Assembly: GCF_900163815.1 (NCBI RefSeq)
Contig: NZ_FUKO01000033.1
Location: 62,001-126,000, forward strand
Reading direction: 5' to 3'
Length of the DNA stretch: 64,000 nt
Source: Microbacterium esteraromaticum
GTDB taxonomy: Bacteria > Actinomycetota > Actinomycetes > Actinomycetales > Microbacteriaceae
Position 1 is the stretch's first letter. Each line of letters opens with the position of its first letter. This document shows positions 1-64,000 of the stretch, in pieces. The notes under the pieces are model-generated. The model saw only the letters and a list, made by a program, of their open reading frames with translations. It ran no database searches and was not told where the DNA came from. The translations under genes were made by a program, and so were the position numbers.

Positions 1-225
1 TTTGCGGTTCGTGCTGACCATGGCAGATGCTCCGGAAGACATGCGGCTCCACCCGTGCTCGCCGCTGGTCCGTCAGGGCAGATGCAGCATCCGATGTCAT
101 CCCTCAGGAGATTGTCTTCAATGCCAGCTGCAGCACGGGTGCATCGCCAGCTCAGAGTGAGGCGCCATCGGTCGCCCGCCAACAACGGTAGCATCGGGCC
201 GTCCAGCCGGCGAGAGGATACGACC
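1..225. other. No gene recognised at the left edge
   Basis: The reading frame of the DUF3841 gene stays open back to about position 55, but that stretch is rich in Arg, Ser and Pro and resembles no part of the family. No hairpin, promoter repeat or RNA gene was recognised. The tail of a gene lying outside the window cannot be excluded. Confidence 0.4.
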
Positions 226-909
226 ATGCGCCAGATCCTGGTCCGGTCCGCACCGCCCGAGCAGGCGATCCCGCCCGGCCGCATCGGGTACGACCTGGAT
301 GCCCCGATCCTGCTGCTTCACACGATCCAGACGGGAGTCGCGTACGAGCGCCTCCTCTCAGACGGGGTCCTCCGACCGTCACCCGAGCTTGCGGCCACGG
401 AATGGCCCGATGCCTACGCGTGGATGAACCGGATGATGGCGGACCGGTTGCCGACGACCGGGGACGCGGCCTTGTGGCTCTGGGCCCGAATCCGTCGATA
501 CGACCTGGTCAGCAACTGCAGACGGGCATCACGCTCCAGCGATCCCCAGGTGCTGCTGACCTGCCGGATACCCCGCGAGCGAGTTCTGTTGTCCCAGTTC
601 GACGAATGGCACTCAGCACTGAACTCGGCTCTGGCGGTGACGATGGGCCCGGGCGAGACCGATGAGTCGTTCGAATCCCGGTACAGCGAGATCACGGATG
701 CATTCCTCGCTCGTCTCGAGGCCGCCAACGTGAGGAACTCACCGATCTCTGAGTGGCCGGCGGATCTTCGGGCAGAGGCCGAGCGCTCCTGGGAATACAT
801 CTTCGACCGGCGGCGATTCGATCGGCGGTCGTATTGGCAGGCGACTGTGCACGAGATTCGTGCCGAGGACGTGACCGATGCGGTCACGATCGTTGGCGCA
901 CCCTCGTAG
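226..909 (+). CDS. DUF3841 family protein
   Basis: The product is 227 residues. It matches the DUF3841 family pattern: an early LLLHTIQT segment (about residues 25-32), a WLWARIRR-type tryptophan-rich block (about residues 84-91) and a conserved LLSQFDEWHSALN segment (about residues 124-136). The biochemical role of the family is not known to me. The start at 226 is chosen because AGAGGA lies 7 bases upstream and because family-like sequence begins there; an upstream in-frame extension to position 55 is low-complexity. It converges on the DUF2971 gene with a short hairpin between them. None of the element's repeated promoters lies nearby, so this gene may be cargo acquired separately. Confidence 0.75.
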   Translation: MRQILVRSAPPEQAIPPGRIGYDLDAPILLLHTIQTGVAYERLLSDGVLRPSPELAATEWPDAYAWMNRMMADRLPTTGDAALWLWARIRRYDLVSNCRRASRSSDPQVLLTCRIPRERVLLSQFDEWHSALNSALAVTMGPGETDESFESRYSEITDAFLARLEAANVRNSPISEWPADLRAEAERSWEYIFDRRRFDRRSYWQATVHEIRAEDVTDAVTIVGAPS

Positions 910-929
910 CGTCGGGTCTGATCTGCCGA

Positions 930-946
930 CGGGTGCTGAGCACCCG
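930..946. terminator. Short hairpin between convergent genes
   Basis: A perfect 7-bp stem (CGGGTGC / GCACCCG) with a TGA loop lies between the ends of the DUF3841 and DUF2971 genes. There is no T-run, as is common in high-GC actinobacteria. It may serve both strands. Confidence 0.45.
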
Positions 947-948
947 CA

Positions 949-1938
949 TCACGGAAGGTACGGGAGCTCCGACTTGTTCACAGGAACTCCGGTGCGGCCC
1001 ATCGCGTCGAGCAGCGTCCGAGTGCCGCGGACACGCTGCTCCATCGCGTCTCCCGACGGCGGCCCGACCAGGACTTCGCTGACCGGGAGTGGTGTGAACA
1101 CCGTCGGGGACTGCGCGTTGCCCAGAGGAGCTCGACCCAGCGTCAGATAGGGCACTGGCCCGCGCCGCGATGGGCGGAAATCTGGTGTGACGCCATCGGG
1201 CCGCTGCACAATCAGGCGCACTTCGTCTTCCTTCTCGAACGACGGATGCTTCAGCGCAGCTGCAAGACCGGCCAGGTGGGCCTGGACCACGATGACGGCT
1301 GCTCGCTGATCACCGGAGTTGACGATCTGCCCCATCTGCCTGGTGGGATCCAGGAGCTGCGTGAAGACTGAGTGGATGAGCTCATCCTGCTCATCGGGCA
1401 GGTACCGGACCTTCACCCACTCGGGCGAGACCATGAACCCGGTGTCCACGGACGGCCGCCCGATGAGCGTGTAGGTCTCGAAGGCGTCGAGCTTCAGTGC
1501 ATACCCACCTTCGCCGGCATAGCCACGCCAATGCTCCAGGGAGTCGCGGGTGGTGGAGGCGCAGCAGACGTATGCAGGGTTGTCCGCCAATTGCTTCAGC
1601 AGGTCTCCGAGCACGATGCGGATCGGGACATGCTCACGGATCGTGCCGGACGTCGCGTTACCCTCAGCCTCGTACCAGTCGATGATGCGCTGAGCGCCAT
1701 ACTGCAGCTCGGAGAAGTCGTTGAGCTGCGTAGCGGCCGTGGACCGGAGCGTCCCGTTCGGGTAGATCTGCACAGGCGGCGACCCGGGCACCAGCTCCGA
1801 TGAAGGCGTCGGCGTCCGGCTCGTCAGGATCCCTACGAGCCCCGAGGAATCCGTATAGTGCCAGACCTCGCCCTTGTGTGACTGGCCCAGACCGAACGCC
1901 GAGATGGTGCCACGGATCGGAAGTTCAGCATCGGTCAT
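949..1938 (-). CDS. DUF2971 family protein
   Basis: The product is 329 residues. Family hallmarks are an N-terminal WHYTDSSGLVGIL block (about residues 26-38), QLNDFSELQYG (about residues 71-81) and CCASTTRDSLEHWRGYAGEGG (about residues 125-145). DUF2971 proteins are often encoded in defence or mobile islands, but no reaction is established to my knowledge. A TATCCT hexamer ends 6 bases before the ATG, which fits a leaderless mRNA from an ordinary -10 element and not from the CCGGGTATGTG family. That difference, with its position at the edge, suggests cargo under host control. Function in the element is unknown. Confidence 0.75.
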   Translation of the reverse strand: MTDAELPIRGTISAFGLGQSHKGEVWHYTDSSGLVGILTSRTPTPSSELVPGSPPVQIYPNGTLRSTAATQLNDFSELQYGAQRIIDWYEAEGNATSGTIREHVPIRIVLGDLLKQLADNPAYVCCASTTRDSLEHWRGYAGEGGYALKLDAFETYTLIGRPSVDTGFMVSPEWVKVRYLPDEQDELIHSVFTQLLDPTRQMGQIVNSGDQRAAVIVVQAHLAGLAAALKHPSFEKEDEVRLIVQRPDGVTPDFRPSRRGPVPYLTLGRAPLGNAQSPTVFTPLPVSEVLVGPPSGDAMEQRVRGTRTLLDAMGRTGVPVNKSELPYLP

Positions 1939-1944
1939 CCCGTC

Positions 1945-1950
1945 AGGATA
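1945..1950 (-). promoter_or_regulatory. Leaderless -10 element TATCCT
   Basis: TATCCT on the minus strand ends exactly 6 bases before the DUF2971 ATG, so transcription would begin at or next to the start codon. The same arrangement is found before the recombinase gene (38187-38192). It lacks the CCGGG block of the element's own promoters. Confidence 0.5.
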
Positions 1951-1986
1951 TTGCCCCGCTGCAGCGCCAGGATGAATCGGCCATCA

Positions 1987-3036
1987 TCACGCGGCCCGGT
2001 GCTGGATGAGCTCAATCTGATCGAACGCGGGCAGATCCAGTTCTTCGCGGATGCGCCCGACCGTCTTCGCGTCACAGCGGATCGTGGCCGCGATGAGGAT
2101 GTCCGAGTACTTCCGCGCCCACAGGGTCCTCACGCAGATGCGGCGCTCCGCAGGAGTCAGGCGTGGTCCGTCTCCTTGGAGTGCCAGTGCGACGGCGATG
2201 TCGTCGACCAGGTCCGGGTCGCGGTCCACAGCGGGAGGCTCGGGGTCTGTGTCCGGATCGTCCCACGCGAGAGGCGGCAGCCATCCATGGCGTTCCGCGA
2301 GCCGCCGGGCTGCATCGTGCTTTGGGCCCTCAGGGCGTTGGTCCCACAGCGCGTCGAAGAGAGCCTTGACGGCATCGTGGGTCGCAGCAGTGACGATCTG
2401 CCGCTTGCCATGGACGAGGGGTGACAGGTTGCCGACGCCGCGGCCGAGGAGCTCGGCGATCGCGCTCTGGGTCTGCCCGGTCGCCACGAGCGCCTGCAGC
2501 CGCCGCGTCGTCCCCGTCGCGGGCACCGTGCTCGTCGAGATGATCTGCGGCTCCAGACGGAGTAGCGCTTCGGCGACGACAGCCTCGATCGTCTTCAGAT
2601 GAACGCCGGCGTGGGCGCCACGACGCCCGAAACGGAGAGTGGTGAGCGTCGAATGGGGCACGCCGGCGGCGACGGCTATCCGCTCGAGCGCGAATCCCGA
2701 ATCCAGCAGGCGCTGAAGGACTGCGCGTGCAGGTGCGGCATCCACGCGTCGCGGGCGGATCTGATCCTCGCGTCCGTACGCACGGAGCCGCGAGCGTCTG
2801 CGTTGACGCTCCATCTTGCGCGAGTGCCTACAGGGGGAGCAGCGGCATCCGTGCTGGGTCCAGCATCCGTCGACGGTGTGCGTATGGTCGGGCCCTGGCG
2901 GGCACTCAGGGAGGGGCGTGCGTGATGACCCGTGTTCGGTCAGGGTCTGGTCGCGCCACGCCTGCAGATAGTGCATCCGGCAGAGCCCTCTGGCGCAGAC
3001 CGGTTTCTCGCAGTCATCAGCCGTGCAGTCGGTCAT
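1987..3036 (-). CDS. Putative DNA-binding protein with Cys-rich N terminus and several HTH segments
   Basis: The product is 349 residues. The first 90 residues carry paired cysteines and histidines (CTADDC, CARGLC, MHY, then CWTQHGCRCSPCRHSRK), which looks like zinc-binding. The middle and C-terminal parts contain helix-turn-helix-like segments: LERIAVAAGVPHSTLTTLR, QSAIAELLGRGVGNLSPLV and SDILIAATIRCDAKTVGRI. Similar multi-HTH proteins occur in actinobacterial phages and plasmids. The start at 3036 gives a 4-base ATGA overlap with the upstream small gene, so the two are probably translationally coupled and transcribed from the promoter at 3233-3243. The DNA target is unknown; a regulator or replication accessory role is a guess. 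Confidence 0.65.
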   Translation of the reverse strand: MTDCTADDCEKPVCARGLCRMHYLQAWRDQTLTEHGSSRTPLPECPPGPDHTHTVDGCWTQHGCRCSPCRHSRKMERQRRRSRLRAYGREDQIRPRRVDAAPARAVLQRLLDSGFALERIAVAAGVPHSTLTTLRFGRRGAHAGVHLKTIEAVVAEALLRLEPQIISTSTVPATGTTRRLQALVATGQTQSAIAELLGRGVGNLSPLVHGKRQIVTAATHDAVKALFDALWDQRPEGPKHDAARRLAERHGWLPPLAWDDPDTDPEPPAVDRDPDLVDDIAVALALQGDGPRLTPAERRICVRTLWARKYSDILIAATIRCDAKTVGRIREELDLPAFDQIELIQHRAA

Positions 3037-3212
3037 GGCTGTGCTCGCGTGCATTCAGCCTCATGGCCGTGCGCCCTGCGGGCTTGCTCGACCGCGGCCT
3101 TCACCAGTTGCGGAACCTGGACGACGTCCTGCCCACAGGCGCGGCAGACAGCGGTCCACTTCTTGACCCCATCGACATCCACGGCCTTCAGGGGCGGGTA
3201 TGAGAGCGGCAT
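3033..3212 (-). CDS. Small putative zinc-finger protein (59 aa)
   Basis: This short gene encodes 59 residues. It has a CRACG pair in the middle and a histidine/cysteine-rich end (AHGHEAEC), compatible with one zinc site. A GGAGG lies 7 bases before the ATG, and the stop overlaps the next start as ATGA. The CCGGGTATGTG promoter lies just upstream with a leader of about 14-20 bases. The spacing, ribosome site and coupling together make it a convincing gene despite its size. No family was recognised. Confidence 0.7.
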   Translation of the reverse strand: MPLSYPPLKAVDVDGVKKWTAVCRACGQDVVQVPQLVKAAVEQARRAHGHEAECTRAQP

Positions 3213-3232
3213 CTGTGATCCTCCGTGGGGAT

Positions 3233-3243
3233 CACATACCCGG
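3233..3243 (-). promoter_or_regulatory. CCGGGTATGTG promoter (exact copy, leadered)
   Basis: Exact minus-strand copy of the 11-base motif. The first start codon lies 20 bases beyond the hexamer and has its own GGAGG. This shows that the motif is not simply a ribosome-binding substitute. Confidence 0.75.
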
Positions 3244-3251
3244 TGTGTCGG

Positions 3252-3890
3252 CTAGAAGAGAGGCTCCGCTGCCGCTCCCTGCCCCGTGCCGATGATCTCA
3301 GTCGCGAGCGGCTGCGATGCGCCGCGGGCGGCGTCGATGAGCTGCCCGGCGGGAGCCATGCTGGTCAGCCATTCCTCGGCGAAACCGGCGGGGATGAGAA
3401 GCGGCATCCGGTCGTGGATGCCGGAGATGTGGTCTGCTGCGGGTTGCATGACCAGGGAGTAGCAGGTGTACTCCTGGCCGTCCGCGGTGCGGCCGCGCCT
3501 GGTGACGGCGGCGAGTCCGAGGAGATCGTTTCCCGGCAGGGAGAGGTGGTGGAGGGCCTTGTTCGGCTTCTGGAACTCTCGCCAGTAGCTCGCCGGCACG
3601 ATCGCCCGGGAACCGATCGGTCCCTTGCCAGCCGCCAGGCGCTCCGACTTGGTGTTGATCGAAGGGAAACGGGCTTTCGCGCCGTCGACGAGGTAGCCCC
3701 ACCAGCCCAACGTCAGCGTGGAAAGGCCGGTGAAGATGGGGTTGAGGTTTCGCGCCTTGATGCCGGTGGGAAGCAGAGTCTTCCCGTCGTTCGACGCCGA
3801 CCAGGTGCGGAGGGCATCGATCACGGCATGGTCGACGACATCCTGGTAGTCGGAGCTGTGAACGCGGGGATCAAGACCGTAAGAGGCACA
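3252..3890 (-). pseudogene. SRAP/HMCES-like protein, N terminus apparently frameshifted
   Basis: The body matches the SOS response-associated peptidase family, which crosslinks to abasic sites in ssDNA through a cysteine at position 2. Visible blocks are SINTKSERL, RAIVPASYWREFQ and IHDRMPLLIP. The expected N terminus is encoded as C-A-S-Y-G-L-D-P-R starting at 3890, but the preceding in-frame codon is CAG and no ATG or GTG lies between it and the upstream stop at 3927-3929. A GTG at 3892-3890 is out of frame by a lesion equivalent to losing GC from a GTGTGCGCC sequence. The first usable in-frame start (GTG, 3824) would remove the catalytic cysteine. Either the gene is broken, the sequence has an indel here, or start choice is unusual. 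It lies directly downstream of the nucleotidyltransferase gene. Confidence 0.6.
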
Positions 3891-3926
3891 CTGGGCCAGC
3901 GTAGTCGTGGCCTCCGACAGGGAAGT

Positions 3927-4604
3927 TCACCCGAACTCTGGAGCGTGCACCGCAGGGCGTTCGGGATTCTCCAGGGCGATCCCGAGGATCCGGTATGCGG
4001 TGTCGTTGAGGTCGTCGCCGGGGTAGAAGTCCTCGAAGAGCGCTTCCGCTTCCGCCATCGAGCTGATTCCGCGTTCGGCAAGGAGGACGCGGAGATCCTC
4101 GTACTCGCGTCGGGCGCGCCGCTGGGCAGCGTATAGCTTCATCGCGATCAGCATGTCCAGGGAAGCGACCTTCACGGTGACCGTCCCGCTCGCGTACACG
4201 GTCTCCCATTCCTCGCCTCGGGCGCCCATGCCGCTCGGGAGGAAGATCTGCGCCTTGTCGTTCACCCAGTCGTCCGGCCAGCCCTGCTCGACGGCGACCT
4301 CCTTGGCGACATCCAGGACCGCGTCAGCGGGGGAGAGCGCGGCGTCGATGTCCTGCGTCGCCCCACGAGCGGCGTTGTGCCAGAGGGATATCGCCGCACC
4401 ACCGACGATGCGGAGCTCTGCGGGCTCGCCCCGTTCCTCGAGGCGCTGGACGATCTCCTTCAGCCCGAATTCGAGCTCGTCCCTGGTGAGCCGAGCCGCT
4501 GGGGTCTGCAACCGTGTCTCCGGTTCCGTCCGGTGTCTGCCGACGAACTGCCCGGCGTTGTCCGCGCCACCGCGCGGATGGTCCTCGGGCCGCCAGGTGT
4601 TCAT
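3927..4604 (-). CDS. Tagged nucleotidyltransferase, AbiEii/DUF6036-like
   Basis: The product is 225 residues. Residues 1-32 form a variant of the shared N-terminal tag, with core GQFVGRHRTEPETRL. The catalytic domain follows: LRIVGGAAISLWHN (about residues 64-77), then RGATQDIDAALS, which gives the GG...D-x-D pattern of minimal nucleotidyltransferases. Family members act as toxins in two-gene systems. The start overlaps the upstream HTH gene by ATGA, so the pair is coupled, and the upstream gene with its palindromic operator is the likely antitoxin/repressor. Here it is the putative toxin, not the regulator, that carries the tag. Activity is inferred from motifs only. Confidence 0.7.
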   Translation of the reverse strand: MNTWRPEDHPRGGADNAGQFVGRHRTEPETRLQTPAARLTRDELEFGLKEIVQRLEERGEPAELRIVGGAAISLWHNAARGATQDIDAALSPADAVLDVAKEVAVEQGWPDDWVNDKAQIFLPSGMGARGEEWETVYASGTVTVKVASLDMLIAMKLYAAQRRARREYEDLRVLLAERGISSMAEAEALFEDFYPGDDLNDTAYRILGIALENPERPAVHAPEFG

Positions 4605-5173
4605 GCGGAGACCAGCTCACCGGCTTCGATGTAGACGCCACGGCGGCGCAACGGCTCTGGCACCTGGTCTACGTCGACCAAGTCTGCGAGCTCCGGAGCC
4701 CACGGGCTCCACCGCGAGTCAGGGTCCCCGACCGTCTCCGACGCCCACGGAGGGGTGGGGATGTCTCGTGCGGCAGTCTCCTGCTCGACGATGCCCGCGA
4801 TGGCCCACGACCATCCTTCCGTGTACGGCTCGGGCTCATCGACAGTCAGCGCGGCCACGGCGAGGATGTCGCTGGCGCGGAGGTTGTTCACGAACTGAAG
4901 GAGTGCCTGCACGGCCGCGTTCCTGTCGGCGTGGACGAGAGCGTTCCGGATGAGCGAAGCCGTCTCCGCGGCGCTCGCTCGACCATGCGTGTCGACGACG
5001 AGAAGCCGGGCGCCGAGCCCTCGTGCCCACGTCTGCGCCGTCGATGCCCGAGGATCCCGCCGGCCATGCTCGAAGGCGTAGATGGCGCTCGTGTCGATGC
5101 CCGTGCGCGCGCCAAGGGCCGTCGCGGGGAGTCCCCGACGACGGCGGAGCCGCGAGAGCTGTTCGGTGAGCAT
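4601..5173 (-). CDS. HTH (Xre-like) regulator, putative antitoxin of the nucleotidyltransferase
   Basis: The product is 190 residues when started at 5173. The N terminus is a typical Xre-type helix-turn-helix: LSRLRRRRGLPATALGARTG followed by DTSAIYAFEHGRRDP. The C-terminal 130 residues are of unknown fold and may contact the partner protein. Upstream in-frame codons run through the palindrome at 5183-5202, so they are unlikely to be translated. The gene overlaps the nucleotidyltransferase start by 4 bases. The palindrome 10 bases upstream of the start suggests autorepression. The arrangement resembles AbiE and MenA-type modules, in which an HTH protein and a nucleotidyltransferase form a toxin-antitoxin pair. 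Confidence 0.7.
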   Translation of the reverse strand: MLTEQLSRLRRRRGLPATALGARTGIDTSAIYAFEHGRRDPRASTAQTWARGLGARLLVVDTHGRASAAETASLIRNALVHADRNAAVQALLQFVNNLRASDILAVAALTVDEPEPYTEGWSWAIAGIVEQETAARDIPTPPWASETVGDPDSRWSPWAPELADLVDVDQVPEPLRRRGVYIEAGELVSA

Positions 5174-5182
5174 GCATCCATG

Positions 5183-5202
5183 GTAGGGCGTTTTCGCCCT
5201 AC
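5183..5202. promoter_or_regulatory. Perfect palindromic operator
   Basis: A 20-bp perfect palindrome (GTAGGGCG, central TTTT, CGCCCTAC) lies 10 bp before the HTH gene start. Its size and position fit an autoregulatory operator bound by a dimer of that HTH protein. Confidence 0.65.
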
Positions 5203-5217
5203 AGGCCATGCGTCTTG

Positions 5218-5844
5218 TCAGCTGCGTGTCTCCGGTGGCGCGTCATCTTCTTGCTCGAGCGGCGCATCCGAGTTGACTTGAGCGAATCTTGTGAGACGTC
5301 GCTTTGCCGCTGCGATGCGAGGCGCAGCCACCTCGGTCCATTTCCTCTTGATGTCAGGGCCGAACTTGTTCACGACGACCACGCCGCCGACGACCACGAT
5401 GATGCCACCGAGGATGGCCGCCACCTTCACCCAGTCGATCTGGCCGTTCTGGGCCTGATTCTCGGCAGCGAGCTGGTCCTGGAAGGCTCTGAACGCCGCC
5501 TCGGCCTCTTCCTTATCGACCGCGTTTTTGAGCGCCTGCTCTGTACGGCGGGCGACGTCAACCGCCCGAGCCTGGGCGATGAGGTCAGGCGTGATCTTCA
5601 GCTCGTCGAGGATCGACTCGTCGTAATACGTCGTCGGCCAATCGCGGCGAGCATAACCGCCGTAGCCGTTGTCGCGGTCGATGACCTTCCCGTACTTCTC
5701 ACCGAGCGCAGTGAACTTCCATCCGCCGTACTCGCTTTCTTCGATCACTCCCATCGCTTCCAGCAGCCGATTCGTCACTCGCCCGTTCAGTCCGTACGGT
5801 GCGCCGATCTCGGTCGCCGATAGGCCGTGCTTTCCCATGCTCAT
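5218..5844 (-). CDS. Hypothetical protein with one membrane segment
   Basis: The product is 208 residues and matches no family I recognise. The first 65 residues look like a small winged-helix or antirepressor-type fold (SATEIGAPYGLNGRVTNRLL, then GWKFTALGEKYG). Residues 95-130 are charged and helical. A transmembrane segment follows at about residues 142-160 (VAAILGGIIVVVGGVVVVN), and the tail is basic and then acidic. The second ATG (5838) is an alternative start. A TATCAT hexamer at 5870-5875 could be its promoter. The gene is divergent from the helicase operon. Confidence 0.55.
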   Translation of the reverse strand: MSMGKHGLSATEIGAPYGLNGRVTNRLLEAMGVIEESEYGGWKFTALGEKYGKVIDRDNGYGGYARRDWPTTYYDESILDELKITPDLIAQARAVDVARRTEQALKNAVDKEEAEAAFRAFQDQLAAENQAQNGQIDWVKVAAILGGIIVVVGGVVVVNKFGPDIKRKWTEVAAPRIAAAKRRLTRFAQVNSDAPLEQEDDAPPETRS

Positions 5845-5925
5845 ACCCCAGTCTTGGAACGTGGTTCTGATGATAGGGCCTAAGGAACAACGCCAATCCC
5901 TGCTCCTTCCTCATGCGTCTTCGAA

Positions 5926-5936
5926 CCGGGTATGTG
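5926..5936 (+). promoter_or_regulatory. CCGGGTATGTG promoter (exact, leadered)
   Basis: Exact motif. The predicted transcript would start near 5943 and carry a leader of about 47 bases with GGGAGGT before the GTG start of the helicase gene. Confidence 0.75.
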
Positions 5937-5989
5937 TCCAAAGCGCGGCAGATGCCGCTGACGAGCACAATCTGGGAGGTAACGGCACC

Positions 5990-7528
5990 GTGCGTCCGAC
6001 AGAAGAGCAGCAGGCCGCCGTCGACTTGTTCACCGCAGGCGGGAACGTCGTCGTCGAAGCCCTCGCCGGCACCGGCAAGACCGCGGCCCTCCGGTTCATG
6101 GCCGACACCGCACCCAACCGCAGGGGGCTGTACGCCGCCTTCAACAAGGGCATCCAGCTCGAAGCAACCCGGCGATTCGCTGGGACCCCGGTGACGGCGC
6201 GGACGATGCACTCTCTCGCCTACGCCGAGTACGGTGCGCCGATGAGGCATCGCCTCGGGAAGCAGCCGCCGCTGAAGCCCACCGAGAAGGCGCAGATCCT
6301 CGGGATCAACGACAAGTACGTGCTGACCTCCGCCGACGGCGACGGCCTGCCCGGGGCCCTCAGCCGGCAGCAGCTGGTGTCGTACGCGACGAAGACGGTC
6401 ATGGACTTCATGCGGACAATGGACCCGGTCGTCACGGCGGAGCATGCGTACATCCCGCCGACGATCGAACCGAAGCTCAAGGACTCAGCGGCGTCGCGGC
6501 TGCGCACCACGATCGCTGATTTCGCCCAGGAGTACTGGAAGGACCTGCAGAACCCGAGTGGCAGGATGAAGTACACGCCCGAGGCGTACCTGAAGTGCTG
6601 GGCGCTCAGCGCCCCGATCCTCCCCTTCGACTACATCCTCTTCGACGAGGCGCAGGACGCGGACGGGCTGATCACCGCGGTGCTGCTCGCTCAGGACGCC
6701 CAGGTGATCGCGGTCGGTGATCGCCGCCAGCAGATCTACGAGTGGCGCGGCGCCGTCAACGCCATGGACGCATTCGGCGGTGAGCGCACCATGCTGCGTC
6801 GCAGCTTCCGCTTCGGCCCCGCGATCGCCGAGTACGCGAACATGTGGCTGGAGGCCCTCGGCGCCCCGGACGACATGCGACTCGTCGGGTCCGACAAACT
6901 GGCCACCGTCCGGCGTCGCACCCCAGGTTCTGGTCGACAGCCGGATGCGGTTCTCACCAGGACGAACGCCGCGGCGATCGAAGAGATCGTGACCGCCCAG
7001 GAGCAAGGTGTGGACACCGGCATCGCGGGGGAGAAGAAGTCCCAGGAACTGCGGAGCCTCGCTCAGGCAGCTCTTGATCTGAAGCAGCGTGGCTGGACCA
7101 GCCACCCGGAGCTGAGCGTGTTCAACACGTGGGCCGACGTCCGCGCCCACGCCGACAGCGACGACGGTGCGGATATGAAGCCCCTGGTCGACCTCGTCGA
7201 CCGCGTCGGCGCCGACCAGGTTGTCGCGGCCATCGACGCCTGTGTGCCTGTCGATCAAGCGCGGACGACCGTGTCGACCGCCCACGTGGCCAAGGGCCTC
7301 GAATGGGCGCAGGTGCACATCGCCGAGGACTTCCGCGAGCCTCCGAGGAAGAAGGGCATCCAGCAGCCGATGCGTGCTGAGGAGGCCCGGCTCGCCTACG
7401 TGGCCGCCACTCGCGCGAAGCGGTTCCTGGACCCTCGCGGTCTCGAGTGGTTCCCGCGGTTCCTTGAAGCCGGTGGCACGGTCGCCGAGCCCTCGGCCGG
7501 GTATGCGGAGATGAAGGAGGCATCATGA
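5990..7528 (+). CDS. UvrD/Rep-like superfamily 1 DNA helicase
   Basis: The product is 512 residues, shorter than UvrD (about 720), so it is a compact SF1 helicase. In order: Q-motif/Walker A EALAGTGKTAALRF (about residues 23-36), Walker B ILFDEAQDAD (about 214-223), motif III VGDRRQQIYEWRGA (about 242-255), motif IV RRSFRFG, motif V VSTAHVAKGLEW, and motif VI AYVAATRAKR (about 468-477). The GTG at 5990 is chosen for its GGGAGGT site and because homology starts there; the open frame upstream runs through the promoter. The layout resembles FBH1-type or plasmid helicases. It is the first gene of a four-gene operon and probably acts in replication, repair or transfer of the element. Confidence 0.85.
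   Translation: MRPTEEQQAAVDLFTAGGNVVVEALAGTGKTAALRFMADTAPNRRGLYAAFNKGIQLEATRRFAGTPVTARTMHSLAYAEYGAPMRHRLGKQPPLKPTEKAQILGINDKYVLTSADGDGLPGALSRQQLVSYATKTVMDFMRTMDPVVTAEHAYIPPTIEPKLKDSAASRLRTTIADFAQEYWKDLQNPSGRMKYTPEAYLKCWALSAPILPFDYILFDEAQDADGLITAVLLAQDAQVIAVGDRRQQIYEWRGAVNAMDAFGGERTMLRRSFRFGPAIAEYANMWLEALGAPDDMRLVGSDKLATVRRRTPGSGRQPDAVLTRTNAAAIEEIVTAQEQGVDTGIAGEKKSQELRSLAQAALDLKQRGWTSHPELSVFNTWADVRAHADSDDGADMKPLVDLVDRVGADQVVAAIDACVPVDQARTTVSTAHVAKGLEWAQVHIAEDFREPPRKKGIQQPMRAEEARLAYVAATRAKRFLDPRGLEWFPRFLEAGGTVAEPSAGYAEMKEAS
7497..7507 (+). promoter_or_regulatory. Variant CCGGGTATGCG inside the helicase 3' end
   Basis: One-base variant of the repeated motif, identical to those before dnaE and the replicase gene. 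It would give a short leader carrying AAGGAGG before the ATG at 7525. It also encodes helicase residues, so it could be coincidental. Confidence 0.4.
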
Positions 7529-8061
7529 CCAAGTTCAAGGAGCTCACCGAGCCGCCCGCGCTCGTCGGAGCCGAAGGGTTCCAGGCGATGACCGGCGCCG
7601 AGAGGGTCGCGATGCTGACCGCATTGCTCGACGCCATCGAGGAGCGCGCGAACTGGGAGAAGCAGGCGATCATCGAACAGCTCGCCGGCGCCACCGAGAC
7701 CACCCCAATCCCGTCCCAGTACGGCAACGTGACCCTGACGATCGGCTCGCGCCCGCGTGTCATCAACCAGGAGGCGCTGCTCGCCTGGGTGAAGGAGCAC
7801 GCTCCCGAGCGAGTGCGCACGGTTGAGGAAGTCGACCCGGAGTACAAGGCCGCGCTGATCAAGGATCTCGCCGACATCGGGGACGGCGAGTTCGTCACCG
7901 CAACGACGGGCGAGCTCGTCGACTGGGTCTCCCTCGGCGACGCACCCGCGCCGAAGGTCTCCTATCCGGCCAGCAGGCTTCAGAAAGCCACGAAGTACCG
8001 TGCGCGGCGAGCCCTCGCTCAGCACCTCGGGGAGATCGCTGCGGCGGTGACCGATGTCTGA
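7525..8061 (+). CDS. Hypothetical protein
   Basis: The product is 178 residues with no family recognised. It is soluble and acidic to neutral, with a helical N-terminal third (AERVAMLTALLDAIEERANWEKQAII) followed by a short beta-rich segment (YGNVTLTIGSRPRVI). AAGGAGG precedes the start, and the ATGA overlap with the helicase gene implies translational coupling. The gene also overlaps the next one by 8 bases. A helicase-partner role is suggested by context alone. Confidence 0.7.
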   Translation: MTKFKELTEPPALVGAEGFQAMTGAERVAMLTALLDAIEERANWEKQAIIEQLAGATETTPIPSQYGNVTLTIGSRPRVINQEALLAWVKEHAPERVRTVEEVDPEYKAALIKDLADIGDGEFVTATTGELVDWVSLGDAPAPKVSYPASRLQKATKYRARRALAQHLGEIAAAVTDV

Positions 8062-8734
8062 GACCAGGCCACATCGCACCGCGCGCGTCAGCCCCGACCG
8101 GTTCTGGGTCGCGATCCTTGCCATCGTGCTCGTCACGGTCATCATGGTCGCCAGCTTCGTGTTCTCGTACGTCGCCATCATGGACTCGGGCCGGTGGGCT
8201 GGAGCGGTCGGATGGGTGCAGGCTCTCGCTCCGCTCTTCATCGACGGGGCGATCGTCACCTACACCCTCGCCCTGGCCATCTACGAGTCCCGCGGCGAAG
8301 ATCGCAAGGTCCGCCGTCGGACACGGCGTCGGCTCTGGGCATATACGCTCGCGTCCGTGGTCCTCAACGCCGCCCACGCAGCTGCCTTCTGGGACTGGGA
8401 CTTCTCCCGCATGGAGGCATGGTTCGGCGTTCTGATCGCCGTCCTCGCCCCGCTGGCGGCACTCGGTGCTGCTGAGGAGGTCATGCACCTCGCGTTCGTG
8501 AACGCCGAGGCTCAGAAGAGCGAGGGGCCGTCGGAGGAAGCTGATGACGAGGCGGAGGCGACGCACGAAACCCTGTCTGAGGCCCCGGAAGAAGACTGGC
8601 GACACGTGCTCGCCACCATCGAGGAGTCCGCCGGCGAACCGGCAGGCCAGCTGACATCAGAAGTGCCCGTCGTCGTCGGCGGAGCATTCCTCGCAGAGAA
8701 CGGAAAGGAGCTCCGAGATGACGAGCACTTCTGA
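8054..8734 (+). CDS. DUF2637 membrane protein
   Basis: The product is 226 residues. Four hydrophobic helices are visible at about residues 18-42, 50-72, 92-112 and 118-136, with the family-type segment WVQALAPLFIDGAIVTYTLAL between the first ones. The C-terminal 85 residues are acidic and soluble. DUF2637 proteins are typical of actinobacterial conjugative plasmids and integrative elements, where some are near spread/transfer genes. The exact role is unknown. The start lies inside the previous gene (8-base overlap). Confidence 0.75.
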   Translation: MSETRPHRTARVSPDRFWVAILAIVLVTVIMVASFVFSYVAIMDSGRWAGAVGWVQALAPLFIDGAIVTYTLALAIYESRGEDRKVRRRTRRRLWAYTLASVVLNAAHAAAFWDWDFSRMEAWFGVLIAVLAPLAALGAAEEVMHLAFVNAEAQKSEGPSEEADDEAEATHETLSEAPEEDWRHVLATIEESAGEPAGQLTSEVPVVVGGAFLAENGKELRDDEHF

Positions 8735-9110
8735 GCAGGAGATCACCCTCGCGTTGACGGAGCTTGATCTCAACGGGCGGCAGTACAAGGTCCCCCGCGC
8801 GGCTCTCGTCACGTACCTCAATGCGGTCTACCCGGGGGTGTCCGTGGACCGGAACGTGCTCGCCCGGGCAGAGCAGGCGTTCCTCGGAGAGTTCACCGAG
8901 CTCGCGGACGTGGCCCGTGCGATCACCGAGCAGATCACCCCGGACGATGCAGGAGCATTCCTCGACCGGTGGCCGTTCAAGAAGCACCTCGACTGGACGG
9001 CCGCCGGTGCCGACATTCCGGGGATCACGTCGTTCATCCCCGACGGTGCCATCGCGAGCACCTCGGCGCTCATCTGCATCGACGGCCGTTACTGGTTCGA
9101 CCGTCGCTGA
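8718..9110 (+). CDS. Hypothetical protein
   Basis: The product is 130 residues. No family is recognised. It has a DDAGAFLDRWPFKKHLDW segment and a C-terminal LICIDGRYWFDRR strand. AAGGAG precedes the ATG, and the start overlaps the DUF2637 gene by 17 bases. It is the last gene of the helicase operon and converges on the sigma-like gene with only 3 bases between the stops. Confidence 0.65.
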   Translation: MTSTSEQEITLALTELDLNGRQYKVPRAALVTYLNAVYPGVSVDRNVLARAEQAFLGEFTELADVARAITEQITPDDAGAFLDRWPFKKHLDWTAAGADIPGITSFIPDGAIASTSALICIDGRYWFDRR

Positions 9111-9113
9111 TCG

Positions 9114-10004
9114 TCAGGCGTCGACCGCGCCTCGCTCGCGGAACGCCTCGAGCAGCCCGTTCACATCACGGAGCAGATCTCCAGCGCGGTCGCGGCTGAC
9201 GTGCATGACCTTCGCCACAGCCCTCGCGGACGGAGTCTCGCCGGCGAGGACGATCTGAGACCACACCTGCAGCGTCTGCACCACAGTCTCGGAGCGAGGA
9301 GGGTCGAACTGGCAGCGAGCGTCCCGCTCAAGCAACTGCATCGTCGAAGCGACCTCACTCGCCATCTCAAGGTCCTCCTCGCCGGTGTCGGCCTCGGAGA
9401 CGAACCAGTCACCGTCGGCATACGGGTCATCGGGACGCTGGTCAACGAGCGTGCCCCGGCGCAGGTACACGCCAGTCACGTCGCCCACATCGATGATTTC
9501 GCCCTGCTTCGCCGCATTCGTCCGGTGCGCGAGCACATCGGAGTTGTACGCCTCGACGACCTCCGCAGGCGTGACCTCGCGGCCGAGCGCGGCGACCATC
9601 TCCTGCCGCTTCTTCTGCGCCGAACGGTGCCGGCGGCTGATGCCGACCATCCCCTGAGCCAGGGTGACAGCCGACGAATCGGCCCAGTCGCTGACGGCAT
9701 CCTTCGCCCAGTAGTACAGGCGCGACAAGACCGGCATCCGGATGGCGTTGAACGTCTCGGGAGTCAGATCGTGCAGCTTGCGGATCAGCCCGATCGTGAG
9801 CGTGCTCGTAGCGTCTTCCCAGTCGATGCCGGAGGAAGCGTAGCGACGGGCGATCGCCCGGCCCCAGACTTCCAGCGTCTGGTCGGCGGCGAGACGTTCG
9901 ATCAGCTCGTTGACGCGAACGGTGCGTGCTGGCTCGGCGCTGGATGCGATGCCCTGGAGGAGGGCCCGCAGCTCCGTGTCGTTCTGTTCCGTCGCCATTG
10001 TCAT
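9114..10004 (-). CDS. Divergent sigma-70-like protein
   Basis: The product is 296 residues (290 if started at 9998, which has AAGGGG 7 bases upstream). It follows the order of a sigma factor. A region-2-like part has AIARRYASSGIDWEDATSTLTIGLIRKLHDL (about residues 42-72) and LYYWAKDAVSDWAD. A region-3-like LGREVTPAEVVEAYN follows. A C-terminal HTH resembles region 4 (SARAVAKVMHVSRDRAGDLL). The DNA-melting residues of region 2 look changed, so its promoter preference may be unusual. The start overlaps the upstream IHF-like stop as ATGA. It is the best candidate in the window to read the CCGGGTATGTG promoters, but this is inference. A sigma-derived non-sigma regulator is the alternative. Confidence 0.6.
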   Translation of the reverse strand: MTMATEQNDTELRALLQGIASSAEPARTVRVNELIERLAADQTLEVWGRAIARRYASSGIDWEDATSTLTIGLIRKLHDLTPETFNAIRMPVLSRLYYWAKDAVSDWADSSAVTLAQGMVGISRRHRSAQKKRQEMVAALGREVTPAEVVEAYNSDVLAHRTNAAKQGEIIDVGDVTGVYLRRGTLVDQRPDDPYADGDWFVSEADTGEEDLEMASEVASTMQLLERDARCQFDPPRSETVVQTLQVWSQIVLAGETPSARAVAKVMHVSRDRAGDLLRDVNGLLEAFRERGAVDA

Positions 10005-10426
10005 TCCCCTTCGTGCATGATCGCTGGTTCCGGCAGATATGGCCACCCCGTCCAAGGGCGGGATTCCCGTGTCTGCTGCCGTGCTGCTTCGCTCAGCGCC
10101 ATGCACCGACGTCCGCCTGAGCGGGCGTCGAGTAGCCACTGTAGCGGCAGGCGTGATGCCTCCGCTCTGCTGATCGGCGGCTTGCCAAGCAGAACCAGAG
10201 AACGGTTGATCACTCGGAACGCTCGAGCTCGTCCCCACCCGTCCTGGTCGGCGAGCAGGCGGACCAGGGGGATCCTCAGGAGCGGCTGATATCCGGGTGC
10301 GCAGGCCCGGCGAATCAGCTCGGGCACGTTCGTCTCACCCGCGTGCAGACGAACGAGCCATTCCGCCCTCATCCGGTCGGCTTCAGCACGGCTGAGGTTC
10401 GCTGAGTTCAGGCTCGGCATCGTCAT
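10001..10426 (-). CDS. Actinobacterial IHF-like (mIHF-like) DNA-binding protein
   Basis: The product is 141 residues. The core (RAEWLVRLHAGETNVPELIRR, then LRIPLVRLLADQDGWGRARAFRVINR) follows the pattern of actinobacterial integration host factor: a long helix followed by a short DNA-binding GxG hairpin. It is longer than the typical chromosomal protein because of a C-terminal extension of about 50 residues containing SRAEASRLPLQWLLDAR. GGAG lies 6 bases before the ATG. It is coupled by ATGA to the sigma-like gene. A nucleoid or replication/recombination accessory role is likely. Confidence 0.65.
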   Translation of the reverse strand: MTMPSLNSANLSRAEADRMRAEWLVRLHAGETNVPELIRRACAPGYQPLLRIPLVRLLADQDGWGRARAFRVINRSLVLLGKPPISRAEASRLPLQWLLDARSGGRRCMALSEAARQQTRESRPWTGWPYLPEPAIMHEGE

Positions 10427-10456
10427 GAGGTTCTCCGCTGGGCGCGACGCTGCGCG

Positions 10457-11413
10457 TCACCAGCTGTCGTCCGGTCGCGGCTGGTCAAGTTCGAGGCTGT
10501 GCGTGCCGATCGTGGCGCCGGCGGTGAGTGCTGCCTGGACGCGGTTCACGCTGATCAGCGCCTTCGGGTGATTCGCCCGGTATGTCTCCAGGACCCGATG
10601 CGGGTCGATGGTCTTCAGCTCGCGGGCGATTCGCCGCAGCTGCCGTCCCATGGGCGGGTCTCCGATGTGCGAGCGCACCATGCTCTCCGCCGCGGACCAG
10701 ATCGCGGTGGCCATGTACTTCATCGTGGATGTGCGGATCGCCGCCCCCGTCGTCGCAACGCGAGTGATCATCCGCATCACGACGCTGCTGGTCTCGCCGT
10801 CCAAGCCGTACATGAGCCGGGACAGGACCTGCTCCGCGTCTGCGCGGTCGATGACGTCGCCGCTTTCGTCAGGCGCAGAGTCGTTGATGTCGCGGTAGAT
10901 GCGTCGGGACGCGGTCGCGATCGCCGACCTCGAGTAGGGCCCGAGTTTGTAGAGGAGATCGAACTGTGCCTTCGAGCCGAGCTCGATGATGTCCCGCAGC
11001 GCCCGATCGACGTTGATGCCGTTGTGCACGACGGCAAGTGGGGCGTCGCCGGCCTGGGGCGGAAGATGTCCTGAGATGCCGTCCGCGGAGATGGTCACGG
11101 AGCCAGTGGATCGCCCCGCCGAAGTGTCGTCGATGACCCACTCGTAGTTGGTCGACGTCTCGATGGGGACGATGATGACGGTGCCTGTGGCCCCCTCGGG
11201 GTCGGACTCCCACTGCACCCGGTTGATGCTCGTCTTCCCTGCCCAGTCGGCCCTCGCGAACTGGGGGAGTGAGACCACCAGCCCGATCGTCGGGTGCTCG
11301 GACTCCAGCAGGCGGGATGCGGCATGACCGTTCGCGACGTGCGTGAGGGTCTGCGCGAGAGTGTCGCTGGTGGGGAACAGCCCGCGATCGTGGTCGCTGA
11401 GGTGCAGAATCAC
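10457..11413 (-). CDS. Hypothetical protein of the maintenance operon
   Basis: The product is 318 residues with no recognised family. The N-terminal half is beta-rich, including VIIVPIETSTNYEWVIDD. The C-terminal half is helical with many basic residues (for example RRIYRDIND and GRQLRRIARELKTIDPHRVL), which suggests DNA or protein binding. The start overlaps the ParA-type gene by ATGA, so it may be the partner of that ATPase. It does not look like a classical ParB, because I see neither a GERR-type motif nor a clear HTH. Confidence 0.55.
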   Translation of the reverse strand: MILHLSDHDRGLFPTSDTLAQTLTHVANGHAASRLLESEHPTIGLVVSLPQFARADWAGKTSINRVQWESDPEGATGTVIIVPIETSTNYEWVIDDTSAGRSTGSVTISADGISGHLPPQAGDAPLAVVHNGINVDRALRDIIELGSKAQFDLLYKLGPYSRSAIATASRRIYRDINDSAPDESGDVIDRADAEQVLSRLMYGLDGETSSVVMRMITRVATTGAAIRTSTMKYMATAIWSAAESMVRSHIGDPPMGRQLRRIARELKTIDPHRVLETYRANHPKALISVNRVQAALTAGATIGTHSLELDQPRPDDSW

Positions 11414-12555
11414 GAGCGGCCCTTTCCGCGGCGGATCCGGCCGAGGAGTCCGTTCCGGCTGCGGTCGGGCTCGGTGAACAGGTCGATGCGGCCGGTGACC
11501 CGGGACAGGATGGCGTTCAGTGCCGGAGAGACGGCGGGGTTACTCGAATCCAGGTGGCCGTCGTGGGTCATCTGCCGGTACTTTTCGTCGTAATCGGTGT
11601 GCCCGATCACGGATCCGAGTCCGCTGTAGATCTGGTTCAGCTGCGCCTCGTCTCGGTCCGTGTACGCGGCGTAGTGGCTGGCGAGGACCATCGTCCGCCC
11701 GGACTCGACGCCGTCCTCACGGAGTCCGCGCAGGCGCTCTTCGAGGTTCGAGCGGCCGGGAGGGGAATCGTCCGTGACGGCGACGAGCCATGCGTCGGCA
11801 CGCAGCAGGGGGATGAACAGGTGGCGCCAGAGGTCGCTGGGCTCCTGCTCCATCATCTGCGTGTCGACGATGACCACGTCTGCGAGCGTCCGCGCGTGAT
11901 CGATCACGTCGCCGTAGATCCGGGGCGAGGAGTACTTCTGATCTGCCTGCTGAGCACTGCGGGGACCGAGCACGAGCCCGAAGTCGGGGGTGTTCAGGCC
12001 CTGAGTCGACCGGTATGTCGCGTAGTCGCCCGGGAACATGAATGCCGCGGTCACGTCCTGCGTGGCGTGCGCGTCGTAGATCGTCGGGACCGGGGCTGAC
12101 CGGGGGATGGCCATGTAGATGCGGACATCCGGCTGGCCGCGGTTCGCGTCAATGACGATGCAGGACAGCTCTGCTTTCGCCGCCTTGTCGGCGAGGCCGA
12201 GAGCGGTTGTCGACTTGCCGCCGCCACCGCGTCCGGAGCTCACGATCACGAGCTCGCCGCGCTCTGCCCTCGAGCGGCGGTTGCCGCGACGTTCGACAGC
12301 GACCGAGGTTCCCGGGCGCCGGTACATGGCAGCGTCTGCCGGATCGGTGATGCCGGAGCCGAGCCGGTGGTCGAGACGGATCACCGACTCATCGGATGGC
12401 GAAGACTCCGGGTCGCTTCGATCCGCTGGCTGGTCGGTCGCCGCGGGGCGAGCGTACGGCGAAGTGACGCGCGCGGGTTCATCCGGGATGACGTCAGCGG
12501 ACACCGTGGTGTCGTCCGTTGACGCTGGTCGCGTGTACGGGTCTCGCATGCTCAT
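11410..12555 (-). CDS. parA: ParA/MinD-type partition ATPase
   Basis: The product is 381 residues. About 95 N-terminal residues are disordered and acidic. A deviant Walker A, SSGRGGGGKSTTALGLADKA, follows at about residues 103-122, then IVIDANRGQPDV and a Walker B-like VVIVDTQMMEQ. These place it in the ParA/MinD P-loop group. Start 12555 is chosen because GGAGG lies about 9 bases upstream; earlier in-frame starts would run through a repeat region. It is the first gene after dnaE, 72 bases downstream, and is coupled to the unknown gene that follows. Partition of a large element is the simplest role, though the downstream partner is not a standard ParB. Confidence 0.7.
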   Translation of the reverse strand: MSMRDPYTRPASTDDTTVSADVIPDEPARVTSPYARPAATDQPADRSDPESSPSDESVIRLDHRLGSGITDPADAAMYRRPGTSVAVERRGNRRSRAERGELVIVSSGRGGGGKSTTALGLADKAAKAELSCIVIDANRGQPDVRIYMAIPRSAPVPTIYDAHATQDVTAAFMFPGDYATYRSTQGLNTPDFGLVLGPRSAQQADQKYSSPRIYGDVIDHARTLADVVIVDTQMMEQEPSDLWRHLFIPLLRADAWLVAVTDDSPPGRSNLEERLRGLREDGVESGRTMVLASHYAAYTDRDEAQLNQIYSGLGSVIGHTDYDEKYRQMTHDGHLDSSNPAVSPALNAILSRVTGRIDLFTEPDRSRNGLLGRIRRGKGRS

Positions 12556-12566
12556 GCGGTGTTCCT

Positions 12567-12593
12567 CCTGATAAGCCGCCGCTACCTGATAAG
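12567..12593. repeat. Two 9-bp direct repeats before parA
   Basis: CCTGATAAG occurs at 12567-12575 and 12585-12593 (CTTATCAGG on the coding strand), one 18-bp period apart. It lies next to the ParA ribosome site and could be an operator or partition half-site. Two copies are weak evidence. Confidence 0.4.
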
Positions 12594-12627
12594 AGGCATC
12601 AGCTCGGGCATCGGTCGACAAAATGCG

Positions 12628-15600
12628 TCACTCCAGCTGCAGCACCAGCACGGCATCGCCGCCCCGGGAAGCTGTGTACGTGGTGGCCTGGTGTGCGGCG
12701 TGGGCCGCCTTCAGCGCGGCCAGCAGCTCTCGCTGAGAGGCCCGGTCGATGAGGGCCCCAGCGTTCGCGATCGCCGCAGACGGCGCCCACCCTGCGGAGA
12801 CCGGCACGCCGGGTGTCATCCCTGGTGCGATGCTCCATACGCCCGTCGTCGTCGGCGCGTCGAGGACCGCCACGGCGGCCGACTGCTTGGCAACCGGCAC
12901 GTGGACCTCGGCCGTGCTCCGCGCAGGAAGCTGGGGTTCCGCAGGTGCCACCGGTTCGTCGTCGACGAACAGCGGCGGTGAATAGACCACCGGCTCCCGC
13001 ACAGCCTCCGGCGGCGCGGTGAAATCGATCCGGGGGTACGGGGACGGCGGGAACGATCCCGTGGCCGGATCCGTGACGTCGACCTTCCGGACGCTGTAGA
13101 CCTGCATCTCCTTGACGCTCACCGTCTCGGAGTCGGGGTCGCGCGGATCGGTGAGAATCTCCCGGTACCGGACCTTGCCGTGCACGGTGACGATGTCACC
13201 GACGAGCGGGCGCGTCAGAGGTGAGCGATTGTGCTCAGCGAGCTCTGAGTCCCACATCGTCCCCGGGATGGACTGATCGATTCCGTCGATACGGAGGTTC
13301 GCCATACGGCCCTTCGAGTACGCACGCTCCAACCACGCTCCCAGCACGGCCAGCACGTGGACGATCTCCCCGGGGCGGTCCGGAACCTGCTCGACCCGGA
13401 CAGGCTTGCGATCGAACTGAGAAGCACCCGATGCTCGGATCGTCACCGTGTCGACCTGGTCGGACAGCGCCAGCAGCGGATGCTCGCCCAGGGAGACCAG
13501 CAGGCGATCGCGCTGGCGCGTGGCCCGCTCGAGGACGCCCCACTCCATCGGCGGAGGAGGGAAAGCTTCGAGCCCTTCGGCCGCCGCAGTGAGGGTCTGT
13601 CCGAGTCGAGGACCGAAAGCGTCCACCGCACCGGAGTCAATCAGATTCCGGATATCGTTCGACTTCACTGCCGCCGCTGTCGTCTTGTCCCCGTCAGCAC
13701 GTGGGACGTTCACGAGCCGGATGATGTCGTGGAGGGACTCGAACTTCCCGGAACGCTCTCGCTCCGTGACGATCAGCCCACCGAGCGCCTTGTTCAGACC
13801 CTTGATCTCTGACAGCCCGAACCGGATCGCACCAGTACGCTCGGGGAACGTCTCAGCCCGGGAACGGTTCACATCCGGCGGGAGGACCTCGACGCCTTCC
13901 TCCCGCAGCGAGCGGAGGATCTGGATCCGCTTCTGGTCGCCGTCGGTCACGGCGAGGGTCGCGGCCGCGAAGTCCGTTGGCCAGTTGCCCTTCAGGTAGG
14001 CGGTGACGTATGAGAGCAGCCCGTAGGTAGCCGAGTGCGCGCGGTTGAATGCATACTCGGCGAAGCCCACGATCATGTCCCACAGCGTGACCGCCGTGGT
14101 CTCCGCGAACGCCATCTTGATGACGGTGCCCGACGCATCCCGGATCTCTTCGACGGCGCCGGATACGAACCGCTCGCGGGTCGCATCCATCATGTCCTTC
14201 TTCTTCTTCGAGACGGCCTTGCGGAGCTTCGAGCGCTCCGAGGCATCCATTCCCGCAACGACGGTGCCGAGCTGCATGATCTGCTCCTGGTAGCAGATCA
14301 CCCCGTAGGTCTCCCCGAGGACTGTCGCGATCTGCGCCTGCTCGGCTGGGTCCGCGGTGAATACCCGGTAGTCCACGGGCTCCTCGCCGCGCTTGCGACG
14401 GGCATACGTCTCATGCATCCCGGCAGCCATCGGACCGGGCCGGAAGAGCGCGACGAGTGCGGAGACGTCGTTCAGGCTGTTCGGGGCGACGCTCATGGCC
14501 AGCTCCGTCATCGCCGGAGATTCGAGCTGGAAGATGCCAGCAGTGCGGCCCTCAGCCATGACCTTCCAGGCGGCCGCCACCCGAGATGCCTCAGCCCCGG
14601 TGTGCGCCGCGGCTGGGTCCGGCAACGACATCCAGTCCAGGTCCTCGCCTGTGGACTCACGGATGTACTCCACAGCCTTGTCGACGACATCCAGGGAACG
14701 AAGTCCGAGCACGTCGACCTTGAGCAAGCCGAGCTGCTCGGCGTCGGTGCCGGACCACTGAATCACCCAGCCCCGCTTCGAGCGGCGCAGCGGCACGAGG
14801 TCGGCGAGCGGGACAGCCGACACGATGATGCCAGAGGCGTGGATGCCGTACCCGGCGATGACGTCGTGGAACCGAGCAGCGTACTCATGGATCCGGCGGG
14901 CGTTCGAGTCGTTCTCGACTATCCGGCGGTACTCCGCTGCTGCTGGCTGCTCGGGGTCCATCATCGCCTCGGGCGCCATCGGCTTCGCGCTGACCAAAGG
15001 GACCAGATCGGTCATCTTCGCGCCGAGGGCATCGAGGGAGAGGATGCGCGCTGCATGCTTGATCGCGGCCTTGGTCCGGTCGACCATGAAGGTTCCGAGG
15101 AACGCGACGTTCGCGCGCCCGTAGCGGTGGCCGAGGTACTCGATCACCTCGTCGCGACGTGATTCCGGGAAGTCGATGTCGAAGTCTGGCGGCTCGCTGC
15201 GTCCGAGCTCGTAGAACCTCTCGAACAGCAGGCCGTTCGGTCGGGGCGGGACCTGGGTGAGGTTCAGCAGGTACGCGACCTCCGAACCGCCGCCGGAGCC
15301 GCGACCGGGTCCCACGAGGATGGGCTTCTTCGGCTCACCGCCTGGGGCGACGGGACGGGTGGAACGTGCCCAGGAGATGAGATCTTCGACGATCAAGAAG
15401 TAGTCGACCATGCCGGCGCCGGCGATGACGTCGACTTCGCTGCGGACACGGGCCTGGGTGTCCGCATCGATCCCGCCGTAGCGACGGTGCGCACCGGCGC
15501 GGAGCATGTGGAACAGGTACGACAGGTTGCTGTCGTGACCGGGAGGAGTCTCGAACGACGGCATGAGGTTCCGCCAGGTCGGAAGAGTCCTCAGCGCGCA

Positions 15601-16656
15601 GCGATCCGCGATCGTCTGGGTGGTGTCGCAGGCCTCCTGCCACCAGTCCTCGGGGCGGAGAGCGCGCATCTCCTCCTCGCTCCTCAGCCAGTAGCCCTCC
15701 CCATGGAACGCGTATTTCGGGTCGTCGAGCGTGCTCTTCGACTGCACGAGCAGCCACGCGGCGTGGGCGTCGGCGTCCTCAGCATGCGTGTGGTGAGAGT
15801 CGTTGGTGGCGACGATGCCGACCCCGTGGTCGCGCGCGAGTGCGACGGCGTCGACGAGGATCTCGGACTCGGCCGGGATCCCGTGCTCCATGAGCTCGAC
15901 GTAGACGTTCTCTCGCCCGACGGCATCGATGAGAGCTTCGAGGTTCTCGCGGGCAGCGTGGGCGTCCGCGGAAGCATCGAGCAGCTGATTCGTCAGCTGC
16001 GTTCGCTCGTCGTCTGACAGAGCCGCGTCGCTGCCCTGCTTCGCGTCATCGTCCTGGAGCTGCGCCTCGAGCTCCCTCATCCGGTCAACTGCCGCGCGCT
16101 GCCGGCTGAGGGGCCCGAGAATCGGACCACCGAGGCATCCGGTGAGGACGATCAGTCCCTCGGCATGCTGGGCGAGCAGCTCGAAATCGATACGGGGCTT
16201 CTGCCAGATGGACTCCTGGGCGAGGTTGTTCAGACGGACGAGGTTCGTCCAGCCGGCGGGCGTCGCGGCGAGCACGGTGAGGTGCATGTACCGCCGTGCC
16301 TTCCGGCCGTCCGTTGCGCTACGCTGCACCTCGCCGCGCTCTTCGTCATCTGTCGCAGTGTCCTCGTCGGGCCGAGCCTCGTCCTCGTCGGCGCTGTTGT
16401 CATCCGAATCGACCCACAGCACGTTCCTTTCGAACCTGCTGCCGATGGCCAGATAGAACTCGCACCCGGCGATGTACTTCACCCCGGTGGCGTCCGCGCG
16501 CTGCTGGGCGGCCCAGCAGGCGGCGAGGTTCCCATGGTCGGTCGTCGCCACCGCGGTCTGACCGAGCAATGCGATGTGCGGGAACAGGTCGCTGATCCTG
16601 GTCAGGCCGTCGAGGGCGCTGTACTCGGTGTGGACGTGCAGATGGGCGAAAGCCAC
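12628..16656 (-). CDS. dnaE: DNA polymerase III alpha subunit (DnaE-type)
   Basis: The product is 1342 residues, larger than the usual 1150-1180. It starts with an intact PHP domain (AHLHVHTEYSALDG, then TTDHGNL and CEFYLA), interrupted at about residues 82-115 by a strongly acidic insertion. The polymerase catalytic aspartates are present in PDFDIDF (about residue 492) and LLKVDVLGL (about residue 645). A C-terminal OB-like segment (VTVHGKVRYREI) and a 150-residue tail follow. The GTG at 16656 has AAGGAG 6 bases upstream and a CCGGGTATGCG promoter. A full replicative polymerase on a mobile element is unusual in this size class and implies self-reliant replication. The chromosome must hold another copy. 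Confidence 0.9.
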   Translation of the reverse strand: MAFAHLHVHTEYSALDGLTRISDLFPHIALLGQTAVATTDHGNLAACWAAQQRADATGVKYIAGCEFYLAIGSRFERNVLWVDSDDNSADEDEARPDEDTATDDEERGEVQRSATDGRKARRYMHLTVLAATPAGWTNLVRLNNLAQESIWQKPRIDFELLAQHAEGLIVLTGCLGGPILGPLSRQRAAVDRMRELEAQLQDDDAKQGSDAALSDDERTQLTNQLLDASADAHAARENLEALIDAVGRENVYVELMEHGIPAESEILVDAVALARDHGVGIVATNDSHHTHAEDADAHAAWLLVQSKSTLDDPKYAFHGEGYWLRSEEEMRALRPEDWWQEACDTTQTIADRCALRTLPTWRNLMPSFETPPGHDSNLSYLFHMLRAGAHRRYGGIDADTQARVRSEVDVIAGAGMVDYFLIVEDLISWARSTRPVAPGGEPKKPILVGPGRGSGGGSEVAYLLNLTQVPPRPNGLLFERFYELGRSEPPDFDIDFPESRRDEVIEYLGHRYGRANVAFLGTFMVDRTKAAIKHAARILSLDALGAKMTDLVPLVSAKPMAPEAMMDPEQPAAAEYRRIVENDSNARRIHEYAARFHDVIAGYGIHASGIIVSAVPLADLVPLRRSKRGWVIQWSGTDAEQLGLLKVDVLGLRSLDVVDKAVEYIRESTGEDLDWMSLPDPAAAHTGAEASRVAAAWKVMAEGRTAGIFQLESPAMTELAMSVAPNSLNDVSALVALFRPGPMAAGMHETYARRKRGEEPVDYRVFTADPAEQAQIATVLGETYGVICYQEQIMQLGTVVAGMDASERSKLRKAVSKKKKDMMDATRERFVSGAVEEIRDASGTVIKMAFAETTAVTLWDMIVGFAEYAFNRAHSATYGLLSYVTAYLKGNWPTDFAAATLAVTDGDQKRIQILRSLREEGVEVLPPDVNRSRAETFPERTGAIRFGLSEIKGLNKALGGLIVTERERSGKFESLHDIIRLVNVPRADGDKTTAAAVKSNDIRNLIDSGAVDAFGPRLGQTLTAAAEGLEAFPPPPMEWGVLERATRQRDRLLVSLGEHPLLALSDQVDTVTIRASGASQFDRKPVRVEQVPDRPGEIVHVLAVLGAWLERAYSKGRMANLRIDGIDQSIPGTMWDSELAEHNRSPLTRPLVGDIVTVHGKVRYREILTDPRDPDSETVSVKEMQVYSVRKVDVTDPATGSFPPSPYPRIDFTAPPEAVREPVVYSPPLFVDDEPVAPAEPQLPARSTAEVHVPVAKQSAAVAVLDAPTTTGVWSIAPGMTPGVPVSAGWAPSAAIANAGALIDRASQRELLAALKAAHAAHQATTYTASRGGDAVLVLQLE

Positions 16657-16688
16657 GGCGTCTCCTTCCGGAAGATGCGTTCACAGAG

Positions 16689-16699
16689 CGCATACCCGG
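16689..16699 (-). promoter_or_regulatory. CCGGGTATGCG promoter (variant, leadered)
   Basis: Minus-strand variant with C at the fifth hexamer position. It gives a leader of about 26 bases before the dnaE GTG, which has its own AAGGAG. Confidence 0.65.
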
Positions 16700-16735
16700 T
16701 GCTGGACGCGTCGTGTCCTCAGGCGGTCATCGTCG

Positions 16736-19700
16736 TCATTCTCCGGTGGCTTCGGGGTCCTCCATGGACAGCAGTTTGCTCAGCAGGACGGGCACCCCCA
16801 GAGCGCGCATGGTCGCCTGGTCTTCACCGGAACCACGCAGTCGGGCGCGGGCCTGGATGTCTCGGGATCCGTTCTGCTTCCACTCCTTCGAGACGAACGC
16901 CCCGCCGTCCTCGGTCCACACCTGCCGCCACGTGTCAGTGGCACGCTGCCCCTGTGGGATCAGATCCGGGAAGTGTCGGGCGGCGAGGTTGAACGCGGTC
17001 TGAGAGGAGAACAGGGCGATCAGCTCGTCGCCGTCCTTCGCCCGGCCGAGGTATCCGATCTGCTCACCCTGCGGCTCCCAGGAGTCGATCCGCGGGTTCA
17101 TCCGCCAGCCGACGGAGCGGTTGAGCCAGTCGGCGTTCTCTCCGGACTCCACCGGGCGCGCGCCGGAAATCGTCGGGTGTGCGAGGTGCGCCTTCCCGGA
17201 TTCCAGAAGGTCGCGCAGTGCCGCCATGAGCCGGTGGACGATGGTGTCCGCCCGGGCGTTGCTGACATCTATCCGTGCGCGGCGGACGATCGATGTCCGG
17301 AGCCGCTTCGTGTCGCTGAACGGCTGCAGGACGGGGTCGTCGTGCTTCATTCCTGCCCACTTCCCAAGAGCGAGAAGGACATCGAGCGTGAATAGGATGT
17401 CGGCCCAGGTGCGCGCCTGCCGGGAGGCGACACCGCCCGGAGCGCCTTCCTCTTCGAAACGCCGCTCAAGATCTTCAGCGACCTCCTCGATGCTGTTGTG
17501 GGCGAGCTCGTGCAGGTCCGCCCACGAGCGGAGACCTTCGACGGGGATGTCGTCCCTGAGGGCGAGGTCCGTCTCATTGATGTCGACGTTGAGCCAGAAT
17601 CGGATCATGGCGGCGGTGAGCCGGGAGAGCGGCTGGTCATCGCTGCGCGTCAGCTTCTCCAGGTGCTTCGCGCGTGCAGAGTCGGTGTCCCCGGCGACGA
17701 GGTTGATGTTGATCAACCGCTGCCGGATCGACGGGGTGGTCTGACCGTTCTCCGCTGTGAACACCTGGACGGCCCGAGGCAGCTGTACGGCCCTCTGATC
17801 GCCGTCGGCGGTTCCTCGACGGCGGCCGCCTCCGTTGGTCTTCGCGCGGATGATGTTCTCGATCGCCTTCGCCTGATTCTCCTGCTCACGACGGCTCGCT
17901 GTCGGGGCGATGTCGTCGATGAAGAAGATCGGGGTGCGGCTAACGCTGTGCTCCAGCGCCGCGAAGGTGTCGTTACCGCTGCCGGGGAGGCTGTTCTCGG
18001 TGAAGACCCGACCGGGGGCCGCGACGAAGTTGGCGATGAACGCAGCCAGGTAGCTCTTGCCGGCGCCTGAGCCTCCGGAGACGTACAGGTTGCAGACGTT
18101 CTGAGCCGGTGCTGTCGCGCGTAGTCCGACGGCGACTGCGATTGGCCCGATCGTGGGGTCCTTCCACGGAGTTTCGACGACGAAGGCGCGGACGACGGTC
18201 TCGATGTCTGCGCGGATCTGAGCCTTCCAACCGTCCAGATCCTCCGCCTCCAAGTGGTCCCAGTACGTGTCGACAACACCGAAGCGAGAGGCGCCGTCGA
18301 GGACCTCGTTGGTCACGCCGGGGAAGTTGCTCGCCTCGTCGCTGCGCGTGCGGCCGAGCACCTGGTTGCCGATGATGTACACCGGCCAGCCGCTACTCGT
18401 CGGTACGTAACCCATGACATCCCACGTGTCCGCACGTTCGGTTTCGTCAGCGCGGAAGGCCTTGATGGCCTCACGGAACCCGTCTGCTTCGGCGCCCTTG
18501 CGAGGAGGGAACCGAGGCAGAGCCGCGACATCGTCGGGGATGTGCGCGTTTGCGCGGTTCCAGTCCGTGGGGCTCGTCAGAAGGAGATCGCTGGTTCCGG
18601 TGATCTCCGCGGAGCGCTCGACCCCATCGGCGTCGCGCCAGTTGATCTCGATGACGCACTGACCCTTCTTCGCCGAGCGGATGACGTTCTGGGGCGTCGC
18701 CTTGCCCGTCGTCGGGGTGATCTCGCTGATGGCGTGCAGCGAGCTGATGCGCTTGACGCGACCGCCATACGGCAGCCGCGGCTCCCAGATGACCGCGGTA
18801 TCGCCGGTCGCGTCGGTGCGCTTGACGCACTCCTCGACGGCCAGCCCGTCATCGGTGACACGGAAGTCGCCAGGCCGGTATCCGCCGGCACCCTTGGTGC
18901 GCTCAGGTGCTACCGGTAGGCCGGACTCGAGCAGCTGCTCGAGGTCTTTCCATGTGCCGACGTGCGACAGGTAGTCGTCGATGCCGACCTTGCCGTCGTA
19001 CCCGGACGTGAGTGCGTCCTTCTCGGCGGATGCTCCGCCGAGGTCCAGCAGCTTGGGCGCGCCCTTTCGGGTGAGGATGAACTCCCACATGCGCTCCGTC
19101 TGATCCCAGACGGCACGATTCGTTCGCAGGTCGCCGTCGAAGGCGAGCCAGACATCGCGATTCGTGAGCCGCACCGAGTTCCATTCCGGCTGCTTGTGCC
19201 AGTTCCCGACGCCGACAAGGGACATGACGGTGACCCATTCACGCCGGGGGAGGGAGGTCATCAGCGCCTGCAGGGCGAGGCGGGCCTCGTGCTGAGTGCC
19301 CTCAGAGATCGCGTTCAGGGCATCCCGGTCGACTCCAGCGTCGAGGAGCTTCGCGCTGAGCGCCGCGTCCCCTTTCATGCAGCCCTCGGTGATCAACACC
19401 GTCGGGGACTCGGTCAACCACTCGAGTGGTGTGGCGGGGTTGACGTCGAGCACGGAGTCGTGGCCGGCGAGGAGCTCGTACTTCGGCGCCTTCTTCGTCT
19501 TCGCGTTCATGAGCGGGCGAGCAGGACGGACCTGGGTGCAGGCGCTGTCAGCAGTCGTCTGCCGTGATGCGACGGCAGCGAGGGAGTACCAGGGCAGCAC
19601 GAGGAAGTCGTTCGCATCCTGGGTCATCGTTGTCAGCCGTCGGGTGAGGGCCCGCTTCTGTGCTTCCTCGGCGTATGCGAGTGACGCGATGCTCTTCGCC

Positions 19701-19852
19701 CCTTCCGCGTCCTCGACCGTGGTGTATCCGCGGGACTGCGCGACCAAAGGGGCGACCTGGGAGTCCGCCAGCTTGATGGCACCGGATCCGAACACCTTCA
19801 GGGAGGCATAGTCCTCCGGCGTCCAACGGCTGACCTTCTTCTTGTTCGCCAT
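16736..19852 (-). CDS. Toprim primase/helicase-type replication protein
   Basis: The product is 1038 residues. The N-terminal half holds a Toprim-like domain of the DUF3854 kind: VLITEGCMKGDAALS (about residue 152) and WLAFDGDLRTN (about residue 233) supply the conserved Glu and Asp-x-Asp. The C-terminal half is a P-loop ATPase of the DUF927 kind, with Walker A YVSGGSGAGKSYLAAF (about residue 588) and Walker B PIFFIDDIAP (about residue 640). This two-part layout is typical of plasmid and phage primase-helicases that start replication. The ATG at 19852 follows a CCGGGTATGCG motif by exactly 6 bases, so a leaderless mRNA is likely. It sits directly upstream of dnaE, and I take it as the element's main replication protein. 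Confidence 0.75.
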   Translation of the reverse strand: MANKKKVSRWTPEDYASLKVFGSGAIKLADSQVAPLVAQSRGYTTVEDAEGAKSIASLAYAEEAQKRALTRRLTTMTQDANDFLVLPWYSLAAVASRQTTADSACTQVRPARPLMNAKTKKAPKYELLAGHDSVLDVNPATPLEWLTESPTVLITEGCMKGDAALSAKLLDAGVDRDALNAISEGTQHEARLALQALMTSLPRREWVTVMSLVGVGNWHKQPEWNSVRLTNRDVWLAFDGDLRTNRAVWDQTERMWEFILTRKGAPKLLDLGGASAEKDALTSGYDGKVGIDDYLSHVGTWKDLEQLLESGLPVAPERTKGAGGYRPGDFRVTDDGLAVEECVKRTDATGDTAVIWEPRLPYGGRVKRISSLHAISEITPTTGKATPQNVIRSAKKGQCVIEINWRDADGVERSAEITGTSDLLLTSPTDWNRANAHIPDDVAALPRFPPRKGAEADGFREAIKAFRADETERADTWDVMGYVPTSSGWPVYIIGNQVLGRTRSDEASNFPGVTNEVLDGASRFGVVDTYWDHLEAEDLDGWKAQIRADIETVVRAFVVETPWKDPTIGPIAVAVGLRATAPAQNVCNLYVSGGSGAGKSYLAAFIANFVAAPGRVFTENSLPGSGNDTFAALEHSVSRTPIFFIDDIAPTASRREQENQAKAIENIIRAKTNGGGRRRGTADGDQRAVQLPRAVQVFTAENGQTTPSIRQRLININLVAGDTDSARAKHLEKLTRSDDQPLSRLTAAMIRFWLNVDINETDLALRDDIPVEGLRSWADLHELAHNSIEEVAEDLERRFEEEGAPGGVASRQARTWADILFTLDVLLALGKWAGMKHDDPVLQPFSDTKRLRTSIVRRARIDVSNARADTIVHRLMAALRDLLESGKAHLAHPTISGARPVESGENADWLNRSVGWRMNPRIDSWEPQGEQIGYLGRAKDGDELIALFSSQTAFNLAARHFPDLIPQGQRATDTWRQVWTEDGGAFVSKEWKQNGSRDIQARARLRGSGEDQATMRALGVPVLLSKLLSMEDPEATGE

Positions 19853-19858
19853 GACCCT

Positions 19859-19869
19859 CGCATACCCGG
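19859..19869 (-). promoter_or_regulatory. CCGGGTATGCG promoter (variant, leaderless)
   Basis: Ends 6 bases before the ATG of the replication protein. It is divergent from the CCGGGCGTGCT motif at 19899-19909, with 29 bases between them. Confidence 0.65.
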
Positions 19870-19898
19870 TCTCCGGGAAGTCCGAGTTCCGGGTGTAG

Positions 19899-19909
19899 CC
19901 GGGCGTGCT
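19899..19909 (+). promoter_or_regulatory. Class 2 motif CCGGGCGTGCT (leaderless spacing)
   Basis: CCGGG followed by CGTGCT, then exactly 6 bases to the ATG of a tagged protein. Confidence 0.6.
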
Positions 19910-19915
19910 CTGAGC

Positions 19916-20980
19916 ATGGTTTCGATCGATGCGAACGGCGACATCCACGACGGCCGCGGCCAGTACGCAGGACACATCCGCACCGGGCCGGCGGGATCAC
20001 TGTCCGATGCTGACCGCGCCGATATCCAACTCCTGCTGGATCGGCGTCGACAGCTGCAGGACCGTGGGTATCTGCCGGCGGTCGCCACATGGTCGACGTC
20101 GACGAGCGCACGATCGGCGGACGGCATCGAGGAGTGGCACGAGCAGGCGAGGCGGAACGCCAGCGTCGGCTCCGGGTATCCGCTTATGCCAGATGACTAC
20201 CTGCCGGGGCAGCAGGGGAAGGCTCGCGGGCGGTCGGTCGGAGGGAACCTTCGGGTCCCGCGGCGACTGTACGAAGGCGGCGGGCTCGCACTCCGCATGT
20301 ACGACGTGAACACGGTCCGGCAGTTCGCCGCCGAGAACGCCGGCACCTTCGAGATGCCCATCGAGCTCGAGGGGCAGGCGGGGAACTCCATCATCGGGCA
20401 CGTGCGCGTGACGAAGAACGGTCCTGGCCAGTGGTCTGTCGAGCCTCTGGGCTTCCCGGCGAACGTGTCTTGGCGGGCATCGGAAGCTGTCACCAGCATC
20501 CTCGAGTCCCGGCGTCCCGCCCATGCGCTACGGGACGCCGGAGATCTCCTCGAGCGACACAAGCTGCGTCTGGCGAAGGCAGGTGCAGCGATGGAGACCG
20601 ACCGGTTGAACTCCTCGTGGGTCCGCGGTGTCGGATACAACCGGGCGTCCGAGGAGATGATCATCCGGCTCGGCGATCGCACCTACGGATACCGGGTCGA
20701 TGAGTCGATCTACCGTGCCGTCCGCGAGTCGTCGTCGGTCGGCGGGCAGTACAACGCGCTCGTCAAGCACAATGCGGCGCGCGTGCCCGTCGAGCAATGC
20801 GGTGACTGTCGACGGTGGTTCAACGCCGACCGCGGGCACCAGTGCCGACGGCACACGGCACCCACCGCGGTGGTGACCCCGTACGACGCTCTGGTCCGCG
20901 CGCACGTGGCTGTTGAAGCGGGCGAAGCATCCTTCGACGAGCTGCTCTCCGCACGCGAGCTCTACAACACTCGGTCATGA
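19916..20980 (+). CDS. Tagged hypothetical protein with C-terminal zinc-knuckle-like segment
   Basis: The product is 354 residues. Residues 1-29 are a clear copy of the shared tag (DANGDIHDGRGQYAGHIRTG). The middle 230 residues match no known family, although EEMIIRLGDRTYGYRV and SVGGQYNALVK resemble KTSC-like small domains that bind nucleic acid or protein. Near the C terminus CGDCRRWFNADRGHQCRRH could bind zinc. The start follows the class 2 motif with the fixed 6-base spacing. It lies 22 bases before the exonuclease gene and heads the large plus-strand region. Confidence 0.65.
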   Translation: MVSIDANGDIHDGRGQYAGHIRTGPAGSLSDADRADIQLLLDRRRQLQDRGYLPAVATWSTSTSARSADGIEEWHEQARRNASVGSGYPLMPDDYLPGQQGKARGRSVGGNLRVPRRLYEGGGLALRMYDVNTVRQFAAENAGTFEMPIELEGQAGNSIIGHVRVTKNGPGQWSVEPLGFPANVSWRASEAVTSILESRRPAHALRDAGDLLERHKLRLAKAGAAMETDRLNSSWVRGVGYNRASEEMIIRLGDRTYGYRVDESIYRAVRESSSVGGQYNALVKHNAARVPVEQCGDCRRWFNADRGHQCRRHTAPTAVVTPYDALVRAHVAVEAGEASFDELLSARELYNTRS

Positions 20981-20985
20981 CGGCA

Positions 20986-20996
20986 CCGGGTATTTG
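20986..20996 (+). promoter_or_regulatory. CCGGGTATTTG promoter (variant, leaderless)
   Basis: One-base variant of the main motif, with 6 bases between hexamer and the ATG of the exonuclease gene. Confidence 0.65.
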
Positions 20997-21002
20997 AGGC
21001 CC

Positions 21003-21590
21003 ATGACTGATCACAAGCATGGGCCCGCAGCGTACGTCTGGACGGACTACGAGACCACCGGGCTCGACGAGAGGCATGATCACTTGCTGGAGGTGGCGTT
21101 CATCGTCACCGACAAGGAGCTCCGCGAGATCGACCGCCGTTCATCCCTGATCCAGGTCACGGATGACACCTGGGAGCTGTTGAACGCGAACGAGTACGTC
21201 AAGCGCATGCACCACGAGAGCGGGCTCTGGTCCGAACTCGCTCTCAAGGGGTGGGACGCGCCCAGACTCGAATCGGTCGACCTGGGCACCAGCGAATGGC
21301 TGTCCGAACTGGCCAGTCCCGGCGAGACGCTGAGGATGGCGGGCGGTGGAGTGGCGAACTTCGACTGGCCGTGGACGAAGATCCACCTCCCGCAGGTTGC
21401 CGCGCTGCTGCACTACCGGCCGCTGGACATCTCGATCGTCGCCCAGGCCTTCAAGGACGCCACGGGCTCGACCGCGATGAGCAAGGTCCACAACGGCGGG
21501 GCGAAGGCGCACCGAGCACTCGCGGATATCGAGGAGGACCTCGGAATCGCCCGCACTGCGTGGGATCTGCTTCGCAGGATCCCCGCGTGA
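21003..21590 (+). CDS. DnaQ/oligoribonuclease-like 3'-5' exonuclease (DEDDh)
   Basis: The product is 195 residues. Exo I is VWTDYETTGLDERHDHLLEV (Asp and Glu, about residues 13-32), the middle Asp lies in VANFDWPW, and Exo III is HRALADIEEDLGIAR (His and Asp, about residues 169-183). All four acidic residues and the histidine of the DEDDh type are visible. It may proofread for the element's DnaE or degrade short RNA, since oligoribonuclease belongs to the same superfamily. The start at 21003 is set by the leaderless promoter spacing. Downstream, ssb follows after 132 bases. Confidence 0.8.
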   Translation: MTDHKHGPAAYVWTDYETTGLDERHDHLLEVAFIVTDKELREIDRRSSLIQVTDDTWELLNANEYVKRMHHESGLWSELALKGWDAPRLESVDLGTSEWLSELASPGETLRMAGGGVANFDWPWTKIHLPQVAALLHYRPLDISIVAQAFKDATGSTAMSKVHNGGAKAHRALADIEEDLGIARTAWDLLRRIPA

Positions 21591-21606
21591 AGCATTCCCG
21601 GCCAGA

Positions 21607-21617
21607 CCGGGTATGTG
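21607..21617 (+). promoter_or_regulatory. CCGGGTATGTG promoter (exact, long leader)
   Basis: Exact copy. The ssb ATG lies about 105 bases downstream, so the predicted leader is near 100 bases, the longest of the family here. This leaves room for leader control. Confidence 0.7.
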
Positions 21618-21722
21618 CATCGCAGAGGCCGCATCCCCGCGGCGTCTGACCCTCCACAAACCGAGTGGATGGGTGGTCGCAAGAAGAAAGGGAACCCACG
21701 GGTTTCCAGAACGGAACTAGAG

Positions 21723-22298
21723 ATGAACGAGACGAACGTGGCGGTCGTGGGGAATGTGACGGCGGATCCGGAGCTGCGCTACACGCAGAACGGCATCCCC
21801 GTGGCGAACTTCACCGTCGCCTCGACGGAGAGGGTGTTCGACCGCGAGGCGAACGCGATGAAGGACGGCGACACGATCTTCTACCGCATCGCCGCATGGC
21901 GCGAGCTCGGTGAGCACGTCGCCAACTCGCTGGCCAAGGGGCAGCAGGTCCTCGTGTACGGCAAGCTCAAGCACAAGCCGTACCAGACGCGGGAAGGTCA
22001 GACGGCGTACTCGCTGGAGATCGAGCCGACGGCGATCGGTCCCAGCCTGCAGTTCGGCACCACGGTCTTCACCAAAAGCGCGCCGAGGGGGCAGCAGGCA
22101 ACTCAGCCGCCTGCTGGTGTGGCTCAGCCGGTCCAGGCGGCGGCACCTGCGCTGACGGCTCCCGTCGTGGCGACGCAGCCTCAGGCCGTTCCGCAGCAGC
22201 AGTACGTTCCCCAGGCGGCTCCGGTGCCCCAGGGCGCCCCGGTCCCGCAGGCGGTACCCGCCGGCGGTGTCGAGGCGATGTCGGACGATCTGTTCTGA
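21723..22298 (+). CDS. ssb: Single-stranded DNA-binding protein
   Basis: The product is 191 residues. The OB fold is clear: VAVVGNVTADPELRYTQNG, VANFTVASTERVFDR, FYRIAAWRELGEHVANSLAKGQ and VLVYGKLKHKPYQTREG (about residues 5-95). A Gln/Pro/Ala-rich linker leads to an acidic tip ending SDDLF, which corresponds to the partner-binding C-terminal tip of bacterial SSBs although it ends Leu-Phe and not Pro-Phe. It binds ssDNA during replication and conjugative entry. GGAACTAG precedes the ATG only weakly. It is bounded downstream by a strong terminator. Confidence 0.92.
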   Translation: MNETNVAVVGNVTADPELRYTQNGIPVANFTVASTERVFDREANAMKDGDTIFYRIAAWRELGEHVANSLAKGQQVLVYGKLKHKPYQTREGQTAYSLEIEPTAIGPSLQFGTTVFTKSAPRGQQATQPPAGVAQPVQAAAPALTAPVVATQPQAVPQQQYVPQAAPVPQGAPVPQAVPAGGVEAMSDDLF

Positions 22299-22304
22299 CC
22301 GGTT

Positions 22305-22344
22305 GACGAAGCCCCGGAACCCCCGACGGTTCCGGGGCTTCGTC
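22305..22344 (+). terminator. Strong terminator hairpin after ssb
   Basis: A perfect 17-bp stem (GACGAAGCCCCGGAACC and its complement) with a 6-base loop starts 6 bases after the ssb stop. The lack of a T-run is normal for high-GC hosts. Confidence 0.75.
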
Positions 22345-22370
22345 GCGTCAAGTCCACATACACGGGCGCG

Positions 22371-22381
22371 CCGGGCGTGTG
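22371..22381 (+). promoter_or_regulatory. Class 2 motif CCGGGCGTGTG (leaderless spacing)
   Basis: CCGGG, then CGTGTG, then 6 bases to the ATG of a tagged protein, just downstream of the ssb terminator. Confidence 0.65.
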
Positions 22382-22387
22382 CGGTAC

Positions 22388-22765
22388 ATGACGACCGATC
22401 GACACGGAAACCAGCATCGCGGCGAGGGACCCGGGGGTGGGCAGTTCGCTGGACGAGAGCGCGCGGAAGCCGAAGGCACGCTGGGGGTAGCCGCAGAGCA
22501 TGTGCGTCGCCGGCCCCTGAGCATCGCTATTCTCGAGCGTCGTGACCCAGAGGGTGGGTTCGATGTCGCACTCGACGCGCCGACGGGACGCATCTACCTG
22601 CACAACGGGCAGAAGCACCGTGAGAACGGTCCCGCCTACGAGGGCATCGATGGTGAGCAGCAGTGGTGGCAGGACGGCGTTCTGCACCGCGAAGACGGAC
22701 CCGCCGTGATCCACGATGACGGCGTCGAGGAGACGTGGGTACGCGGAGAGCCCATCGCGATCTGA
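22388..22765 (+). CDS. Tagged protein with HREDGPA-type repeats
   Basis: The product is 125 residues. The first 32 residues are a looser copy of the tag (GGGQFAGRERAEAEGTL). The rest holds two MORN-like repeats, YLHNGQKHRENGPAYE and WWQDGVLHREDGPAVI, each with the HRE(N/D)GPA core seen in many phage and plasmid proteins. Those repeats form beta hairpins and their role is not settled. The start follows a class 2 motif with fixed spacing. The start of the next operon overlaps no coding sequence; 27 bases separate the genes. Confidence 0.7.
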   Translation: MTTDRHGNQHRGEGPGGGQFAGRERAEAEGTLGVAAEHVRRRPLSIAILERRDPEGGFDVALDAPTGRIYLHNGQKHRENGPAYEGIDGEQQWWQDGVLHREDGPAVIHDDGVEETWVRGEPIAI

Positions 22766-22772
22766 CGCGGGG

Positions 22773-22789
22773 TGTTCGCAGGGCTGGAC
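22773..22789 (+). promoter_or_regulatory. Transfer-box 17-mer TGTTCGCAGGGCTGGAC (copy 1)
   Basis: Exact 17-mer ending 3 bases before the ATG of the anchored HNH gene. The other copies are at 46934-46950 and 60329-60345 (exact) and 51233-51249 (one change). Confidence 0.7.
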
Positions 22790-22792
22790 AGT

Positions 22793-23197
22793 ATGTTGCC
22801 GGTCGACCCGTGGATCCTCGCCGCCGTCGCGGCGCTTGCGGTCCTGATCGTCGTTCTCCTCGTCAGTCGTCGACGACCTGGAGCACGTGACGAACGGCGC
22901 ATGTACACCTCGATGGAGCGCGCACAGGGGTTCGGGCGGGCATCCCAACAGTGTGAGTACGACCGCTGGTTGCTCTGGCGGTGCACCCGAACGGCGCAGC
23001 ATGGCGACCACTTCTATCCCTGGTCCAGAGGAGGCGCGACGAGCATGCGCAACTTCGTCGCGGCCTGTGGGCGTTGCAACACCAGCAAGGGCGCGAGGGT
23101 TCCGACAGCGACGCAACGGCTCAGAATCGAGCGCAGACGGCGGAAGTACTTCCCGGCGGGCACACCCGTCGGGGTCGGTGAGTGGGTGAGGGCATGA
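22793..23197 (+). CDS. Membrane-anchored HNH nuclease
   Basis: The product is 134 residues. One N-terminal transmembrane segment (about residues 7-24, ILAAVAALAVLIVVLLV) is followed by a basic stretch and an HNH domain with HGDHFYPWSRGG and CGRCNTSKG, giving the His/Asn/Cys pattern. The CRACG-like cysteines that usually complete the zinc site are replaced by a C-x15-C spacing upstream. Stop and next start overlap as ATGA. With a single short anchor and a long positive tail after it, a cytoplasmic nuclease domain is more likely than an external one. It opens the operon for the cell-wall hydrolase and lipoprotein, so a transfer-linked role is likely. Confidence 0.7.
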   Translation: MLPVDPWILAAVAALAVLIVVLLVSRRRPGARDERRMYTSMERAQGFGRASQQCEYDRWLLWRCTRTAQHGDHFYPWSRGGATSMRNFVAACGRCNTSKGARVPTATQRLRIERRRRKYFPAGTPVGVGEWVRA

Positions 23198-25509
23198 GCG
23201 AGAGCACGGGGAGCAACGCGAGCAGCGGAAGCTCGAAGAGCAGCGGGACGGACGACGAATCGTCTGCGATCGGCGCTTCCCCGGGCAATCCCTCCATGGG
23301 CACCTCGAAGCCAGGTCGTGAAGAGCGAGCGAGGACGCGCGGAGCAAGCAGCGGGTCAGCAGCGCGGAAGCACGCAGACGAGCAGATGAGGCGACGGCGA
23401 GAGCAGTCACGGTCGTCCTCTTCGAAAGCGCCCGGAGGTGCATCCGAGGGCGCGAGCTCCGGTCCTGGACGATTCGGGCGTGCGGGGTCAGGAGCCGGCA
23501 GCGCGGTGCCAGCCGGCGGTGCAAAGGCTACCGGAACGGCGAGCAAACTCGGCGCCGGCCTGGCGAAGAACGTCGGCGGTGCGGCCATCAGCAAGATCGG
23601 CGGCGCGAAGGGCGCGAAGTCTTCCGGCGGTGATGCCGGTTCGGAGGGCAAGCAGGCGCTCAAGGATGTTGCTGCCGGAGCCGCTCAGGGAGCACTGCAT
23701 GGCGCAGCGGGTGGCGTGGCCGGTGCAGCTGCAGGAGCCGCCAAGGGAGCCGCTGTCAGTGCGGTACGCAACCGGACGACCCGACGGGTGATCGTCGGTC
23801 TCGTCCTGGTCATCGTTGCGGTCATGGTTGGAGTGCTGACCCTTCCGATGATGCTCGGCGGTGCGTTGGTTTCCGCACTTGGCGGATCGCAAGAGCAAGG
23901 CACAACCCGTTCAGTGGAGCAGTCTGAAGATGAGAACGTCCGGCCAGGCGAAGCGCGCCAGATCGGCGACGAGCATCAGCTTCCCTGGTACCTGGTTGCC
24001 AGCATCCAGGCGCAGAAGAAGGAAGGGAAGCCCACCGACGAGTGGTCGGCCGCAGTCGCTCGTGAGCTGGACAAGGTCGACAAGGAGAGGCGACATCGGG
24101 ACCTTCGTACGGGGGGACTCGCATACTCGGACAAGAGCTACCTCGTGATCCCGTCCGCGGACACAGACCCTCGTCATCAGGCGGCCGAACAGGTCCGGGA
24201 GGTGCACCTTCAGGCGCTTCAGGGAGCTGGCTTCACAGAGGGGGAGGCCGGACAGATCTACAACCGTGCCCTCTCGTGGGCTCTCGGCGAGGACCAGTGC
24301 ACCAGCGGAGGAGGTGACTCCGGTCAGATCGTGGGTGACGAGTGGGTCTATGGCGGGGAGACCTACACGAAGGAGCAGGTCGCGATCATGCGGACGATCA
24401 TCGGGATCGCCAAGACGATGCAGCCTGGCAAGGAGGAAGAGGCGGCGATCATCGGGCTGATCACCGCCAGGGTTGAGAGCAGATTCCAGAACTACGCCAA
24501 TGACGGCGTCGTCACAGACCTGGACCGCTCGAACACGCCCGCCAGTCAGCTGGAGCACTACAGCGAGCTCGAGTACTCGCTCACCCTGCCTCACGACGCT
24601 GTCGGCACGGACCACTCCAGCGTCGGGATCGTCCAGCAGCAGGTGATCGGCGGATCCTGGGGTACGGTCGGTGACTCCGACTGGAAGACCGATATCGAAG
24701 GCGTGATCAAGCGCCTGATGAACCCAGCGTTCTCGATCGCGCGGTTCTACGAGGCGATGGGCAAGATCTCTGGATGGGACACGAAGCCACCAGGTGACGT
24801 CGCCCAGGACGTCCAGGTCTCAGCGTTCCCAGACAAGTACGAGAAGCAGATCGAGCTCGCCAAGGCAATCTGGCAGCAGTTCGGCGCCGACACCCCGGCT
24901 CTTGCCCTGCCGGATGGAATCGGCGGTATCGGGTCGCCGGAGATCAGCGACAAGCCAGCTGGCTGCCGCGGGGGAACCGGTGACGGCACCGTGCCCACCG
25001 GAACCGATCAGGAGCTCGCTCAAGAGATCATGGCCGCGGCCGCCGCCGGGAAAGTGCTCTGGTGGGAGCCAGCCGCTCGAGACCAGATCGGCGCGTACGC
25101 GAATGGCGAGAAGATCTCCCCTGCATGCACCCTCGACACCGGTGTGCTGCAGGCGCTCGTCATGGCCACACGAATGTACGACGTGTTCTCCATCAACTCA
25201 CTCAACCGCCGCTGCGTGGACGATCACGCCGGTACAGGCACCGCGAGCTACCACTGGAAGGGGAAAGCGATCGACTTCGGGCACTTCAACGGCATCCAAG
25301 TCACTGGCGCTGACCCCGAGAGCATCCGCTTCATTCTCGCGTTCGACAAGGTCGCGCCCAGGGACTCCGGCGTCGGCCAGCTCGACTGCCGCGGGTGGCA
25401 GAAGATCACGACGATGCGCGAGTTCAAGGACGCATGCCACCACCTGCACATCGAGATCGGGCTGAGCAGCACCACGCTCGGCGACACCCCAGCAAAGCCG
25501 GAGGGATGA
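23194..25509 (+). CDS. Large bifunctional cell-wall hydrolase of the transfer system
   Basis: The product is 771 residues. About 190 N-terminal residues are Ser/Gly/Ala-rich and basic, and probably cytoplasmic. A transmembrane segment at about 198-229 (VIVGLVLVIVAVMVGVLTLP) follows. A lytic-transglycosylase-like domain at about 395-560 has GLITARVESRFQNYAND, giving the catalytic Glu position, and a VGIVQQQ segment. The C terminus (about 650-765) has AIDFGHFNG and HHLHIEIG, resembling M15-type zinc peptidases. Such two-headed enzymes open peptidoglycan for Gram-positive conjugation, in the role of VirB1. It is coupled to the HNH gene by ATGA and followed after 2 bases by the lipoprotein gene. 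Confidence 0.75.
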   Translation: MSESTGSNASSGSSKSSGTDDESSAIGASPGNPSMGTSKPGREERARTRGASSGSAARKHADEQMRRRREQSRSSSSKAPGGASEGASSGPGRFGRAGSGAGSAVPAGGAKATGTASKLGAGLAKNVGGAAISKIGGAKGAKSSGGDAGSEGKQALKDVAAGAAQGALHGAAGGVAGAAAGAAKGAAVSAVRNRTTRRVIVGLVLVIVAVMVGVLTLPMMLGGALVSALGGSQEQGTTRSVEQSEDENVRPGEARQIGDEHQLPWYLVASIQAQKKEGKPTDEWSAAVARELDKVDKERRHRDLRTGGLAYSDKSYLVIPSADTDPRHQAAEQVREVHLQALQGAGFTEGEAGQIYNRALSWALGEDQCTSGGGDSGQIVGDEWVYGGETYTKEQVAIMRTIIGIAKTMQPGKEEEAAIIGLITARVESRFQNYANDGVVTDLDRSNTPASQLEHYSELEYSLTLPHDAVGTDHSSVGIVQQQVIGGSWGTVGDSDWKTDIEGVIKRLMNPAFSIARFYEAMGKISGWDTKPPGDVAQDVQVSAFPDKYEKQIELAKAIWQQFGADTPALALPDGIGGIGSPEISDKPAGCRGGTGDGTVPTGTDQELAQEIMAAAAAGKVLWWEPAARDQIGAYANGEKISPACTLDTGVLQALVMATRMYDVFSINSLNRRCVDDHAGTGTASYHWKGKAIDFGHFNGIQVTGADPESIRFILAFDKVAPRDSGVGQLDCRGWQKITTMREFKDACHHLHIEIGLSSTTLGDTPAKPEG

Positions 25510-25511
25510 CC

Positions 25512-26351
25512 ATGGTCAGCAAACGAGTCGTCAGGAATATCCTCGCGGCGACAGTGGCACTCGGCGCCACCATGGCGCTCACGAGCTGCTTCTCGCCGGC
25601 ACCCGAGCGCACCGAGACACCAGCTCCCACCGTGACGGCCGAGCCAAGGCCAGAACCCGCGCCGGGGAAGACGGAAGCACCGTTCGATCCGGCCGGCGTC
25701 GCTGCCGGAGACTTCGCGCCTCTCGCACTGCCTCCAGACATCCCTCACGGGTTGCTGACAGGGCCCATCGACCCAGAATGGCTGCAGCCCGATCAGCCCG
25801 AGATGGCCGAGACGTTCATGGTGACGATGGCCAACCATTCCTCGCCGGACGTCTTCCCCTCCGTCGCCGTGTCGATCGACAGGATCAGCGAGAACCTCCC
25901 GTCTGGTCCCGAAAGAGATCTGGTGACCGCGTGGACGGGCGCGGAACCTGGTGCCCCAGCCGCCGCCCCGGATGTCTACGCCATCCAGAAGGTCGTGCTC
26001 CGCATTCGCGAGTTCGCACGGAGCGGGACGGGGGACATCACGGCCTTCGAACCGCTCCAGTCGATGAAGTTCCTGAACTTCGCAGGCGAGACCGTCGAGG
26101 CCTACCCCGGAGACGGACAGTTCGGGTGCTCGGCCCTGGCGACGCCGTTCGCTGAGCACGGGCTGGAGACGAACGAGACCGTCCAGCTATGCGTATACGT
26201 CGCAGCGAGCCCCGCGACGTTCAACCGCAGCGAATGGGTGACGTCCATCATCACCGACAGCAGGCCGGACGCGGTCGTCGGGACATGGGGGAGCGGATCG
26301 AACACCCTCGTGGTGACAGACAAGCGTCCCGAACGTCCCGACGGCGAATAG
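25512..26351 (+). CDS. Secreted lipoprotein of the transfer region
   Basis: The product is 279 residues. A signal peptide with a lipobox (MALTSC, lipidated Cys26) is followed by a Thr/Pro/Glu-rich linker to about residue 60. The folded part has two cysteines and beta-rich patterns but matches no family I know. GGAGGG precedes the ATG. The position directly after the wall hydrolase suggests a surface component of the mating channel, or surface exclusion. Confidence 0.75.
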   Translation: MVSKRVVRNILAATVALGATMALTSCFSPAPERTETPAPTVTAEPRPEPAPGKTEAPFDPAGVAAGDFAPLALPPDIPHGLLTGPIDPEWLQPDQPEMAETFMVTMANHSSPDVFPSVAVSIDRISENLPSGPERDLVTAWTGAEPGAPAAAPDVYAIQKVVLRIREFARSGTGDITAFEPLQSMKFLNFAGETVEAYPGDGQFGCSALATPFAEHGLETNETVQLCVYVAASPATFNRSEWVTSIITDSRPDAVVGTWGSGSNTLVVTDKRPERPDGE

Positions 26352-26359
26352 AGGCCGCG

Positions 26360-26370
26360 CCGGGTATGTG
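26360..26370 (+). promoter_or_regulatory. CCGGGTATGTG promoter (exact, leaderless)
   Basis: 6 bases separate the hexamer from the ATG at 26377. Confidence 0.75.
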
Positions 26371-26376
26371 ACCGGC

Positions 26377-26769
26377 ATGGCACCTCGCAAGCCCGTACCC
26401 CCGAAGACGTTTCAGCACAGCGTCGACGCACCAGAGCCCTGCCAGGCGGCTCAAGTCGCGCAGCTCGTCATGCGGCGGCTGAAGGTGGGTACGTGGGGTC
26501 AGGTCGTGGAGCTCGCGACCCGAGAGGACATCCGGTTGCTCGTGCGCCTCACACCGGAACAACAGGCCCTGCTCGACCGGTACTCTTTCATCCTGCCGTT
26601 CCTGAGAGTGAAGCCGACCATCACGGTAGCCGCATGCGCCGCGTGCGGACGGTATGGATTCACCGGACCCGGGAGTTTGCCCACGAGGTGCTACTTCACG
26701 CACCGATGCGATGGGAAACTCGTTCGGGCGCGGTCCACCGCCGCGGCCACAGTGAAGGACGCCGCATGA
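26377..26769 (+). CDS. Hypothetical protein with zinc-ribbon-like C terminus
   Basis: The product is 130 residues. The C-terminal 50 residues have CAACG, then CYFTHRC, a four-cysteine pattern compatible with a zinc ribbon. The N-terminal part has a helical QAAQVAQLVMRRLKVGTW segment. No family is recognised. Start 26377 follows from the leaderless spacing; a GTG 9 bases upstream would add MTG. Confidence 0.65.
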   Translation: MAPRKPVPPKTFQHSVDAPEPCQAAQVAQLVMRRLKVGTWGQVVELATREDIRLLVRLTPEQQALLDRYSFILPFLRVKPTITVAACAACGRYGFTGPGSLPTRCYFTHRCDGKLVRARSTAAATVKDAA

Positions 26770-26786
26770 CCACGCAGTTGCGAGGA

Positions 26787-26797
26787 CCGGGTATGTG
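26787..26797 (+). promoter_or_regulatory. CCGGGTATGTG promoter (exact, leaderless)
   Basis: 6 bases to the ATG at 26804. It lies between two short-spaced genes, so each has its own promoter copy. Confidence 0.75.
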
Positions 26798-26803
26798 GCG
26801 AGC

Positions 26804-27655
26804 ATGAGAGGACCGAAGCGCAGCATCTCCATTGAACAGATCGTGACGAGGCTGGTTGCTTTCGCGGCCGTCGTCGCGGTCGTGATCGTCGTCGCCGTTC
26901 AATCGCCCAGGTGGTGGCCGGCGGTAGCCCAGCTCCTGGGGATCACGACCTCTGAGATCGCCGAGCAGGTGCCCGGCGATGGCTGGAATGTTCCGCTCCC
27001 TGACGCGACGGTTCCTGAGAACGTTCCGACGGTCGAGGAGGCATCTCAGGCGATACACGCCGCTTGGGAGAAGGCGCAGCAGGGCGACATCCTCCCTGTC
27101 GACGTCCCGGGGCTGGACGGCATACTCGACTCCCTGCAGCCGCAGAGCACTTCGAGGACCCCCGACTACGATCGAGACCTCTTCGGTACGAGCTGGTTCG
27201 ATGTCGACGGCAATCTCTGCGACACCCGCAACGACGTCCTGCAGCGCGACATGCGAGATACTCGCCTCGCCGCCGACCAGTGCAAGGTGATGTCGGGCGT
27301 CCTCGACGATCCGTACACGGGGAGGGTGATCAGCTTCGTGCGAGGCGAGCAGTCCTCTCAAGCAGTTCAGATCGACCACATCATCCCCCTTTCCTACGCT
27401 TGGAAGCACGGAGCCTGGTCGTGGGATGACTCCGCGAGGCTCGCGTTCGCCAACGACCCGGCCAACCTCCTCGCCGTCGACGGTCCGACGAACAACGGCA
27501 AGGGCGACAAGGGCCCCGCTCGTTGGATGCCGCCGAACGAGTCGTATCGGTGCGTCTACGCGACGAAGTTCGTCACCGTTGCCGCGACCTACGAACTCCA
27601 GATCAGTGAAGACGATCGCCAGTCGTTGGCGGCGACCATCGCTTCCTGCAGTTGA
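26804..27655 (+). CDS. Anchored or secreted HNH nuclease (DUF1524-like)
   Basis: The product is 283 residues. A hydrophobic segment at about residues 14-33 (LVAFAAVVAVVIVVAVQ) precedes a linker of about 80 residues. The nuclease domain has YDRDLFGTSWFDVDGNLCDTR, a long conserved stretch ending VQIDHIIPLSYAWKHGA (about residue 189), NLLAVDGPTNNGKGDKGPA, and a terminal cysteine pair. This matches small secreted actinobacterial HNH nucleases related to DUF1524. The several cysteines favour an extracytoplasmic domain, opposite to the first HNH protein. It could attack incoming DNA or act in exclusion; both are inference. Confidence 0.75.
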   Translation: MRGPKRSISIEQIVTRLVAFAAVVAVVIVVAVQSPRWWPAVAQLLGITTSEIAEQVPGDGWNVPLPDATVPENVPTVEEASQAIHAAWEKAQQGDILPVDVPGLDGILDSLQPQSTSRTPDYDRDLFGTSWFDVDGNLCDTRNDVLQRDMRDTRLAADQCKVMSGVLDDPYTGRVISFVRGEQSSQAVQIDHIIPLSYAWKHGAWSWDDSARLAFANDPANLLAVDGPTNNGKGDKGPARWMPPNESYRCVYATKFVTVAATYELQISEDDRQSLAATIASCS

Positions 27656-27674
27656 GACCCGGGGGAGTGCCAAC

Positions 27675-28955
27675 GTGAACGCGAGCGCATCCGAAGTGAA
27701 GATCAGCCTCCACCGGATCTGGTGGCGGCACGGATGGGTCCTCTGGGAGGGCGATCCCCTCACCTTCGAGGATCACCGGCCGTGGACTCACACGCGCCCG
27801 GTGGCGACCATCGCGGCGGTGACCGTGGCCACCGCGTCTGCCCTGGGCCTTGTGATTGGACTCGGGCTTCCCGAGTACCTTGCCGCCGTTCCACTCGGTG
27901 CCGCGGCCGCGCTAGGCTCCGCCGTCTTCGCGGCAGAGATGCGGTTCGCATCCTGGACGAAGAGGAACATGGTCACGGAGCCGCTCGATGACGCTCTGCG
28001 GGGCCCCGGTCATCACCATCGCCTCTTCACCTCCGAACTACCGGACGGCCGCACAGCGGCTGCGGCGGTCGCCGCGGCACCAGGGCTCGTGCGCCGGTAT
28101 CTGCGTGAGCAAGGCGCCATCCTGAGCCGTGCCGCACGCCGCACCGACCAATGGATCTCAACCAGGGACGCCCAGCGTCGTCAGCCGCTGCTGGGGATGT
28201 TCGAGGCCGTGGAACGGTTCCGCGGGGTGAGCGAAGAACACGGCGGATTCGGCGAATGGGAGGACCAGTTCGCGGAGCTCAGCGGCGCCCCAGCCGACGA
28301 GGACCAGCGCTACCTCGACGCCTGCGGCGACGTGGTGGAAGCCAGCACACGACTCATCGAATCCCTCCCCGGCGCAGTCACCGCACCAGCTGTTGTTGCG
28401 TTGAACACGCACGCCGCGGTAGACCGCCGTTCCTTCGATCATGCGCGTCCAACAGGAACTGCAGACCGCGGGAAGCTCCAAAGCGGGAACGACGTTCCGG
28501 AGGATCCCGAAGAGCTCGAGCGACGCCCGCAGGCCGCCAACGCAGCGCAGATCGCGACGTTCTACCGCCTGCACGGCGCTGAGCGCCTTCATGATCTGCG
28601 GCTGCGACCCGGCGTGACCACGCTTGACCTGATGATCACTCTCCCGGGACTCGCGATCGGCGGGTGGCTCTACGTTTCGGGCGTGATGGCCTGGGTGGCT
28701 CAGGAGCTGCATACGTTCCAGGCCATCGGATGGATGCTTCCTCCCGAGATCACGGCCGTCGCACTCGCGTTCGCCTCCGTGGCAGCGTACGGCTCAGCGG
28801 CAGGCTCGTTCACTCGTTCCCGAATGGGACGCGCCATCGCCGGCGGGCTCCGAGACACCATGGGGTTCCTGACGATGGTCACGTTCACGATCGGAAGCGT
28901 GACCGGAGTCATCAACCAGTTCGTCGGCCCCGCCCTGGAACGCATCTCCCTGTAA
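27675..28955 (+). CDS. Multi-pass membrane protein of unknown function
   Basis: The product is 426 residues. Two hydrophobic helices lie near the N terminus (about residues 43-65 and 70-90) and three near the C terminus (about residues 325-345, 355-378 and 395-415). The soluble middle is about 230 residues long. GGGGGAG precedes the GTG start. The topology of two helices, a cytoplasmic domain and further helices resembles integral channel proteins of mating systems, but no family was recognised. It lies between the second HNH gene and the SNF2-like gene. Confidence 0.6.
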   Translation: MNASASEVKISLHRIWWRHGWVLWEGDPLTFEDHRPWTHTRPVATIAAVTVATASALGLVIGLGLPEYLAAVPLGAAAALGSAVFAAEMRFASWTKRNMVTEPLDDALRGPGHHHRLFTSELPDGRTAAAAVAAAPGLVRRYLREQGAILSRAARRTDQWISTRDAQRRQPLLGMFEAVERFRGVSEEHGGFGEWEDQFAELSGAPADEDQRYLDACGDVVEASTRLIESLPGAVTAPAVVALNTHAAVDRRSFDHARPTGTADRGKLQSGNDVPEDPEELERRPQAANAAQIATFYRLHGAERLHDLRLRPGVTTLDLMITLPGLAIGGWLYVSGVMAWVAQELHTFQAIGWMLPPEITAVALAFASVAAYGSAAGSFTRSRMGRAIAGGLRDTMGFLTMVTFTIGSVTGVINQFVGPALERISL

Positions 28956-28966
28956 GGCATCCACGG

Positions 28967-28977
28967 CCGGGTATGTG
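28967..28977 (+). promoter_or_regulatory. CCGGGTATGTG promoter (exact, leaderless)
   Basis: 6 bases to the ATG of the SNF2-type helicase gene. Confidence 0.75.
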
Positions 28978-28983
28978 CAGGTC

Positions 28984-31077
28984 ATGCCTGCACAGATCCT
29001 TGCCGGGACGACGGGCCTCGCGACAGTCGACGGCACGATCACCGAACCCGCGATCCTCGCCCGCATCCACCCTCGGCTCCCGCATCCGCAGGAGCCGAGC
29101 TTGCTGATGATCGACTGGGTCAAGCTGCGCTGTAACGCCCGCTGGGTCGCCGCGGAGCAATCCTGGAGGATCCATGGGCTCGGATCACTCACCCCCGAGC
29201 AGACCCTCGCTGAAGCCGGGATCACCGTCGACTGGTCCAGCTGCCCCGAGCCGCTCCGGGACGCACCGTCGCTGAACGCCCTCGCGATGCCGCTCGCGAA
29301 GCTCCACGGCAATGGGCGCCTGGTGATGGTCCGCCACCGACTCGCTGGGTATGACCTCACGAAAGAGCTCCTCGGTGCAGGCGCGGTCTGGGACAAGGAG
29401 CGGGAGCTGTTCTGGACCTACGTCGCTGACGTCCTCGACAAGAACGGCGACATCCGGCCCGGAGTCCTGTGGCCCGAGGACGCAATCGCGGCCGCCTATC
29501 AGGTGAGGACGCTGTCGAGCGTTCTAGAACCCATCGCCCCGCTCGCGCGACACCTCTCCGCAGCGCTCCACATCAACGACATCCCTGGTGACCAGATTCG
29601 GAGCATCGCCCCTGCGGGTCTCCCCGTCACCGGTCGCGAGCCTTACGACTATCAGAAGGCGGGCGCCCTCGCCGTCGCCGCCGGACGATCCTGCCTCTTC
29701 GATGAGCCTGGCCTCGGCAAGAGCCTGCAGGCGCTGCTCGCCGTCCGGATGCGTGACGCGCGGCGGACGATCATCGTCTGCCCGCCTCTCCTGACCACGA
29801 ACTGGGCTCGGGAGGCGGACATGACCGGTTTCGGTTCGGTTGCGGTGTTCCGCGCTGGACGGAAGGAGCCAACGCTCCCCGATGAGGGCGTCGTCATCAT
29901 CGCCGACAGCATGCTCGCGGCTCGACCCGCAACAGCCGACCGGCTTCGGGCTTGGGCGCCGGACGAGATGATCGTCGACGAAGCGCACCGACTGAAGACC
30001 ATCGGATCGAAGCGCTCGGAGGCAGTGCTGAACGTCGCGACCCGAGTGCGGAACGCGCCAATCGCGCTCACCGGCACCCCGATCTTCGCAGCACCGCACG
30101 AGTTGGTTCCCGTGCTCGAGCTCACGCGAATGCTTGCGCCCGTCTTCGGCGGCCGCGGGCCGTTCCTCGAGGACTTCTGCACCCAGGACCGATTCAACGG
30201 CTGGCACGCCCGGAAGTCCGCGCTGCCGCGGCTGAAAGCACTCCTCGAGCACTACGTGTGGGTGCGCCGGCGGAAGAGGGAAGCCCTCCCGCAGCTCCCA
30301 CTGAAGCAGCGGACCAACCTCCCGCTCGACGTTCAGCTCACCGGCTACCGGAAGGCGCACAAGGACGTCATCGCGCGCGTGCAGTCGTGGGTGACCTGGT
30401 TCCGCAACGAAAATGGCCGCGACCCGGAGAAGCCCGAGATCGAGGAGTACGCGAAGACCGCATCCTTCGAGATTGTCAGCCAGCTTCGACGCGCGGCGGG
30501 GCTCGCAAAGATCGACGCGGCGAAGGAGCTCATCCAGGCTCACGTCGACGCAACAGGTTCAGAGGAGTCCGGCGGTGTCCGCCGGTGGAATCGCCCGCTG
30601 ATCGTCTGGACTCATCACCTCGATGTTGCCGCCGCGCTGCTGGACGCCTTGCCGCAGGCGGAAGCGATCATCGGATCGACAAGTGACGCCGGCCGGGACA
30701 GCATCGTCGACCGTTTCCAGGACGGTCAGATCCCAGTACTCGTGGCCGCGATCACAAAGGCAGGCGTCGGCTTGACGCTCACACGTAGCTCAGACTCCAT
30801 CTTCGTCGAGACGGACTGGACGCCGGCTCTGATCGTGCAGGCGGAGGATCGCACGAACCGCATCGGAGCAACACAGGCGTCCTCGTACACGACCCTGGTC
30901 GCGCTGGGGACTCTCGATGAAGCCGTGCAGCGGGTGCTAGCTCGGAAGTCGAAGGTTCTCGCGGCACTCGGCGACAACGACTCGGTGAACACGATGCCTG
31001 AAGAGGACATGGTCGGGCTGATGGAGATCGCCATCATGGTCATCGAGGAAGCGATCCGCACGCCGGTCAGGACATGA
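28984..31077 (+). CDS. SNF2-type DNA translocase/helicase (SMARCAL1-like)
   Basis: The product is 697 residues. Motif I is FDEPGLGKSLQALLAV (about residues 238-253), motif Ia TIIVCPPLLTTNW, motif II MIVDEAHRLKT (about 329-339) and motif III ALTGTPIF. In the C-terminal lobe, IVDRFQDGQIPVLVAAITKAGVGLTLT and AEDRTNRIGATQ (motif VI) are present. The N-terminal 200 residues are unique. The single-polypeptide SNF2 layout resembles SMARCAL1-like annealing helicases and plasmid or phage DEAD-type enzymes. Strand annealing or fork remodelling on element DNA is likely. Confidence 0.85.
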   Translation: MPAQILAGTTGLATVDGTITEPAILARIHPRLPHPQEPSLLMIDWVKLRCNARWVAAEQSWRIHGLGSLTPEQTLAEAGITVDWSSCPEPLRDAPSLNALAMPLAKLHGNGRLVMVRHRLAGYDLTKELLGAGAVWDKERELFWTYVADVLDKNGDIRPGVLWPEDAIAAAYQVRTLSSVLEPIAPLARHLSAALHINDIPGDQIRSIAPAGLPVTGREPYDYQKAGALAVAAGRSCLFDEPGLGKSLQALLAVRMRDARRTIIVCPPLLTTNWAREADMTGFGSVAVFRAGRKEPTLPDEGVVIIADSMLAARPATADRLRAWAPDEMIVDEAHRLKTIGSKRSEAVLNVATRVRNAPIALTGTPIFAAPHELVPVLELTRMLAPVFGGRGPFLEDFCTQDRFNGWHARKSALPRLKALLEHYVWVRRRKREALPQLPLKQRTNLPLDVQLTGYRKAHKDVIARVQSWVTWFRNENGRDPEKPEIEEYAKTASFEIVSQLRRAAGLAKIDAAKELIQAHVDATGSEESGGVRRWNRPLIVWTHHLDVAAALLDALPQAEAIIGSTSDAGRDSIVDRFQDGQIPVLVAAITKAGVGLTLTRSSDSIFVETDWTPALIVQAEDRTNRIGATQASSYTTLVALGTLDEAVQRVLARKSKVLAALGDNDSVNTMPEEDMVGLMEIAIMVIEEAIRTPVRT

Positions 31078-31093
31078 CGCCGTTGGAGGCTCA

Positions 31094-31726
31094 TTACTCC
31101 TCGGTGAGCACCGGGATGCCGTTCTCCTCGGCCCACGCGGTGTACGCACGGCGGTAGGCCCGCTGCACCGCTTCATGGTGAGCCCAGTACTCGGGCTCGC
31201 TCCAGCTCTCGTCGTTCTCGTAAGCGTCCTTCTCGTACTTGAGGTAAACCTCCCACGCTCGCTCCCCGAGCTCGTCACGCTGCGCGTCCGTGAGCTGCGC
31301 TTCGCGTTCGGCGCCGATGACCGTCTCGACATCGAAACCGTCGTCGACCGACTGCCGGAACGCTCCACGGTCACGAACGACGCCGGCAAGCCCCAGCCGC
31401 GCACGGGCAGCATCGACGGCGAGGTCGAAGTCGCGCTCTGTGTAGTCCCTGTAATCGACAACCTGCGTCGGATAGTTGTCGAGTTCGCCACGTTCCCGCA
31501 ACGCCTCCTGCATCCGATAGGCACCCTGCACCGCGATCTCGAACGCCGCGCGCAGCTGACTCGTATCCAGTGAACGGATCTCATCCCCGCCCATGCCATG
31601 TGCCTCGCCGGCGATCTCGGTCGGAAGCGGGCGATGCCCCAGGGCCTCCTCTGGTTCGCTGCGGACATGGCCATCGAAGCGACCACTGGAATCGTGGATG
31701 TTGCCGTGAGCGTCTCTGGTTCCCAT
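31094..31726 (-). CDS. Tagged hypothetical protein
   Basis: The product is 210 residues. The first 31 residues carry one of the best copies of the tag (DAHGNIHDSSGRFDGHVRSE, then PEEALG). The rest is highly charged and helical, with YTERDFDLAVDAARARLGLAGV and an acidic Tyr/Trp-rich C terminus. No family is recognised. It is transcribed divergently from the ArdC-like gene, both from class 2 motifs in a 68-base intergenic region. It converges on the SNF2-type gene. Confidence 0.65.
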   Translation of the reverse strand: MGTRDAHGNIHDSSGRFDGHVRSEPEEALGHRPLPTEIAGEAHGMGGDEIRSLDTSQLRAAFEIAVQGAYRMQEALRERGELDNYPTQVVDYRDYTERDFDLAVDAARARLGLAGVVRDRGAFRQSVDDGFDVETVIGAEREAQLTDAQRDELGERAWEVYLKYEKDAYENDESWSEPEYWAHHEAVQRAYRRAYTAWAEENGIPVLTEE

Positions 31727-31732
31727 GTTCGG

Positions 31733-31743
31733 TGAACGCCCGG
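31733..31743 (-). promoter_or_regulatory. Class 2 motif CCGGGCGTTCA (leaderless spacing)
   Basis: Minus strand; 6 bases to the ATG at 31726 of a tagged gene. Confidence 0.6.
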
Positions 31744-31777
31744 CTCGGTGCCAGCGCTGGCCACCGCTGCGCTCAGG

Positions 31778-31788
31778 CCGGGCGTGTA
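31778..31788 (+). promoter_or_regulatory. Class 2 motif CCGGGCGTGTA (leaderless spacing)
   Basis: Plus strand; 6 bases to the ATG of the ArdC-like gene. It forms a divergent pair with 31733-31743. Confidence 0.65.
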
Positions 31789-31794
31789 CCCACC

Positions 31795-32775
31795 ATGGCG
31801 ACGATCGACGAGCAGGGGAACATCCACGACAGGGCCGGCCGGTTCGACGGACATGTCCGCACCGAGCCCGAGGGCGCGCTCGGGACACTTGAGCGTCCCA
31901 CGTTCACGGGATATGCCAGCGTCCAGGAGAAGGTCGAAGCGATGCGGGCTGAACTCGCGGACGCCGTCGACCGACTCAGTGACGACGAGGAGTGGAACAG
32001 GTTCCTCGACACCATGGGGAAGTTCCACCGCTACAGCTTCCAGAACCAGGTGCTCATCATGATCCAGCGTCCTGGAGCCACCCGCGTCGCGGGATTCCAG
32101 ACCTGGAAGAGCCTCGGTCGAAGTGTCCGCAAGGGCGAGAAAGGCATCGCGATCCTCGCCCCGAAGGTGGTGAACGCCAAGGACGACGATGGCAACGTGG
32201 ATCTCGATTCGAACGGCAAGACACGCAAGAAGGTCGTCGGGTTCACATCCGCGACGGTCTTCGACATCTCGCAGACCGAGGGTGAGCCGCTCCCGGAGGG
32301 GTATCACTCGTTCAGCGAAGAGCCCCCTCCCGGATTCACCGATGATCTCGAATCGGCAATCGCTGCACAGGGCTACACGATCTCGTACGAGGAACTGAGC
32401 GGGGGCAAGCAGGGGTACACGACGATGAGTGCGCCTCACCGTGTCGTGATCGACTCGACTCTCGCGCCAGGGGAGCGCGCGAGGACCCTCGCGCACGAGC
32501 TCGGACACATCATGTGCGGTCACACAGGGGAGGAAGAGACTCGCAACTACTCGACCGATCACGGCGGCAAACGGGGTGAGATGGAAGTGGAGGCGGAGAG
32601 CTTCGCCTACGTTCTGTGCCGCATGAACGGGATGCAGGCGCACCAGCGCACAGCCAGCGAGTACGTCGCCGGGTGGCAGGCCTTCGAGCCGGACGCGATC
32701 CGCTCCGTCGGGGAGAGGCTCTCCAAGGCGTTCAAGCGGACCATGGAGCTTCCCTGGCAGAACGCGCGGGAGTGA
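31795..32775 (+). CDS. Tagged ArdC-like antirestriction protein / zinc metallopeptidase
   Basis: The product is 326 residues. The tag (DEQGNIHDRAGRFDGHVRTE) fills residues 1-30. An ArdC-type ssDNA-binding N-terminal domain follows (KFHRYSFQNQVLIMIQRPGA, then FQTWKSLGRSVRKGEKGIAI). The zinc peptidase domain has ARTLAHELGHIMCGH (HExxH, about residue 233) and EVEAESFAYVLC (third ligand, about residue 266). ArdC of IncW plasmids protects incoming plasmid DNA from restriction in the recipient, and related relatives are carried into the recipient. This is why the tag on this protein suggests a delivery signal. The start fits the class 2 spacing. Confidence 0.82.
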   Translation: MATIDEQGNIHDRAGRFDGHVRTEPEGALGTLERPTFTGYASVQEKVEAMRAELADAVDRLSDDEEWNRFLDTMGKFHRYSFQNQVLIMIQRPGATRVAGFQTWKSLGRSVRKGEKGIAILAPKVVNAKDDDGNVDLDSNGKTRKKVVGFTSATVFDISQTEGEPLPEGYHSFSEEPPPGFTDDLESAIAAQGYTISYEELSGGKQGYTTMSAPHRVVIDSTLAPGERARTLAHELGHIMCGHTGEEETRNYSTDHGGKRGEMEVEAESFAYVLCRMNGMQAHQRTASEYVAGWQAFEPDAIRSVGERLSKAFKRTMELPWQNARE

Positions 32776-32781
32776 GAGCGT

Positions 32782-33672
32782 TCAGTCGAACAGATCCGCG
32801 ACGGGAGACTCAGCTGGTGCATCAAGGGGGATCGACGGCTCCTCTGCAGCGAGCCGGCGTGCGAGAACGACGTTCACCGATGTGAGGGACCCGAGATCGG
32901 CGATCGCCTGCTGTGCAGAGGTGAAGGGCTGCCTCGGGAAACTGCTCAGCCGCCGGGCCCCGTCCTCGATCACGAGCAGTACCGTCTCCTCGGGACGGCG
33001 CTGCGTGCGCTTCACCGCTCGAGCGACTGTTGCCACCAGTTCGCCGTCACGAGCTTCCGACTCTACGACGAATCCTGCTCGCTCGGGATCGAACTCCTCT
33101 GTGCTCAGCGCGATCGCAGCAGCGACGGGGGCGGGAATGGCACGTAGGGGGAGATGCCTACCCGCGAGGACGGACAGCGGCTCATCCGCCCATGTCGACT
33201 CGGCCTCGATCCTGAAGACGCTGACCACCGCACCTGGTGCCGGCAACTCCCAGTCGCAGCCGACCTCGGGGGTGGGCACAGCGTACCGGTCCCTTGCCCA
33301 GATATCGACGACGACGCTGTCATCGGTGATCACACCGGCGGTCGTCAGCGCGTCATCGGTGCTTCGGAGCAGCTTGTCGAGGTCGGGTGTCGTCGTCGGC
33401 ACTGTCCGCCGCGATTTCGGGTGCCCTTTCGGACGCGGAACGTAGAACTCGACAGTCAGGAACACCGGCCCGTCGATTGGCCGGAAACCCGGAGATCTGC
33501 GGATCGCTTCCACCGCGGCAGCGACGACGTCTTGGCGCCACGGTCGCACTTTCGACGAGGACTCACCGAGAATCGCGCGACCCTGAACGTAGCGCTTGAC
33601 CTCCTTCGAGCCCTGAGGCGCAGGAAGGCCACGAACTGTGAACTGGAGGTCAGGTTCGACGAGCGGGGTCAT
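32782..33672 (-). CDS. RusA-like Holliday junction resolvase with C-terminal extension
   Basis: The product is 296 residues, about twice the length of RusA (120). The N-terminal 135 residues match RusA: TVRGLPAPQGSKEV, LTVEFYVPRPKGHPKSRR, TTTPDLDKLLRSTDDALTTAG and ITDDSVVVDIWARDRYA, which supply the catalytic aspartates. The remaining 150 residues are unknown and end in ESPVADLFD, an acidic tip like that of SSB or a sliding-clamp-binding peptide. The ATG at 33672 follows the CCGGGTATGTG motif by 6 bases. It resolves four-way junctions during replication or recombination of the element, and it converges on the ArdC-like gene. Confidence 0.82.
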   Translation of the reverse strand: MTPLVEPDLQFTVRGLPAPQGSKEVKRYVQGRAILGESSSKVRPWRQDVVAAAVEAIRRSPGFRPIDGPVFLTVEFYVPRPKGHPKSRRTVPTTTPDLDKLLRSTDDALTTAGVITDDSVVVDIWARDRYAVPTPEVGCDWELPAPGAVVSVFRIEAESTWADEPLSVLAGRHLPLRAIPAPVAAAIALSTEEFDPERAGFVVESEARDGELVATVARAVKRTQRRPEETVLLVIEDGARRLSSFPRQPFTSAQQAIADLGSLTSVNVVLARRLAAEEPSIPLDAPAESPVADLFD

Positions 33673-33678
33673 GACCCC

Positions 33679-33689
33679 CACATACCCGG
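33679..33689 (-). promoter_or_regulatory. CCGGGTATGTG promoter (exact, leaderless)
   Basis: Minus strand, 6 bases to the RusA-like ATG. It lies 5 bases beyond the end of the small gene upstream. Confidence 0.75.
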
Positions 33690-33693
33690 TGGG

Positions 33694-33945
33694 CTACAGG
33701 GCCGGAGCCTCCGCAGGATCAAGCTCTGGATGCCCGGGCTGCGATTCGATCCAGAACTGATCGCACTCGGCGAGAAGGCGCGCGAGACCGGGGATGTCTG
33801 CGGCATCCGCGGTGAACGTCGAGCCATCCGGCGACTCGAGGGTGAAGGTTCCTGTGCCACCGACGGCGATCTGAGCGGTCGCGCGCAGCCCGCTGACGTC
33901 ATCGGTCGTCTGAAACTGCGTCAGGAACGTCACCGTCTTCGCCAT
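33694..33945 (-). CDS. Small hypothetical protein (83 aa)
   Basis: The product is 83 residues with no recognised family. It reads as a small beta-rich domain (ATAQIAVGGTGTFTLESPDG) followed by a short helix and an acidic end. GGGAGGT lies 4-5 bases before the ATG. It sits immediately upstream of the RusA-like gene but with that gene's own promoter between, so the two need not be one transcript. Confidence 0.6.
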   Translation of the reverse strand: MAKTVTFLTQFQTTDDVSGLRATAQIAVGGTGTFTLESPDGSTFTADAADIPGLARLLAECDQFWIESQPGHPELDPAEAPAL

Positions 33946-34046
33946 CGCACCTCCCGGGTGATCTCCCTACAGGGTACGGCGGCGCCTTGTCGTTCTTGTC
34001 GAGACGAACCGATGTCGCGGAGATCAAGGCCGGTGCGGGGCGATCG

Positions 34047-34057
34047 CCGGGCGTGCA
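34047..34057 (+). promoter_or_regulatory. Class 2 motif CCGGGCGTGCA (leaderless spacing to GTG)
   Basis: 6 bases to GTG at 34064. The ATG at 34077, which has its own GGAGGA, is an alternative start in the same frame. Confidence 0.55.
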
Positions 34058-34063
34058 GGAGGT

Positions 34064-34555
34064 GTGCAGCACAGATCCACGACCGGAGGAGTCGGCATGA
34101 TCATCCGCCAGCAACGGGGCGCGCCGGGTGGCCACGGCGGTGAGTTCGCACCGCACCACCGTAGCGACCCTCTCGGCAGCCTCGGAGAGCCGACGCTGGA
34201 CACCATTGCGCGGGCGTCGGCTTCAGGTGTGCAGGTCGTGTACGAACGAGACCCGCGCACGGGACGAATCCGCATCGTCGTGCTCGCCCTTGACGAAGAG
34301 CTCAGCGCACAGGACGGAGCCGAGGCGTGGGTTGAAGAGGGGCATGTCCTGACACGGACGCCGGCCACCGTCGATCTGGAACGAATCGCCCCGGTCATCG
34401 CCAGCCAAGCGGCTGAGCTCGGAGCTGCTGCTGACCGTAACGAGGCGATCGCGTGGTTCCTCGCCGAACGGGAGGACCACAAAGACCCCTTCCTCACGCG
34501 AGGTGAGCGAGGCCGTGGCGGCGAGATGCCGGCACACGCGATCCCGCTCGGATGA
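34064..34555 (+). CDS. Tagged hypothetical protein
   Basis: The product is 163 residues from the GTG at 34064, which fits the class 2 motif spacing. It would be about 159 residues from the ATG at 34077, preceded by GGAGGA. The tag variant ends GGHGGEFAPHHRSDPLGSLG. The rest is mixed alpha/beta (GVQVVYERDPRTGRIRIVVL, then ERIAPVIASQAAELGAAADR). No family is recognised. It is the first of four consecutive tagged genes. Confidence 0.6.
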   Translation: MQHRSTTGGVGMIIRQQRGAPGGHGGEFAPHHRSDPLGSLGEPTLDTIARASASGVQVVYERDPRTGRIRIVVLALDEELSAQDGAEAWVEEGHVLTRTPATVDLERIAPVIASQAAELGAAADRNEAIAWFLAEREDHKDPFLTRGERGRGGEMPAHAIPLG

Positions 34556-34563
34556 CTCAGATA

Positions 34564-34574
34564 CCAGGGATGTG
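34564..34574 (+). promoter_or_regulatory. Variant CCAGGGATGTG (leaderless spacing)
   Basis: Intermediate between the two classes, with CCAGG and GATGTG. 6 bases to the ATG of a tagged gene. Confidence 0.5.
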
Positions 34575-34580
34575 AACACC

Positions 34581-35318
34581 ATGACGATGATCGATGGGAA
34601 CGGTGCGATCCACGACACTCGGGGGCGGTTCTCCGGGCATGTCCGATCGCAGCCGGACGAAGACGGCCTGGCCGCGACGGCGCCCAGGAGAACGCTCAGC
34701 CGCACGACGAATGGTCTCGTCGACACCTGGCTCAGCGATCTGGAGATCCCGCCGGGGGAGGAACCCACTCGCACGCAGATGCGGGAGTTTCTCTCCGAGG
34801 GGCGAGCAGTCGAAGTCGAGCGCTTCGGGGCCTGGTCGGGAACATACGAGGGGACCGAGTGGGCGTACGACTCGGAAGAGGCAGTGGACGCCGCACGAGA
34901 AGTCTCTGAGGCCCTCGCGGATGGGCAACCAGGAAAGCTCACCGCAGCGGACTACCTCTGGGACGGCGATCGCGTCGACCTCTCCCGGATCATCACTGAG
35001 GAGCAGTACGACGAAGAGTTCGCGGAATGGGCTCGCACCAACTATGCGACCGTCACACGGTCCTGCAGCGCGGGCGACGGAATGACCGAGATCACTTTCA
35101 AGGATCGCGCGAAGACAGTGCTCGTCGCAGCCGGCACCGTGCTCCCTGTCGTCACCGTCAAGTTCCGTGGGCAGGAACGCACAGAACGGTCCGTGCTCAT
35201 CGAACTCCGCAAGGACTACGGCATCCGCACACGACCGGCCGACGGACTCGACGCAGCGGTCGTCGCTGCAGGGATCTCACCTGACCATCCGGACTTCCCC
35301 AAGAAGGGACTCTCATGA
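34581..35318 (+). CDS. Tagged hypothetical protein
   Basis: The product is 245 residues. The tag is clear (DGNGAIHDTRGRFSGHVRSQ). The middle part is acidic with a repeated-Trp/Tyr pattern, including FGAWSGTYEGTEWAYDSEEA. The C-terminal 90 residues are beta-rich (TEITFKDRAKTVLVAAGTVL, then VVTVKFRGQERTERSVLIEL). Such a charged, acidic middle part could mimic DNA, as some antirestriction proteins do, but this is a guess. The gene overlaps the next by ATGA. Confidence 0.6.
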   Translation: MTMIDGNGAIHDTRGRFSGHVRSQPDEDGLAATAPRRTLSRTTNGLVDTWLSDLEIPPGEEPTRTQMREFLSEGRAVEVERFGAWSGTYEGTEWAYDSEEAVDAAREVSEALADGQPGKLTAADYLWDGDRVDLSRIITEEQYDEEFAEWARTNYATVTRSCSAGDGMTEITFKDRAKTVLVAAGTVLPVVTVKFRGQERTERSVLIELRKDYGIRTRPADGLDAAVVAAGISPDHPDFPKKGLS

Positions 35319-35674
35319 CCATCACAACGCGCGTTCCGCGCGGAGTCTCGTCGCACGGCGGGGAGTTCACCGCGCATCACCGGACCGAAGCCGACGGGAC
35401 CCTGGCACCCGCACCGCCCACGCCGCTCGAGACATTCCGCGACGCGTCGCCGAAGAAGCAGGCGAGCATGATGGTCGATGCGCTCGACCGATTCGATGCG
35501 CTGACCCCGCTGCAGAAGATGGAGGAATGGCGGCTCGCGGGAGACAGTAAGCTCGCCGTCGTCTTCACAGCACACTCACCGGAGGACTGCGCGCGATGTG
35601 GTGGCTACTGGTTCCGCGAGCGGGATGATGAGCAGCCGTACTGCCCACAGTGCGCTGGCATGATCGAGGGGTGA
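35315..35674 (+). CDS. Tagged protein with C-terminal zinc ribbon
   Basis: The product is 119 residues. It starts with a looser tag copy (SSHGGEFTAHHRTEADGTLA), then a helical segment (RDASPKKQASMMVDALDRFD), and ends in a four-cysteine ribbon (CARCGGYWFRE, CPQCAG). AGAAGGG precedes the ATG, and the start overlaps the previous gene by ATGA. No function is known. Confidence 0.65.
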   Translation: MTITTRVPRGVSSHGGEFTAHHRTEADGTLAPAPPTPLETFRDASPKKQASMMVDALDRFDALTPLQKMEEWRLAGDSKLAVVFTAHSPEDCARCGGYWFRERDDEQPYCPQCAGMIEG

Positions 35675-35681
35675 GCGGACG

Positions 35682-36113
35682 ATGAGCACCGACGCCAACG
35701 GGAACATCCACGACGTCGTCGGCAAGTTCGCCGGCCATGACCGCAGCGCCCCAGAAGCGGGGCTGGTGACAACCGCAGAATCACCTGCCGGGGTGCGGTA
35801 TCGACAGGCGGCAGAGGGGTTCTGGGAGCAGCAGCTCCCGGCGATGCTCGAAGCCAGGAGCCGCGCTCAAGACGCGCAGCTCGACCTCGCCCGCGCTGAG
35901 GCCGTGATGCTGAACCCGAAGGCGGTGCAGATGCGCTTCGCCTGGCGTGACGACGAGCGCCTCGGATTCCCCGATGAGATCTACGATGCCGAAGGCGAGC
36001 CCCTCGACATCACCCTGGACACTGAACTGGACCTGTTCGACGACTACGACGAGGCACGGTCGCGGTTCTTCCTTGACGACGAGGGGCGCTTCATCATCCC
36101 GATCGAACTGTGA
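35682..36113 (+). CDS. Tagged hypothetical protein
   Basis: The product is 143 residues. A clear tag (DANGNIHDVVGKFAGHDRSA) is followed by a helical section and a strongly acidic C terminus with DLFDDYDEARSRFFLDDEGR. No family is recognised. It is the last of four tagged genes in a row, 7 bases after the previous stop. Its acidity again raises the possibility of nucleic acid mimicry. Confidence 0.6.
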   Translation: MSTDANGNIHDVVGKFAGHDRSAPEAGLVTTAESPAGVRYRQAAEGFWEQQLPAMLEARSRAQDAQLDLARAEAVMLNPKAVQMRFAWRDDERLGFPDEIYDAEGEPLDITLDTELDLFDDYDEARSRFFLDDEGRFIIPIEL

Positions 36114-36125
36114 ACCCGGGCCAGG

Positions 36126-36136
36126 CAGGGTATGTG
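36126..36136 (+). promoter_or_regulatory. CAGGGTATGTG promoter (variant, leaderless)
   Basis: Second base of the CCGGG block changed; 6 bases to the ATG at 36143. Confidence 0.65.
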
Positions 36137-36142
36137 AACCCC

Positions 36143-36895
36143 ATGGGAACCGGCATCCTTCTCCTCGTCATCGGATTCATCGCGATCATCGCCCCCGAGA
36201 TCGTTCTCCTCCCTCTCAGCCAGATGCTCGCGCTTGATGCACGGACGACTGTGCAACTGAGCGGCTTCGTGCTCACCATCTGCGCGGTCTTCCGCGCGGT
36301 CCTCTGGGTCTTCCGACGGAGGGATGCGGGGACTGCCTTCTCGCGGTCAGGGGCGGTTGCCCTGGGCGCGATGGGAGCAGGGGTGGCGGCGGTGGCCGAT
36401 CGCGGGGACCTCGAGACGAGGCCGATCCGAGCCAGGCATGAAGCTGCTCACGCGGTGGTCGCACTCGCCTTCGGAATGACGGTCCACCGCGTAGACATCC
36501 TTGTGAGGAACAACTCCGGCGGTCAGGTCCACTGGTCTGCTCCTGACTCACGGCATTGTGAGCCGGTCGACGGCATGTGGGCGAGGATCGTGATCGGCCT
36601 CGCCGGGATGGTGGTTGAACATGTCGATGGGGTCCACGACACCGGTCCTGACGACGATATTCGGAACGCCATGCTCTACGCGATGAAGATCATCTGCGTC
36701 GGCAGCCGTCCGCAGACGTACCCGATGGGCGAGCTCACCGTGGAGGGCATCTTGACGGCTGCCTCGAAGGAAGCGGAGCGGATCCTCGATCGAAACGCTG
36801 AGATCGTCGAACGGATCCAGGCTCGACTCCTAGAACCCGACTCGCGGGGGCTGAGGGGCCCCGACCTCGTCGAGTTCGACGTGATCCCAGTCTGA
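36143..36895 (+). CDS. Membrane FtsH-type (M41-like) peptidase without AAA domain
   Basis: The product is 250 residues. Two transmembrane helices at about residues 4-25 and 36-54, and possibly a third near 68-84, precede a peptidase domain. RHEAAHAVVALAFGM (about residue 98) holds HExxH, and GPDDDIRNAMLYAMKI (about residue 169) matches the FtsH third-ligand region. The AAA+ ATPase part is absent, so it cannot unfold substrates alone. Such stand-alone M41-like proteins are encoded on some mobile elements. It may process a membrane protein of the transfer system, or tagged proteins, but that is inference. Confidence 0.7.
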   Translation: MGTGILLLVIGFIAIIAPEIVLLPLSQMLALDARTTVQLSGFVLTICAVFRAVLWVFRRRDAGTAFSRSGAVALGAMGAGVAAVADRGDLETRPIRARHEAAHAVVALAFGMTVHRVDILVRNNSGGQVHWSAPDSRHCEPVDGMWARIVIGLAGMVVEHVDGVHDTGPDDDIRNAMLYAMKIICVGSRPQTYPMGELTVEGILTAASKEAERILDRNAEIVERIQARLLEPDSRGLRGPDLVEFDVIPV

Positions 36896-36930
36896 ACGCG
36901 CCCGCAGTCGCGATGACACGGGCGAGTGGG

Positions 36931-37110
36931 TCATGCGGGGATCACGTCGAGAACGATCAGCGCTGCATCCACTTCGTCTTCGAGGTCGACGGGGATCCGA
37001 CCATCGTTGCAGGCCATACGGAGCTGCGCAGCGAACTCCGCGGCTGTGAAGGGCTGGGCGACGAAGGCGTCGAGGATGCGGTTCGGGGCGGTGGCGAGCG
37101 AGGTGTCCAT
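36931..37110 (-). CDS. Small hypothetical protein (59 aa)
   Basis: The product is 59 residues, mostly helical (RILDAFVAQPFTAAEFAAQL) with an acidic C terminus. The exact promoter motif with leaderless spacing supports it as a real gene. No family is recognised. It converges on the M41-like gene. Confidence 0.6.
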   Translation of the reverse strand: MDTSLATAPNRILDAFVAQPFTAAEFAAQLRMACNDGRIPVDLEDEVDAALIVLDVIPA

Positions 37111-37116
37111 GCCCAC

Positions 37117-37127
37117 CACATACCCGG
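37117..37127 (-). promoter_or_regulatory. CCGGGTATGTG promoter (exact, leaderless)
   Basis: Minus strand, 6 bases to the ATG at 37110. It lies just downstream of the recombinase gene. Confidence 0.75.
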
Positions 37128-37136
37128 TGTGTCGGA

Positions 37137-38180
37137 TCAGTGCTCACCGAGGTACGCCGCCTGCGCGACCTTCTCCGCGGACACGCGGCGATAGATGCCA
37201 ACGGAGGCGAGAGAACGGTGACGCGTGACTTCGGCGATGTCGCCCTCGGCGACGCCGGCAGCCGCGGAGAGAGTCACGAACGTCGCCCGGAACGAGTGCG
37301 ATGAGAACCGGTTTGCTTCGTGCTCATCCAGCCCGATGCCGATCAGGCGCTTCCGAAGCATCGCAGTGATGACCTCATCGGGGTTGCGCAATGCCTCAAA
37401 GGTGATGCCGTTCGACCCGCGCAGCCGTGGGAAGAGGGGCGAGTCCGGTGTGGCACCACTTGCACGGTAGAACCGCGTCCACGCGTTGATCTTGGAGACC
37501 GGGTCGAGGGCTCGGGCACCGGCAACAGTCGCTCGTTTGATCGGGATGTCTGCTCCGACTCCGGTCTGGTCTGTCTTCGACTTCCGCAGATGCAGGACGA
37601 GCCCGTCGATCGTCGCCGCCGGTCGGAGATCTCGAAGCGTCAGCAATGCGACGCTGCTCGCTCGGAGTGCCGCGGCCGTTGCAGTGGCGATCAGGGCACG
37701 GTCCCGCAGGTCTCGGGCCGACGTGTTCCCGGCGTGCTCGTAGAGGCTGCCGAGCAGATCCAATGTGAGGGGATCTGCCTGACGTACGGGAAGGTCGGCT
37801 TCTCGCCTGGCCATGCCATGGAGGCGGAGTGTGATCTGAGGATGGGCGAGGGCTGTGATGGTAGAGAGGTCGTTGGACCGCATCGCACGCCAGCGGATCG
37901 CGTGGATCGCCTGAGCGGCCGTCGACGGTTTCACGCCAGACTCGACGCGATCCGCGAGATGAAGGATCAGGCCAGCGACCCAACGGTCGCGTTCGGGGCC
38001 AGATTCTTCAGGGCACAGAGCCTCGAGGTCGTGCGCCAGCGCCCAGCCCGCCCACGAACGCCAAGCTCGGTCATATGTCCGCCGGGTGTTGGCGGACACC
38101 GCCTCGTCCGCGAGATCCATCGCCGTCTGGACGATGCTCGCATCGACAGACTGCAGAGGGGCCAAGGGGTTCGTGGTCAT
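37137..38180 (-). CDS. Tyrosine recombinase (integrase/XerC-like)
   Basis: The product is 347 residues. The N-terminal SAM-like core-binding domain (NTRRTYDRAWRSWAGWALAH) is followed by the catalytic domain: Arg in AALRASSVALLTLRDL (about residue 175), Lys in LRKSKTDQTG (about 201), HSFR (about 297), TRHRSL (about 319) and Tyr in VGIYRRV (about 331). All active-site residues are visible. A TATCCT element with 6-base spacing fits a leaderless start under host control, unlike the neighbours. It may resolve multimers of a plasmid or integrate the element; with no att site visible, resolution is the safer reading. Confidence 0.85.
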   Translation of the reverse strand: MTTNPLAPLQSVDASIVQTAMDLADEAVSANTRRTYDRAWRSWAGWALAHDLEALCPEESGPERDRWVAGLILHLADRVESGVKPSTAAQAIHAIRWRAMRSNDLSTITALAHPQITLRLHGMARREADLPVRQADPLTLDLLGSLYEHAGNTSARDLRDRALIATATAAALRASSVALLTLRDLRPAATIDGLVLHLRKSKTDQTGVGADIPIKRATVAGARALDPVSKINAWTRFYRASGATPDSPLFPRLRGSNGITFEALRNPDEVITAMLRKRLIGIGLDEHEANRFSSHSFRATFVTLSAAAGVAEGDIAEVTRHRSLASVGIYRRVSAEKVAQAAYLGEH

Positions 38181-38186
38181 GATCGC

Positions 38187-38192
38187 AGGATA
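38187..38192 (-). promoter_or_regulatory. Leaderless -10 element TATCCT
   Basis: TATCCT ends 6 bases before the recombinase ATG, the same layout as before the DUF2971 gene at 1938. Confidence 0.5.
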
Positions 38193-38216
38193 GGCGCCGG
38201 GGCGGATTCTCGGCGG

Positions 38217-38612
38217 TCACTGGCCGAGGGAGGCGAGGAACGAGACCGCGGACACCAGGGCGGCGGGGAGGATGAGACCAAGGCATCCGGCAGCGACCGT
38301 CAGCCGGACCTTGACACGGTAGCGGTGGTGCAGGCGACGTTCGGCGGCGAGCATGCCGATCGCCGCGTTCAGTGCCTCGTCGAGATCATCCCTTTCGGTC
38401 GGCAGGATCGCGTAGAGCCGGTTTTCGGCAGCATCGGCCTCATCGAGTCGGCCGCGGCGCTCGGCCCGTGCGGATGCGAGAACATGGCCAACAGCGGCAT
38501 CGATCACCGCCTCAACGGTGGTCAGCTCGAGCTCGACCACCGAGTGCTCGTCGTCCACCTGGTGCGTGACGATCCGATCGAACTCGTCGTCGGCTTCGGG
38601 AATCTCATCCAT
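38217..38612 (-). CDS. Hypothetical protein with C-terminal membrane segment
   Basis: The product is 131 residues. An acidic N terminus and helices (TVEAVIDAAVGHVLASARAE, then DLDEALNAAIGMLAAERRLHH) lead to one transmembrane segment near the end (about residues 106-127, VAAGCLGLILPAALVSAVSF). No family is recognised. The leaderless promoter spacing sets the start. Confidence 0.6.
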   Translation of the reverse strand: MDEIPEADDEFDRIVTHQVDDEHSVVELELTTVEAVIDAAVGHVLASARAERRGRLDEADAAENRLYAILPTERDDLDEALNAAIGMLAAERRLHHRYRVKVRLTVAAGCLGLILPAALVSAVSFLASLGQ

Positions 38613-38618
38613 ACCGAC

Positions 38619-38629
38619 CACATACCCGG
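38619..38629 (-). promoter_or_regulatory. CCGGGTATGTG promoter (exact, leaderless)
   Basis: Minus strand, 6 bases to the ATG at 38612. Confidence 0.75.
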
Positions 38630-38735
38630 TCGTCGCTGCCCCTCAACGGCCGTTCAGAGACCGCGCAAGGAAACCGGGCTCCGTCTTCAATCCGGGGTAA
38701 TCTCACTTATCCCGAGCCAGGTTATCCCGGGTAGA

Positions 38736-38936
38736 TCAGTGGCCGCGGTGGTGATGCGACTGGGCAGGAGCGTTGTCGGCGATGGCTTCGCGGACTTCGG
38801 TGACGACCATCTGCGCGAGTGTGGAAGTCGAGCCCCACCGTGCGCATACTGCTTCGAGATCTGTGACGAGCGCCTCGAGCCGTTGCTCACTTGTCGGTCG
38901 CGGCCCCTGTTCGAAGGTGTCCAGCAACGTGGTCAT
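38736..38936 (-). CDS. Small hypothetical protein (66 aa)
   Basis: The product is 66 residues: a helical pattern (RLEALVTDLEAVCARWG, TLAQMVVTEVREAIAD) ending in SHHHRGH, which could bind metal. GGAGG precedes the ATG. It follows the 47-residue membrane protein by 23 bases and is probably co-transcribed from the promoter at 39110-39120. Confidence 0.6.
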   Translation of the reverse strand: MTTLLDTFEQGPRPTSEQRLEALVTDLEAVCARWGSTSTLAQMVVTEVREAIADNAPAQSHHHRGH

Positions 38937-38959
38937 ATCCTCACCTCCTCTCCCAGGCG

Positions 38960-39103
38960 TCAGTGTGCGTCGAGGATGCTCGCGACCATCGCGAGGTTCC
39001 AAGAAGCGACGGCGGTCGTGATCGGGCCCCAGAACACCCACCGGACCGTCCGGCGAAGCCGGTAGTACCGTGCAGTCCCTGGAGATGGTGCCGTGATCTT
39101 CAT
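38960..39103 (-). CDS. Small membrane protein (47 aa)
   Basis: The product is 47 residues: a basic N terminus (YYRLRRTVRWVFWG) and one hydrophobic helix (ITTAVASWNLAMVASIL). An exact promoter motif with the leaderless spacing, and a coupled downstream gene with GGAGG, support this very short gene. Its function is unknown. Confidence 0.6.
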   Translation of the reverse strand: MKITAPSPGTARYYRLRRTVRWVFWGPITTAVASWNLAMVASILDAH

Positions 39104-39109
39104 GCTCAC

Positions 39110-39120
39110 CACATACCCGG
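39110..39120 (-). promoter_or_regulatory. CCGGGTATGTG promoter (exact, leaderless)
   Basis: Minus strand, 6 bases to the ATG at 39103; it begins 5 bases before the end of the WhiB-like gene's downstream side. Confidence 0.75.
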
Positions 39121-39124
39121 TGAG

Positions 39125-39577
39125 TCAGGCAGCTGCCCGCCGGTCGCGTGCGCAGGTGCGGCACTCTCTCACTCCGCGCTTGTTGACGTAGACGTTCTCG
39201 GATGTGAGCTCGTGGCCGCGGCCACACGTTTCGGCGAGTCGCCGCGAGCGCCGCGCCGTCACGCCTGACGCCTTCCGCATCTTCCGTCTCTCGGACTCCG
39301 TCGTGCCGCCCCAGATGCCGAACGTCTCGCCGGCAGTGAGGGCGTACAGGAGGCAGTCCTCGCGTACCTCGCACCGATCGCAGACCTCCTTCGCCCGCTG
39401 GGCGGTGTTCCCGGAGTTCTTCTCCGGGAAGAAAAGATCGGGGTCCGTCTCAGCGCACAGCGCTTCTTGGGTCCACGGCTGGGGCTCGATGAGCGCCGGG
39501 CTGTCACTCCACGCCGGCGGAGGAGCAGCCCCGGTCCTCGAAGCGAGGACGGTGCCGAGGCCGTTGTGTTCGTGCAT
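39125..39577 (-). CDS. WhiB-family regulator with extra zinc-finger-like C terminus
   Basis: The product is 150 residues. Four cysteines (41, 66, 69 and 75; CxxC-x5-C) and GETFGIWGGTTESERRKMRK form the Fe-S and DNA-binding core of a WhiB/Wbl protein. After it, residues 115-146 (ETCGRGHELTSENVYVNKRG, then RECRTCARDR) look like the small treble-clef/HNH-type zinc segment often found in phage proteins, and are not part of normal Wbl proteins. GGGAG precedes the ATG, 2 bases after the helicase stop. Wbl proteins contact the housekeeping sigma factor, so it may redirect host transcription. Confidence 0.8.
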   Translation of the reverse strand: MHEHNGLGTVLASRTGAAPPPAWSDSPALIEPQPWTQEALCAETDPDLFFPEKNSGNTAQRAKEVCDRCEVREDCLLYALTAGETFGIWGGTTESERRKMRKASGVTARRSRRLAETCGRGHELTSENVYVNKRGVRECRTCARDRRAAA

Positions 39578-39579
39578 GA

Positions 39580-41790
39580 TCAGACTCCCCTCGAGACGAG
39601 CCACTCGACTGCAGAGTCGGTGGAAGTGAACCGATTGCCGAGCGCGCTGAAGGCGCCCATGTACAGCGACCGCGTGATCTCCGGGTAGGCGAGCTGCGTC
39701 TTCAGCAACCTCAGGTCCAGGCACGCGACCATGCCGGTGTCGGATTCGGAGCGGATCAACCGGCCGGCGGCCTGAGCAAGCAGGAGCGCGGCATCGGCGG
39801 CGTAGATGAGATGAGACGAGGAGAAGCGGTCCAACTGAAGTCGCTCCACCAGGTCGTCGACGCGGGCTTCGTCGGACGGGTTCTTCGGGCTACGCGGCAC
39901 CCGGTCGATGATCACGAGCGAGCATGTCTCGCCGGGGGCATCGACCCCGGTCATCAGGGACTTCGTTCCCACCAGGACGCTGCCGACATCGGCGCGCCAT
40001 TCTGCGGTCACGGTTCCCGTTGTCTTCGCGTCCCACTGGGTGTGCACACGGATGTCGCGGGGAAGGCGCGCGCGGAGGGCGTCGGCGTAGCGTCGACCGC
40101 TGGCGGAAGTGGCGGACAGGACCAGTGCACGACCCGCGTTCCCTCGAACGAGGTCGACGATCTGATCGGTGCACCATTCCGCATGCCTGCCGACGTCGAA
40201 CTGCGGCTTGCCGTACCGGCCCTCGCGGGTGACCTGGGAGAGATCCCGGCCGGTCAGGTGGGGGATGAACAGCGCGCTGCGCTCATATGCGCGAGCGAAG
40301 GGGGTCGGGTAGGCGGTTGCTTGGGCGTTGAGCCCGGCCTGCTGTGCGAATCCGGCGGGGATGGTGGCGCTCAGTGCGAAGACCGGCAGGCGCCGGGACT
40401 CTCCGTCTTCCTCCAGCACGGTCCAGAGGTTGTCCTGGAGGATCCAGCCGACGGAGACCGGCTTCACGCAGCCGACGAGCCACGCACGTCGGTTCTCGTT
40501 CGGCTCGGAGTGTTCGACCCACCGGGCCCACCCGCTTCGATGCCGTCCGATCTCCTTCACCAGGGCCGGCATCTGAGCGAGCCTGTCCGAAGCTGACGCG
40601 GCACGAATCTGCTTCGTGACGTCCCGGCTGTGCGTCATGGATTCGAGAGCGGCCATTCCGCGCTCGGCCCAGACCTTCACACGGATGTCCTGATCTGCGA
40701 GCGGAGCATCGTCTGGTCGTAGGCGTCGGATCTCATCCGGTTGATGCCTGTGCGGGGCGAACCGCCGTAGCTGATCGTCGATCTCGCCGGCGATCACCTC
40801 CGCTTCGTCCATCCACGATCGAAGAGTCGACGGGGAGCCCGCGGCCCGATACGCACGAGCGGCCGCCGTGAGCAGGATTCCGCCCGAGAGCTTTGCCTCG
40901 CCTTGGCTGCGTACCGCTGCCGGCAGCTCATGTGCTTCGTCGACGATCACGAGGTCGAACGATCCGAGGCGTTTGCCGCCGGTGACGATTCGAAGGCGCT
41001 TTGCCGCTTGGACAGCAAGCATCGAATGGTTCGTGATGACGATGTCAGCGCGGGATGCTCGGTCCTTGGCGAGCTCGAGCCGGCTCGTCACCCCGAAGCG
41101 GCTGCCGTCGTCCGCCTCGCTCGACGACGCCGAGACAGCACGCCAGCCATCCTCCGTGTGCGGCATCGGGCAGGTGTGGCGGTCACCTGGCTCCCGATCG
41201 GTGAGGTGTACGCGGAGTGCCCACCTCACCAGCTGAGCGAACTCGCCGGGATCGCCGACGTCACCGAGCTCTACGAGGTCCGCCCTGTTCGGGATCAGGG
41301 TGTCGAGTCCGCTGGCGAGACGGACGAGGTCGTGATCGTCGGTTGCGAGAAGAACCTGGGCAGTCGCGATCGCCTTCGCGGGATCCGCGTAGTTGTTCGC
41401 ACCGCGGAGAAACGCCACACGCACGGTCGCTTCGGGATGCGTCTCGGCGAGAGCGACATGCATGGTCGGCACGTCCTTGTCCTCCATCTGCCCCATCAAC
41501 GACAGGGAGTGCGTGGACAGCAGCGTCCGATGACCGGATCGCACAGCGGCCCGGAACGCGATCGAGAGGGTGATGAACGACTTGCCGGACCCGGTGGGAG
41601 CCAACGCGATGACATCGCGGTCGTGCTCGAGGGCTGAGATGGCATCCAGGTAGAGCGCTTGCTGGCCTTCGCGGGGCCGCGCGTGGGGGAGACCTGTCGC
41701 GCTTCGCACAGCCTCGATGAGCAGGTCGAGGTCCTCGCCCTCGTCCTGGGGAACCGGGGGAGCGTCCGTCGCGATAGCGGTATGTGCCAT
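39580..41790 (-). CDS. XPD/DinG-like superfamily 2 helicase
   Basis: The product is 736 residues. Motif I APTGSGKSFITLSI (about residues 64-77), ADIVITNHSMLAVQ, motif II DLVIVDEAHELP (about 278-289) and the C-terminal segments ALVLSATSASGRRYADALRAR and LLLAQAAGRLIRSESDTGMVACLD are typical of the DinG/XPD group. I do not see the four-cysteine Fe-S pattern clearly. The leaderless promoter spacing sets the start at 41790. It precedes the WhiB-like gene and probably unwinds R-loops or forks on the element, though this is inference. Confidence 0.82.
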   Translation of the reverse strand: MAHTAIATDAPPVPQDEGEDLDLLIEAVRSATGLPHARPREGQQALYLDAISALEHDRDVIALAPTGSGKSFITLSIAFRAAVRSGHRTLLSTHSLSLMGQMEDKDVPTMHVALAETHPEATVRVAFLRGANNYADPAKAIATAQVLLATDDHDLVRLASGLDTLIPNRADLVELGDVGDPGEFAQLVRWALRVHLTDREPGDRHTCPMPHTEDGWRAVSASSSEADDGSRFGVTSRLELAKDRASRADIVITNHSMLAVQAAKRLRIVTGGKRLGSFDLVIVDEAHELPAAVRSQGEAKLSGGILLTAAARAYRAAGSPSTLRSWMDEAEVIAGEIDDQLRRFAPHRHQPDEIRRLRPDDAPLADQDIRVKVWAERGMAALESMTHSRDVTKQIRAASASDRLAQMPALVKEIGRHRSGWARWVEHSEPNENRRAWLVGCVKPVSVGWILQDNLWTVLEEDGESRRLPVFALSATIPAGFAQQAGLNAQATAYPTPFARAYERSALFIPHLTGRDLSQVTREGRYGKPQFDVGRHAEWCTDQIVDLVRGNAGRALVLSATSASGRRYADALRARLPRDIRVHTQWDAKTTGTVTAEWRADVGSVLVGTKSLMTGVDAPGETCSLVIIDRVPRSPKNPSDEARVDDLVERLQLDRFSSSHLIYAADAALLLAQAAGRLIRSESDTGMVACLDLRLLKTQLAYPEITRSLYMGAFSALGNRFTSTDSAVEWLVSRGV

Positions 41791-41796
41791 GCAGTG

Positions 41797-41807
41797 CACA
41801 TACCCGG
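41797..41807 (-). promoter_or_regulatory. CCGGGTATGTG promoter (exact, leaderless)
   Basis: Minus strand, 6 bases to the ATG of the helicase gene. It lies 9 bases before the end of the tagged gene. Confidence 0.75.
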
Positions 41808-41815
41808 TGATGGAT

Positions 41816-42253
41816 TCAGTCAGCTTGCCGGAGGGCGCGGACGGCGACGGAACGGTCCATGCCGTCCATCTCGACGAAGTTCTCGGCGTCGGCCTCTTCT
41901 GGGGATCCGCGGAATGCACCGAGCACACTCATCGAATCCGCGCCGATCTCTTCGTCGTACTGATCGGAGAACTCCGCCGCGGCATACTCGGCAGCAGCGT
42001 CTGCTGACTCTGCCTCGACCAGACGCGTCTCGTGATCATCCCCCTGCACCACCCACGTCAGCTTTCCCCGATTCCCGTGAGCGGCCTGGAACGGGTCAAG
42101 CGCGCCAAGCGTTGGCGGAACGGGGACGAGCTCAGCATCCGGGTACTGGGCGAGGAGCTCCTCGGATAGAGAGCGTTCGGGATCGATCCTGATTCGTCCG
42201 TCGAACCGGCCTGTGCTGTCGTGACTGTTGCCCTGCTCATCGATTCGTCCCAT
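41816..42253 (-). CDS. Tagged hypothetical protein
   Basis: The product is 145 residues. The tag is a good copy (DEQGNSHDSTGRFDGRIRID, then PERSLSEELL). The remainder is acidic, with a short beta segment (KLTWVVQGDDHETRLVEAES) followed by alanine-rich helix. No family is recognised. The start follows a class 2 motif with 6-base spacing, divergent from the promoter of the 399-residue protein. Confidence 0.6.
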   Translation of the reverse strand: MGRIDEQGNSHDSTGRFDGRIRIDPERSLSEELLAQYPDAELVPVPPTLGALDPFQAAHGNRGKLTWVVQGDDHETRLVEAESADAAAEYAAAEFSDQYDEEIGADSMSVLGAFRGSPEEADAENFVEMDGMDRSVAVRALRQAD

Positions 42254-42259
42254 GACCTT

Positions 42260-42270
42260 CGTACGCCCGG
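42260..42270 (-). promoter_or_regulatory. Class 2 motif CCGGGCGTACG (leaderless spacing)
   Basis: Minus strand, 6 bases to the ATG of a tagged gene. It is divergent from 42290-42300, with 19 bases between them. Confidence 0.6.
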
Positions 42271-42289
42271 CGACGTGGCCCTCGTGGCA

Positions 42290-42300
42290 CCGGGTATGTG
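42290..42300 (+). promoter_or_regulatory. CCGGGTATGTG promoter (exact, leaderless)
   Basis: 6 bases to the ATG at 42307. Confidence 0.75.
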
Positions 42301-42306
42301 CCGGGC

Positions 42307-43506
42307 ATGGAGACGACCCGCGAGGCAACACAACGCAGGAAGACCGCAGCTGACGAGATCCGCGCGGCCGCATCCCGGGCAGCCTCGGACCCATCTGTCG
42401 AGCATGCGGAGCGGCTGCGCATCATGGGCGTACTGCTCGATCCGGACCTCGAAATCGTCTCCAGCGCCGTCCGCTCATACGGCACATTCACGCAGATCGA
42501 GCGGGACCGGGTCCAGGACTACGTTGTGCGATCTCTCGAACGGGTGATCCTCGGCACGGGCGGGCCTCGCGAGGTCGGGGAACGTCGACGTGTGGAACTC
42601 GCTTCAATCTCACGAGCGCCAATCGCGTGGGCATCCAAGTACGCCCGCTCCTGCGTCCCCGGTGGTGTCACGGAGATCAGGCGCGCGCGAGCGCGTAGCG
42701 CGGCGCCGGCGTCACCGTCGAACGGGTGGATGCCACCGATCCCCAGTGCCGAGGAGGCTTACCTCGAATCCTGTGAGAACGCGGTCATCACGGAGATCGC
42801 TGACCGTATCGAAGGGTGGGACCGCAAGAAGATGCTCCCTCACGAGATCGAGCAGGAGACCGCCGCCGAGTTGCTTCGGCTGCATGGCTTGCCGAAGCCA
42901 TTCACCGCGGATACACGAGCGCGGCGGAGGATCTCCTCCCTGCTCGATCGCGAGGATGCGCCTGGGATGCTCGCGCGTTCGCTGCTCCACATGCTCGCGA
43001 TCATCGAAGGCCGTGTAGTCCCTGCAGGCGAGGGCCCAGATCATGACCTCTTGGACCTCTGGGTCGATTACACCGTCGATGACGCAAGAGCTCTTCTCGA
43101 GGAAGGGCCCCTGGTGATCGCCGCGATCGTCCGAGGAACCGTCGTGATGCCCTCCCGGCCGAGCGAAGCCCAGCGCCGTGAGCTGCGGCGCGCCGCGAAG
43201 GGCCTATCGTCCGCGCGTGGGTGGTCCAGCCTGATGCAGCAGACGGAGGCCGCGTGGGTGGCGGAGCATTTCGCCTCCCGGAGTGCGCGCGACAACAGGA
43301 GCCCACTCAACGAGTCTCAGGCAGAACGCATCCGCGCCGCGGCGGCTGGGCACTGGGAAGAGTCGGCGATGGCTGTTCTCTCGTTCAAAGGACAGCCGCT
43401 GGGGCGGCACGTGCAGACGATCGCTGACGTCAGCGACTGGTTCTTCGGCGCCCTCGAGATGGTGCGCTCGGATGGGTCGGAGCTTCGGTTGAAGCAGGCA
43501 GCCTGA
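42307..43506 (+). CDS. Hypothetical protein, possibly nucleic acid binding
   Basis: The product is 399 residues and not recognised. It is helical and basic in places: EIRAAASRAASDPSVEHAER, VRSYGTFTQIERDRVQDYVV, APIAWASKYARSCVPGGVTE and TADTRARRRISSLLDRE. The overall order loosely recalls the sigma-like protein at 9114-10004 (helical N half, a W-A-x2-A segment, then an Arg-rich part), but the similarity is too weak to claim relation. It has its own exact promoter and is followed by a 247-base gap. Confidence 0.5.
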   Translation: METTREATQRRKTAADEIRAAASRAASDPSVEHAERLRIMGVLLDPDLEIVSSAVRSYGTFTQIERDRVQDYVVRSLERVILGTGGPREVGERRRVELASISRAPIAWASKYARSCVPGGVTEIRRARARSAAPASPSNGWMPPIPSAEEAYLESCENAVITEIADRIEGWDRKKMLPHEIEQETAAELLRLHGLPKPFTADTRARRRISSLLDREDAPGMLARSLLHMLAIIEGRVVPAGEGPDHDLLDLWVDYTVDDARALLEEGPLVIAAIVRGTVVMPSRPSEAQRRELRRAAKGLSSARGWSSLMQQTEAAWVAEHFASRSARDNRSPLNESQAERIRAAAAGHWEESAMAVLSFKGQPLGRHVQTIADVSDWFFGALEMVRSDGSELRLKQAA

Positions 43507-43753
43507 CGCGAACCAGACCGGCATCGGCACCGTTCCCTGAGTTAGTTCGCTGGTGAACGACAGGAAAGCGGTGGGTCGACGTTCGGCAGACGTTCGCCGG
43601 AGTGCATCGTCACCGCTCCAGCCGGCGTCTTCGCCGCGTGCTGGTGGAGACCGGCGAACATGAGCGAAGATGGTTAAGCCGAAGGCAGGGCGATGGCGGA
43701 CGACGGCGCGAGGAGATCACGACGGGCCGGCATAGACGTGGGCCCCTTCGGTA
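43507..43753. other. Non-coding gap with repeats between convergent genes
   Basis: Two direct repeats GACGTTCG (43578-43585 and 43589-43596) are framed by an inverted repeat AGCGGTG/CACCGCT (43567-43573 and 43611-43617). I recognise no gene. It could be a transcription end, an operator or a small RNA region. Confidence 0.4.
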
Positions 43754-44194
43754 TTACGCGGCGTCCGCGACAAACCACGTCACGGGGCCGACGCAGCTGA
43801 TCGATCGCAGGAACGAAGTCTCTGTCGAGGGGTCGAGCCAGACGATCGAATCGCCGACGGGCTGAGGACGATCGGTGAACGGCGTGTACCCGGTCGAGAT
43901 CAGGATCAGCGGTATGTCGGAGTCCCAGCGGTCGAAGGCAACGGCCTCTCGCACACGGTCGTGAAGGAGCACCGTGAGAGCGTCCTCGTCGAGGTCGTAG
44001 TGGTGGGCGACGTCGGCGAGGATCGTGGCCTGCACGGCGTTCGCGTGGTCGGCGAGGAAACGCGCACGGAGCACCAGCCGCTGGTCGTCGTCGGCATCCG
44101 CATGTCCGTCGATCACTCCATCGACGAGTTCCGACGCGGTCTGTGCCTCGGTAATGCTGGCGCTGGTGTTGTCCAGCAGGGCATGTCCGTCCAT
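43754..44194 (-). CDS. Hypothetical protein
   Basis: The product is 146 residues, acidic. It has alanine-rich helices and a C-terminal part with RWDSDIPLILISTGYTPFTD and IVWLDPSTETSFLRS, which reads as a small alpha/beta domain. No family is recognised. The start overlaps the previous stop by one base, so it is coupled to the gene at 44194-44655. Confidence 0.55.
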   Translation of the reverse strand: MDGHALLDNTSASITEAQTASELVDGVIDGHADADDDQRLVLRARFLADHANAVQATILADVAHHYDLDEDALTVLLHDRVREAVAFDRWDSDIPLILISTGYTPFTDRPQPVGDSIVWLDPSTETSFLRSISCVGPVTWFVADAA

Positions 44195-44655
44195 CACGCG
44201 GCCTCCAGCTCGAACTGCAGCATGCCGTCGCAGGGAGACAGGAGATCCATGCTCCCGACTGTGACCTGCAAGGAATCGACGCCGGCCTGATAGCCGAGGT
44301 GCGCGGTCACCCAGCGGGTCCACCACGCCGGGCGCAGCACGAAGTCGCTCATCACCACATCGTTCGTTCGGATCGAGCGGAGCGCCCCATCCAGGGCTTC
44401 CCTGCCATCGGGACGCTTGATGGCGACGAGCTCTTCACCGCGGACGGCCTTCGCGCCGAGCTGCACTCGTTCCCGTCTGCTCCACGCAACGATGTCGGCT
44501 GCGCCGACCATGCGAGGGACGTTGTCCGCGCGAATGGTGACGGCCCAGCCATCGAAGCGGTTCAGGGATCGAAGGAGCCGATCGAAGTTCGGTCGAAGGG
44601 CAGCGGCCCCCGGCCGTACATGCGGGAGGTCTGCGATTGCGAAGGTGTATGACAT
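44194..44655 (-). CDS. Hypothetical protein
   Basis: The product is 153 residues with no family match. It is mixed alpha/beta, with a WTRWVTAHLGYQAGV segment and ELEAA at the end. It starts after a class 2 motif with the 6-base spacing, yet it has no tag; it is the only class 2 gene without one. It is coupled to the downstream gene. Confidence 0.55.
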   Translation of the reverse strand: MSYTFAIADLPHVRPGAAALRPNFDRLLRSLNRFDGWAVTIRADNVPRMVGAADIVAWSRRERVQLGAKAVRGEELVAIKRPDGREALDGALRSIRTNDVVMSDFVLRPAWWTRWVTAHLGYQAGVDSLQVTVGSMDLLSPCDGMLQFELEAA

Positions 44656-44661
44656 GTGTGG

Positions 44662-44672
44662 GGTACGCCCGG
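44662..44672 (-). promoter_or_regulatory. Class 2 motif CCGGGCGTACC (leaderless spacing)
   Basis: Minus strand, 6 bases to the ATG at 44655. The downstream gene is not tagged. Confidence 0.5.
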
Positions 44673-44699
44673 CGAGGCCGACTCCGTGGTTCTGGGTGT

Positions 44700-45170
44700 T
44701 CACGGGAGATTCTCCCTTCCTGGTCCGAACAGCTCAAGTGCGCGTTCCGCCCACTCGGCCGTCGTGGATTTACTGGGGATGGCCGTCTGCGGTCCGGAGA
44801 TTCGAACGAGCAGGACGCCTGCCGAACGGCCGCCGTCTGCGATCCGCCTCAGGTGGTGAATCGCATCGGACCAGACCTTGGCGACAGGGATGTCGTGGAT
44901 CAGGACCATGACGGGGGCGACGGGCGCACCCGGAGGGAGGATCAGCGTCCGCGCATCCATCAGGTCGGTCACTTCGGCGAGCACCCGACTCGCTGCAGCA
45001 GCGTCCGTGCTCAACGACCGCAGCCAGGGCTCTGCCCAGGCGTAGCTTCCACGGGCATTGGGAGCGATGACGTGGACATCCGCGCCGGCGTCGATGGCGT
45101 CGATGACGACGGAACCGATCTCGGTATCGACGGACGGCGACGCCTTTTCGGAGCTGACGGTACTGATCAT
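44700..45170 (-). CDS. Hypothetical alpha/beta protein downstream of the FtsK-like gene
   Basis: The product is 156 residues. A repeated strand-helix pattern (GADVHVIAPNARG, then ARTLILPPGAPVAPVMVLIHDI) recalls a P-loop or Rossmann-like fold without a Walker A. It could be a degenerate relative of the FtsK-like neighbour. Its leaderless promoter overlaps the last codons of that neighbour. Confidence 0.5.
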   Translation of the reverse strand: MISTVSSEKASPSVDTEIGSVVIDAIDAGADVHVIAPNARGSYAWAEPWLRSLSTDAAAASRVLAEVTDLMDARTLILPPGAPVAPVMVLIHDIPVAKVWSDAIHHLRRIADGGRSAGVLLVRISGPQTAIPSKSTTAEWAERALELFGPGRENLP

Positions 45171-45175
45171 GCCGA

Positions 45176-46930
45176 TCACATACCCGGTGCCGGTTCGGCC
45201 TGCTTGGCCACTCGAGTCACTTCAGCACGCGCAGCGTTTGCTCGGGCGAAGCCGGTAAGTGGCTTACCTGTCTCCGGGTCGATCTCCCAAGCTTCCAGTG
45301 GGCGATTCGCGTCTGCCGCGGCGTAGTCCGTGGCCTCCAGCTCGCGGGCATGCTGGGCGATCTCGGCGAGTTCGGGGAATCGCTTCTGCACGATCATGGG
45401 ATCCGGCCGGGTCTGGTTGAGTTGTGTGGGAGGGAGGCTCTTCACGCCGCGGGTGTGCAGCAACTCGATGAGCTCGTCCTCTTCCGCGTAGAACGACTTG
45501 AAGACGCACGCCGCCTGGCCGGCGAACTCGGCTGTGCCGACACCTTGCGACACCTTGGGATCGTTCTTGATGTGAGCCGGAACGACGGGGATCGCGCTGA
45601 TATCGGAGTGGATGTTCCTGCGGTTTCGGTCAGAGGCATTCGATCCGAGCAGTGCCTTGTGCGGCAAGTTCGTCCGCAGTGCGACGCTTGCTCCGGTGTC
45701 GACGGTTGCTACCTGCGATGACACGACGAGGTGAAAGCCGACGAAGCGTTGCTCCGCCGCGATCTTCTCGATGAAGGTCCGGATCAGCTCTCGGGCGTAG
45801 TTCTTCGACTCCGCCTCGATGCGCAATGGGTCGTCTGCCGCGAGCCGTCTGGGGACGGAATCCATGGTGAACAGGCCGGTGAGCTCGTCCACGACAATGA
45901 GGACGTCGTGCATGGTCGCGCGGATGTCAGCCGGCAGTTGTGACATCTTCTTGACTCCGTAGCGCTTCAGGGTCGCGGCTCGGCGTTCGCCCTCCTTGTA
46001 CAACTCTTCGAGGGCGACCGCGTTCTCCTGGAATGACTCGCAGCCCCACCCTCCGGGACGCACGAACGGCCTCCAGGATTCGAAGTCCACAGCCTTCTGC
46101 GGAACGTCGATGATCACCAGCTCCGCTTGGGCGGCGAGGGCGCCGGCGATGATGACGTTCACTGTGACGGACTTGCCGCCACCAGTAACCCCGCCGAGCT
46201 GCATGTGCGGTGCCGCGTTGAAATCGAGAGTCAGCACATCGTTGGGGACATCGCCCCGCTCGGAGAGCCGCTCACCGAGCGGGATCGGCGAGATCCCACC
46301 CCCAGATGGATGAGGTAGCAGTTCGGCTCGATATCGGATGACGTCGGCGAAGGTCGGGGGCACCGACGGGACGATCTCCCCGCGGAGTGTCTTGGCGTCA
46401 CCAGTGAAGTACCAACCGACTTGCCCGACGGCTGTCTCCGCGACCTCCTGAAGTTTGGCGTCGTGAGCGCTCGGGGTGTACGAGTCTGGCAGTTCGAGTA
46501 GGAACCCTCCGCCCTTCCGAGGGCTGATCTGAACGTCCCAGGGCTTGACCCGCAACGCGTTCGCGACTGCGCTCCTGCAACGTCGTTCCCCGTCGGTGAG
46601 CTGTGACAGCACCGCCCGGTTGATGTGCGGCTCGAACCGGGTCAGGAACCAGCCCTCGTACTTCGGGTTCGATTCGAGCATCGCCGCGGTCTTCTCGCCA
46701 TCCGAGGCACGCATCTCGCCGCCCAGGTTGATGATCTTGGTGCGCTTGGTCGCACTTTCGACGCTGTGCATCACGCCGCGGTTGATGAGTGTGACGTGCG
46801 TGCCGTCGAAGTCGACGACCTTCCAGCCCTTCCCTCCGCCGCGCTTCTCGATCCGCTCCAGGAGCTCGTCGACATGGCGCGTGCTGTTCGGGTTGAACTG
46901 CGGGCCGACCTTGATCTGCGTGCGCCTCAT
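45176..46930 (-). CDS. FtsK/SpoIIIE-like DNA translocase (TraB/TcpA-type)
   Basis: The product is 584 residues. Walker A is GGVTGGGKSVTVNVIIAGAL (about residues 243-262), with LVIIDVPQKAVDFESW downstream and Walker B VLIVVDELTGLF (about residue 340). The N-terminal 200 residues are soluble, and no transmembrane helix is seen. Stand-alone FtsK-like translocases drive transfer of actinobacterial plasmids (TraB, dsDNA) or act as coupling proteins (TcpA). The ATG at 46930 lies 3 bases after a transfer-box 17-mer. It is separated by a terminator hairpin from the VirB4-like operon. Confidence 0.82.
   Translation of the reverse strand: MRRTQIKVGPQFNPNSTRHVDELLERIEKRGGGKGWKVVDFDGTHVTLINRGVMHSVESATKRTKIINLGGEMRASDGEKTAAMLESNPKYEGWFLTRFEPHINRAVLSQLTDGERRCRSAVANALRVKPWDVQISPRKGGGFLLELPDSYTPSAHDAKLQEVAETAVGQVGWYFTGDAKTLRGEIVPSVPPTFADVIRYRAELLPHPSGGGISPIPLGERLSERGDVPNDVLTLDFNAAPHMQLGGVTGGGKSVTVNVIIAGALAAQAELVIIDVPQKAVDFESWRPFVRPGGWGCESFQENAVALEELYKEGERRAATLKRYGVKKMSQLPADIRATMHDVLIVVDELTGLFTMDSVPRRLAADDPLRIEAESKNYARELIRTFIEKIAAEQRFVGFHLVVSSQVATVDTGASVALRTNLPHKALLGSNASDRNRRNIHSDISAIPVVPAHIKNDPKVSQGVGTAEFAGQAACVFKSFYAEEDELIELLHTRGVKSLPPTQLNQTRPDPMIVQKRFPELAEIAQHARELEATDYAAADANRPLEAWEIDPETGKPLTGFARANAARAEVTRVAKQAEPAPGM
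45177..45187 (-). promoter_or_regulatory. CCGGGTATGTG promoter (exact, inside the FtsK-like stop region)
   Basis: The motif also encodes the last residues Pro-Gly-Met and the stop of the FtsK-like protein (CCG GGT ATG TGA), then 6 bases lead to the ATG at 45170. Confidence 0.75.
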
Positions 46931-46933
46931 ACC

Positions 46934-46950
46934 GTCCAGCCCTGCGAACA
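46934..46950 (-). promoter_or_regulatory. Transfer-box 17-mer TGTTCGCAGGGCTGGAC (copy 2)
   Basis: Exact minus-strand copy, 3 bases before the ATG of the FtsK-like gene, the same spacing as copy 1. Confidence 0.7.
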
Positions 46951-46956
46951 GGAAAG

Positions 46957-46996
46957 GACCCGGCGTCGCACCCACGGCAAGGTGCGGCGCCGGGTC
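46957..46996 (-). terminator. Large terminator hairpin after the VirB4-like gene
   Basis: Outer stem GACCCGGCG/CGCCGGGTC (9 bp) and inner stem CGCACC/GGTGCG (6 bp), with one T-G pair between and an 8-base loop. It lies between the VirB4-like stop and the next transfer box. Confidence 0.65.
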
Positions 46997-47039
46997 GGGA
47001 CCGGGCGCAGAGCAGGGGGAAGGCGCCCGGGGTCTCTGG

Positions 47040-49526
47040 TCAGCGCAGTGCGAGCAGGGTTTCCTCCTTCTCTCGCTGTCGGCGGCTGATGCCCTCCGGC
47101 GACTGATCTCCGAGTCGTAGGAACTCGTCGCTGGGGCGGTGCTCGACGGTCGCGAGACGGTTCCGGAGGTCCGCGTAGTAGAAGACGCTTCCACGCGCGA
47201 CACCACCGTTCCCATCGGGGAGGTGCTGCAGCGAGTCCCAGTTCAGGCCGCCGCCATCGCCGTGGTATCGCTCGGCGGTGATCCGCTCCAGCGCGCGGGG
47301 GTTGTCGATGTTCGCCAGCTGCAGTGCGGCGGATGCCTCTTCCTCGTCCTTGATGTGGCCGATCAGGAAGCGGCTGATGTATCCCTTCAGGCCGATCTTC
47401 AGCGGTCCGGAGGGACGCTGGTTGTAGAAGATCGGGAACACGCCCCACTGGCCGCACAGACGTCCAACCTCGTCGAGATCCGAGGGGCTCGCCTTCTCGA
47501 GCATCCAGGACTCGTCGAAGTGCAGGACGCCGCGGCGGCTCGACAGGGACGCCAGGCTGCCCCAGACGAGCATGCGGATGACGTTCAGCGAGTTGCGCAC
47601 TGCCGGCTCAGCGCGCGGGAGGTCCGCCGGGTCCATGCCCATCGGCGGAAGCTCGACCTGGGTTGCCCCGGACCGCACCAGGGTGAGGCCGTCGGCAAGG
47701 TTCAGTGCCTGGGTGTGTGGTTCGATGCCGAAGGTCGCACGGAACATCGGGTACACCTGGGCGTGCTTGAAGATGGGGTCGATGATCTTCTGCTCGATGA
47801 GGCCCGCCTTGGCTGCCATAATCAGCGCCTGGCCAGTGGCCTTCGCCCCATTCTCGATGCCCCAGCTGATCGCGAACGAGATGTCGTTGGCGTAAGCATC
47901 CACGCGCGAGTCGTGGTACGGATTGACGCGGTGGATCATGCTCGTCGCCTTCGCGATCGCGTCCGCACGGTCAGGGAAGATCCGGACCGGGTCGAGAGGG
48001 CCGTCCGCGGACACCATGTCGTCGAGGCTGATCGTCTGCCCGCCGGAGTAGCGCACCATGTCCGAGAGGTCGCTGTTCTTCTTGAAGTCGATGATGACCT
48101 GCGGGTGCAGCAGCCGGTTGAACTGGTGAGCGATGTTCTGCAGCAGCATCGTCTTTCCCGCACGGGTGGCGGCGAGGACATACAGGAACGGGAGCGTGTC
48201 CTCATCGGCCGCGGCGACGGGAGAGAGGTACGCAGGCTGGCGGTCGTCCTCGGTCATCCCGATCATCGCGCCGTCAGCGTCACCGATCCGCGTGAGCGTC
48301 GGCAGGGCGCTGTAGCTGATCGTGGTCTGAGGGAGATCGTGCTGCAGCGGGTTCGCCCGGACAGCGGAGTTCGCCATCGTCTCGTGCCATGCGGTTCCTT
48401 GGCGGTTCAGCATGGGGGACAGCTCGGCGCCGGGAGGCGAGAACTTGTCGATGTCGTCGATCACTCCGCTGAACCCGACGATCACGGACGTGTCCATGAG
48501 AGTCGCCGGACCACCATTCGCGTAGGCGCGCTCGATGGACGTCAGTTGGGTCTCGCGCTCCTCCAGCTCGGCACGATCCATCTTTCCCTGGGCCTGCAGC
48601 TCGCTCAGATCGGCACGATACCGACGCTGCTGCCCGCGTAGCTCGTTCCGGGTCACCTTGGAAGGCTCGACCTTCGCGCGGATGGAGATGACCCGCGCAC
48701 CGTTCTCCAGCAGCGGGATCACCCATCGAGCTTTGGTGTCCGTGGCGGGAGTGAAATCCAGGTCGAAGGACTCGACGGCCGCGAAGCTGATCGCGTGCTC
48801 CCCGATCGCCTCCGGCCAGTCGCGGCAGTCGAGCCGGTTGATGTCGACGGCTGCGCGGGCCTCGGCAGCGGAGTGGAAGAAGTGGATGTGCTCGTCGTGT
48901 AGGAGGACGGGCACACCCTTTGCGAGCCCGTAGTTCCACCAGCTGTCCGCGAGATGCAGCTCCTGGAGGCTGGGCACGGAGAAGCCGGCTCGCGAGAACA
49001 CCATCGCCATATCGCGGTGGTCCTTCTCGTAGTCGGAGAGGGGCGATCCGCCGTAGCGGAGCGTTTCCCACACGGAGTCGACGGCGCTCTTGAGGGTCCC
49101 GTTGCCGGTTGTCGCCTTGAGTCGCACGCCGAATAGCAGCACACGCTGGATGGTCGGACGATCGCCGTACTCACGGTTGAGCTCGTCAGCGATCGGCGAC
49201 TTCGGGTTCGCCTTGAAGGTCGTCGGGACGTTCAAGAGCAGCGCATGCGTGTCACGGTAGGTGGACTTGACCTGGCTGCGGTGCGCGCCGCTGCCCGCGA
49301 ATGCGGCGAGAGCTTCGTACGCGTTGGCCAGACCATGACCGACGGCGACGGCGCCCTCCTCTGTGCGCGCATCCGGCACCGAGCCCATCGGCACGGACCG
49401 CCACAGCCACATGGATCCGTCGATCCCGGGCCACAAGCCATCGAAGAGCGGGCGGCGCGCACGCGTCTCGAACTGAGGAAGGATCGGGATGGTCAATGCG
49501 CTGTTCGCGGGCTTCTTCGCCATCAT
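47040..49526 (-). CDS. VirB4/TraC-like conjugation ATPase
   Basis: The product is 828 residues. The N-terminal half (about 1-430) is the accessory domain. Walker A LAATRAGKTMLLQNIAHQF (about residue 447) is followed by VIIDFKKNSDLSDMVRYSGG, and Walker B GVLHFDESWMLEKA (about residue 664) by an Arg-finger-like IFYNQRPSG. This fits VirB4/TraC/ConE, the universal ATPase of type IV secretion channels. The start overlaps the preceding TcpC-like gene as ATGATG. The C-terminal RQREKEETLLALR is highly charged. It acts at the cytoplasmic face of the mating channel. Confidence 0.82.
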   Translation of the reverse strand: MMAKKPANSALTIPILPQFETRARRPLFDGLWPGIDGSMWLWRSVPMGSVPDARTEEGAVAVGHGLANAYEALAAFAGSGAHRSQVKSTYRDTHALLLNVPTTFKANPKSPIADELNREYGDRPTIQRVLLFGVRLKATTGNGTLKSAVDSVWETLRYGGSPLSDYEKDHRDMAMVFSRAGFSVPSLQELHLADSWWNYGLAKGVPVLLHDEHIHFFHSAAEARAAVDINRLDCRDWPEAIGEHAISFAAVESFDLDFTPATDTKARWVIPLLENGARVISIRAKVEPSKVTRNELRGQQRRYRADLSELQAQGKMDRAELEERETQLTSIERAYANGGPATLMDTSVIVGFSGVIDDIDKFSPPGAELSPMLNRQGTAWHETMANSAVRANPLQHDLPQTTISYSALPTLTRIGDADGAMIGMTEDDRQPAYLSPVAAADEDTLPFLYVLAATRAGKTMLLQNIAHQFNRLLHPQVIIDFKKNSDLSDMVRYSGGQTISLDDMVSADGPLDPVRIFPDRADAIAKATSMIHRVNPYHDSRVDAYANDISFAISWGIENGAKATGQALIMAAKAGLIEQKIIDPIFKHAQVYPMFRATFGIEPHTQALNLADGLTLVRSGATQVELPPMGMDPADLPRAEPAVRNSLNVIRMLVWGSLASLSSRRGVLHFDESWMLEKASPSDLDEVGRLCGQWGVFPIFYNQRPSGPLKIGLKGYISRFLIGHIKDEEEASAALQLANIDNPRALERITAERYHGDGGGLNWDSLQHLPDGNGGVARGSVFYYADLRNRLATVEHRPSDEFLRLGDQSPEGISRRQREKEETLLALR

Positions 49527-50614
49527 GGTGCCGGCGTCCCTTCCGGAGCAGGAGTGTCGTTCGGGTCAGGGGACTCGCTCGGGTCTGGGGTCTGCGAACC
49601 CTCTCCCGGCTCGAGGTTGCGGGTGTCGACGCCGGCGATGGCATTCGCCTCGGGCTTGAGGTCGGGTCCGGTCCCGGGCTCACCCCAGGCAACGACATAG
49701 GCGGCGTCAGTGTTGGCTTGCAGCACGAGGAGGTCGTAAGTGATCTTCTGCGCTGTCGGTGGCTTCGGACCGAGGAGCTCCTCCTCGGTCGGGGTCTGGC
49801 CGTCCCACCAGAGCTCGAGCGTGACCTGGACGATCATCCTGGTCTTGTCGTCCTTGGTCTTCCCATCCGCGGCAGGGACGACTTTGTAACTCGCGGTCGT
49901 GATCTTCGCGGACTGCAGAGTCTCGATCCCCACCAGCGGAACGTAGGTGCTGCTGGCATCCTGATCACGCGTGACTCGTCGGAGCGCGGTCGGGTCGCCG
50001 CCGGTGAATGCGCTGGCCCACTCTTCGACCGCGCTCTGCACGGCTTCCGACGGAGTCGCGGTCCCGAGCCCGAACCAAGGCGACGATGCTGTCGCAGGGG
50101 CATCGAGGATCGGCAAGAGGGTGGGAGTCCCCATCACACTGACGCCGGCGCCGTCGACGACGACCTGGACGGAAGCGCTGTACAGCGAGTCATTCCGTTC
50201 CAGGGTGAAGCGGTGGAGCTCGAAGTGGTAGCTCACCGGCTTCTCGGTGTCATCGACAGGTGCCGGAGGCTCCTTGACCTCGAATCCGTCCCAGGAGATC
50301 AACTTGCCGTTCGGCAGTGGCGAGGGATCGGCGGTCAGCCAATCGATCAGAGCGCGTGTCGCCGCTGGCTTTCCTGCCGAACCGTTCGTGTCGAACGATC
50401 CCAGCTGGGCAGGTTTCTCGGCGTTCATACCCTGGATGAGGCCGATGGATACGAAGCCGAGCAGCACGGCAAGCGGGAAGGCGCCGAAGGCCATGATCCA
50501 GACGCCGACGCGCAGGATCTTCCCTCGGCGTTTCTCCTTCTGAACGTTCGGAGCCTCGGCGTTGTAACGGGTGCCGGGATCCTCCCAGACGCTCCGGGGC
50601 TGACGGCCGGCCAT
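49523..50614 (-). CDS. TcpC/VirB8-like conjugation channel protein
   Basis: The product is 363 residues. One transmembrane helix at about residues 36-58 (IMAFGAFPLAVLLGFVSIGL) is followed by two NTF2-like domains, the second with SAVEEWASAFTGGDPTALRRV, and a long Glu/Pro/Asp-rich tail. This matches the TcpC family, Gram-positive counterparts of VirB8. The tail carries repeated P-E/D motifs and may be external. The gene is between a 194-residue unknown protein and the VirB4-like ATPase, with 2-4 base gaps or overlaps, so they form one operon. Confidence 0.75.
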   Translation of the reverse strand: MAGRQPRSVWEDPGTRYNAEAPNVQKEKRRGKILRVGVWIMAFGAFPLAVLLGFVSIGLIQGMNAEKPAQLGSFDTNGSAGKPAATRALIDWLTADPSPLPNGKLISWDGFEVKEPPAPVDDTEKPVSYHFELHRFTLERNDSLYSASVQVVVDGAGVSVMGTPTLLPILDAPATASSPWFGLGTATPSEAVQSAVEEWASAFTGGDPTALRRVTRDQDASSTYVPLVGIETLQSAKITTASYKVVPAADGKTKDDKTRMIVQVTLELWWDGQTPTEEELLGPKPPTAQKITYDLLVLQANTDAAYVVAWGEPGTGPDLKPEANAIAGVDTRNLEPGEGSQTPDPSESPDPNDTPAPEGTPAP

Positions 50615-50616
50615 GA

Positions 50617-51201
50617 TCAGCGCCCAGCCAGTTCGGAGACCTGTTCGAACGCAGCTCGCTCGTCGTCGCCGATCTGTTCCACAGCCTGGGCGAGGGCGAC
50701 TGCGGCGGCGCCGTCCTTCGCGGGGATCGGCCCCGTGACGACTCCTGCCGCGACGAGCAACGCCCACGCCTGCTTCGCGTCCTCCCGGCTGAGCTGCATG
50801 GCATGAACAGTCGCCTCGTGGGGGGAGCGCCCGGCGGCATCGGCAAGATCCGTCACCAAGGAGATCGCTGGTGTGCCCTTGCCTGCGACGACGGTGGCCG
50901 CGAGCGAAGCGAGATCGTATTCAGGTGCCCCGAGGCTGACCGCGAGGATCGCGACCAGGTCCTCGCGGGCCTCGGTGAGCTGGACGTACTTGGCGATGGC
51001 ACGTGCGGCACCTGCCCGTGTGATGGGTTGACGGGCTCGCGAACCCGTGCGAGCGTTCCGCGCGCTACTGCGCTTCGGACCGCCTGCCTCGCCCCGGGGA
51101 ACGTCGACCTCTTCGGTCTCGTCCTCCCCGTCCTGCTCGATGACGTCGATGTCGTCGCTGACGGTGTCGGTCGAGTGCTCGTCGATTGCGAATCCGGACA
51201 T
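50617..51201 (-). CDS. Hypothetical protein heading the channel operon
   Basis: The product is 194 residues. An acidic N terminus (SDDIDVIEQDGEDETEEVDV) and a basic stretch (KRSSARNARTGSRARQ) precede a helical C-terminal domain with alanine-rich segments. No family is recognised. The start has AGGAGGA 4 bases upstream and a leader of about 35 bases after the transfer box. A DNA-binding or relaxosome accessory role is possible because of its position beside the hairpin-rich non-coding region. Confidence 0.6.
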   Translation of the reverse strand: MSGFAIDEHSTDTVSDDIDVIEQDGEDETEEVDVPRGEAGGPKRSSARNARTGSRARQPITRAGAARAIAKYVQLTEAREDLVAILAVSLGAPEYDLASLAATVVAGKGTPAISLVTDLADAAGRSPHEATVHAMQLSREDAKQAWALLVAAGVVTGPIPAKDGAAAVALAQAVEQIGDDERAAFEQVSELAGR

Positions 51202-51232
51202 GGGTCCTCCTGCCGTGTGAATCCCTACATCC

Positions 51233-51249
51233 GTCCACCCCTGCGAACA
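51233..51249 (-). promoter_or_regulatory. Transfer-box 17-mer, one change (copy 3)
   Basis: TGTTCGCAGGGGTGGAC on the minus strand. The start of the channel operon lies 31 bases further, with its own Shine-Dalgarno, so the box acts at DNA level and not as part of a fixed start. Confidence 0.65.
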
Positions 51250-51533
51250 GCGACAAGCGGATCCGCCGATTTGCTGATGAGCACGTTTGCTCTGTCCGGC
51301 CAGATGCGGTCAGAGCGGGCGAGACCGGGCCATTCCCTACTCCCGACTGGGAACGGCAGCGCTGGTCAGACGGACAGACATCTGCGGACGGATACATACA
51401 GAGACCCCGAGGCCACACATGAGATGAGAGAGTGAGGGACAGGAGTCGGGAAGTAGTAGTAGTAGTTCTCTAGACGAGTCGTTAACTCTCTTCTCTCTCT
51501 GGTCGGGTCCGGCACTGACCAGAAGGGAGTAGG

Positions 51534-51570
51534 GCGAGACCCGGACAGACAGGCTCTGTCCGGGTCTCGC
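51534..51570. terminator. 16-bp perfect hairpin
   Basis: GCGAGACCCGGACAGA and its exact complement with a 5-base loop (51550-51554), followed by TTTGG. It works as a terminator-like element on either strand, or as a structural part of an oriT. Confidence 0.55.
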
Positions 51571-51608
51571 TTTGGCTCGGTCCGATGCCAGCTGGCTCAA
51601 AGGAACAC

Positions 51609-51635
51609 GGTGGCCAGGCGGAGGATCTGGCCACC
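51609..51635. repeat. 9-bp perfect hairpin
   Basis: GGTGGCCAG and CTGGCCACC separated by a 9-base loop, about 40 bases beyond the 16-bp hairpin. Confidence 0.5.
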
Positions 51636-51854
51636 CTGGACAACACGCCGTGATTGGTTCTCGGCGAACTGAATTACCGGCCTTCGGGCATAGCCTGGCA
51701 GGCGCGACACCCCTTCCGAGGCGAGGGCCAGACGACCGCGATCCGACCGCAGCAGGTGACCAGGAGCGGCAAACAGCCCGCCCGTGGATTCTTCTGAGAC
51801 GAAGAACTCCGAAGGGGTGATTGGTGCGCCCGACGCGAAGCTCCAATCTGCAGA

Positions 51855-51865
51855 CCGGGTATGTG
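51855..51865 (+). promoter_or_regulatory. CCGGGTATGTG promoter (exact, leaderless)
   Basis: 6 bases to the ATG of the RecB-like nuclease gene. Confidence 0.75.
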
Positions 51866-51871
51866 CAGCCC

Positions 51872-53815
51872 ATGACCCAGACTCTGCTGCCCGATACCGC
51901 CTGGTCCGGAGGCCATCTGCTCCTCGGCGACCCGGAAGCGGTCGACAAGGTGCGCCGAAAGGTCCTCTCAGCCTCGGTGGCTGCCAGCACGCTGAAGTGC
52001 CCAGCGGCGATGGCCGCATCACGCCTGCTCCCTCGGAACGAGGACCCGTTCTCGGACGCAGAGATCGGCACTGCGATGCACGCCGTCTTCGAAGACCTGT
52101 ACGCGCTGCCAGCACCGGAGCGCACCCACGAGAAGATCGATGAGCTCGTCAACGCCGCGGCGTCGCAGAAATGGGCCCTCGAGAAGCTGGAAAAGCAGAC
52201 GAAGGACGCGCTCAGAGCGAACGACGCGAACCGACGGAACTGGATCGAGCAGATCTCCGCCCTCTGCCATGGCATCTTCGAGATCGAGGATCCTCGTTCT
52301 GTGATCGTCATCGGCATCGAGGCGACGCTGTTCGTCACGGTTCGCGACATCCCCTCCATCTGCAAGATCGACCGGATCGACTGGGTGCCGTGCGCCCCGG
52401 ATGCCGTCGGGGCCGTCACCATCGAGCAGCTGCGCAGCCAGCATTCCCTCCTCGTCACCGAGATCGACGATCTCCCCGAGGTCGCGGACGGCGACAAGGA
52501 GGCCTGGAAGGCAAAGAGGAACCTGGAGGACCGGAGGGACTGGTTCGAAAAGACGATCGCGGCCGTCGAGGCGTCCGGCGAGCACTCGGGCAAGATCGCG
52601 ATCCGCGACTACAAGAAGTCGAACGACGCGAAGAAGCTGAAGACCCCCAATCCGATGTACTCCGACGACTACGGGGATCAGCAGCGCCTATATGCATTCG
52701 GGGTTGAGGCATATACGGGGATTCGCCCAGCCATGGCCACGCTCTATTTCCCTGCCCTCGGGAAGGTTCGCGACATCAACCTTTCCGCACCGGAGATGGA
52801 CAAGATGCTGCTCGGCTACAGCGGCGCGTGGAAGCTCATGAATGACTCCGCGGATCGAGCGAAGTTCGAGACACGTCCGTCGAAGGTCTGCGCATGGTGT
52901 GAGCTGGTGAACTCCTGCCCGTCAGCGCACCCGGCAACCAGGGCCGCTCCGGGCACACCGGAGGAGCGGATGGACCGCTTTCAGCTCACGGCCCGTCGGC
53001 AGTACGGCGCCGTGGAGCTGGGCATCCCAACTCTTCGTCCAGGTGCCGCGGCCGCCGAAGCGCGAACGAGCGCGCCTCAGCGAGAGCCCAGCGTCGACGT
53101 CGACACTCCGATGGTCTTTGCCAACGCCGCCGAGCCCGAATCCGCGACTGCCACCGCTGAGACGTCGGCCCCCGAACAACTGACCGAACCGATCCCGGCA
53201 CAGGGCGATGACCTGTTCCCGATCACCCTCGGGGGCTCGTCCGCGACGGCGGCGACACCGGATGCTGTCATGCCGGTCGTGAGCGCACCGGGCGACGAGG
53301 TGCCGCCCGCGCCGGGTATGTGTGCTGAGACAGCACGGGAACCGAACCAAGGAGGAAGCGTGACCGAGCAGAACATTCGAGTGCGAGCAGAGGCCGCACC
53401 GCAGCAGGAACTGATCGGTTTCGATCTGAACCTCAACTCGTGGTCCGCGATCGCTCTCGCCGGCATCGTCTCCCAGTCGTTCAAGCACATGGACGAGCAG
53501 AACATCCCGGTCAGCCGTGAGGCATGGGCGCATTTCAACAACGTCCTCGGCGGCATCGTGCTCCGGGCGCAGGCTCAGCTGACCGGCCAGGCCACCTGGC
53601 AGGCGGGCGCTCAGACGCGGATTCGGGGCCTTCTCGCCGCACGTCTGGAGCGACGCCCGTTCCCGTTCGGGCGTCCCGTCGGAGAGATCGAGAAGTGGAT
53701 GGCGGACACGGAGAAGTTCCTCATCGTCGGCATGACGGAACTGATCGACCTTCACGGCCGCGACCTGCTGCAGAACGACTCCCACAACTACTTCGCTGCC
53801 GCCGCGCAGCCGTGA
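51872..53815 (+). CDS. PD-(D/E)XK nuclease (RecB/Cas4-like), fused in frame with a second protein
   Basis: The product is 647 residues if read through. The N-terminal 360 residues match PDDEXK_1 nucleases: GTAMHAVFEDLYAL, an acidic core (IAIRDYKKSNDA), QQRLYAFGVEAYTGIRP and a cysteine pair CAWCELVNSCP, a Cas4-like Fe-S feature with fewer cysteines visible. A low-complexity linker (about residues 400-490, Ala/Glu/Thr-rich, containing GDDLFPI) joins the second part. That part can also be made separately, as an internal promoter and GGAGG lie at 53312-53360. It acts as an exonuclease in recombination or DNA processing on element DNA. Confidence 0.75.
   Translation: MTQTLLPDTAWSGGHLLLGDPEAVDKVRRKVLSASVAASTLKCPAAMAASRLLPRNEDPFSDAEIGTAMHAVFEDLYALPAPERTHEKIDELVNAAASQKWALEKLEKQTKDALRANDANRRNWIEQISALCHGIFEIEDPRSVIVIGIEATLFVTVRDIPSICKIDRIDWVPCAPDAVGAVTIEQLRSQHSLLVTEIDDLPEVADGDKEAWKAKRNLEDRRDWFEKTIAAVEASGEHSGKIAIRDYKKSNDAKKLKTPNPMYSDDYGDQQRLYAFGVEAYTGIRPAMATLYFPALGKVRDINLSAPEMDKMLLGYSGAWKLMNDSADRAKFETRPSKVCAWCELVNSCPSAHPATRAAPGTPEERMDRFQLTARRQYGAVELGIPTLRPGAAAAEARTSAPQREPSVDVDTPMVFANAAEPESATATAETSAPEQLTEPIPAQGDDLFPITLGGSSATAATPDAVMPVVSAPGDEVPPAPGMCAETAREPNQGGSVTEQNIRVRAEAAPQQELIGFDLNLNSWSAIALAGIVSQSFKHMDEQNIPVSREAWAHFNNVLGGIVLRAQAQLTGQATWQAGAQTRIRGLLAARLERRPFPFGRPVGEIEKWMADTEKFLIVGMTELIDLHGRDLLQNDSHNYFAAAAQP
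53312..53322 (+). promoter_or_regulatory. CCGGGTATGTG promoter (exact, inside a gene, leadered)
   Basis: Lies within the nuclease reading frame (encodes Pro-Gly-Met-Cys there). AAGGAGGAAGC precedes an in-frame GTG at 53360. This suggests separate expression of the C-terminal part. Confidence 0.7.
53360..53815 (+). CDS. Separately expressed C-terminal protein (alternate start within the fused frame)
   Basis: The product is 151 residues, in frame with the nuclease. It is compact: NSWSAIALAGIVSQSFKHMD, HFNNVLGGIVLRAQAQLTGQ and KFLIVGMTELIDLHGRDLL. No family is recognised. AAGGAGG lies 6 bases before the GTG. It is followed 13 bases later by another gene of the same operon. A stand-alone regulator or partner of the nuclease is plausible. 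Confidence 0.6.
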   Translation: MTEQNIRVRAEAAPQQELIGFDLNLNSWSAIALAGIVSQSFKHMDEQNIPVSREAWAHFNNVLGGIVLRAQAQLTGQATWQAGAQTRIRGLLAARLERRPFPFGRPVGEIEKWMADTEKFLIVGMTELIDLHGRDLLQNDSHNYFAAAAQP

Positions 53816-53828
53816 CGGAAGGAACGAC

Positions 53829-54449
53829 ATGTCCATCGAAATCACCGACTCCCTGAAGGCGCAGATCCTGCTCTCCGCAGTGACGTCTGCCGGCCCCGGG
53901 GCGACCGACGATCAGGTCAACGGTCAGATCAGCCGCATCGTCGACATGCTCTCGGACGGTTCACCGCAGCTGCGCATCTTCGACCACGCCGAGAAGAAGG
54001 CCGAGAACTCGACTGGGGTGGGTCACTTCGTCGGCACGATCGTTTACGTCGACCTCGAAGGGAACGGGGTCGACGGCAAGCAGCCCACGAACCGCCCCAT
54101 CGTGTTCATCCGGACGGGCGTCTCGAAGTACTACTCCGACGGCATCGAGCACATCCGCCTCGATCGCATCGACTCCCGAGACGGAGAGCGCGCCAAGCAG
54201 CTCACCCGACAGGCCGAGAGCCTGATCGGCCACAAGGTCCTCGTCACCAAGCGTGGTGAGAAGGTCGGAGGGGAGAGCCAGCGTGTGCTCGTGGCCCTCG
54301 AGGACCGCGGACCCGACCCGGACTTCCCCGCGGATTTCACCCTTCAGCAGGGCGCGTCGATGATCGACTGGAACTCGCGCAAGACCCCGGATCGGGTGTC
54401 CATTGTGCCGCGACTGAAGCGGCTGCCTCAGTTGCACAACGTCGCCTGA
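53829..54449 (+). CDS. Hypothetical protein, possibly ssDNA- or nucleotide-binding
   Basis: The product is 206 residues. A beta-rich central part (VGTIVYVDLEGNG, then RPIVFIRTGVSKYYSDGIEH and GHKVLVTKRGEKVGGESQRV) is reminiscent of OB-like or small barrel domains. GGAAGGAACG precedes the ATG. It closes the nuclease operon and is followed by a bidirectional terminator. The role is unknown. Confidence 0.6.
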   Translation: MSIEITDSLKAQILLSAVTSAGPGATDDQVNGQISRIVDMLSDGSPQLRIFDHAEKKAENSTGVGHFVGTIVYVDLEGNGVDGKQPTNRPIVFIRTGVSKYYSDGIEHIRLDRIDSRDGERAKQLTRQAESLIGHKVLVTKRGEKVGGESQRVLVALEDRGPDPDFPADFTLQQGASMIDWNSRKTPDRVSIVPRLKRLPQLHNVA

Positions 54450-54455
54450 CACCTC

Positions 54456-54490
54456 TACCGAAGGCCGGTCGTTACGACTGGCCTTCGGTA
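54456..54490. terminator. Bidirectional terminator between convergent operons
   Basis: 16-bp stem with one G-T pair (TACCGAAGGCCGGTCG and complement) and a TTA loop. The last codons and stop of the minus-strand gene lie inside it. Confidence 0.75.
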
Positions 54491-54921
54491 TGTTCCGGCC
54501 ACGGATGCAGAGGGCCGAGATCGAGGACGTGCAGATGGGGGCGACCGTCCTCGTCCAGACGGATATCGACGCTCTGGTCGGCGCCGGCTGCATGGGACAG
54601 CGCAGCGAGTACAAGGTCCATCTCGGGACGGCCCAGAGCACTGATGTCGTCGTCGAGCCGTACGGGATCGCCGCCGAGAAGCGAACAGGCGATGCGCACG
54701 ACCCGCTGTTCGCCCCCGGACCAGGCTCCGGAATGCCACCGCAGGGCATCCACGTCGATGGAGCACACCCCGTCTTCCGTGACGTTGAGCCACGGGGCGC
54801 GGGCGTGGATTGCTCGCTGATGCCGGATGAGCAGCTCGACCGCAGCCTCGGTGGTGCGGGAACCGTGCGCCCAGGCGCGTAGGCCTGCACGTAGTTGCTC
54901 CGGTGTCACTTCCATGGCCAT
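54472..54921 (-). CDS. Hypothetical protein
   Basis: The product is 149 residues (147 from the second ATG). A helical first half (VTPEQLRAGLRAWAHGSRTT) is followed by a beta-rich part with GVCSIDVDALRWHSG and ends in DIRLDEDGRPHLHVLDLGPL, two small strands. No family is recognised. Its start overlaps the end of the membrane hydrolase gene, and its stop lies in the terminator. Confidence 0.55.
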   Translation of the reverse strand: MAMEVTPEQLRAGLRAWAHGSRTTEAAVELLIRHQRAIHARAPWLNVTEDGVCSIDVDALRWHSGAWSGGEQRVVRIACSLLGGDPVRLDDDISALGRPEMDLVLAALSHAAGADQSVDIRLDEDGRPHLHVLDLGPLHPWPEHTEGQS

Positions 54922-55673
54922 AGGACAATCACCGCCCCGATGGCTCCCCACGCGGCGTACAGACCGGCCAGCGTGCCGAGAACGTGCTCCTGCGGGTCCT
55001 TCCCGGTCGAGCCGAGAAGAGGGACCGCGAAGCGCCCCGACGGCTTCCACATCGACTTCAAAAGGAATGCCTGTCGGATCGGTCCGGGCGGCGCGGGTTG
55101 GAGCGGCCAAAGGAGAGGGACTCCGCCGAAGGTGAGCAGGTCGCCGGCGATATGAGCGGCGTAGCCGATGCCGATGCAGACGGGCAGCCAGGCAAACTGT
55201 GACGGCATCAGCAGGGCCACCAGCCCAGCGAGAAGAGCGCCGAGCACCCATGCGGTCAGCCAGCGCCTCCCGCCAAGGACTTTGAACGCGAAGGCAGTCG
55301 TGGCGGCGACGGCAGCCGCCGAGCCGATCTGGATCGGGAACTGCCATCCCTGCGGCTGCCACTGGAGCTGCCCGAGGAAGTACGTGCCGACCACGACACC
55401 GGCGATGGCGAGGAGGGAGTGCATGCCCTTTCGGTGTCCGCCGGTCACGAGTCCCACAGCTCCCGCGGCAACGCCTCCGAGGACGGGCACTGAATGAGCG
55501 ATCGTGGCGTTGTGATGGTCGGCGTCAGGGAGCAGCGCCGCACCCCCAGCGACTGCAGCCCCGAGGAGGACTGCCTCCGCGGGGAGCGGATACCATCCGA
55601 ACGCCGGGATCGCGGTGGACGTCACGGCCACCCAGGCGGCCGCACCCGTTGCCGCGTGGTTGACACCCATCAT
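54906..55673 (-). CDS. YdjM-like membrane-bound metal-dependent hydrolase
   Basis: The product is 255 residues. It starts NHAATGAAAWVAV, has LLPDADHHNATIAHSVP (about residues 46-62), GGHRKGMHSLL and AAHIAGDLLTFGGVPLLWPL, and carries five or six hydrophobic segments. This matches the PF04307 (YdjM/LexA-binding inner membrane hydrolase) family. Its substrate is not known; some relatives are linked to phospholipid or SOS functions. It lies between the large transfer ATPase and a small unknown gene on the same strand. Confidence 0.7.
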   Translation of the reverse strand: MMGVNHAATGAAAWVAVTSTAIPAFGWYPLPAEAVLLGAAVAGGAALLPDADHHNATIAHSVPVLGGVAAGAVGLVTGGHRKGMHSLLAIAGVVVGTYFLGQLQWQPQGWQFPIQIGSAAAVAATTAFAFKVLGGRRWLTAWVLGALLAGLVALLMPSQFAWLPVCIGIGYAAHIAGDLLTFGGVPLLWPLQPAPPGPIRQAFLLKSMWKPSGRFAVPLLGSTGKDPQEHVLGTLAGLYAAWGAIGAVIVLWPWK

Positions 55674-55765
55674 GGCTGACCCGCCCGGATGCGGATTGTC
55701 TCTTCATTCGTGGACACAGGATCGTCCTCTCCGCTGCGGCCCGTGGGTGGTCAGCAGCTCGGTAG

Positions 55766-58700
55766 TCAGGTGAACAGGTCCTCGACCTGGGGTGGTGCGG
55801 GTGAGGGCGAGGAGACGTCATCGAAGAGGTCGTCCGCAGGTGCTGTCCGGGGTGCGTCATCGAACAGCTCATCCGGGATCATCTCATCGGCGTCCGACGT
55901 CGGCGGAGCGGAGAACTCGCCGGGGGCATCGGCGACAGAAGCATCCGGTGGCAAGTCGGGGACCGGATCCGGGTCCGGTTCGAATGTGAACTCAAGATCG
56001 TCGTCGAGGTTGAGCACGACGTCGACGATCTCCTCATGCGCCTCATCGAGCGTGTCGTTCGATGAGGTGATCTCTTCGCCGAACACCTCCACGCTCTGAT
56101 CTGCCTGCGAATCGGAGATCGACAGGTCAAGCTTCTCGCCGGCGGTCAGCGGCGGGCGGATCTCGGCGATCTTCTCCGCGAGGATGCGGAAGTGGTCAGC
56201 CTGTGATCCACCGGCCCACCAGGTCTGCACCGCGAAGGCGGATTCCGACGTGGACTCGAAGACTCCGCGGCCGCGGGGGACGGACGGGCCGAGCAGCCCT
56301 AGGGCGCTGCTGGCGTCGGCGAACGCGCTCATCATGTCACCGAAGCTCATCTTGCCCATCGCAAGGCGGGACATCTGCGACTTGATGGTCGCCCCACCGG
56401 GGATGTACTTCAGCTCCTCGCGGGTGAGTTTCTGACCGGCGAGCACGAGCACGAGGCCCAGGGCTCGTCCTTCACGGAGGATGCGCCCGATCGCGGAGCC
56501 GATGAGGAGCTTGTAGTTGTTGATCGCGACGGTGGCGGCGTACTCCTTCCGCTCCGCTTCATCGGCGTTGTCGCGGAGCTTCACTAAGGCATCAGGGATC
56601 ACCAGTGATGTGAACTCGTCGAGGTACAGACAGGACAGCCGAGGGCGGACATCGTCAGGGAGATCGCGGATGTTCGAGACGCCGTAGTGCTCGTTCAGCT
56701 TCTTGTGCTCGTCGAGGAGGCGCAACAGGTGGCGGACGACCGCGACGGTCTGGGTCCAGGTGGTCGCCCGAGCGCGCAGCCACGGATCCGCGAAGAGGAA
56801 GTCGTTGAACCCCTTGATCGGGTCGGCCGCGTACACGTCCCAGAACGACATGATGTTGTCCGCAGCCATCGCGGACATGCCGATGCCCTTGCCGGAGCCG
56901 TTCTGACCGAGAACCATGAGGTGGCTGTCGTTGTCGAGGTGCCAGGTGACCGGCGCGCCTTCCACGCGCGTGCCGAAGGTCGTCGACCGGGGTGCGACCA
57001 CCCCCATTCGGTCCCACATGAACGGTGCCGGGCTCGGCATCGGATCGACGTCGCAGACCAGCATCGTGAAACGGGAGGGGTCGGCGTTGTGCCGGACGTT
57101 GATGAACGTCTTCCCGGATGCTGCGCGGAGCTTGTCGACCGTCTTCTGCTCCTGGAAGTCGGTGATCGCCAGGGAGCGGGGGAGGGTGAACTCGAGGACG
57201 TCCACCTGCTCGTTGGTCTCCAGGGGCTCAGCAGCAATGAGCCGCGGGGCGACGCCGTCGACCGGCGAGGCGAGGTTGGCGTCCGTGAAGCGCTGCTCCC
57301 AATCCAAAGCCAGGGTGAGCTTCTTCGCCTCGGGGCGGGCGAATTCGACACCTCGGGATTCCGGCACGGCGCCGACGACGACACGGACGTGCTCGCCGCT
57401 GTCGGTCACCCTCAGCCAAGGGGTGCCGCCCATACCGCCGCGAATCTTCTCGGCCTTCTGCTTGACCTCGGAGAGGACGACGCCGTCGTAGAGACGCAGA
57501 CGGACATCCCAAATGTGCCCACGGGAGTCAGCTGTGGTGAGGGAGGTGACCGCGACGACTTCGGGACGGGCGAGCTTGGCCGCATCGAATCCGCTGTTGA
57601 CGGCGGCGGAGATGGCCCACCGGAGTGCATCGCCCGGCCTGCCGCGGCCCGGAGGCTCCAGGCGTGCCGGGTCGAGCGGGATGGGCTGCGCCGACCAGAG
57701 GACACGGAACGCGCCGGGGTGCCGTTCGCCGGCTTTGTCGCCGCGGCCTTCCCACCCGATAACAGACACCCACGGGGCGTTGCCCAACGCGTTCGCCAGC
57801 GCTTTCTCCTTCTGCTGCGTCAGGAAATACGAGCCGTTGATGCCCTGCGGGGTCATGAAAGGCTGGCACTCGATCGTCTGGCCAGTCGGAAGCTGCGCTG
57901 TCTTGTACACGTCGGATTCGGTGCGGGGTCGTGCTTCGCCCATCTTCAGCACGTCGCTCCATCGCTGGTTCCAGCGCGCCTCGCGTGCGAGCTCCACGAA
58001 TCGGTGGGCCTGGCGTTCGTCGACATAGTGCGTACTGTCCGCAGTCAGGGCGCCGACGTATAGCAGCCCGGTCTTCTTGTCGTAGACCCCATCGGTTCGA
58101 AGGGCAGCTCCCACTTCTGCGGCGATGGCAGGGAGGATGCTGGCGACCGGGGCATCCGTGGCTTCGCACTGCACAGACCACGCCGCGGTGCTGTCCGTGT
58201 CGGCGGTGTCCCACATCGGGTCGAGGGCGGACACCATCAACTGCGGATAGCTGCTGCCGGCGATCGCCAGGGCTGAGCGGACGCGCTCGCGCAGGAGACC
58301 GCGGTCGACGGTCGGATCTGAGACATCGATGGGCTGGTCGACAGGCCATGTGGCCACGCTGAAACGGGAAGGGTGCCGGCTGCCTGGGATCGGCTGGCCC
58401 GAGCTGTCGACGTCAGGCTCGTTGAGTACGGCGATTGCCTGACCAGCTCCGATGAGCGGGTGGATCCTCGAGCCCATGCCCAGCATCCCGGATGCCCCCT
58501 GAGTCGGCGGCGCATCGAACGTGTCAAGGATCAGAGGCGCTGCGGGATCACCGTGCCGGGAGTGTGAGATGAGGTACGGGCGGGGGTCCATCTTCAACGG
58601 CTCCCAGCGTTGCTGCCAGACCTCGCGCGTCTGGACGGTGTTCCGCCAGTCGCTCAGGGCGTCCGGAAGTGTGAGAACTCGCCAGAGCACTGCGGCGAAC

Positions 58701-59503
58701 ACGGTCGCGATTCCGGCCAGCAGCAGGGGGAACGGGACGAACAGCCAGGTCACGCCGAGGTGTGCAGTGAGGAACCATACGCCGATCGCTGCCGCGGTCC
58801 CGGCCGCCGCGGGGAGAAGCAGAGCGGCGAGGAGTTTCACGCGGGACGCCTCGAGGAACTTCGAGAGGAGATCACCGATCGTGACGGGCGGAGCGGGGTC
58901 CTCCATTGCGGCGTATCGACGGCGGGTCGCGAAGAACTCGACGGTGGTGATGTATGCGCAGATGGTGTTCGGCCACATAAGCCAGGCGCCCGAGTCAGGC
59001 ATCCACCCCCACAGCGCCATCGCGTCGACAGGGAAGGTGAAGACAGTAGCGGAGAGTCCGAGCGCCCCGATCGACGTGAACGACATCGGCACGACCAGCC
59101 AGAAGATGACGATCGCCGCTTGCAGGACTCGTGCGATGTTCTTGAGCGGCCCCTTCGCGAACTGGTTCGCGCGCTCGATGTGCGGCTTCACCTCCGACGG
59201 GTCGTTGAGCAGCCAGTCGCGGTTCGGCACGAGCAGACGCCAGCGGAGCGCTGACCACCGGCGATGGCGGAGGACCGCGGCATGCTCTCCGGGGTTGCCG
59301 ATCGTCGGGTACCCAGCAGCGTCCTTCTTGCCCGTCAGCGGCGGGGACGAGCTCATCATGCCGGCGACGATGAGGCCGAGCAGGAGGATGACGAAACCCG
59401 GCAGGCGGAAGATCGACGCTGCGACGCACAGGACGACAGCACTCGCGCCGACAAGCGGTGCGAGGTTCGGCTGCGGGGCGACGCTTCGTGGTGCCGCCAT
59501 CAT
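55766..59503 (-). CDS. Large FtsK/VirD4-like transfer ATPase with membrane domains
   Basis: The product is 1245 residues. Membrane segments lie at about residues 18-50, 125-150, 160-185 and 225-270. The motor domain has Walker A LMVLGQNGSGKGIGMSAMA (about residue 862) and Walker B LSCLYLDEFTSLVI (about residue 955), followed by AGQKLTREELKYIPGGATIK. A very acidic tail of about 90 residues contains DELFDD, DDLFDD and the end VEDLFT. The layout suits a coupling or channel ATPase of a Gram-positive conjugation system. The start overlaps the NERD gene stop as ATGATG. Confidence 0.75.
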   Translation of the reverse strand: MMAAPRSVAPQPNLAPLVGASAVVLCVAASIFRLPGFVILLLGLIVAGMMSSSPPLTGKKDAAGYPTIGNPGEHAAVLRHRRWSALRWRLLVPNRDWLLNDPSEVKPHIERANQFAKGPLKNIARVLQAAIVIFWLVVPMSFTSIGALGLSATVFTFPVDAMALWGWMPDSGAWLMWPNTICAYITTVEFFATRRRYAAMEDPAPPVTIGDLLSKFLEASRVKLLAALLLPAAAGTAAAIGVWFLTAHLGVTWLFVPFPLLLAGIATVFAAVLWRVLTLPDALSDWRNTVQTREVWQQRWEPLKMDPRPYLISHSRHGDPAAPLILDTFDAPPTQGASGMLGMGSRIHPLIGAGQAIAVLNEPDVDSSGQPIPGSRHPSRFSVATWPVDQPIDVSDPTVDRGLLRERVRSALAIAGSSYPQLMVSALDPMWDTADTDSTAAWSVQCEATDAPVASILPAIAAEVGAALRTDGVYDKKTGLLYVGALTADSTHYVDERQAHRFVELAREARWNQRWSDVLKMGEARPRTESDVYKTAQLPTGQTIECQPFMTPQGINGSYFLTQQKEKALANALGNAPWVSVIGWEGRGDKAGERHPGAFRVLWSAQPIPLDPARLEPPGRGRPGDALRWAISAAVNSGFDAAKLARPEVVAVTSLTTADSRGHIWDVRLRLYDGVVLSEVKQKAEKIRGGMGGTPWLRVTDSGEHVRVVVGAVPESRGVEFARPEAKKLTLALDWEQRFTDANLASPVDGVAPRLIAAEPLETNEQVDVLEFTLPRSLAITDFQEQKTVDKLRAASGKTFINVRHNADPSRFTMLVCDVDPMPSPAPFMWDRMGVVAPRSTTFGTRVEGAPVTWHLDNDSHLMVLGQNGSGKGIGMSAMAADNIMSFWDVYAADPIKGFNDFLFADPWLRARATTWTQTVAVVRHLLRLLDEHKKLNEHYGVSNIRDLPDDVRPRLSCLYLDEFTSLVIPDALVKLRDNADEAERKEYAATVAINNYKLLIGSAIGRILREGRALGLVLVLAGQKLTREELKYIPGGATIKSQMSRLAMGKMSFGDMMSAFADASSALGLLGPSVPRGRGVFESTSESAFAVQTWWAGGSQADHFRILAEKIAEIRPPLTAGEKLDLSISDSQADQSVEVFGEEITSSNDTLDEAHEEIVDVVLNLDDDLEFTFEPDPDPVPDLPPDASVADAPGEFSAPPTSDADEMIPDELFDDAPRTAPADDLFDDVSSPSPAPPQVEDLFT

Positions 59504-60096
59504 GCGTCAGTCCCGTTGACGAGTTGTGACAGGATCTGCACGATCACCGGGTCCGCGGGAGCCGCGCCGGTGAGCCGGGGAAGTCGCCGGCGCAGGGTCC
59601 TACCGTGAACCACGACAGCATCCTGGGGGCGGTAGGCGAAGGTCAGGAGTGCGCCGTCGCCCGCAGGCCAGACGGCAAGGATGTTCGGCCCGAACACTGT
59701 GTCTCGGGTCATGCGAGAGTCGAGGTGACGCCGCAGCGCTGCTTGCGCCGTCGGTAGCGTTTTCTTGTCCGCGAAGTCGATCTTCTCCAAGCCTCGGCGG
59801 GTCCGCCCGGCGGCGGTCCAGTAGATGCCGTGGCGCCAGACCTTCGAGTCGATGATCGTGACCCGGGACCCGGCGACGACGACGTGGTCGATGTTCGCGG
59901 TGAACCCGGGGATCGGGATGCGAAGGTCGTGCAGGACCGTCGGCCCGCTGGGCAGACGGGCGAGGTCGTTGAGTACCGCGGCGGTGCGCTGCTCGCCGGC
60001 GCGTCCGATGTCGGCGACTGCGGCGTTCTTCGCCCAGCCAGCGTCGACGAGGGAGCCGCCGGGGCGGCCGATGACCGTACCTGGAATGCCGGTCAT
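59500..60096 (-). CDS. NERD-domain protein
   Basis: The product is 198 residues. The NERD (nuclease-related) core is seen as RAGEQRTAAVLNDLARLPSG, LHDLRIPIPGFTANIDHVVV and VTIIDSKVWRHGIYW, with Asp and Lys spaced as in PD-(D/E)XK-like folds. NERD domains are often on plasmids and bind or cut DNA. The start overlaps the previous stop as ATGA. It is in the operon of the large transfer ATPase. Confidence 0.75.
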   Translation of the reverse strand: MTGIPGTVIGRPGGSLVDAGWAKNAAVADIGRAGEQRTAAVLNDLARLPSGPTVLHDLRIPIPGFTANIDHVVVAGSRVTIIDSKVWRHGIYWTAAGRTRRGLEKIDFADKKTLPTAQAALRRHLDSRMTRDTVFGPNILAVWPAGDGALLTFAYRPQDAVVVHGRTLRRRLPRLTGAAPADPVIVQILSQLVNGTDA

Positions 60097-60278
60097 GATC
60101 CCTGCACCATCCCGACGATGTTGACACCGAGGGCGAAGAGCATGGCGCCACTGATGCCGACGACGGCGACGATGCTGAACCACATTCCCTTGCGGGAGTG
60201 GAAGTATGCCCCGATGTCGTCAGCGTCCTCGTTGACACGCTCCGTGAACCGAATGGTGAGGTCCTTGATCCTGCCCAT
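60093..60278 (-). CDS. Small membrane protein (61 aa)
   Basis: The product is 61 residues. One transmembrane helix at about residues 34-56 (FSIVAVVGISGAMLFALGVN) follows a charged N terminus. GGAGG precedes the ATG. It heads the NERD/ATPase operon under the fourth transfer box. A subunit of the mating channel is plausible. Confidence 0.65.
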   Translation of the reverse strand: MGRIKDLTIRFTERVNEDADDIGAYFHSRKGMWFSIVAVVGISGAMLFALGVNIVGMVQGS

Positions 60279-60295
60279 GATTGCTCTGCCTCCAT

Positions 60296-60331
60296 GTGTT
60301 GCCGTATGTCGTCGTGTTGCCGTATGTCGTC
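60296..60331. repeat. Two perfect tandem 18-bp repeats
   Basis: GTGTTGCCGTATGTCGTC occurs twice, back to back (60296-60313 and 60314-60331). The second copy overlaps the last bases of the transfer box. Likely a regulator-binding site or a duplicated promoter. Confidence 0.65.
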
Positions 60332-60345
60332 CAGCCCTGCGAACA
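60329..60345 (-). promoter_or_regulatory. Transfer-box 17-mer TGTTCGCAGGGCTGGAC (copy 4)
   Basis: Exact minus-strand copy upstream of the operon of the 61-residue membrane protein, the NERD protein and the large ATPase. Confidence 0.7.
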
Positions 60346-60362
60346 CGAGCACCGGTCGTGCA

Positions 60363-61724
60363 CTAGAAGCGCAGGCGCGCGGGCGGTTGAATCGCTCCGC
60401 CGATCTCCCTGTTCTTGCTCTCGAGGTCTTGGAGTCGGATGCCGGTGCGGCGGTTGCGTGCCGGGTGCGGTATCGGGTCCAGGCCGGCTTCGCGGAGCGA
60501 AAGCATGTGCAGCTGCGGCCGGGCGTCGACGGGGTCGCGCAGCCAGTGCGGTGTGGCGCGAATGCCGGATGCGTTCGCGATCACTGCCGTGGGCTCGATT
60601 GGCATCCGGGACGGATCGAAGGGCACGGATTCCTCATCGAGGAGGTGAGCGTCGACCCATCCTCCCGATGGTCCGTTCGGTCGTTGCGCGCGGAACGTGA
60701 ACAGGTCCGCGGATGCCTCCCGGGGCGCGGGGAACAGGTCCGTCCAGTCGGCGTAGAAGATGCGGTCCGCGGTGCGATTGCTGGCGATGCCGGGCACATC
60801 ACGTGTGGCTCGAGCAATCGCCTTCCGGGCTGCATAGTGGACAGACTTCTCGGCGCGCACATCGACGCGGTCGACGCCGACGAAGCAGACGACCAAGCCG
60901 TTGGTCTCCAGAGGTCGGCGGGCGAATACGTCGCACCAACTCTTCACCTTCTTCACGAACCGGTGCATCCCGCCGGTATGCGCTGTCGTCTCGATGGCGA
61001 TGCGCAGCCCATCGCGTCGGACGATGACGGCGTCGGCGGTCTGATTGCTGACGCCCGGCGGCTCTGGTGCGCCGGCGCCGGAGTACGCGAGAGCGCGCAC
61101 ACGCGAGAGCCGCTCGCCGAGGACCGTGCCGATCCGAGCGAATTCTGCGAGCCGGAGGCACAGCTCCGCGGTGAGGATGTTGTGCCGGTCGAACTGGCTG
61201 CCGCTTGTCCACGACTCCCCGCCGGTGACGGACACGGTCTCGGCGTACGTCAGCAGCGGGGCGAGGAGCTTGTCGAAGACCTCCGTGGTTGCGGGCCGCC
61301 ACAGGGCTGCACGGTCAGCGCCGGCCGTCTCGGAGGTGGGGGCCCAGATGGTGCCGGAGTCGATCAGCCCGAGCGCGAAGAGGTCGCCGATGACGCGGTC
61401 ACGTGTGCCCGCGGCGACCGTGCCGGCGAACGCGGCCTGCTGCTCTGCGGTGAGTGTTCGCCACCCGGCGAGGGCGCCGAGGATGTCGAGCTTGCGTTCC
61501 CAGTCAGCATCGATTCGGGCGAGAGCTTCGGCGGGGTCTGTGCGCAGCCGGCCCGGCAGCTGACCGATCACTCCCGCGGCGCGAAGCCGCTGGGCGTGCT
61601 CGCGCTTGACCCACTGTCCGGCGGACCCGAACTGCCACAGACCGTCCCAGTATGGGTCCAGCCGAAGAGCGGTCCGGTTGGATGCATCCGGTGTCGCGGA
61701 GGGAATCTGATCGAACCGCATCAT
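60363..61724 (-). CDS. Replication-relaxation-like protein
   Basis: The product is 453 residues. The middle has LLTYAETVSVTGG, RHNILTAELCLRLAEFARIG and TADAVIVRRDGLRIAIETTA, which resemble the replication-relaxation (PF13814) group: winged helix and then a nuclease-like domain with the PDA...E/ID pattern. It also contains many basic residues. Such proteins accompany coupling ATPases in actinobacterial mobile elements and may take the place of a relaxase. The start overlaps the previous stop by ATGA. Confidence 0.6.
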   Translation of the reverse strand: MMRFDQIPSATPDASNRTALRLDPYWDGLWQFGSAGQWVKREHAQRLRAAGVIGQLPGRLRTDPAEALARIDADWERKLDILGALAGWRTLTAEQQAAFAGTVAAGTRDRVIGDLFALGLIDSGTIWAPTSETAGADRAALWRPATTEVFDKLLAPLLTYAETVSVTGGESWTSGSQFDRHNILTAELCLRLAEFARIGTVLGERLSRVRALAYSGAGAPEPPGVSNQTADAVIVRRDGLRIAIETTAHTGGMHRFVKKVKSWCDVFARRPLETNGLVVCFVGVDRVDVRAEKSVHYAARKAIARATRDVPGIASNRTADRIFYADWTDLFPAPREASADLFTFRAQRPNGPSGGWVDAHLLDEESVPFDPSRMPIEPTAVIANASGIRATPHWLRDPVDARPQLHMLSLREAGLDPIPHPARNRRTGIRLQDLESKNREIGGAIQPPARLRF

Positions 61725-64000
61725 GCCGCCCAGGTGCCGGCGTCTCGCTCGCCTCGGTAGTCCGGCATGACCGCGTTGAACGGTTCGAGCTCGCTGCCGT
61801 CGTAGATCGTCGAGATGATCGCTTCGTACCGCCGAAGGTTCACCAGGTCGGGTGTGTCCCACGTGGTTCCGGAGAGCGTGAGCGTGGCGACGATCTCCCG
61901 GACCGTCGTGCCTTCCTTCTGCTTGAAGAGCGCAAGCGTCCCGAATCCGAGGAGGATGCGCCGCAGCTCGGGGATCAGCGTGTCCGGTGTCTGCGTGGCG
62001 AACATGCAGCGGAGTCCGTACGCTCGCGCGTCGTTGCGCATCCAGGAGATCACTTCGGCGGAGACGTTCGCGATGTGCTTCACCTCATCGGCGAACACCC
62101 AGACGGCGCGACCGCTCTCGAACCAGCCGACGCACGTCCGACGAATCGCGCTTCGCAAGGTGAACAGCATCAGGCTCGACAGGTCCGTCCGGAGCTTCTC
62201 ATCGAGCACGTGTCCCCACGGGCTGATGCCGGTGTTGATGACGACCGCTCGGTCCTGGTCGAGCAGCTCATCCCATGTGCGTGTGGACGGTCGCGACCAC
62301 CAGTGCTCAGCGGACACGAGCGCGGAGATCTTTGTGCGCGGCGCTTCCACCAGCTGACGTCGTTGTGCCTGCGTCACCCCGGTCCCGTAGATCGGCGACA
62401 GCGTCGCGACGGCCTGCGCCATCTCCTCCGGTGCGTCCGGCTGAACGGCGGCATCGGCGAGGGCGGCGAACAGCTCGGAGCCGATCTCATCTCCCTCGTT
62501 GGTGAGGAGCAGATTCGCATAGAACCATGGCGACGCATCGGTGGGGAGCGTGCGCAGTACCACCCGCTGCGCGATGCCGTGACGGGCGATTAGCTTCGAC
62601 GCCTGCATGACGTTGGTGAGCGTGTCGAACGAGCGCGCACCGATCGACTCCTCACCCCAGATGTACTGCATGGCGCTGACGACGTCGCGTGCCCATTCGT
62701 GGGCCGTCTGACCCGGCAGATCCGGGAACAGCTCGATCCCTTCGAGCGCGGTCGGGTCGGCCACGTGGAAGACATCTGTCTCGTCGCCGGCGAACTCCAT
62801 CCACTTCGCGTACTGCTCGGTGGCTTTCCCATCTCCCTTCGTGTCGAACGCGACCATCGCGTTGCGTGCGGGCAGTCCGAACGCGGCGCCGGGGTGCTTC
62901 CGATCGCACGCGAGCGAACCCCACAGATGTTCGAGCAGCGCTGTCTTTCCGGAGCCCGGCTGTCCGATGGCGGCGAGGCCCTCCCACATGTCGGCGTACG
63001 ACAGATGGACGGGGCTGTCGTCGACGACACCTGCGCGCGGTCCGACCTTCGCGCGAAGCTCGCCGGGGACGGAACGTGTCGCCGTGGATGCGGAACCGGA
63101 CCCGGCGCCAGTGTGCGGGGAGACGAACGCCAGAGGAAGGTGCGGGCCGACGAGGAACGCGTTCTCCTGAAGCGGGTAGTCGCCGTCTTGCGCGGGTACT
63201 TCGGTGAGCGCACCGGTCTCCTTGTTCTGCACTGTGCGTGCGGGCTTCGGCGGTTGCCAGCGGCCGAACCGGCGAGACGGGACCGGCACTTGCCCCCACG
63301 GCAGAAGGCGCCGCACCGTCCGAGCGAATGACGGAAGAACCTGGCGGCCAAAGAGCACCGCGACGGCAGCGGATGCCACAGCCGCCGGGATCGAAGTCCA
63401 CCACCACGGCCACGCGATCTGCGGGATCAGCATGGATGCGATCCCGGCGCCGGCCAGGAGCACGGCGAGCACGATGAACGACGTCACCAGCTTCGCGGGG
63501 GACACCTTCTCGCCGGTCACGTTGAGACCGAACCCGGGGATCGCGCTGGCGGTTCGCACGGTCAGGTCCATCGCGCGCCGGGCGTCCGTCCCGCCGGCGA
63601 GCAGTTGCATCACGACCGCGTTCGGAGCGAGTGAATGGTGGGTGCGAACACCGAAGTGCTCGAGCCAGATCTTGTTGTGCCGGCTCTCCGACTTGGACGG
63701 CTTACGAACCGCCATCGCCACCCACTCGCCAGGCTTCAACATGTCTCCGATGACGCGCGACAGCACCGTGAAGTCTGCGCCCGCTTGCGTGTCCGGGCGT
63801 GGGGTCGATCCGCGGTCGAGGCGTAGCCGGGCGACGTGTGCAGTGCGGGTCAGATCCGGGACCTCATCGACCTCGTCACTGCGGGCGTTCATGCTCCGCG
63901 CGATCGCGAATGCGACGGACTCGGCGTCAGAGAAATCAGGGGTGACGAGCACATGCTCCAGGCCGGTGTCAGTGCGCGTCGTGAGGAACGTCGCACCAGC
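61721..64000 (-). CDS. VirD4/TraG-like coupling ATPase (5' part outside the window)
   Basis: The frame stays open to the right edge, so the N terminus is probably missing; a GTG at 63952 is the first start inside. 743 residues are visible from there. Two transmembrane helices at about residues 158-182 and 190-208 precede the motor domain: Walker A AIGQPGSGKTALLEHLWG (about residue 325), AMVAFDTKGDGKATEQY, Walker B RAVWVFADEVKHIA (about residue 620) and CMFATQTPDTLIPELRRILLG. This is the pattern of VirD4-type coupling proteins. It is coupled by ATGA to the replication-relaxation-like gene. Confidence 0.8.
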   Translation of the reverse strand, partial: AGATFLTTRTDTGLEHVLVTPDFSDAESVAFAIARSMNARSDEVDEVPDLTRTAHVARLRLDRGSTPRPDTQAGADFTVLSRVIGDMLKPGEWVAMAVRKPSKSESRHNKIWLEHFGVRTHHSLAPNAVVMQLLAGGTDARRAMDLTVRTASAIPGFGLNVTGEKVSPAKLVTSFIVLAVLLAGAGIASMLIPQIAWPWWWTSIPAAVASAAVAVLFGRQVLPSFARTVRRLLPWGQVPVPSRRFGRWQPPKPARTVQNKETGALTEVPAQDGDYPLQENAFLVGPHLPLAFVSPHTGAGSGSASTATRSVPGELRAKVGPRAGVVDDSPVHLSYADMWEGLAAIGQPGSGKTALLEHLWGSLACDRKHPGAAFGLPARNAMVAFDTKGDGKATEQYAKWMEFAGDETDVFHVADPTALEGIELFPDLPGQTAHEWARDVVSAMQYIWGEESIGARSFDTLTNVMQASKLIARHGIAQRVVLRTLPTDASPWFYANLLLTNEGDEIGSELFAALADAAVQPDAPEEMAQAVATLSPIYGTGVTQAQRRQLVEAPRTKISALVSAEHWWSRPSTRTWDELLDQDRAVVINTGISPWGHVLDEKLRTDLSSLMLFTLRSAIRRTCVGWFESGRAVWVFADEVKHIANVSAEVISWMRNDARAYGLRCMFATQTPDTLIPELRRILLGFGTLALFKQKEGTTVREIVATLTLSGTTWDTPDLVNLRRYEAIISTIYDGSELEPFNAVMPDYRGERDAGTWAA

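Follow-up and report, generated by a model that had tools for sequence, protein, structure and literature searches.

A probable private promoter code in a family of very large bacterial plasmids, one promoter type of which serves mostly tagged proteins

Phages and plasmids can encode alternative sigma factors, and the promoters read by ECF sigma factors are bipartite, with a CGT-type −10 element. Leaderless sigma-70-type promoters are known in Actinobacteria, for example in mycobacteria (PMC3898074, PMC4633059). For the polyvalent proteins of conjugative elements, PMC5512222 proposes that they are delivered together with the DNA and that ArdC-N acts as an N-terminal 'header'. The pED208 conjugation system is reported to translocate plasmid proteins (PMC8406263), and there is precedent for many plasmid proteins entering recipients (PMC8406263, PMC11288057). 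Our search of the open-licence PMC literature gave no match to the promoter code or the protein tag described below.

Here, we analysed a window of 64,000 nucleotides from Microbacterium esteraromaticum, which is part of the 222-kb contig C26. The original prediction listed eight starts preceded by CCGGG and a CGT hexamer (class 2). The results showed that seven of them carry the exact sequence CCGGGCGT, its first C lying 17 bases ahead of the start codon. The predicted class-2 promoters of these confirmed starts are located at 19880..19915 (+; GTCCG-N13-G-CCGGGCGTGCT-N6, before ATG 19916, with the same core in a related M. maritypicum element), 22352..22387 (+; GTCCA-N13-G-CCGGGCGTGTG, before ATG 22388), 31727..31762 (−; GGCCA, before ATG 31726), 31759..31794 (+; GGCCA, before ATG 31795), 34028..34063 (+; GGCCG, before GTG 34064), 42254..42289 (−; TGCCA, before ATG 42253) and 44656..44691 (−; AACCA, before ATG 44655); the minus-strand coordinates first given were off by 3 bases. 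As read from the sequence, the −35 elements of the divergent sites of 31726 (−) and 31795 (+) overlap in the palindrome TGGCCA at 31758-31763. The eighth start, 34564, does not belong to class 2: it reads CCAGGGATGTG with the start at 34581, lacks both the CGT and the upstream element and has A at −18, and the variant site there (ACCAGGGATGTG, 34563..34580, +) is degenerate and class-1-like, without a −35 element.

Seven of the eight genes had been said to encode proteins with a shared N-terminal tag, which holds for six of the seven true sites. The six products are a 354-aa protein (19916..20980, +; tag SIDANGDIHDGRGQYAGH, with a weak KTSC match below cut-off), a 125-aa protein (22388..22765, +; GPGGGQFAGR), a 210-aa protein (31094..31726, −; GRFDGH), an ArdC-like protein (31795..32775, +) with ArdC-N (E 5e-13) and Peptidase_M78/IrrE domains, a 163-aa protein (34064..34555, +; GGHGGEFAPHH) and a 145-aa protein (41816..42253, −; GRFDGR). 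The 153-aa protein behind the remaining site (44194..44655, −; MSYTF...) is untagged, and the 245-aa protein at 34581..35318 (+; GRFSGH) is tagged without being class 2. Tags were also found without a class-2 site on proteins of 119 aa (35315..35674, +; SSHGGEFTAHH) and 143 aa (35682..36113, +; GKFAGH), and on an AbiEii-like nucleotidyltransferase (3927..4604, −; NAGQFVGRHRTEPE) whose gene overlaps the upstream gene's end.

The class-2 consensus proved longer than CCGGG-CGT and reads CC[A/G]-N13-G-CCGGGCGT-N9-start, in which CC[A/G] occupies −34..−32 and G lies at −18 (11 C26 sites). This upstream element, the G at −18 and two variant sites outside the window (C26 50780+ and 153572−, both genes tagged by eye) had been overlooked. 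When class 2 was considered as an ECF promoter, CC[A/G] at −34..−32 was found at the 11 C26 sites in place of a GGAAC-like −35 element. Scanning for at least 12 of the 13 class-2 positions, with a consensus derived from the very C26 sites scanned, retrieved 12 sites on C26 and none in either 400 kb of chromosome or the reversed contig. Eleven of the 12 precede genes for tagged proteins, the gene at 44655 (−) being the sole untagged one. A simple CCGGG-N12-start scan was noisy. CCGGGCGT alone is not rare in the window (14 copies versus 6.9 expected, with 14 reached in 2 of 100 shuffles), and its distinction lies in its anchoring: at the fixed distance from ATG the 3.37-Mb genome has 10 copies, of which C26 holds 9 (reversed control 1 + 1), and with ATG or GTG counted, 11 of 29 copies on C26 are anchored versus 0 of 29 in 400 kb of chromosome. 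CC together with G is present at 10 of the 11 anchored sites, versus 3 of the 18 unanchored C26 copies and 3 of the 29 chromosomal ones.

The comparison class, class 1, is defined as CCGGGTATGTG-N6-ATG, and its 21 matches in the genome are all on C26. In the window, predicted class-1 promoters are located at 26360..26376 (+, before ATG 26377), 26787..26803 (+, before ATG 26804), 28967..28983 (+, before ATG 28984 of a SNF2-related helicase), 33673..33689 (−, before ATG 33672, RusA domain), 37111..37127 (−, before ATG 37110, 59 aa), 38613..38629 (−, before ATG 38612), 39104..39120 (−, before a 47-aa ORF), 41791..41807 (−, before ATG 41790 of a DEAD/Helicase_C_2 helicase), 42290..42306 (+, before ATG 42307, back to back with the class-2 site of 42253), 45171..45187 (−, before ATG 45170) and 51855..51871 (+, before ATG 51872, PD-(D/E)XK domain). 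As originally stated, no class-1 gene looks tagged, either among the 11 exact window starts (by eye) or among 18 on the contig (by profile). The classes have a common geometry but differ by more than CG for TA: class 2 in C26 has in addition its own −35-like element. The exact class-1 letters were found in 2 of 299 family genomes, one being that of the window and the other giving a single match; relatives have other letters. Across 15 orthologous class-1 pairs of C26 and the M. maritypicum element, the core (−17..−7) shows 2 changes in 165 cells and −18 shows 1 change, whereas positions −60..−21 are identical in 9 to 14 of the 15. The M. maritypicum element does not count as an independent case, its long alignments with C26 being mostly at 92-98% (range 77-98%), and class-2 upstream conservation is uninformative there because 5 to 7 of 7 pairs match at nearly every position. 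One class-2 site, 104253−, is changed within the core in M. maritypicum (T to C).

That all these sites are operators or translation signals instead of promoters seems extremely unlikely. A −35 element of class 1 was sought in C26 and none was found, which would suit such a role. On the other side, the class-2 core stands at a fixed distance from the start codon, too close for a separate Shine-Dalgarno site, the C26 class-2 sites have an upstream element at promoter-like spacing, and the host chromosome shows a hexamer signal at the same position, TAGCCT (TAnnnT type) at −12 ranking second among start-anchored 6-mers in 400 kb.

When 24.9 kb of the window was compared by megablast with plasmid and phage sequences, no match was returned, and protein searches were needed. 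Megaplasmids of Curtobacterium, Pseudarthrobacter and Arthrobacter keep the geometry (CCG at −17) and the split but use different letters; in all 5 elements scanned, the top start-anchored k-mers were part of an element beginning CCG at −17, which 400 kb of host chromosome did not show. With a tag profile built only from lineages other than the tested one and seeded with their class-2 genes, and with class rules for W01, W02, W04 and W07 fixed post hoc after inspection of the k-mer and site data, tags at 5 bits or more were found for 8/11 class-2 versus 0/18 class-1 genes in C26, 25/33 versus 3/71 in W04, 28/51 versus 1/65 in W02, 25/43 versus 0/52 in W01 and 8/15 versus 0/50 in W07 (Fisher p 4e-5 to 4e-14). 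Over all elements, 94 of 153 class-2 and 4 of 256 class-1 genes are tagged at this threshold, and 64 of 153 and 2 of 256 at 10 bits or more; the background is 4 to 16 matches per 1000 random other starts in each element. Tag counts vary with the definition used: the first pattern, the profile at 5 bits, the profile at 10 bits and a broad pattern written after looking at the data gave 18, 28, 16 and 44 of 51 for class 2 in W02, 3, 1, 0 and 1 of 65 for class 1 in W02, and 3, 3, 2 and 5 of 71 for class 1 in W04. Association of the tag with the two motifs in homologous elements is thus not equal, and the suggestion that the tagged set is served by another regulator or sigma factor is supported by the same split, with the identity and timing of that regulator put forward here as presumptions. 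Tagged ORFs (at least 10 bits) without a class-2 site at −17 number 5 in C26, 22 in W04, 11 in W02, 4 in W01 and 22 in W07; in W07 the class-2 core lies 16 or 17 bases from the start, and 12 tagged genes have it at −16.

Microbacterium belongs to the same family as Curtobacterium. Because the letters differ between the elements of these two hosts of one family, the promoter code follows the element. This bears on the possibility that an ECF sigma factor of the host is the class-2 reader, which we regard as very unlikely. Many ECF −10 elements typically contain a CGT core, and several proteins encoded on the host chromosome pass the cut-off for Sigma70_r2, some of them also having Sigma70_r4_2; yet start-anchored CCGGGCGT is missing from the 400 kb of chromosome, and the code, besides changing between Microbacterium and Curtobacterium elements, has a class-2 core that reads CACACA in relatives outside these two.

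Analysis of 81 class-2 proteins showed little in common beyond the N-terminus (mean column identity 7%), where M1 is invariant and G15, F17 and L29, plus one mostly gapped later column, are nearly so. In total, 17 Pfam families were matched at E 0.01. The tagged set includes the ArdC-like protein, the sigma-like protein T3 and a few proteins with DUF2958, KTSC, LPD29 or other domains, and most members have no recognised domain. Of ten proteins of the tagged set compared with NCBIfam, nine gave nothing useful and the other had only weak matches to unrelated families. PADLOC matched 3 families, each in at most 2 proteins, and a search of phages for the tag peptide found none. Such divergence beyond the tag would fit a cassette origin, in which a unit of promoter and tag-coding sequence was copied before unrelated genes and the association reflects duplication, not necessarily separate regulation. 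We consider this account unlikely, since the spacer and bases −7..−2 are little conserved among the C26 class-2 sites, tags occur also without the promoter, and the same lineage-specific letters recur at many sites, which we take to need a common trans-acting reader. Cassette origin and separate regulation can both hold.

Two sigma-like protein families, T3 and g12, co-occur in 12 of 12 elements or genomes examined, and neither is annotated as sigma in the records seen. The g12 gene (9114..10004, −) looks leadered, and the C-terminus of its product is HTH-like by eye. Pfam Sigma70_r2 scored 17.4 bits for g12 and 15.0 bits for T3, both below the cut-off of 24. The g12 profile matched FliA (E 5e-5) over regions 2-3, a second stretch being at chance level only. 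T3 (C26 51146+) is itself tagged, its tag is predicted to be disordered, and a class-2 core lies upstream of it in 9 of 12 elements; the orthologues without this core have CCGCATACATA (W02 and W03) or CCGCACATCTA (Pseudactinotalea). The tag was trimmed from the T3 profile because iterating the full profile gathered tagged proteins in general. The best sigma match of the T3 profile in PDB was SigW (E 0.015), with unrelated ATP synthase b chains nearly equal (E 0.017), and it matched the g12 profile at E 4e-4 but with a probability of 35%. T3-family proteins show sub-threshold sigma matches in the right order, including in T3 a Sigma70_r3 match at 179-208 (E 0.018) and SigB/RpoD-type matches within 171-249; no recognised sigma region 4 was found in its C-terminal part. 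In fold searches with predicted models of low to middling confidence (pLDDT 55.6 and 64.8), the best 50 of 226 matches of g12 and the first 22 of 36 of a T3 orthologue were all RNA polymerase or sigma entries, albeit weak (best E 8.8e-3 and 0.17), and the T3 orthologue aligned with SigL domain 2 over 78 residues (Z 7.6, rmsd 2.8), which may reflect a common helical arrangement only. At E 1e-10 and with the tag retained in the profile, relatives of T3 were found in 9 of 396 genomes of the order, among them that of the window; none was found in the viral contigs searched. Of the other eight, seven look tagged by eye and four have CCG at −17; the one in G240 has neither, and the one in G564 has the N-terminus of the Pseudactinotalea protein, so that G564 is apparently that same genome, counted above.

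It is possible, though rather unlikely, that one element sigma factor reads both classes, with an activator or small −35, −18 or −10 differences setting strength or timing. The geometry is common to both, T3 has no clear region 4, and in the Arthrobacter-clade plasmids the −10 core is common to both classes (both share CCGCACACA in W04 and W07), differences lying mainly in the −35 region, −18 and −8. Against it, the classes do differ, W04 and W07 showing this in the −35 region, C26 and Curtobacterium in the −10, and two sigma-like families are kept in each of the 12.

Class-2 sites thus have a fixed geometry, restriction to the element and a split that recurs across lineages. Judging from these patterns, sigma factors encoded by the element probably guide the host's RNA polymerase to two classes of leaderless promoters, of which class 2 would be used for the tagged set. 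Leaderless sigma-70-type promoters have their −10 at such a distance from the start codon. Class 2 would be a second, element-specific promoter class for leaderless mRNAs, whose −10-like element (CCGGGCGT in the C26 lineage) would position the transcription start at or near the start codon; in C26 the −35-like CC[A/G] is also present, at a constant spacing. The host RNA polymerase core would most likely be recruited to class 2 by a sigma-70-like factor of the element, and a second reader would serve class 1; T3, through positive autoregulation, is the first choice for class 2 and g12 for class 1. The tagged proteins would form one co-regulated set, plausibly for transfer or establishment. Counterpoints to this explanation are the untagged gene at 44655 (−), the many tagged ORFs without a class-2 site at −17, the core change at 104253−, the T3 orthologues without the class-2 core, the low sigma scores of T3 and g12 with ATP synthase b chains nearly equal for T3, and Curtobacterium, in which no −35-like element was found for class 2. 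We further suggest, as a doubtful extension, that the tag works as a signal for delivery. Tagged proteins, among them the ArdC-like antirestriction protein and T3, would enter the recipient with the DNA, whereupon T3 would switch on class-2 promoters at once in a host new to the element and the set would renew itself; class 2 would thereby drive an establishment kit loaded in advance. If the main explanation is true, these actinobacterial megaplasmids, most of whose genes are labelled 'hypothetical' in the records seen, have a transcription system to themselves: a promoter code of their own, two divergent sigma factors and a promoter reserved for the tagged set. This would offer candidate orthogonal promoter/sigma pairs, allow many hypothetical genes to be sorted by promoter class and give a direct way to test for shipment of a transcription factor and antirestriction proteins by a mobile element to its recipient.

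Compared with known systems, both classes resemble leaderless actinobacterial promoters in having a −10-like hexamer some 6 bases upstream of the start codon with no Shine-Dalgarno site between, but differ in their element-specific letters (CCGGGTATGTG, CCGGGCGT, CCGCACACA, CCGCGCATAGG) and in the CCG-based core that precedes the hexamer. Class 2 of C26 shares with ECF promoters a short −35-like element and a CGT core at promoter-like spacing, whereas its −35 is CC[A/G], not GGAAC, and the core becomes CACACA in relatives. As with the polyvalent proteins described in PMC5512222, ArdC-N and LPD29 domains occur among the tagged proteins, but the common part here is a short tag on proteins of mostly 100-500 aa; as to the several domains of polyvalent proteins, the ArdC-like window protein has two, and domain families for the 81 proteins were counted as totals only. 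For the proteins translocated by pED208, the available part of the report describes neither a shared N-terminal tag nor a dedicated promoter class (PMC8406263). Like phage and plasmid sigma factors, the factors encoded by this mobile element would redirect host RNA polymerase to its own promoters; unlike them, two divergent families occur together in 12 of 12 cases, and T3 bears the tag of its own regulon.

Seven of the eight starts assigned by the original prediction to class 2, the putative leaderless promoter type that mostly precedes genes for proteins sharing a short N-terminal sequence (the tag), carried CCGGGCGT exactly 17 bases ahead of the start, whereas the eighth, 34564, differed and does not stand as a class-2 site, both CGT and the upstream element being absent. 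The results showed that CCGGGCGT by itself is not rare (14 copies in the window versus 6.9 expected, a number reached in 2 of 100 shuffles), and that its unusual feature is the fixed distance to the start rather than the motif itself. Ten copies in the 3.37-Mb genome were anchored to an ATG at this distance, nine of them on C26, the 222,513-base contig that includes the window (G000:C26:62001-126000), and the reversed control gave 1+1; with ATG or GTG, 11 of the 29 copies on C26 were anchored, and 0 of the 29 in 400 kb of chromosome. Exact ATG matches of the other putative type, class 1, numbered 21 genome-wide, every one on C26, with none in the reversed control. Exact copies of CCGGGTATGTG at window positions 5926, 21607, 53312 and 3243 (-), which lack a start codon with an ORF at +17, may reflect leadered transcripts, misplaced starts or nothing.

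Stacking of the 11 anchored class-2 sites on C26, including 14927- (start coordinate with strand), which is probably not a gene, revealed a bipartite arrangement, with C at -34 in all 11, C at -33 in 10 and A or G at -32 in all 11, together with G at -18 and C at -1 in 10 each. Class 1 on C26 has no -34 to -32 element of this kind, and its position -18 is A or G. A scan with 13 positions derived from these stacked sites themselves returned 12 C26 sites that match at 12 or more of them, with 14927- reaching 11; no site reached 12 in 400 kb of chromosome (one had 11) or in the reversed contig. Tagged genes lie behind 11 of the 12, the exception being window 44655-. Two tagged scan sites deviate from exact CCGGGCGT: 153572-, which carries CCGTGCGT and whose gene was picked by its tag before its promoter region was inspected, and C26 50780+, upstream of T3, whose 107-aa tagged product follows the variant CCGGGCGC, found only by the relaxed scan. 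Two divergent class-2 putative promoters (starts 31726- and 31795+) have their -35 elements within a single TGGCCA palindrome at window 31758-31763. Elsewhere, at window 42254-42306, putative promoters of the two classes stand back to back with 0 bases between them.

The genome's nearest named relative comes from Microbacterium maritypicum MF109: a contig collinear with C26, mostly 92-98% alike over long stretches and 98% identical in T3, one of two sigma-like families encoded by these elements. Farther relatives are 375-608-kb plasmids of Curtobacterium (three), Pseudarthrobacter (two), Paenarthrobacter (one) and Arthrobacter (two), and T3, the nearest DnaE genes and the second sigma-like family, g12, are present in all eight. 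The element's own DnaE-like polymerase (1342 aa, window 12628-16656, minus strand) is about 42% identical to its Curtobacterium megaplasmid counterparts.

C26 and the related elements W04 (NC_011879), W02 (NZ_CP126255), W01 (NZ_CP126274) and W07 (NZ_CP099467) were scanned, without a preset motif, for k-mers at a constant spacing from ATG. In all five, the top k-mers belong to an element starting CCG at -17, whose letters vary between elements (CCGGGTATGTG; CCG[C/T]ACACATG; CCGCGCATAGG and CCGC[A/G]CACATG; CCGCACACATAGG). The two classes are distinguished by the -10 in Curtobacterium, and by the -35 region in W04 and W07, where both share the core: untagged genes have a CGG[T/G]GA-type sequence at -38 to -33, and tagged genes a weaker CTGnnC plus G at -18, clear in W07 and weak in W04.

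The split that the original prediction proposed to seek in homologous elements was present with other letters. With tag profiles built for each element solely from other lineages, and with class rules outside C26 fixed only after the k-mer and class-comparison results had been inspected, 94 of 153 class-2 versus 4 of 256 class-1 genes were tagged at 5 bits (64 versus 2 at 10 bits). By element, class 2 versus class 1 at 5 bits gave 8/11 versus 0/18 in C26, 25/33 versus 3/71 in W04, 28/51 versus 1/65 in W02, 25/43 versus 0/52 in W01 and 8/15 versus 0/50 in W07, on a background of 4 to 16 per 1000 random other starts. A broader tag pattern, composed after inspecting the sequences, matched 44/51 class-2 and 1/65 class-1 genes in W02, and 29/43 and 2/52 in W01; most W02 class-2 genes outside it appear tagged by eye. 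Some tagged ORFs have neither class at -17: in W07 the class-2 core stands at -16 in 12 tagged genes (as in 10 untagged genes), and many of the remaining tagged ORFs show a Shine-Dalgarno-like sequence, as expected inside operons. A cassette origin, with promoter and tag copied together, would also yield the association; the same lineage-specific letters recur at many sites, and these would probably need a common reader.

The tag was aligned over 81 class-2 proteins (85 selected, 4 dropped for crossing a fetch boundary), comprising all W02 class-2 genes and, from W04 and W07, only those fitting a tag pattern. M1 never varies, G15, F17, L29 and one mostly gapped column further on vary little, and column identity averages 7%; the consensus starts MTxxxxRxxxGxPxGGQFAxxxHxExxxxL. 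In the M. maritypicum T3 model, pLDDT stays below 50 across residues 1-38. A search with a W04-like tag peptide gave at least 120 places, confined to 5 of 72,556 plasmid records, each from an Arthrobacter-clade member of this plasmid family; 50,697 phage records contained none. Pfam (E 0.01) assigned 17 families to the 81 proteins, each in one or two, including DUF7007, DUF2958, KTSC, GmrSD_N, LRV, LPD29, PolyA_pol and Sigma70_r2, and C26 tagged proteins gave ArdC-N and a weak KTSC match. ArdC-N and LPD29 are discussed in PMC5512222 for polyvalent proteins proposed to travel with DNA. At window 3927-5173 (-), a tagged AbiEii-like nucleotidyltransferase adjoins a helix-turn-helix gene, a possible toxin-antitoxin pair.

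Sub-threshold Sigma70_r2 matches on C26 pointed to two proteins, T3 (C26 51146, plus strand; 336 aa, tagged, with a putative class-2 promoter) and g12 (window 9114-10004), whose sigma statistics are weak. T3 matches sigma regions 2 and 3 in that order, below threshold, and its orthologues match several sigma families in NCBIfam; ATP synthase b chains score close behind sigma in its profile search. The g12 family profile matches FliA (E 5e-5), and all 50 fold-search matches listed are RNA polymerase or sigma entries. T3 orthologues were found in C26, eight plasmids and three further genomes; T3 appears tagged in all 12, and g12 accompanies it in all 12, at genome level in Arthrobacter terrae. 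The class-2 core lies upstream of T3 in C26, M. maritypicum, W01, W04, W05 (at -16), W06, W07, W08 and A. terrae; three orthologues lie off it, in W02 and W03 (CP018784) with CCGCATACATA and in Pseudactinotalea with CCGCACATCTA. Directly after T3, Arthrobacter-clade plasmids carry a conserved gene of about 140 aa (L029-L033), tagged in most and conceivably an anti-sigma, and two Curtobacterium plasmids carry a different small gene. The Curtobacterium plasmids W01, W02 and W03 also have extra g12 paralogues, some matching the C-terminal part only. Proteins related to T3 from further families of the order (G280, G325, G425, G512, G561 and G597, at loci L188 and L190-L194) appear tagged, some with CCG at -17, which suggests a wider range of such elements.

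No CCG element was found at the likely starts of g12, which in C26 and W04 has a Shine-Dalgarno-like sequence; g12 may therefore be made first by the host system. We infer a candidate pairing in which g12, perhaps the earlier product, would start class 1, and T3 would drive class 2, its own gene included. Against this two-sigma reading stand the weak sigma statistics, the three off-core T3 orthologues, the untagged 44655-, two W04 class-1 genes tagged at 10 bits, and the missing -35 elements, found neither for class 1 in C26 nor for class 2 in Curtobacterium. Searches of the open-licence PMC literature returned no match for a private promoter code that sets one class aside mostly for N-terminally tagged proteins, a combination whose parts are known kinds when taken singly: sigma factors encoded on elements, promoters of the leaderless type and co-transferred proteins.
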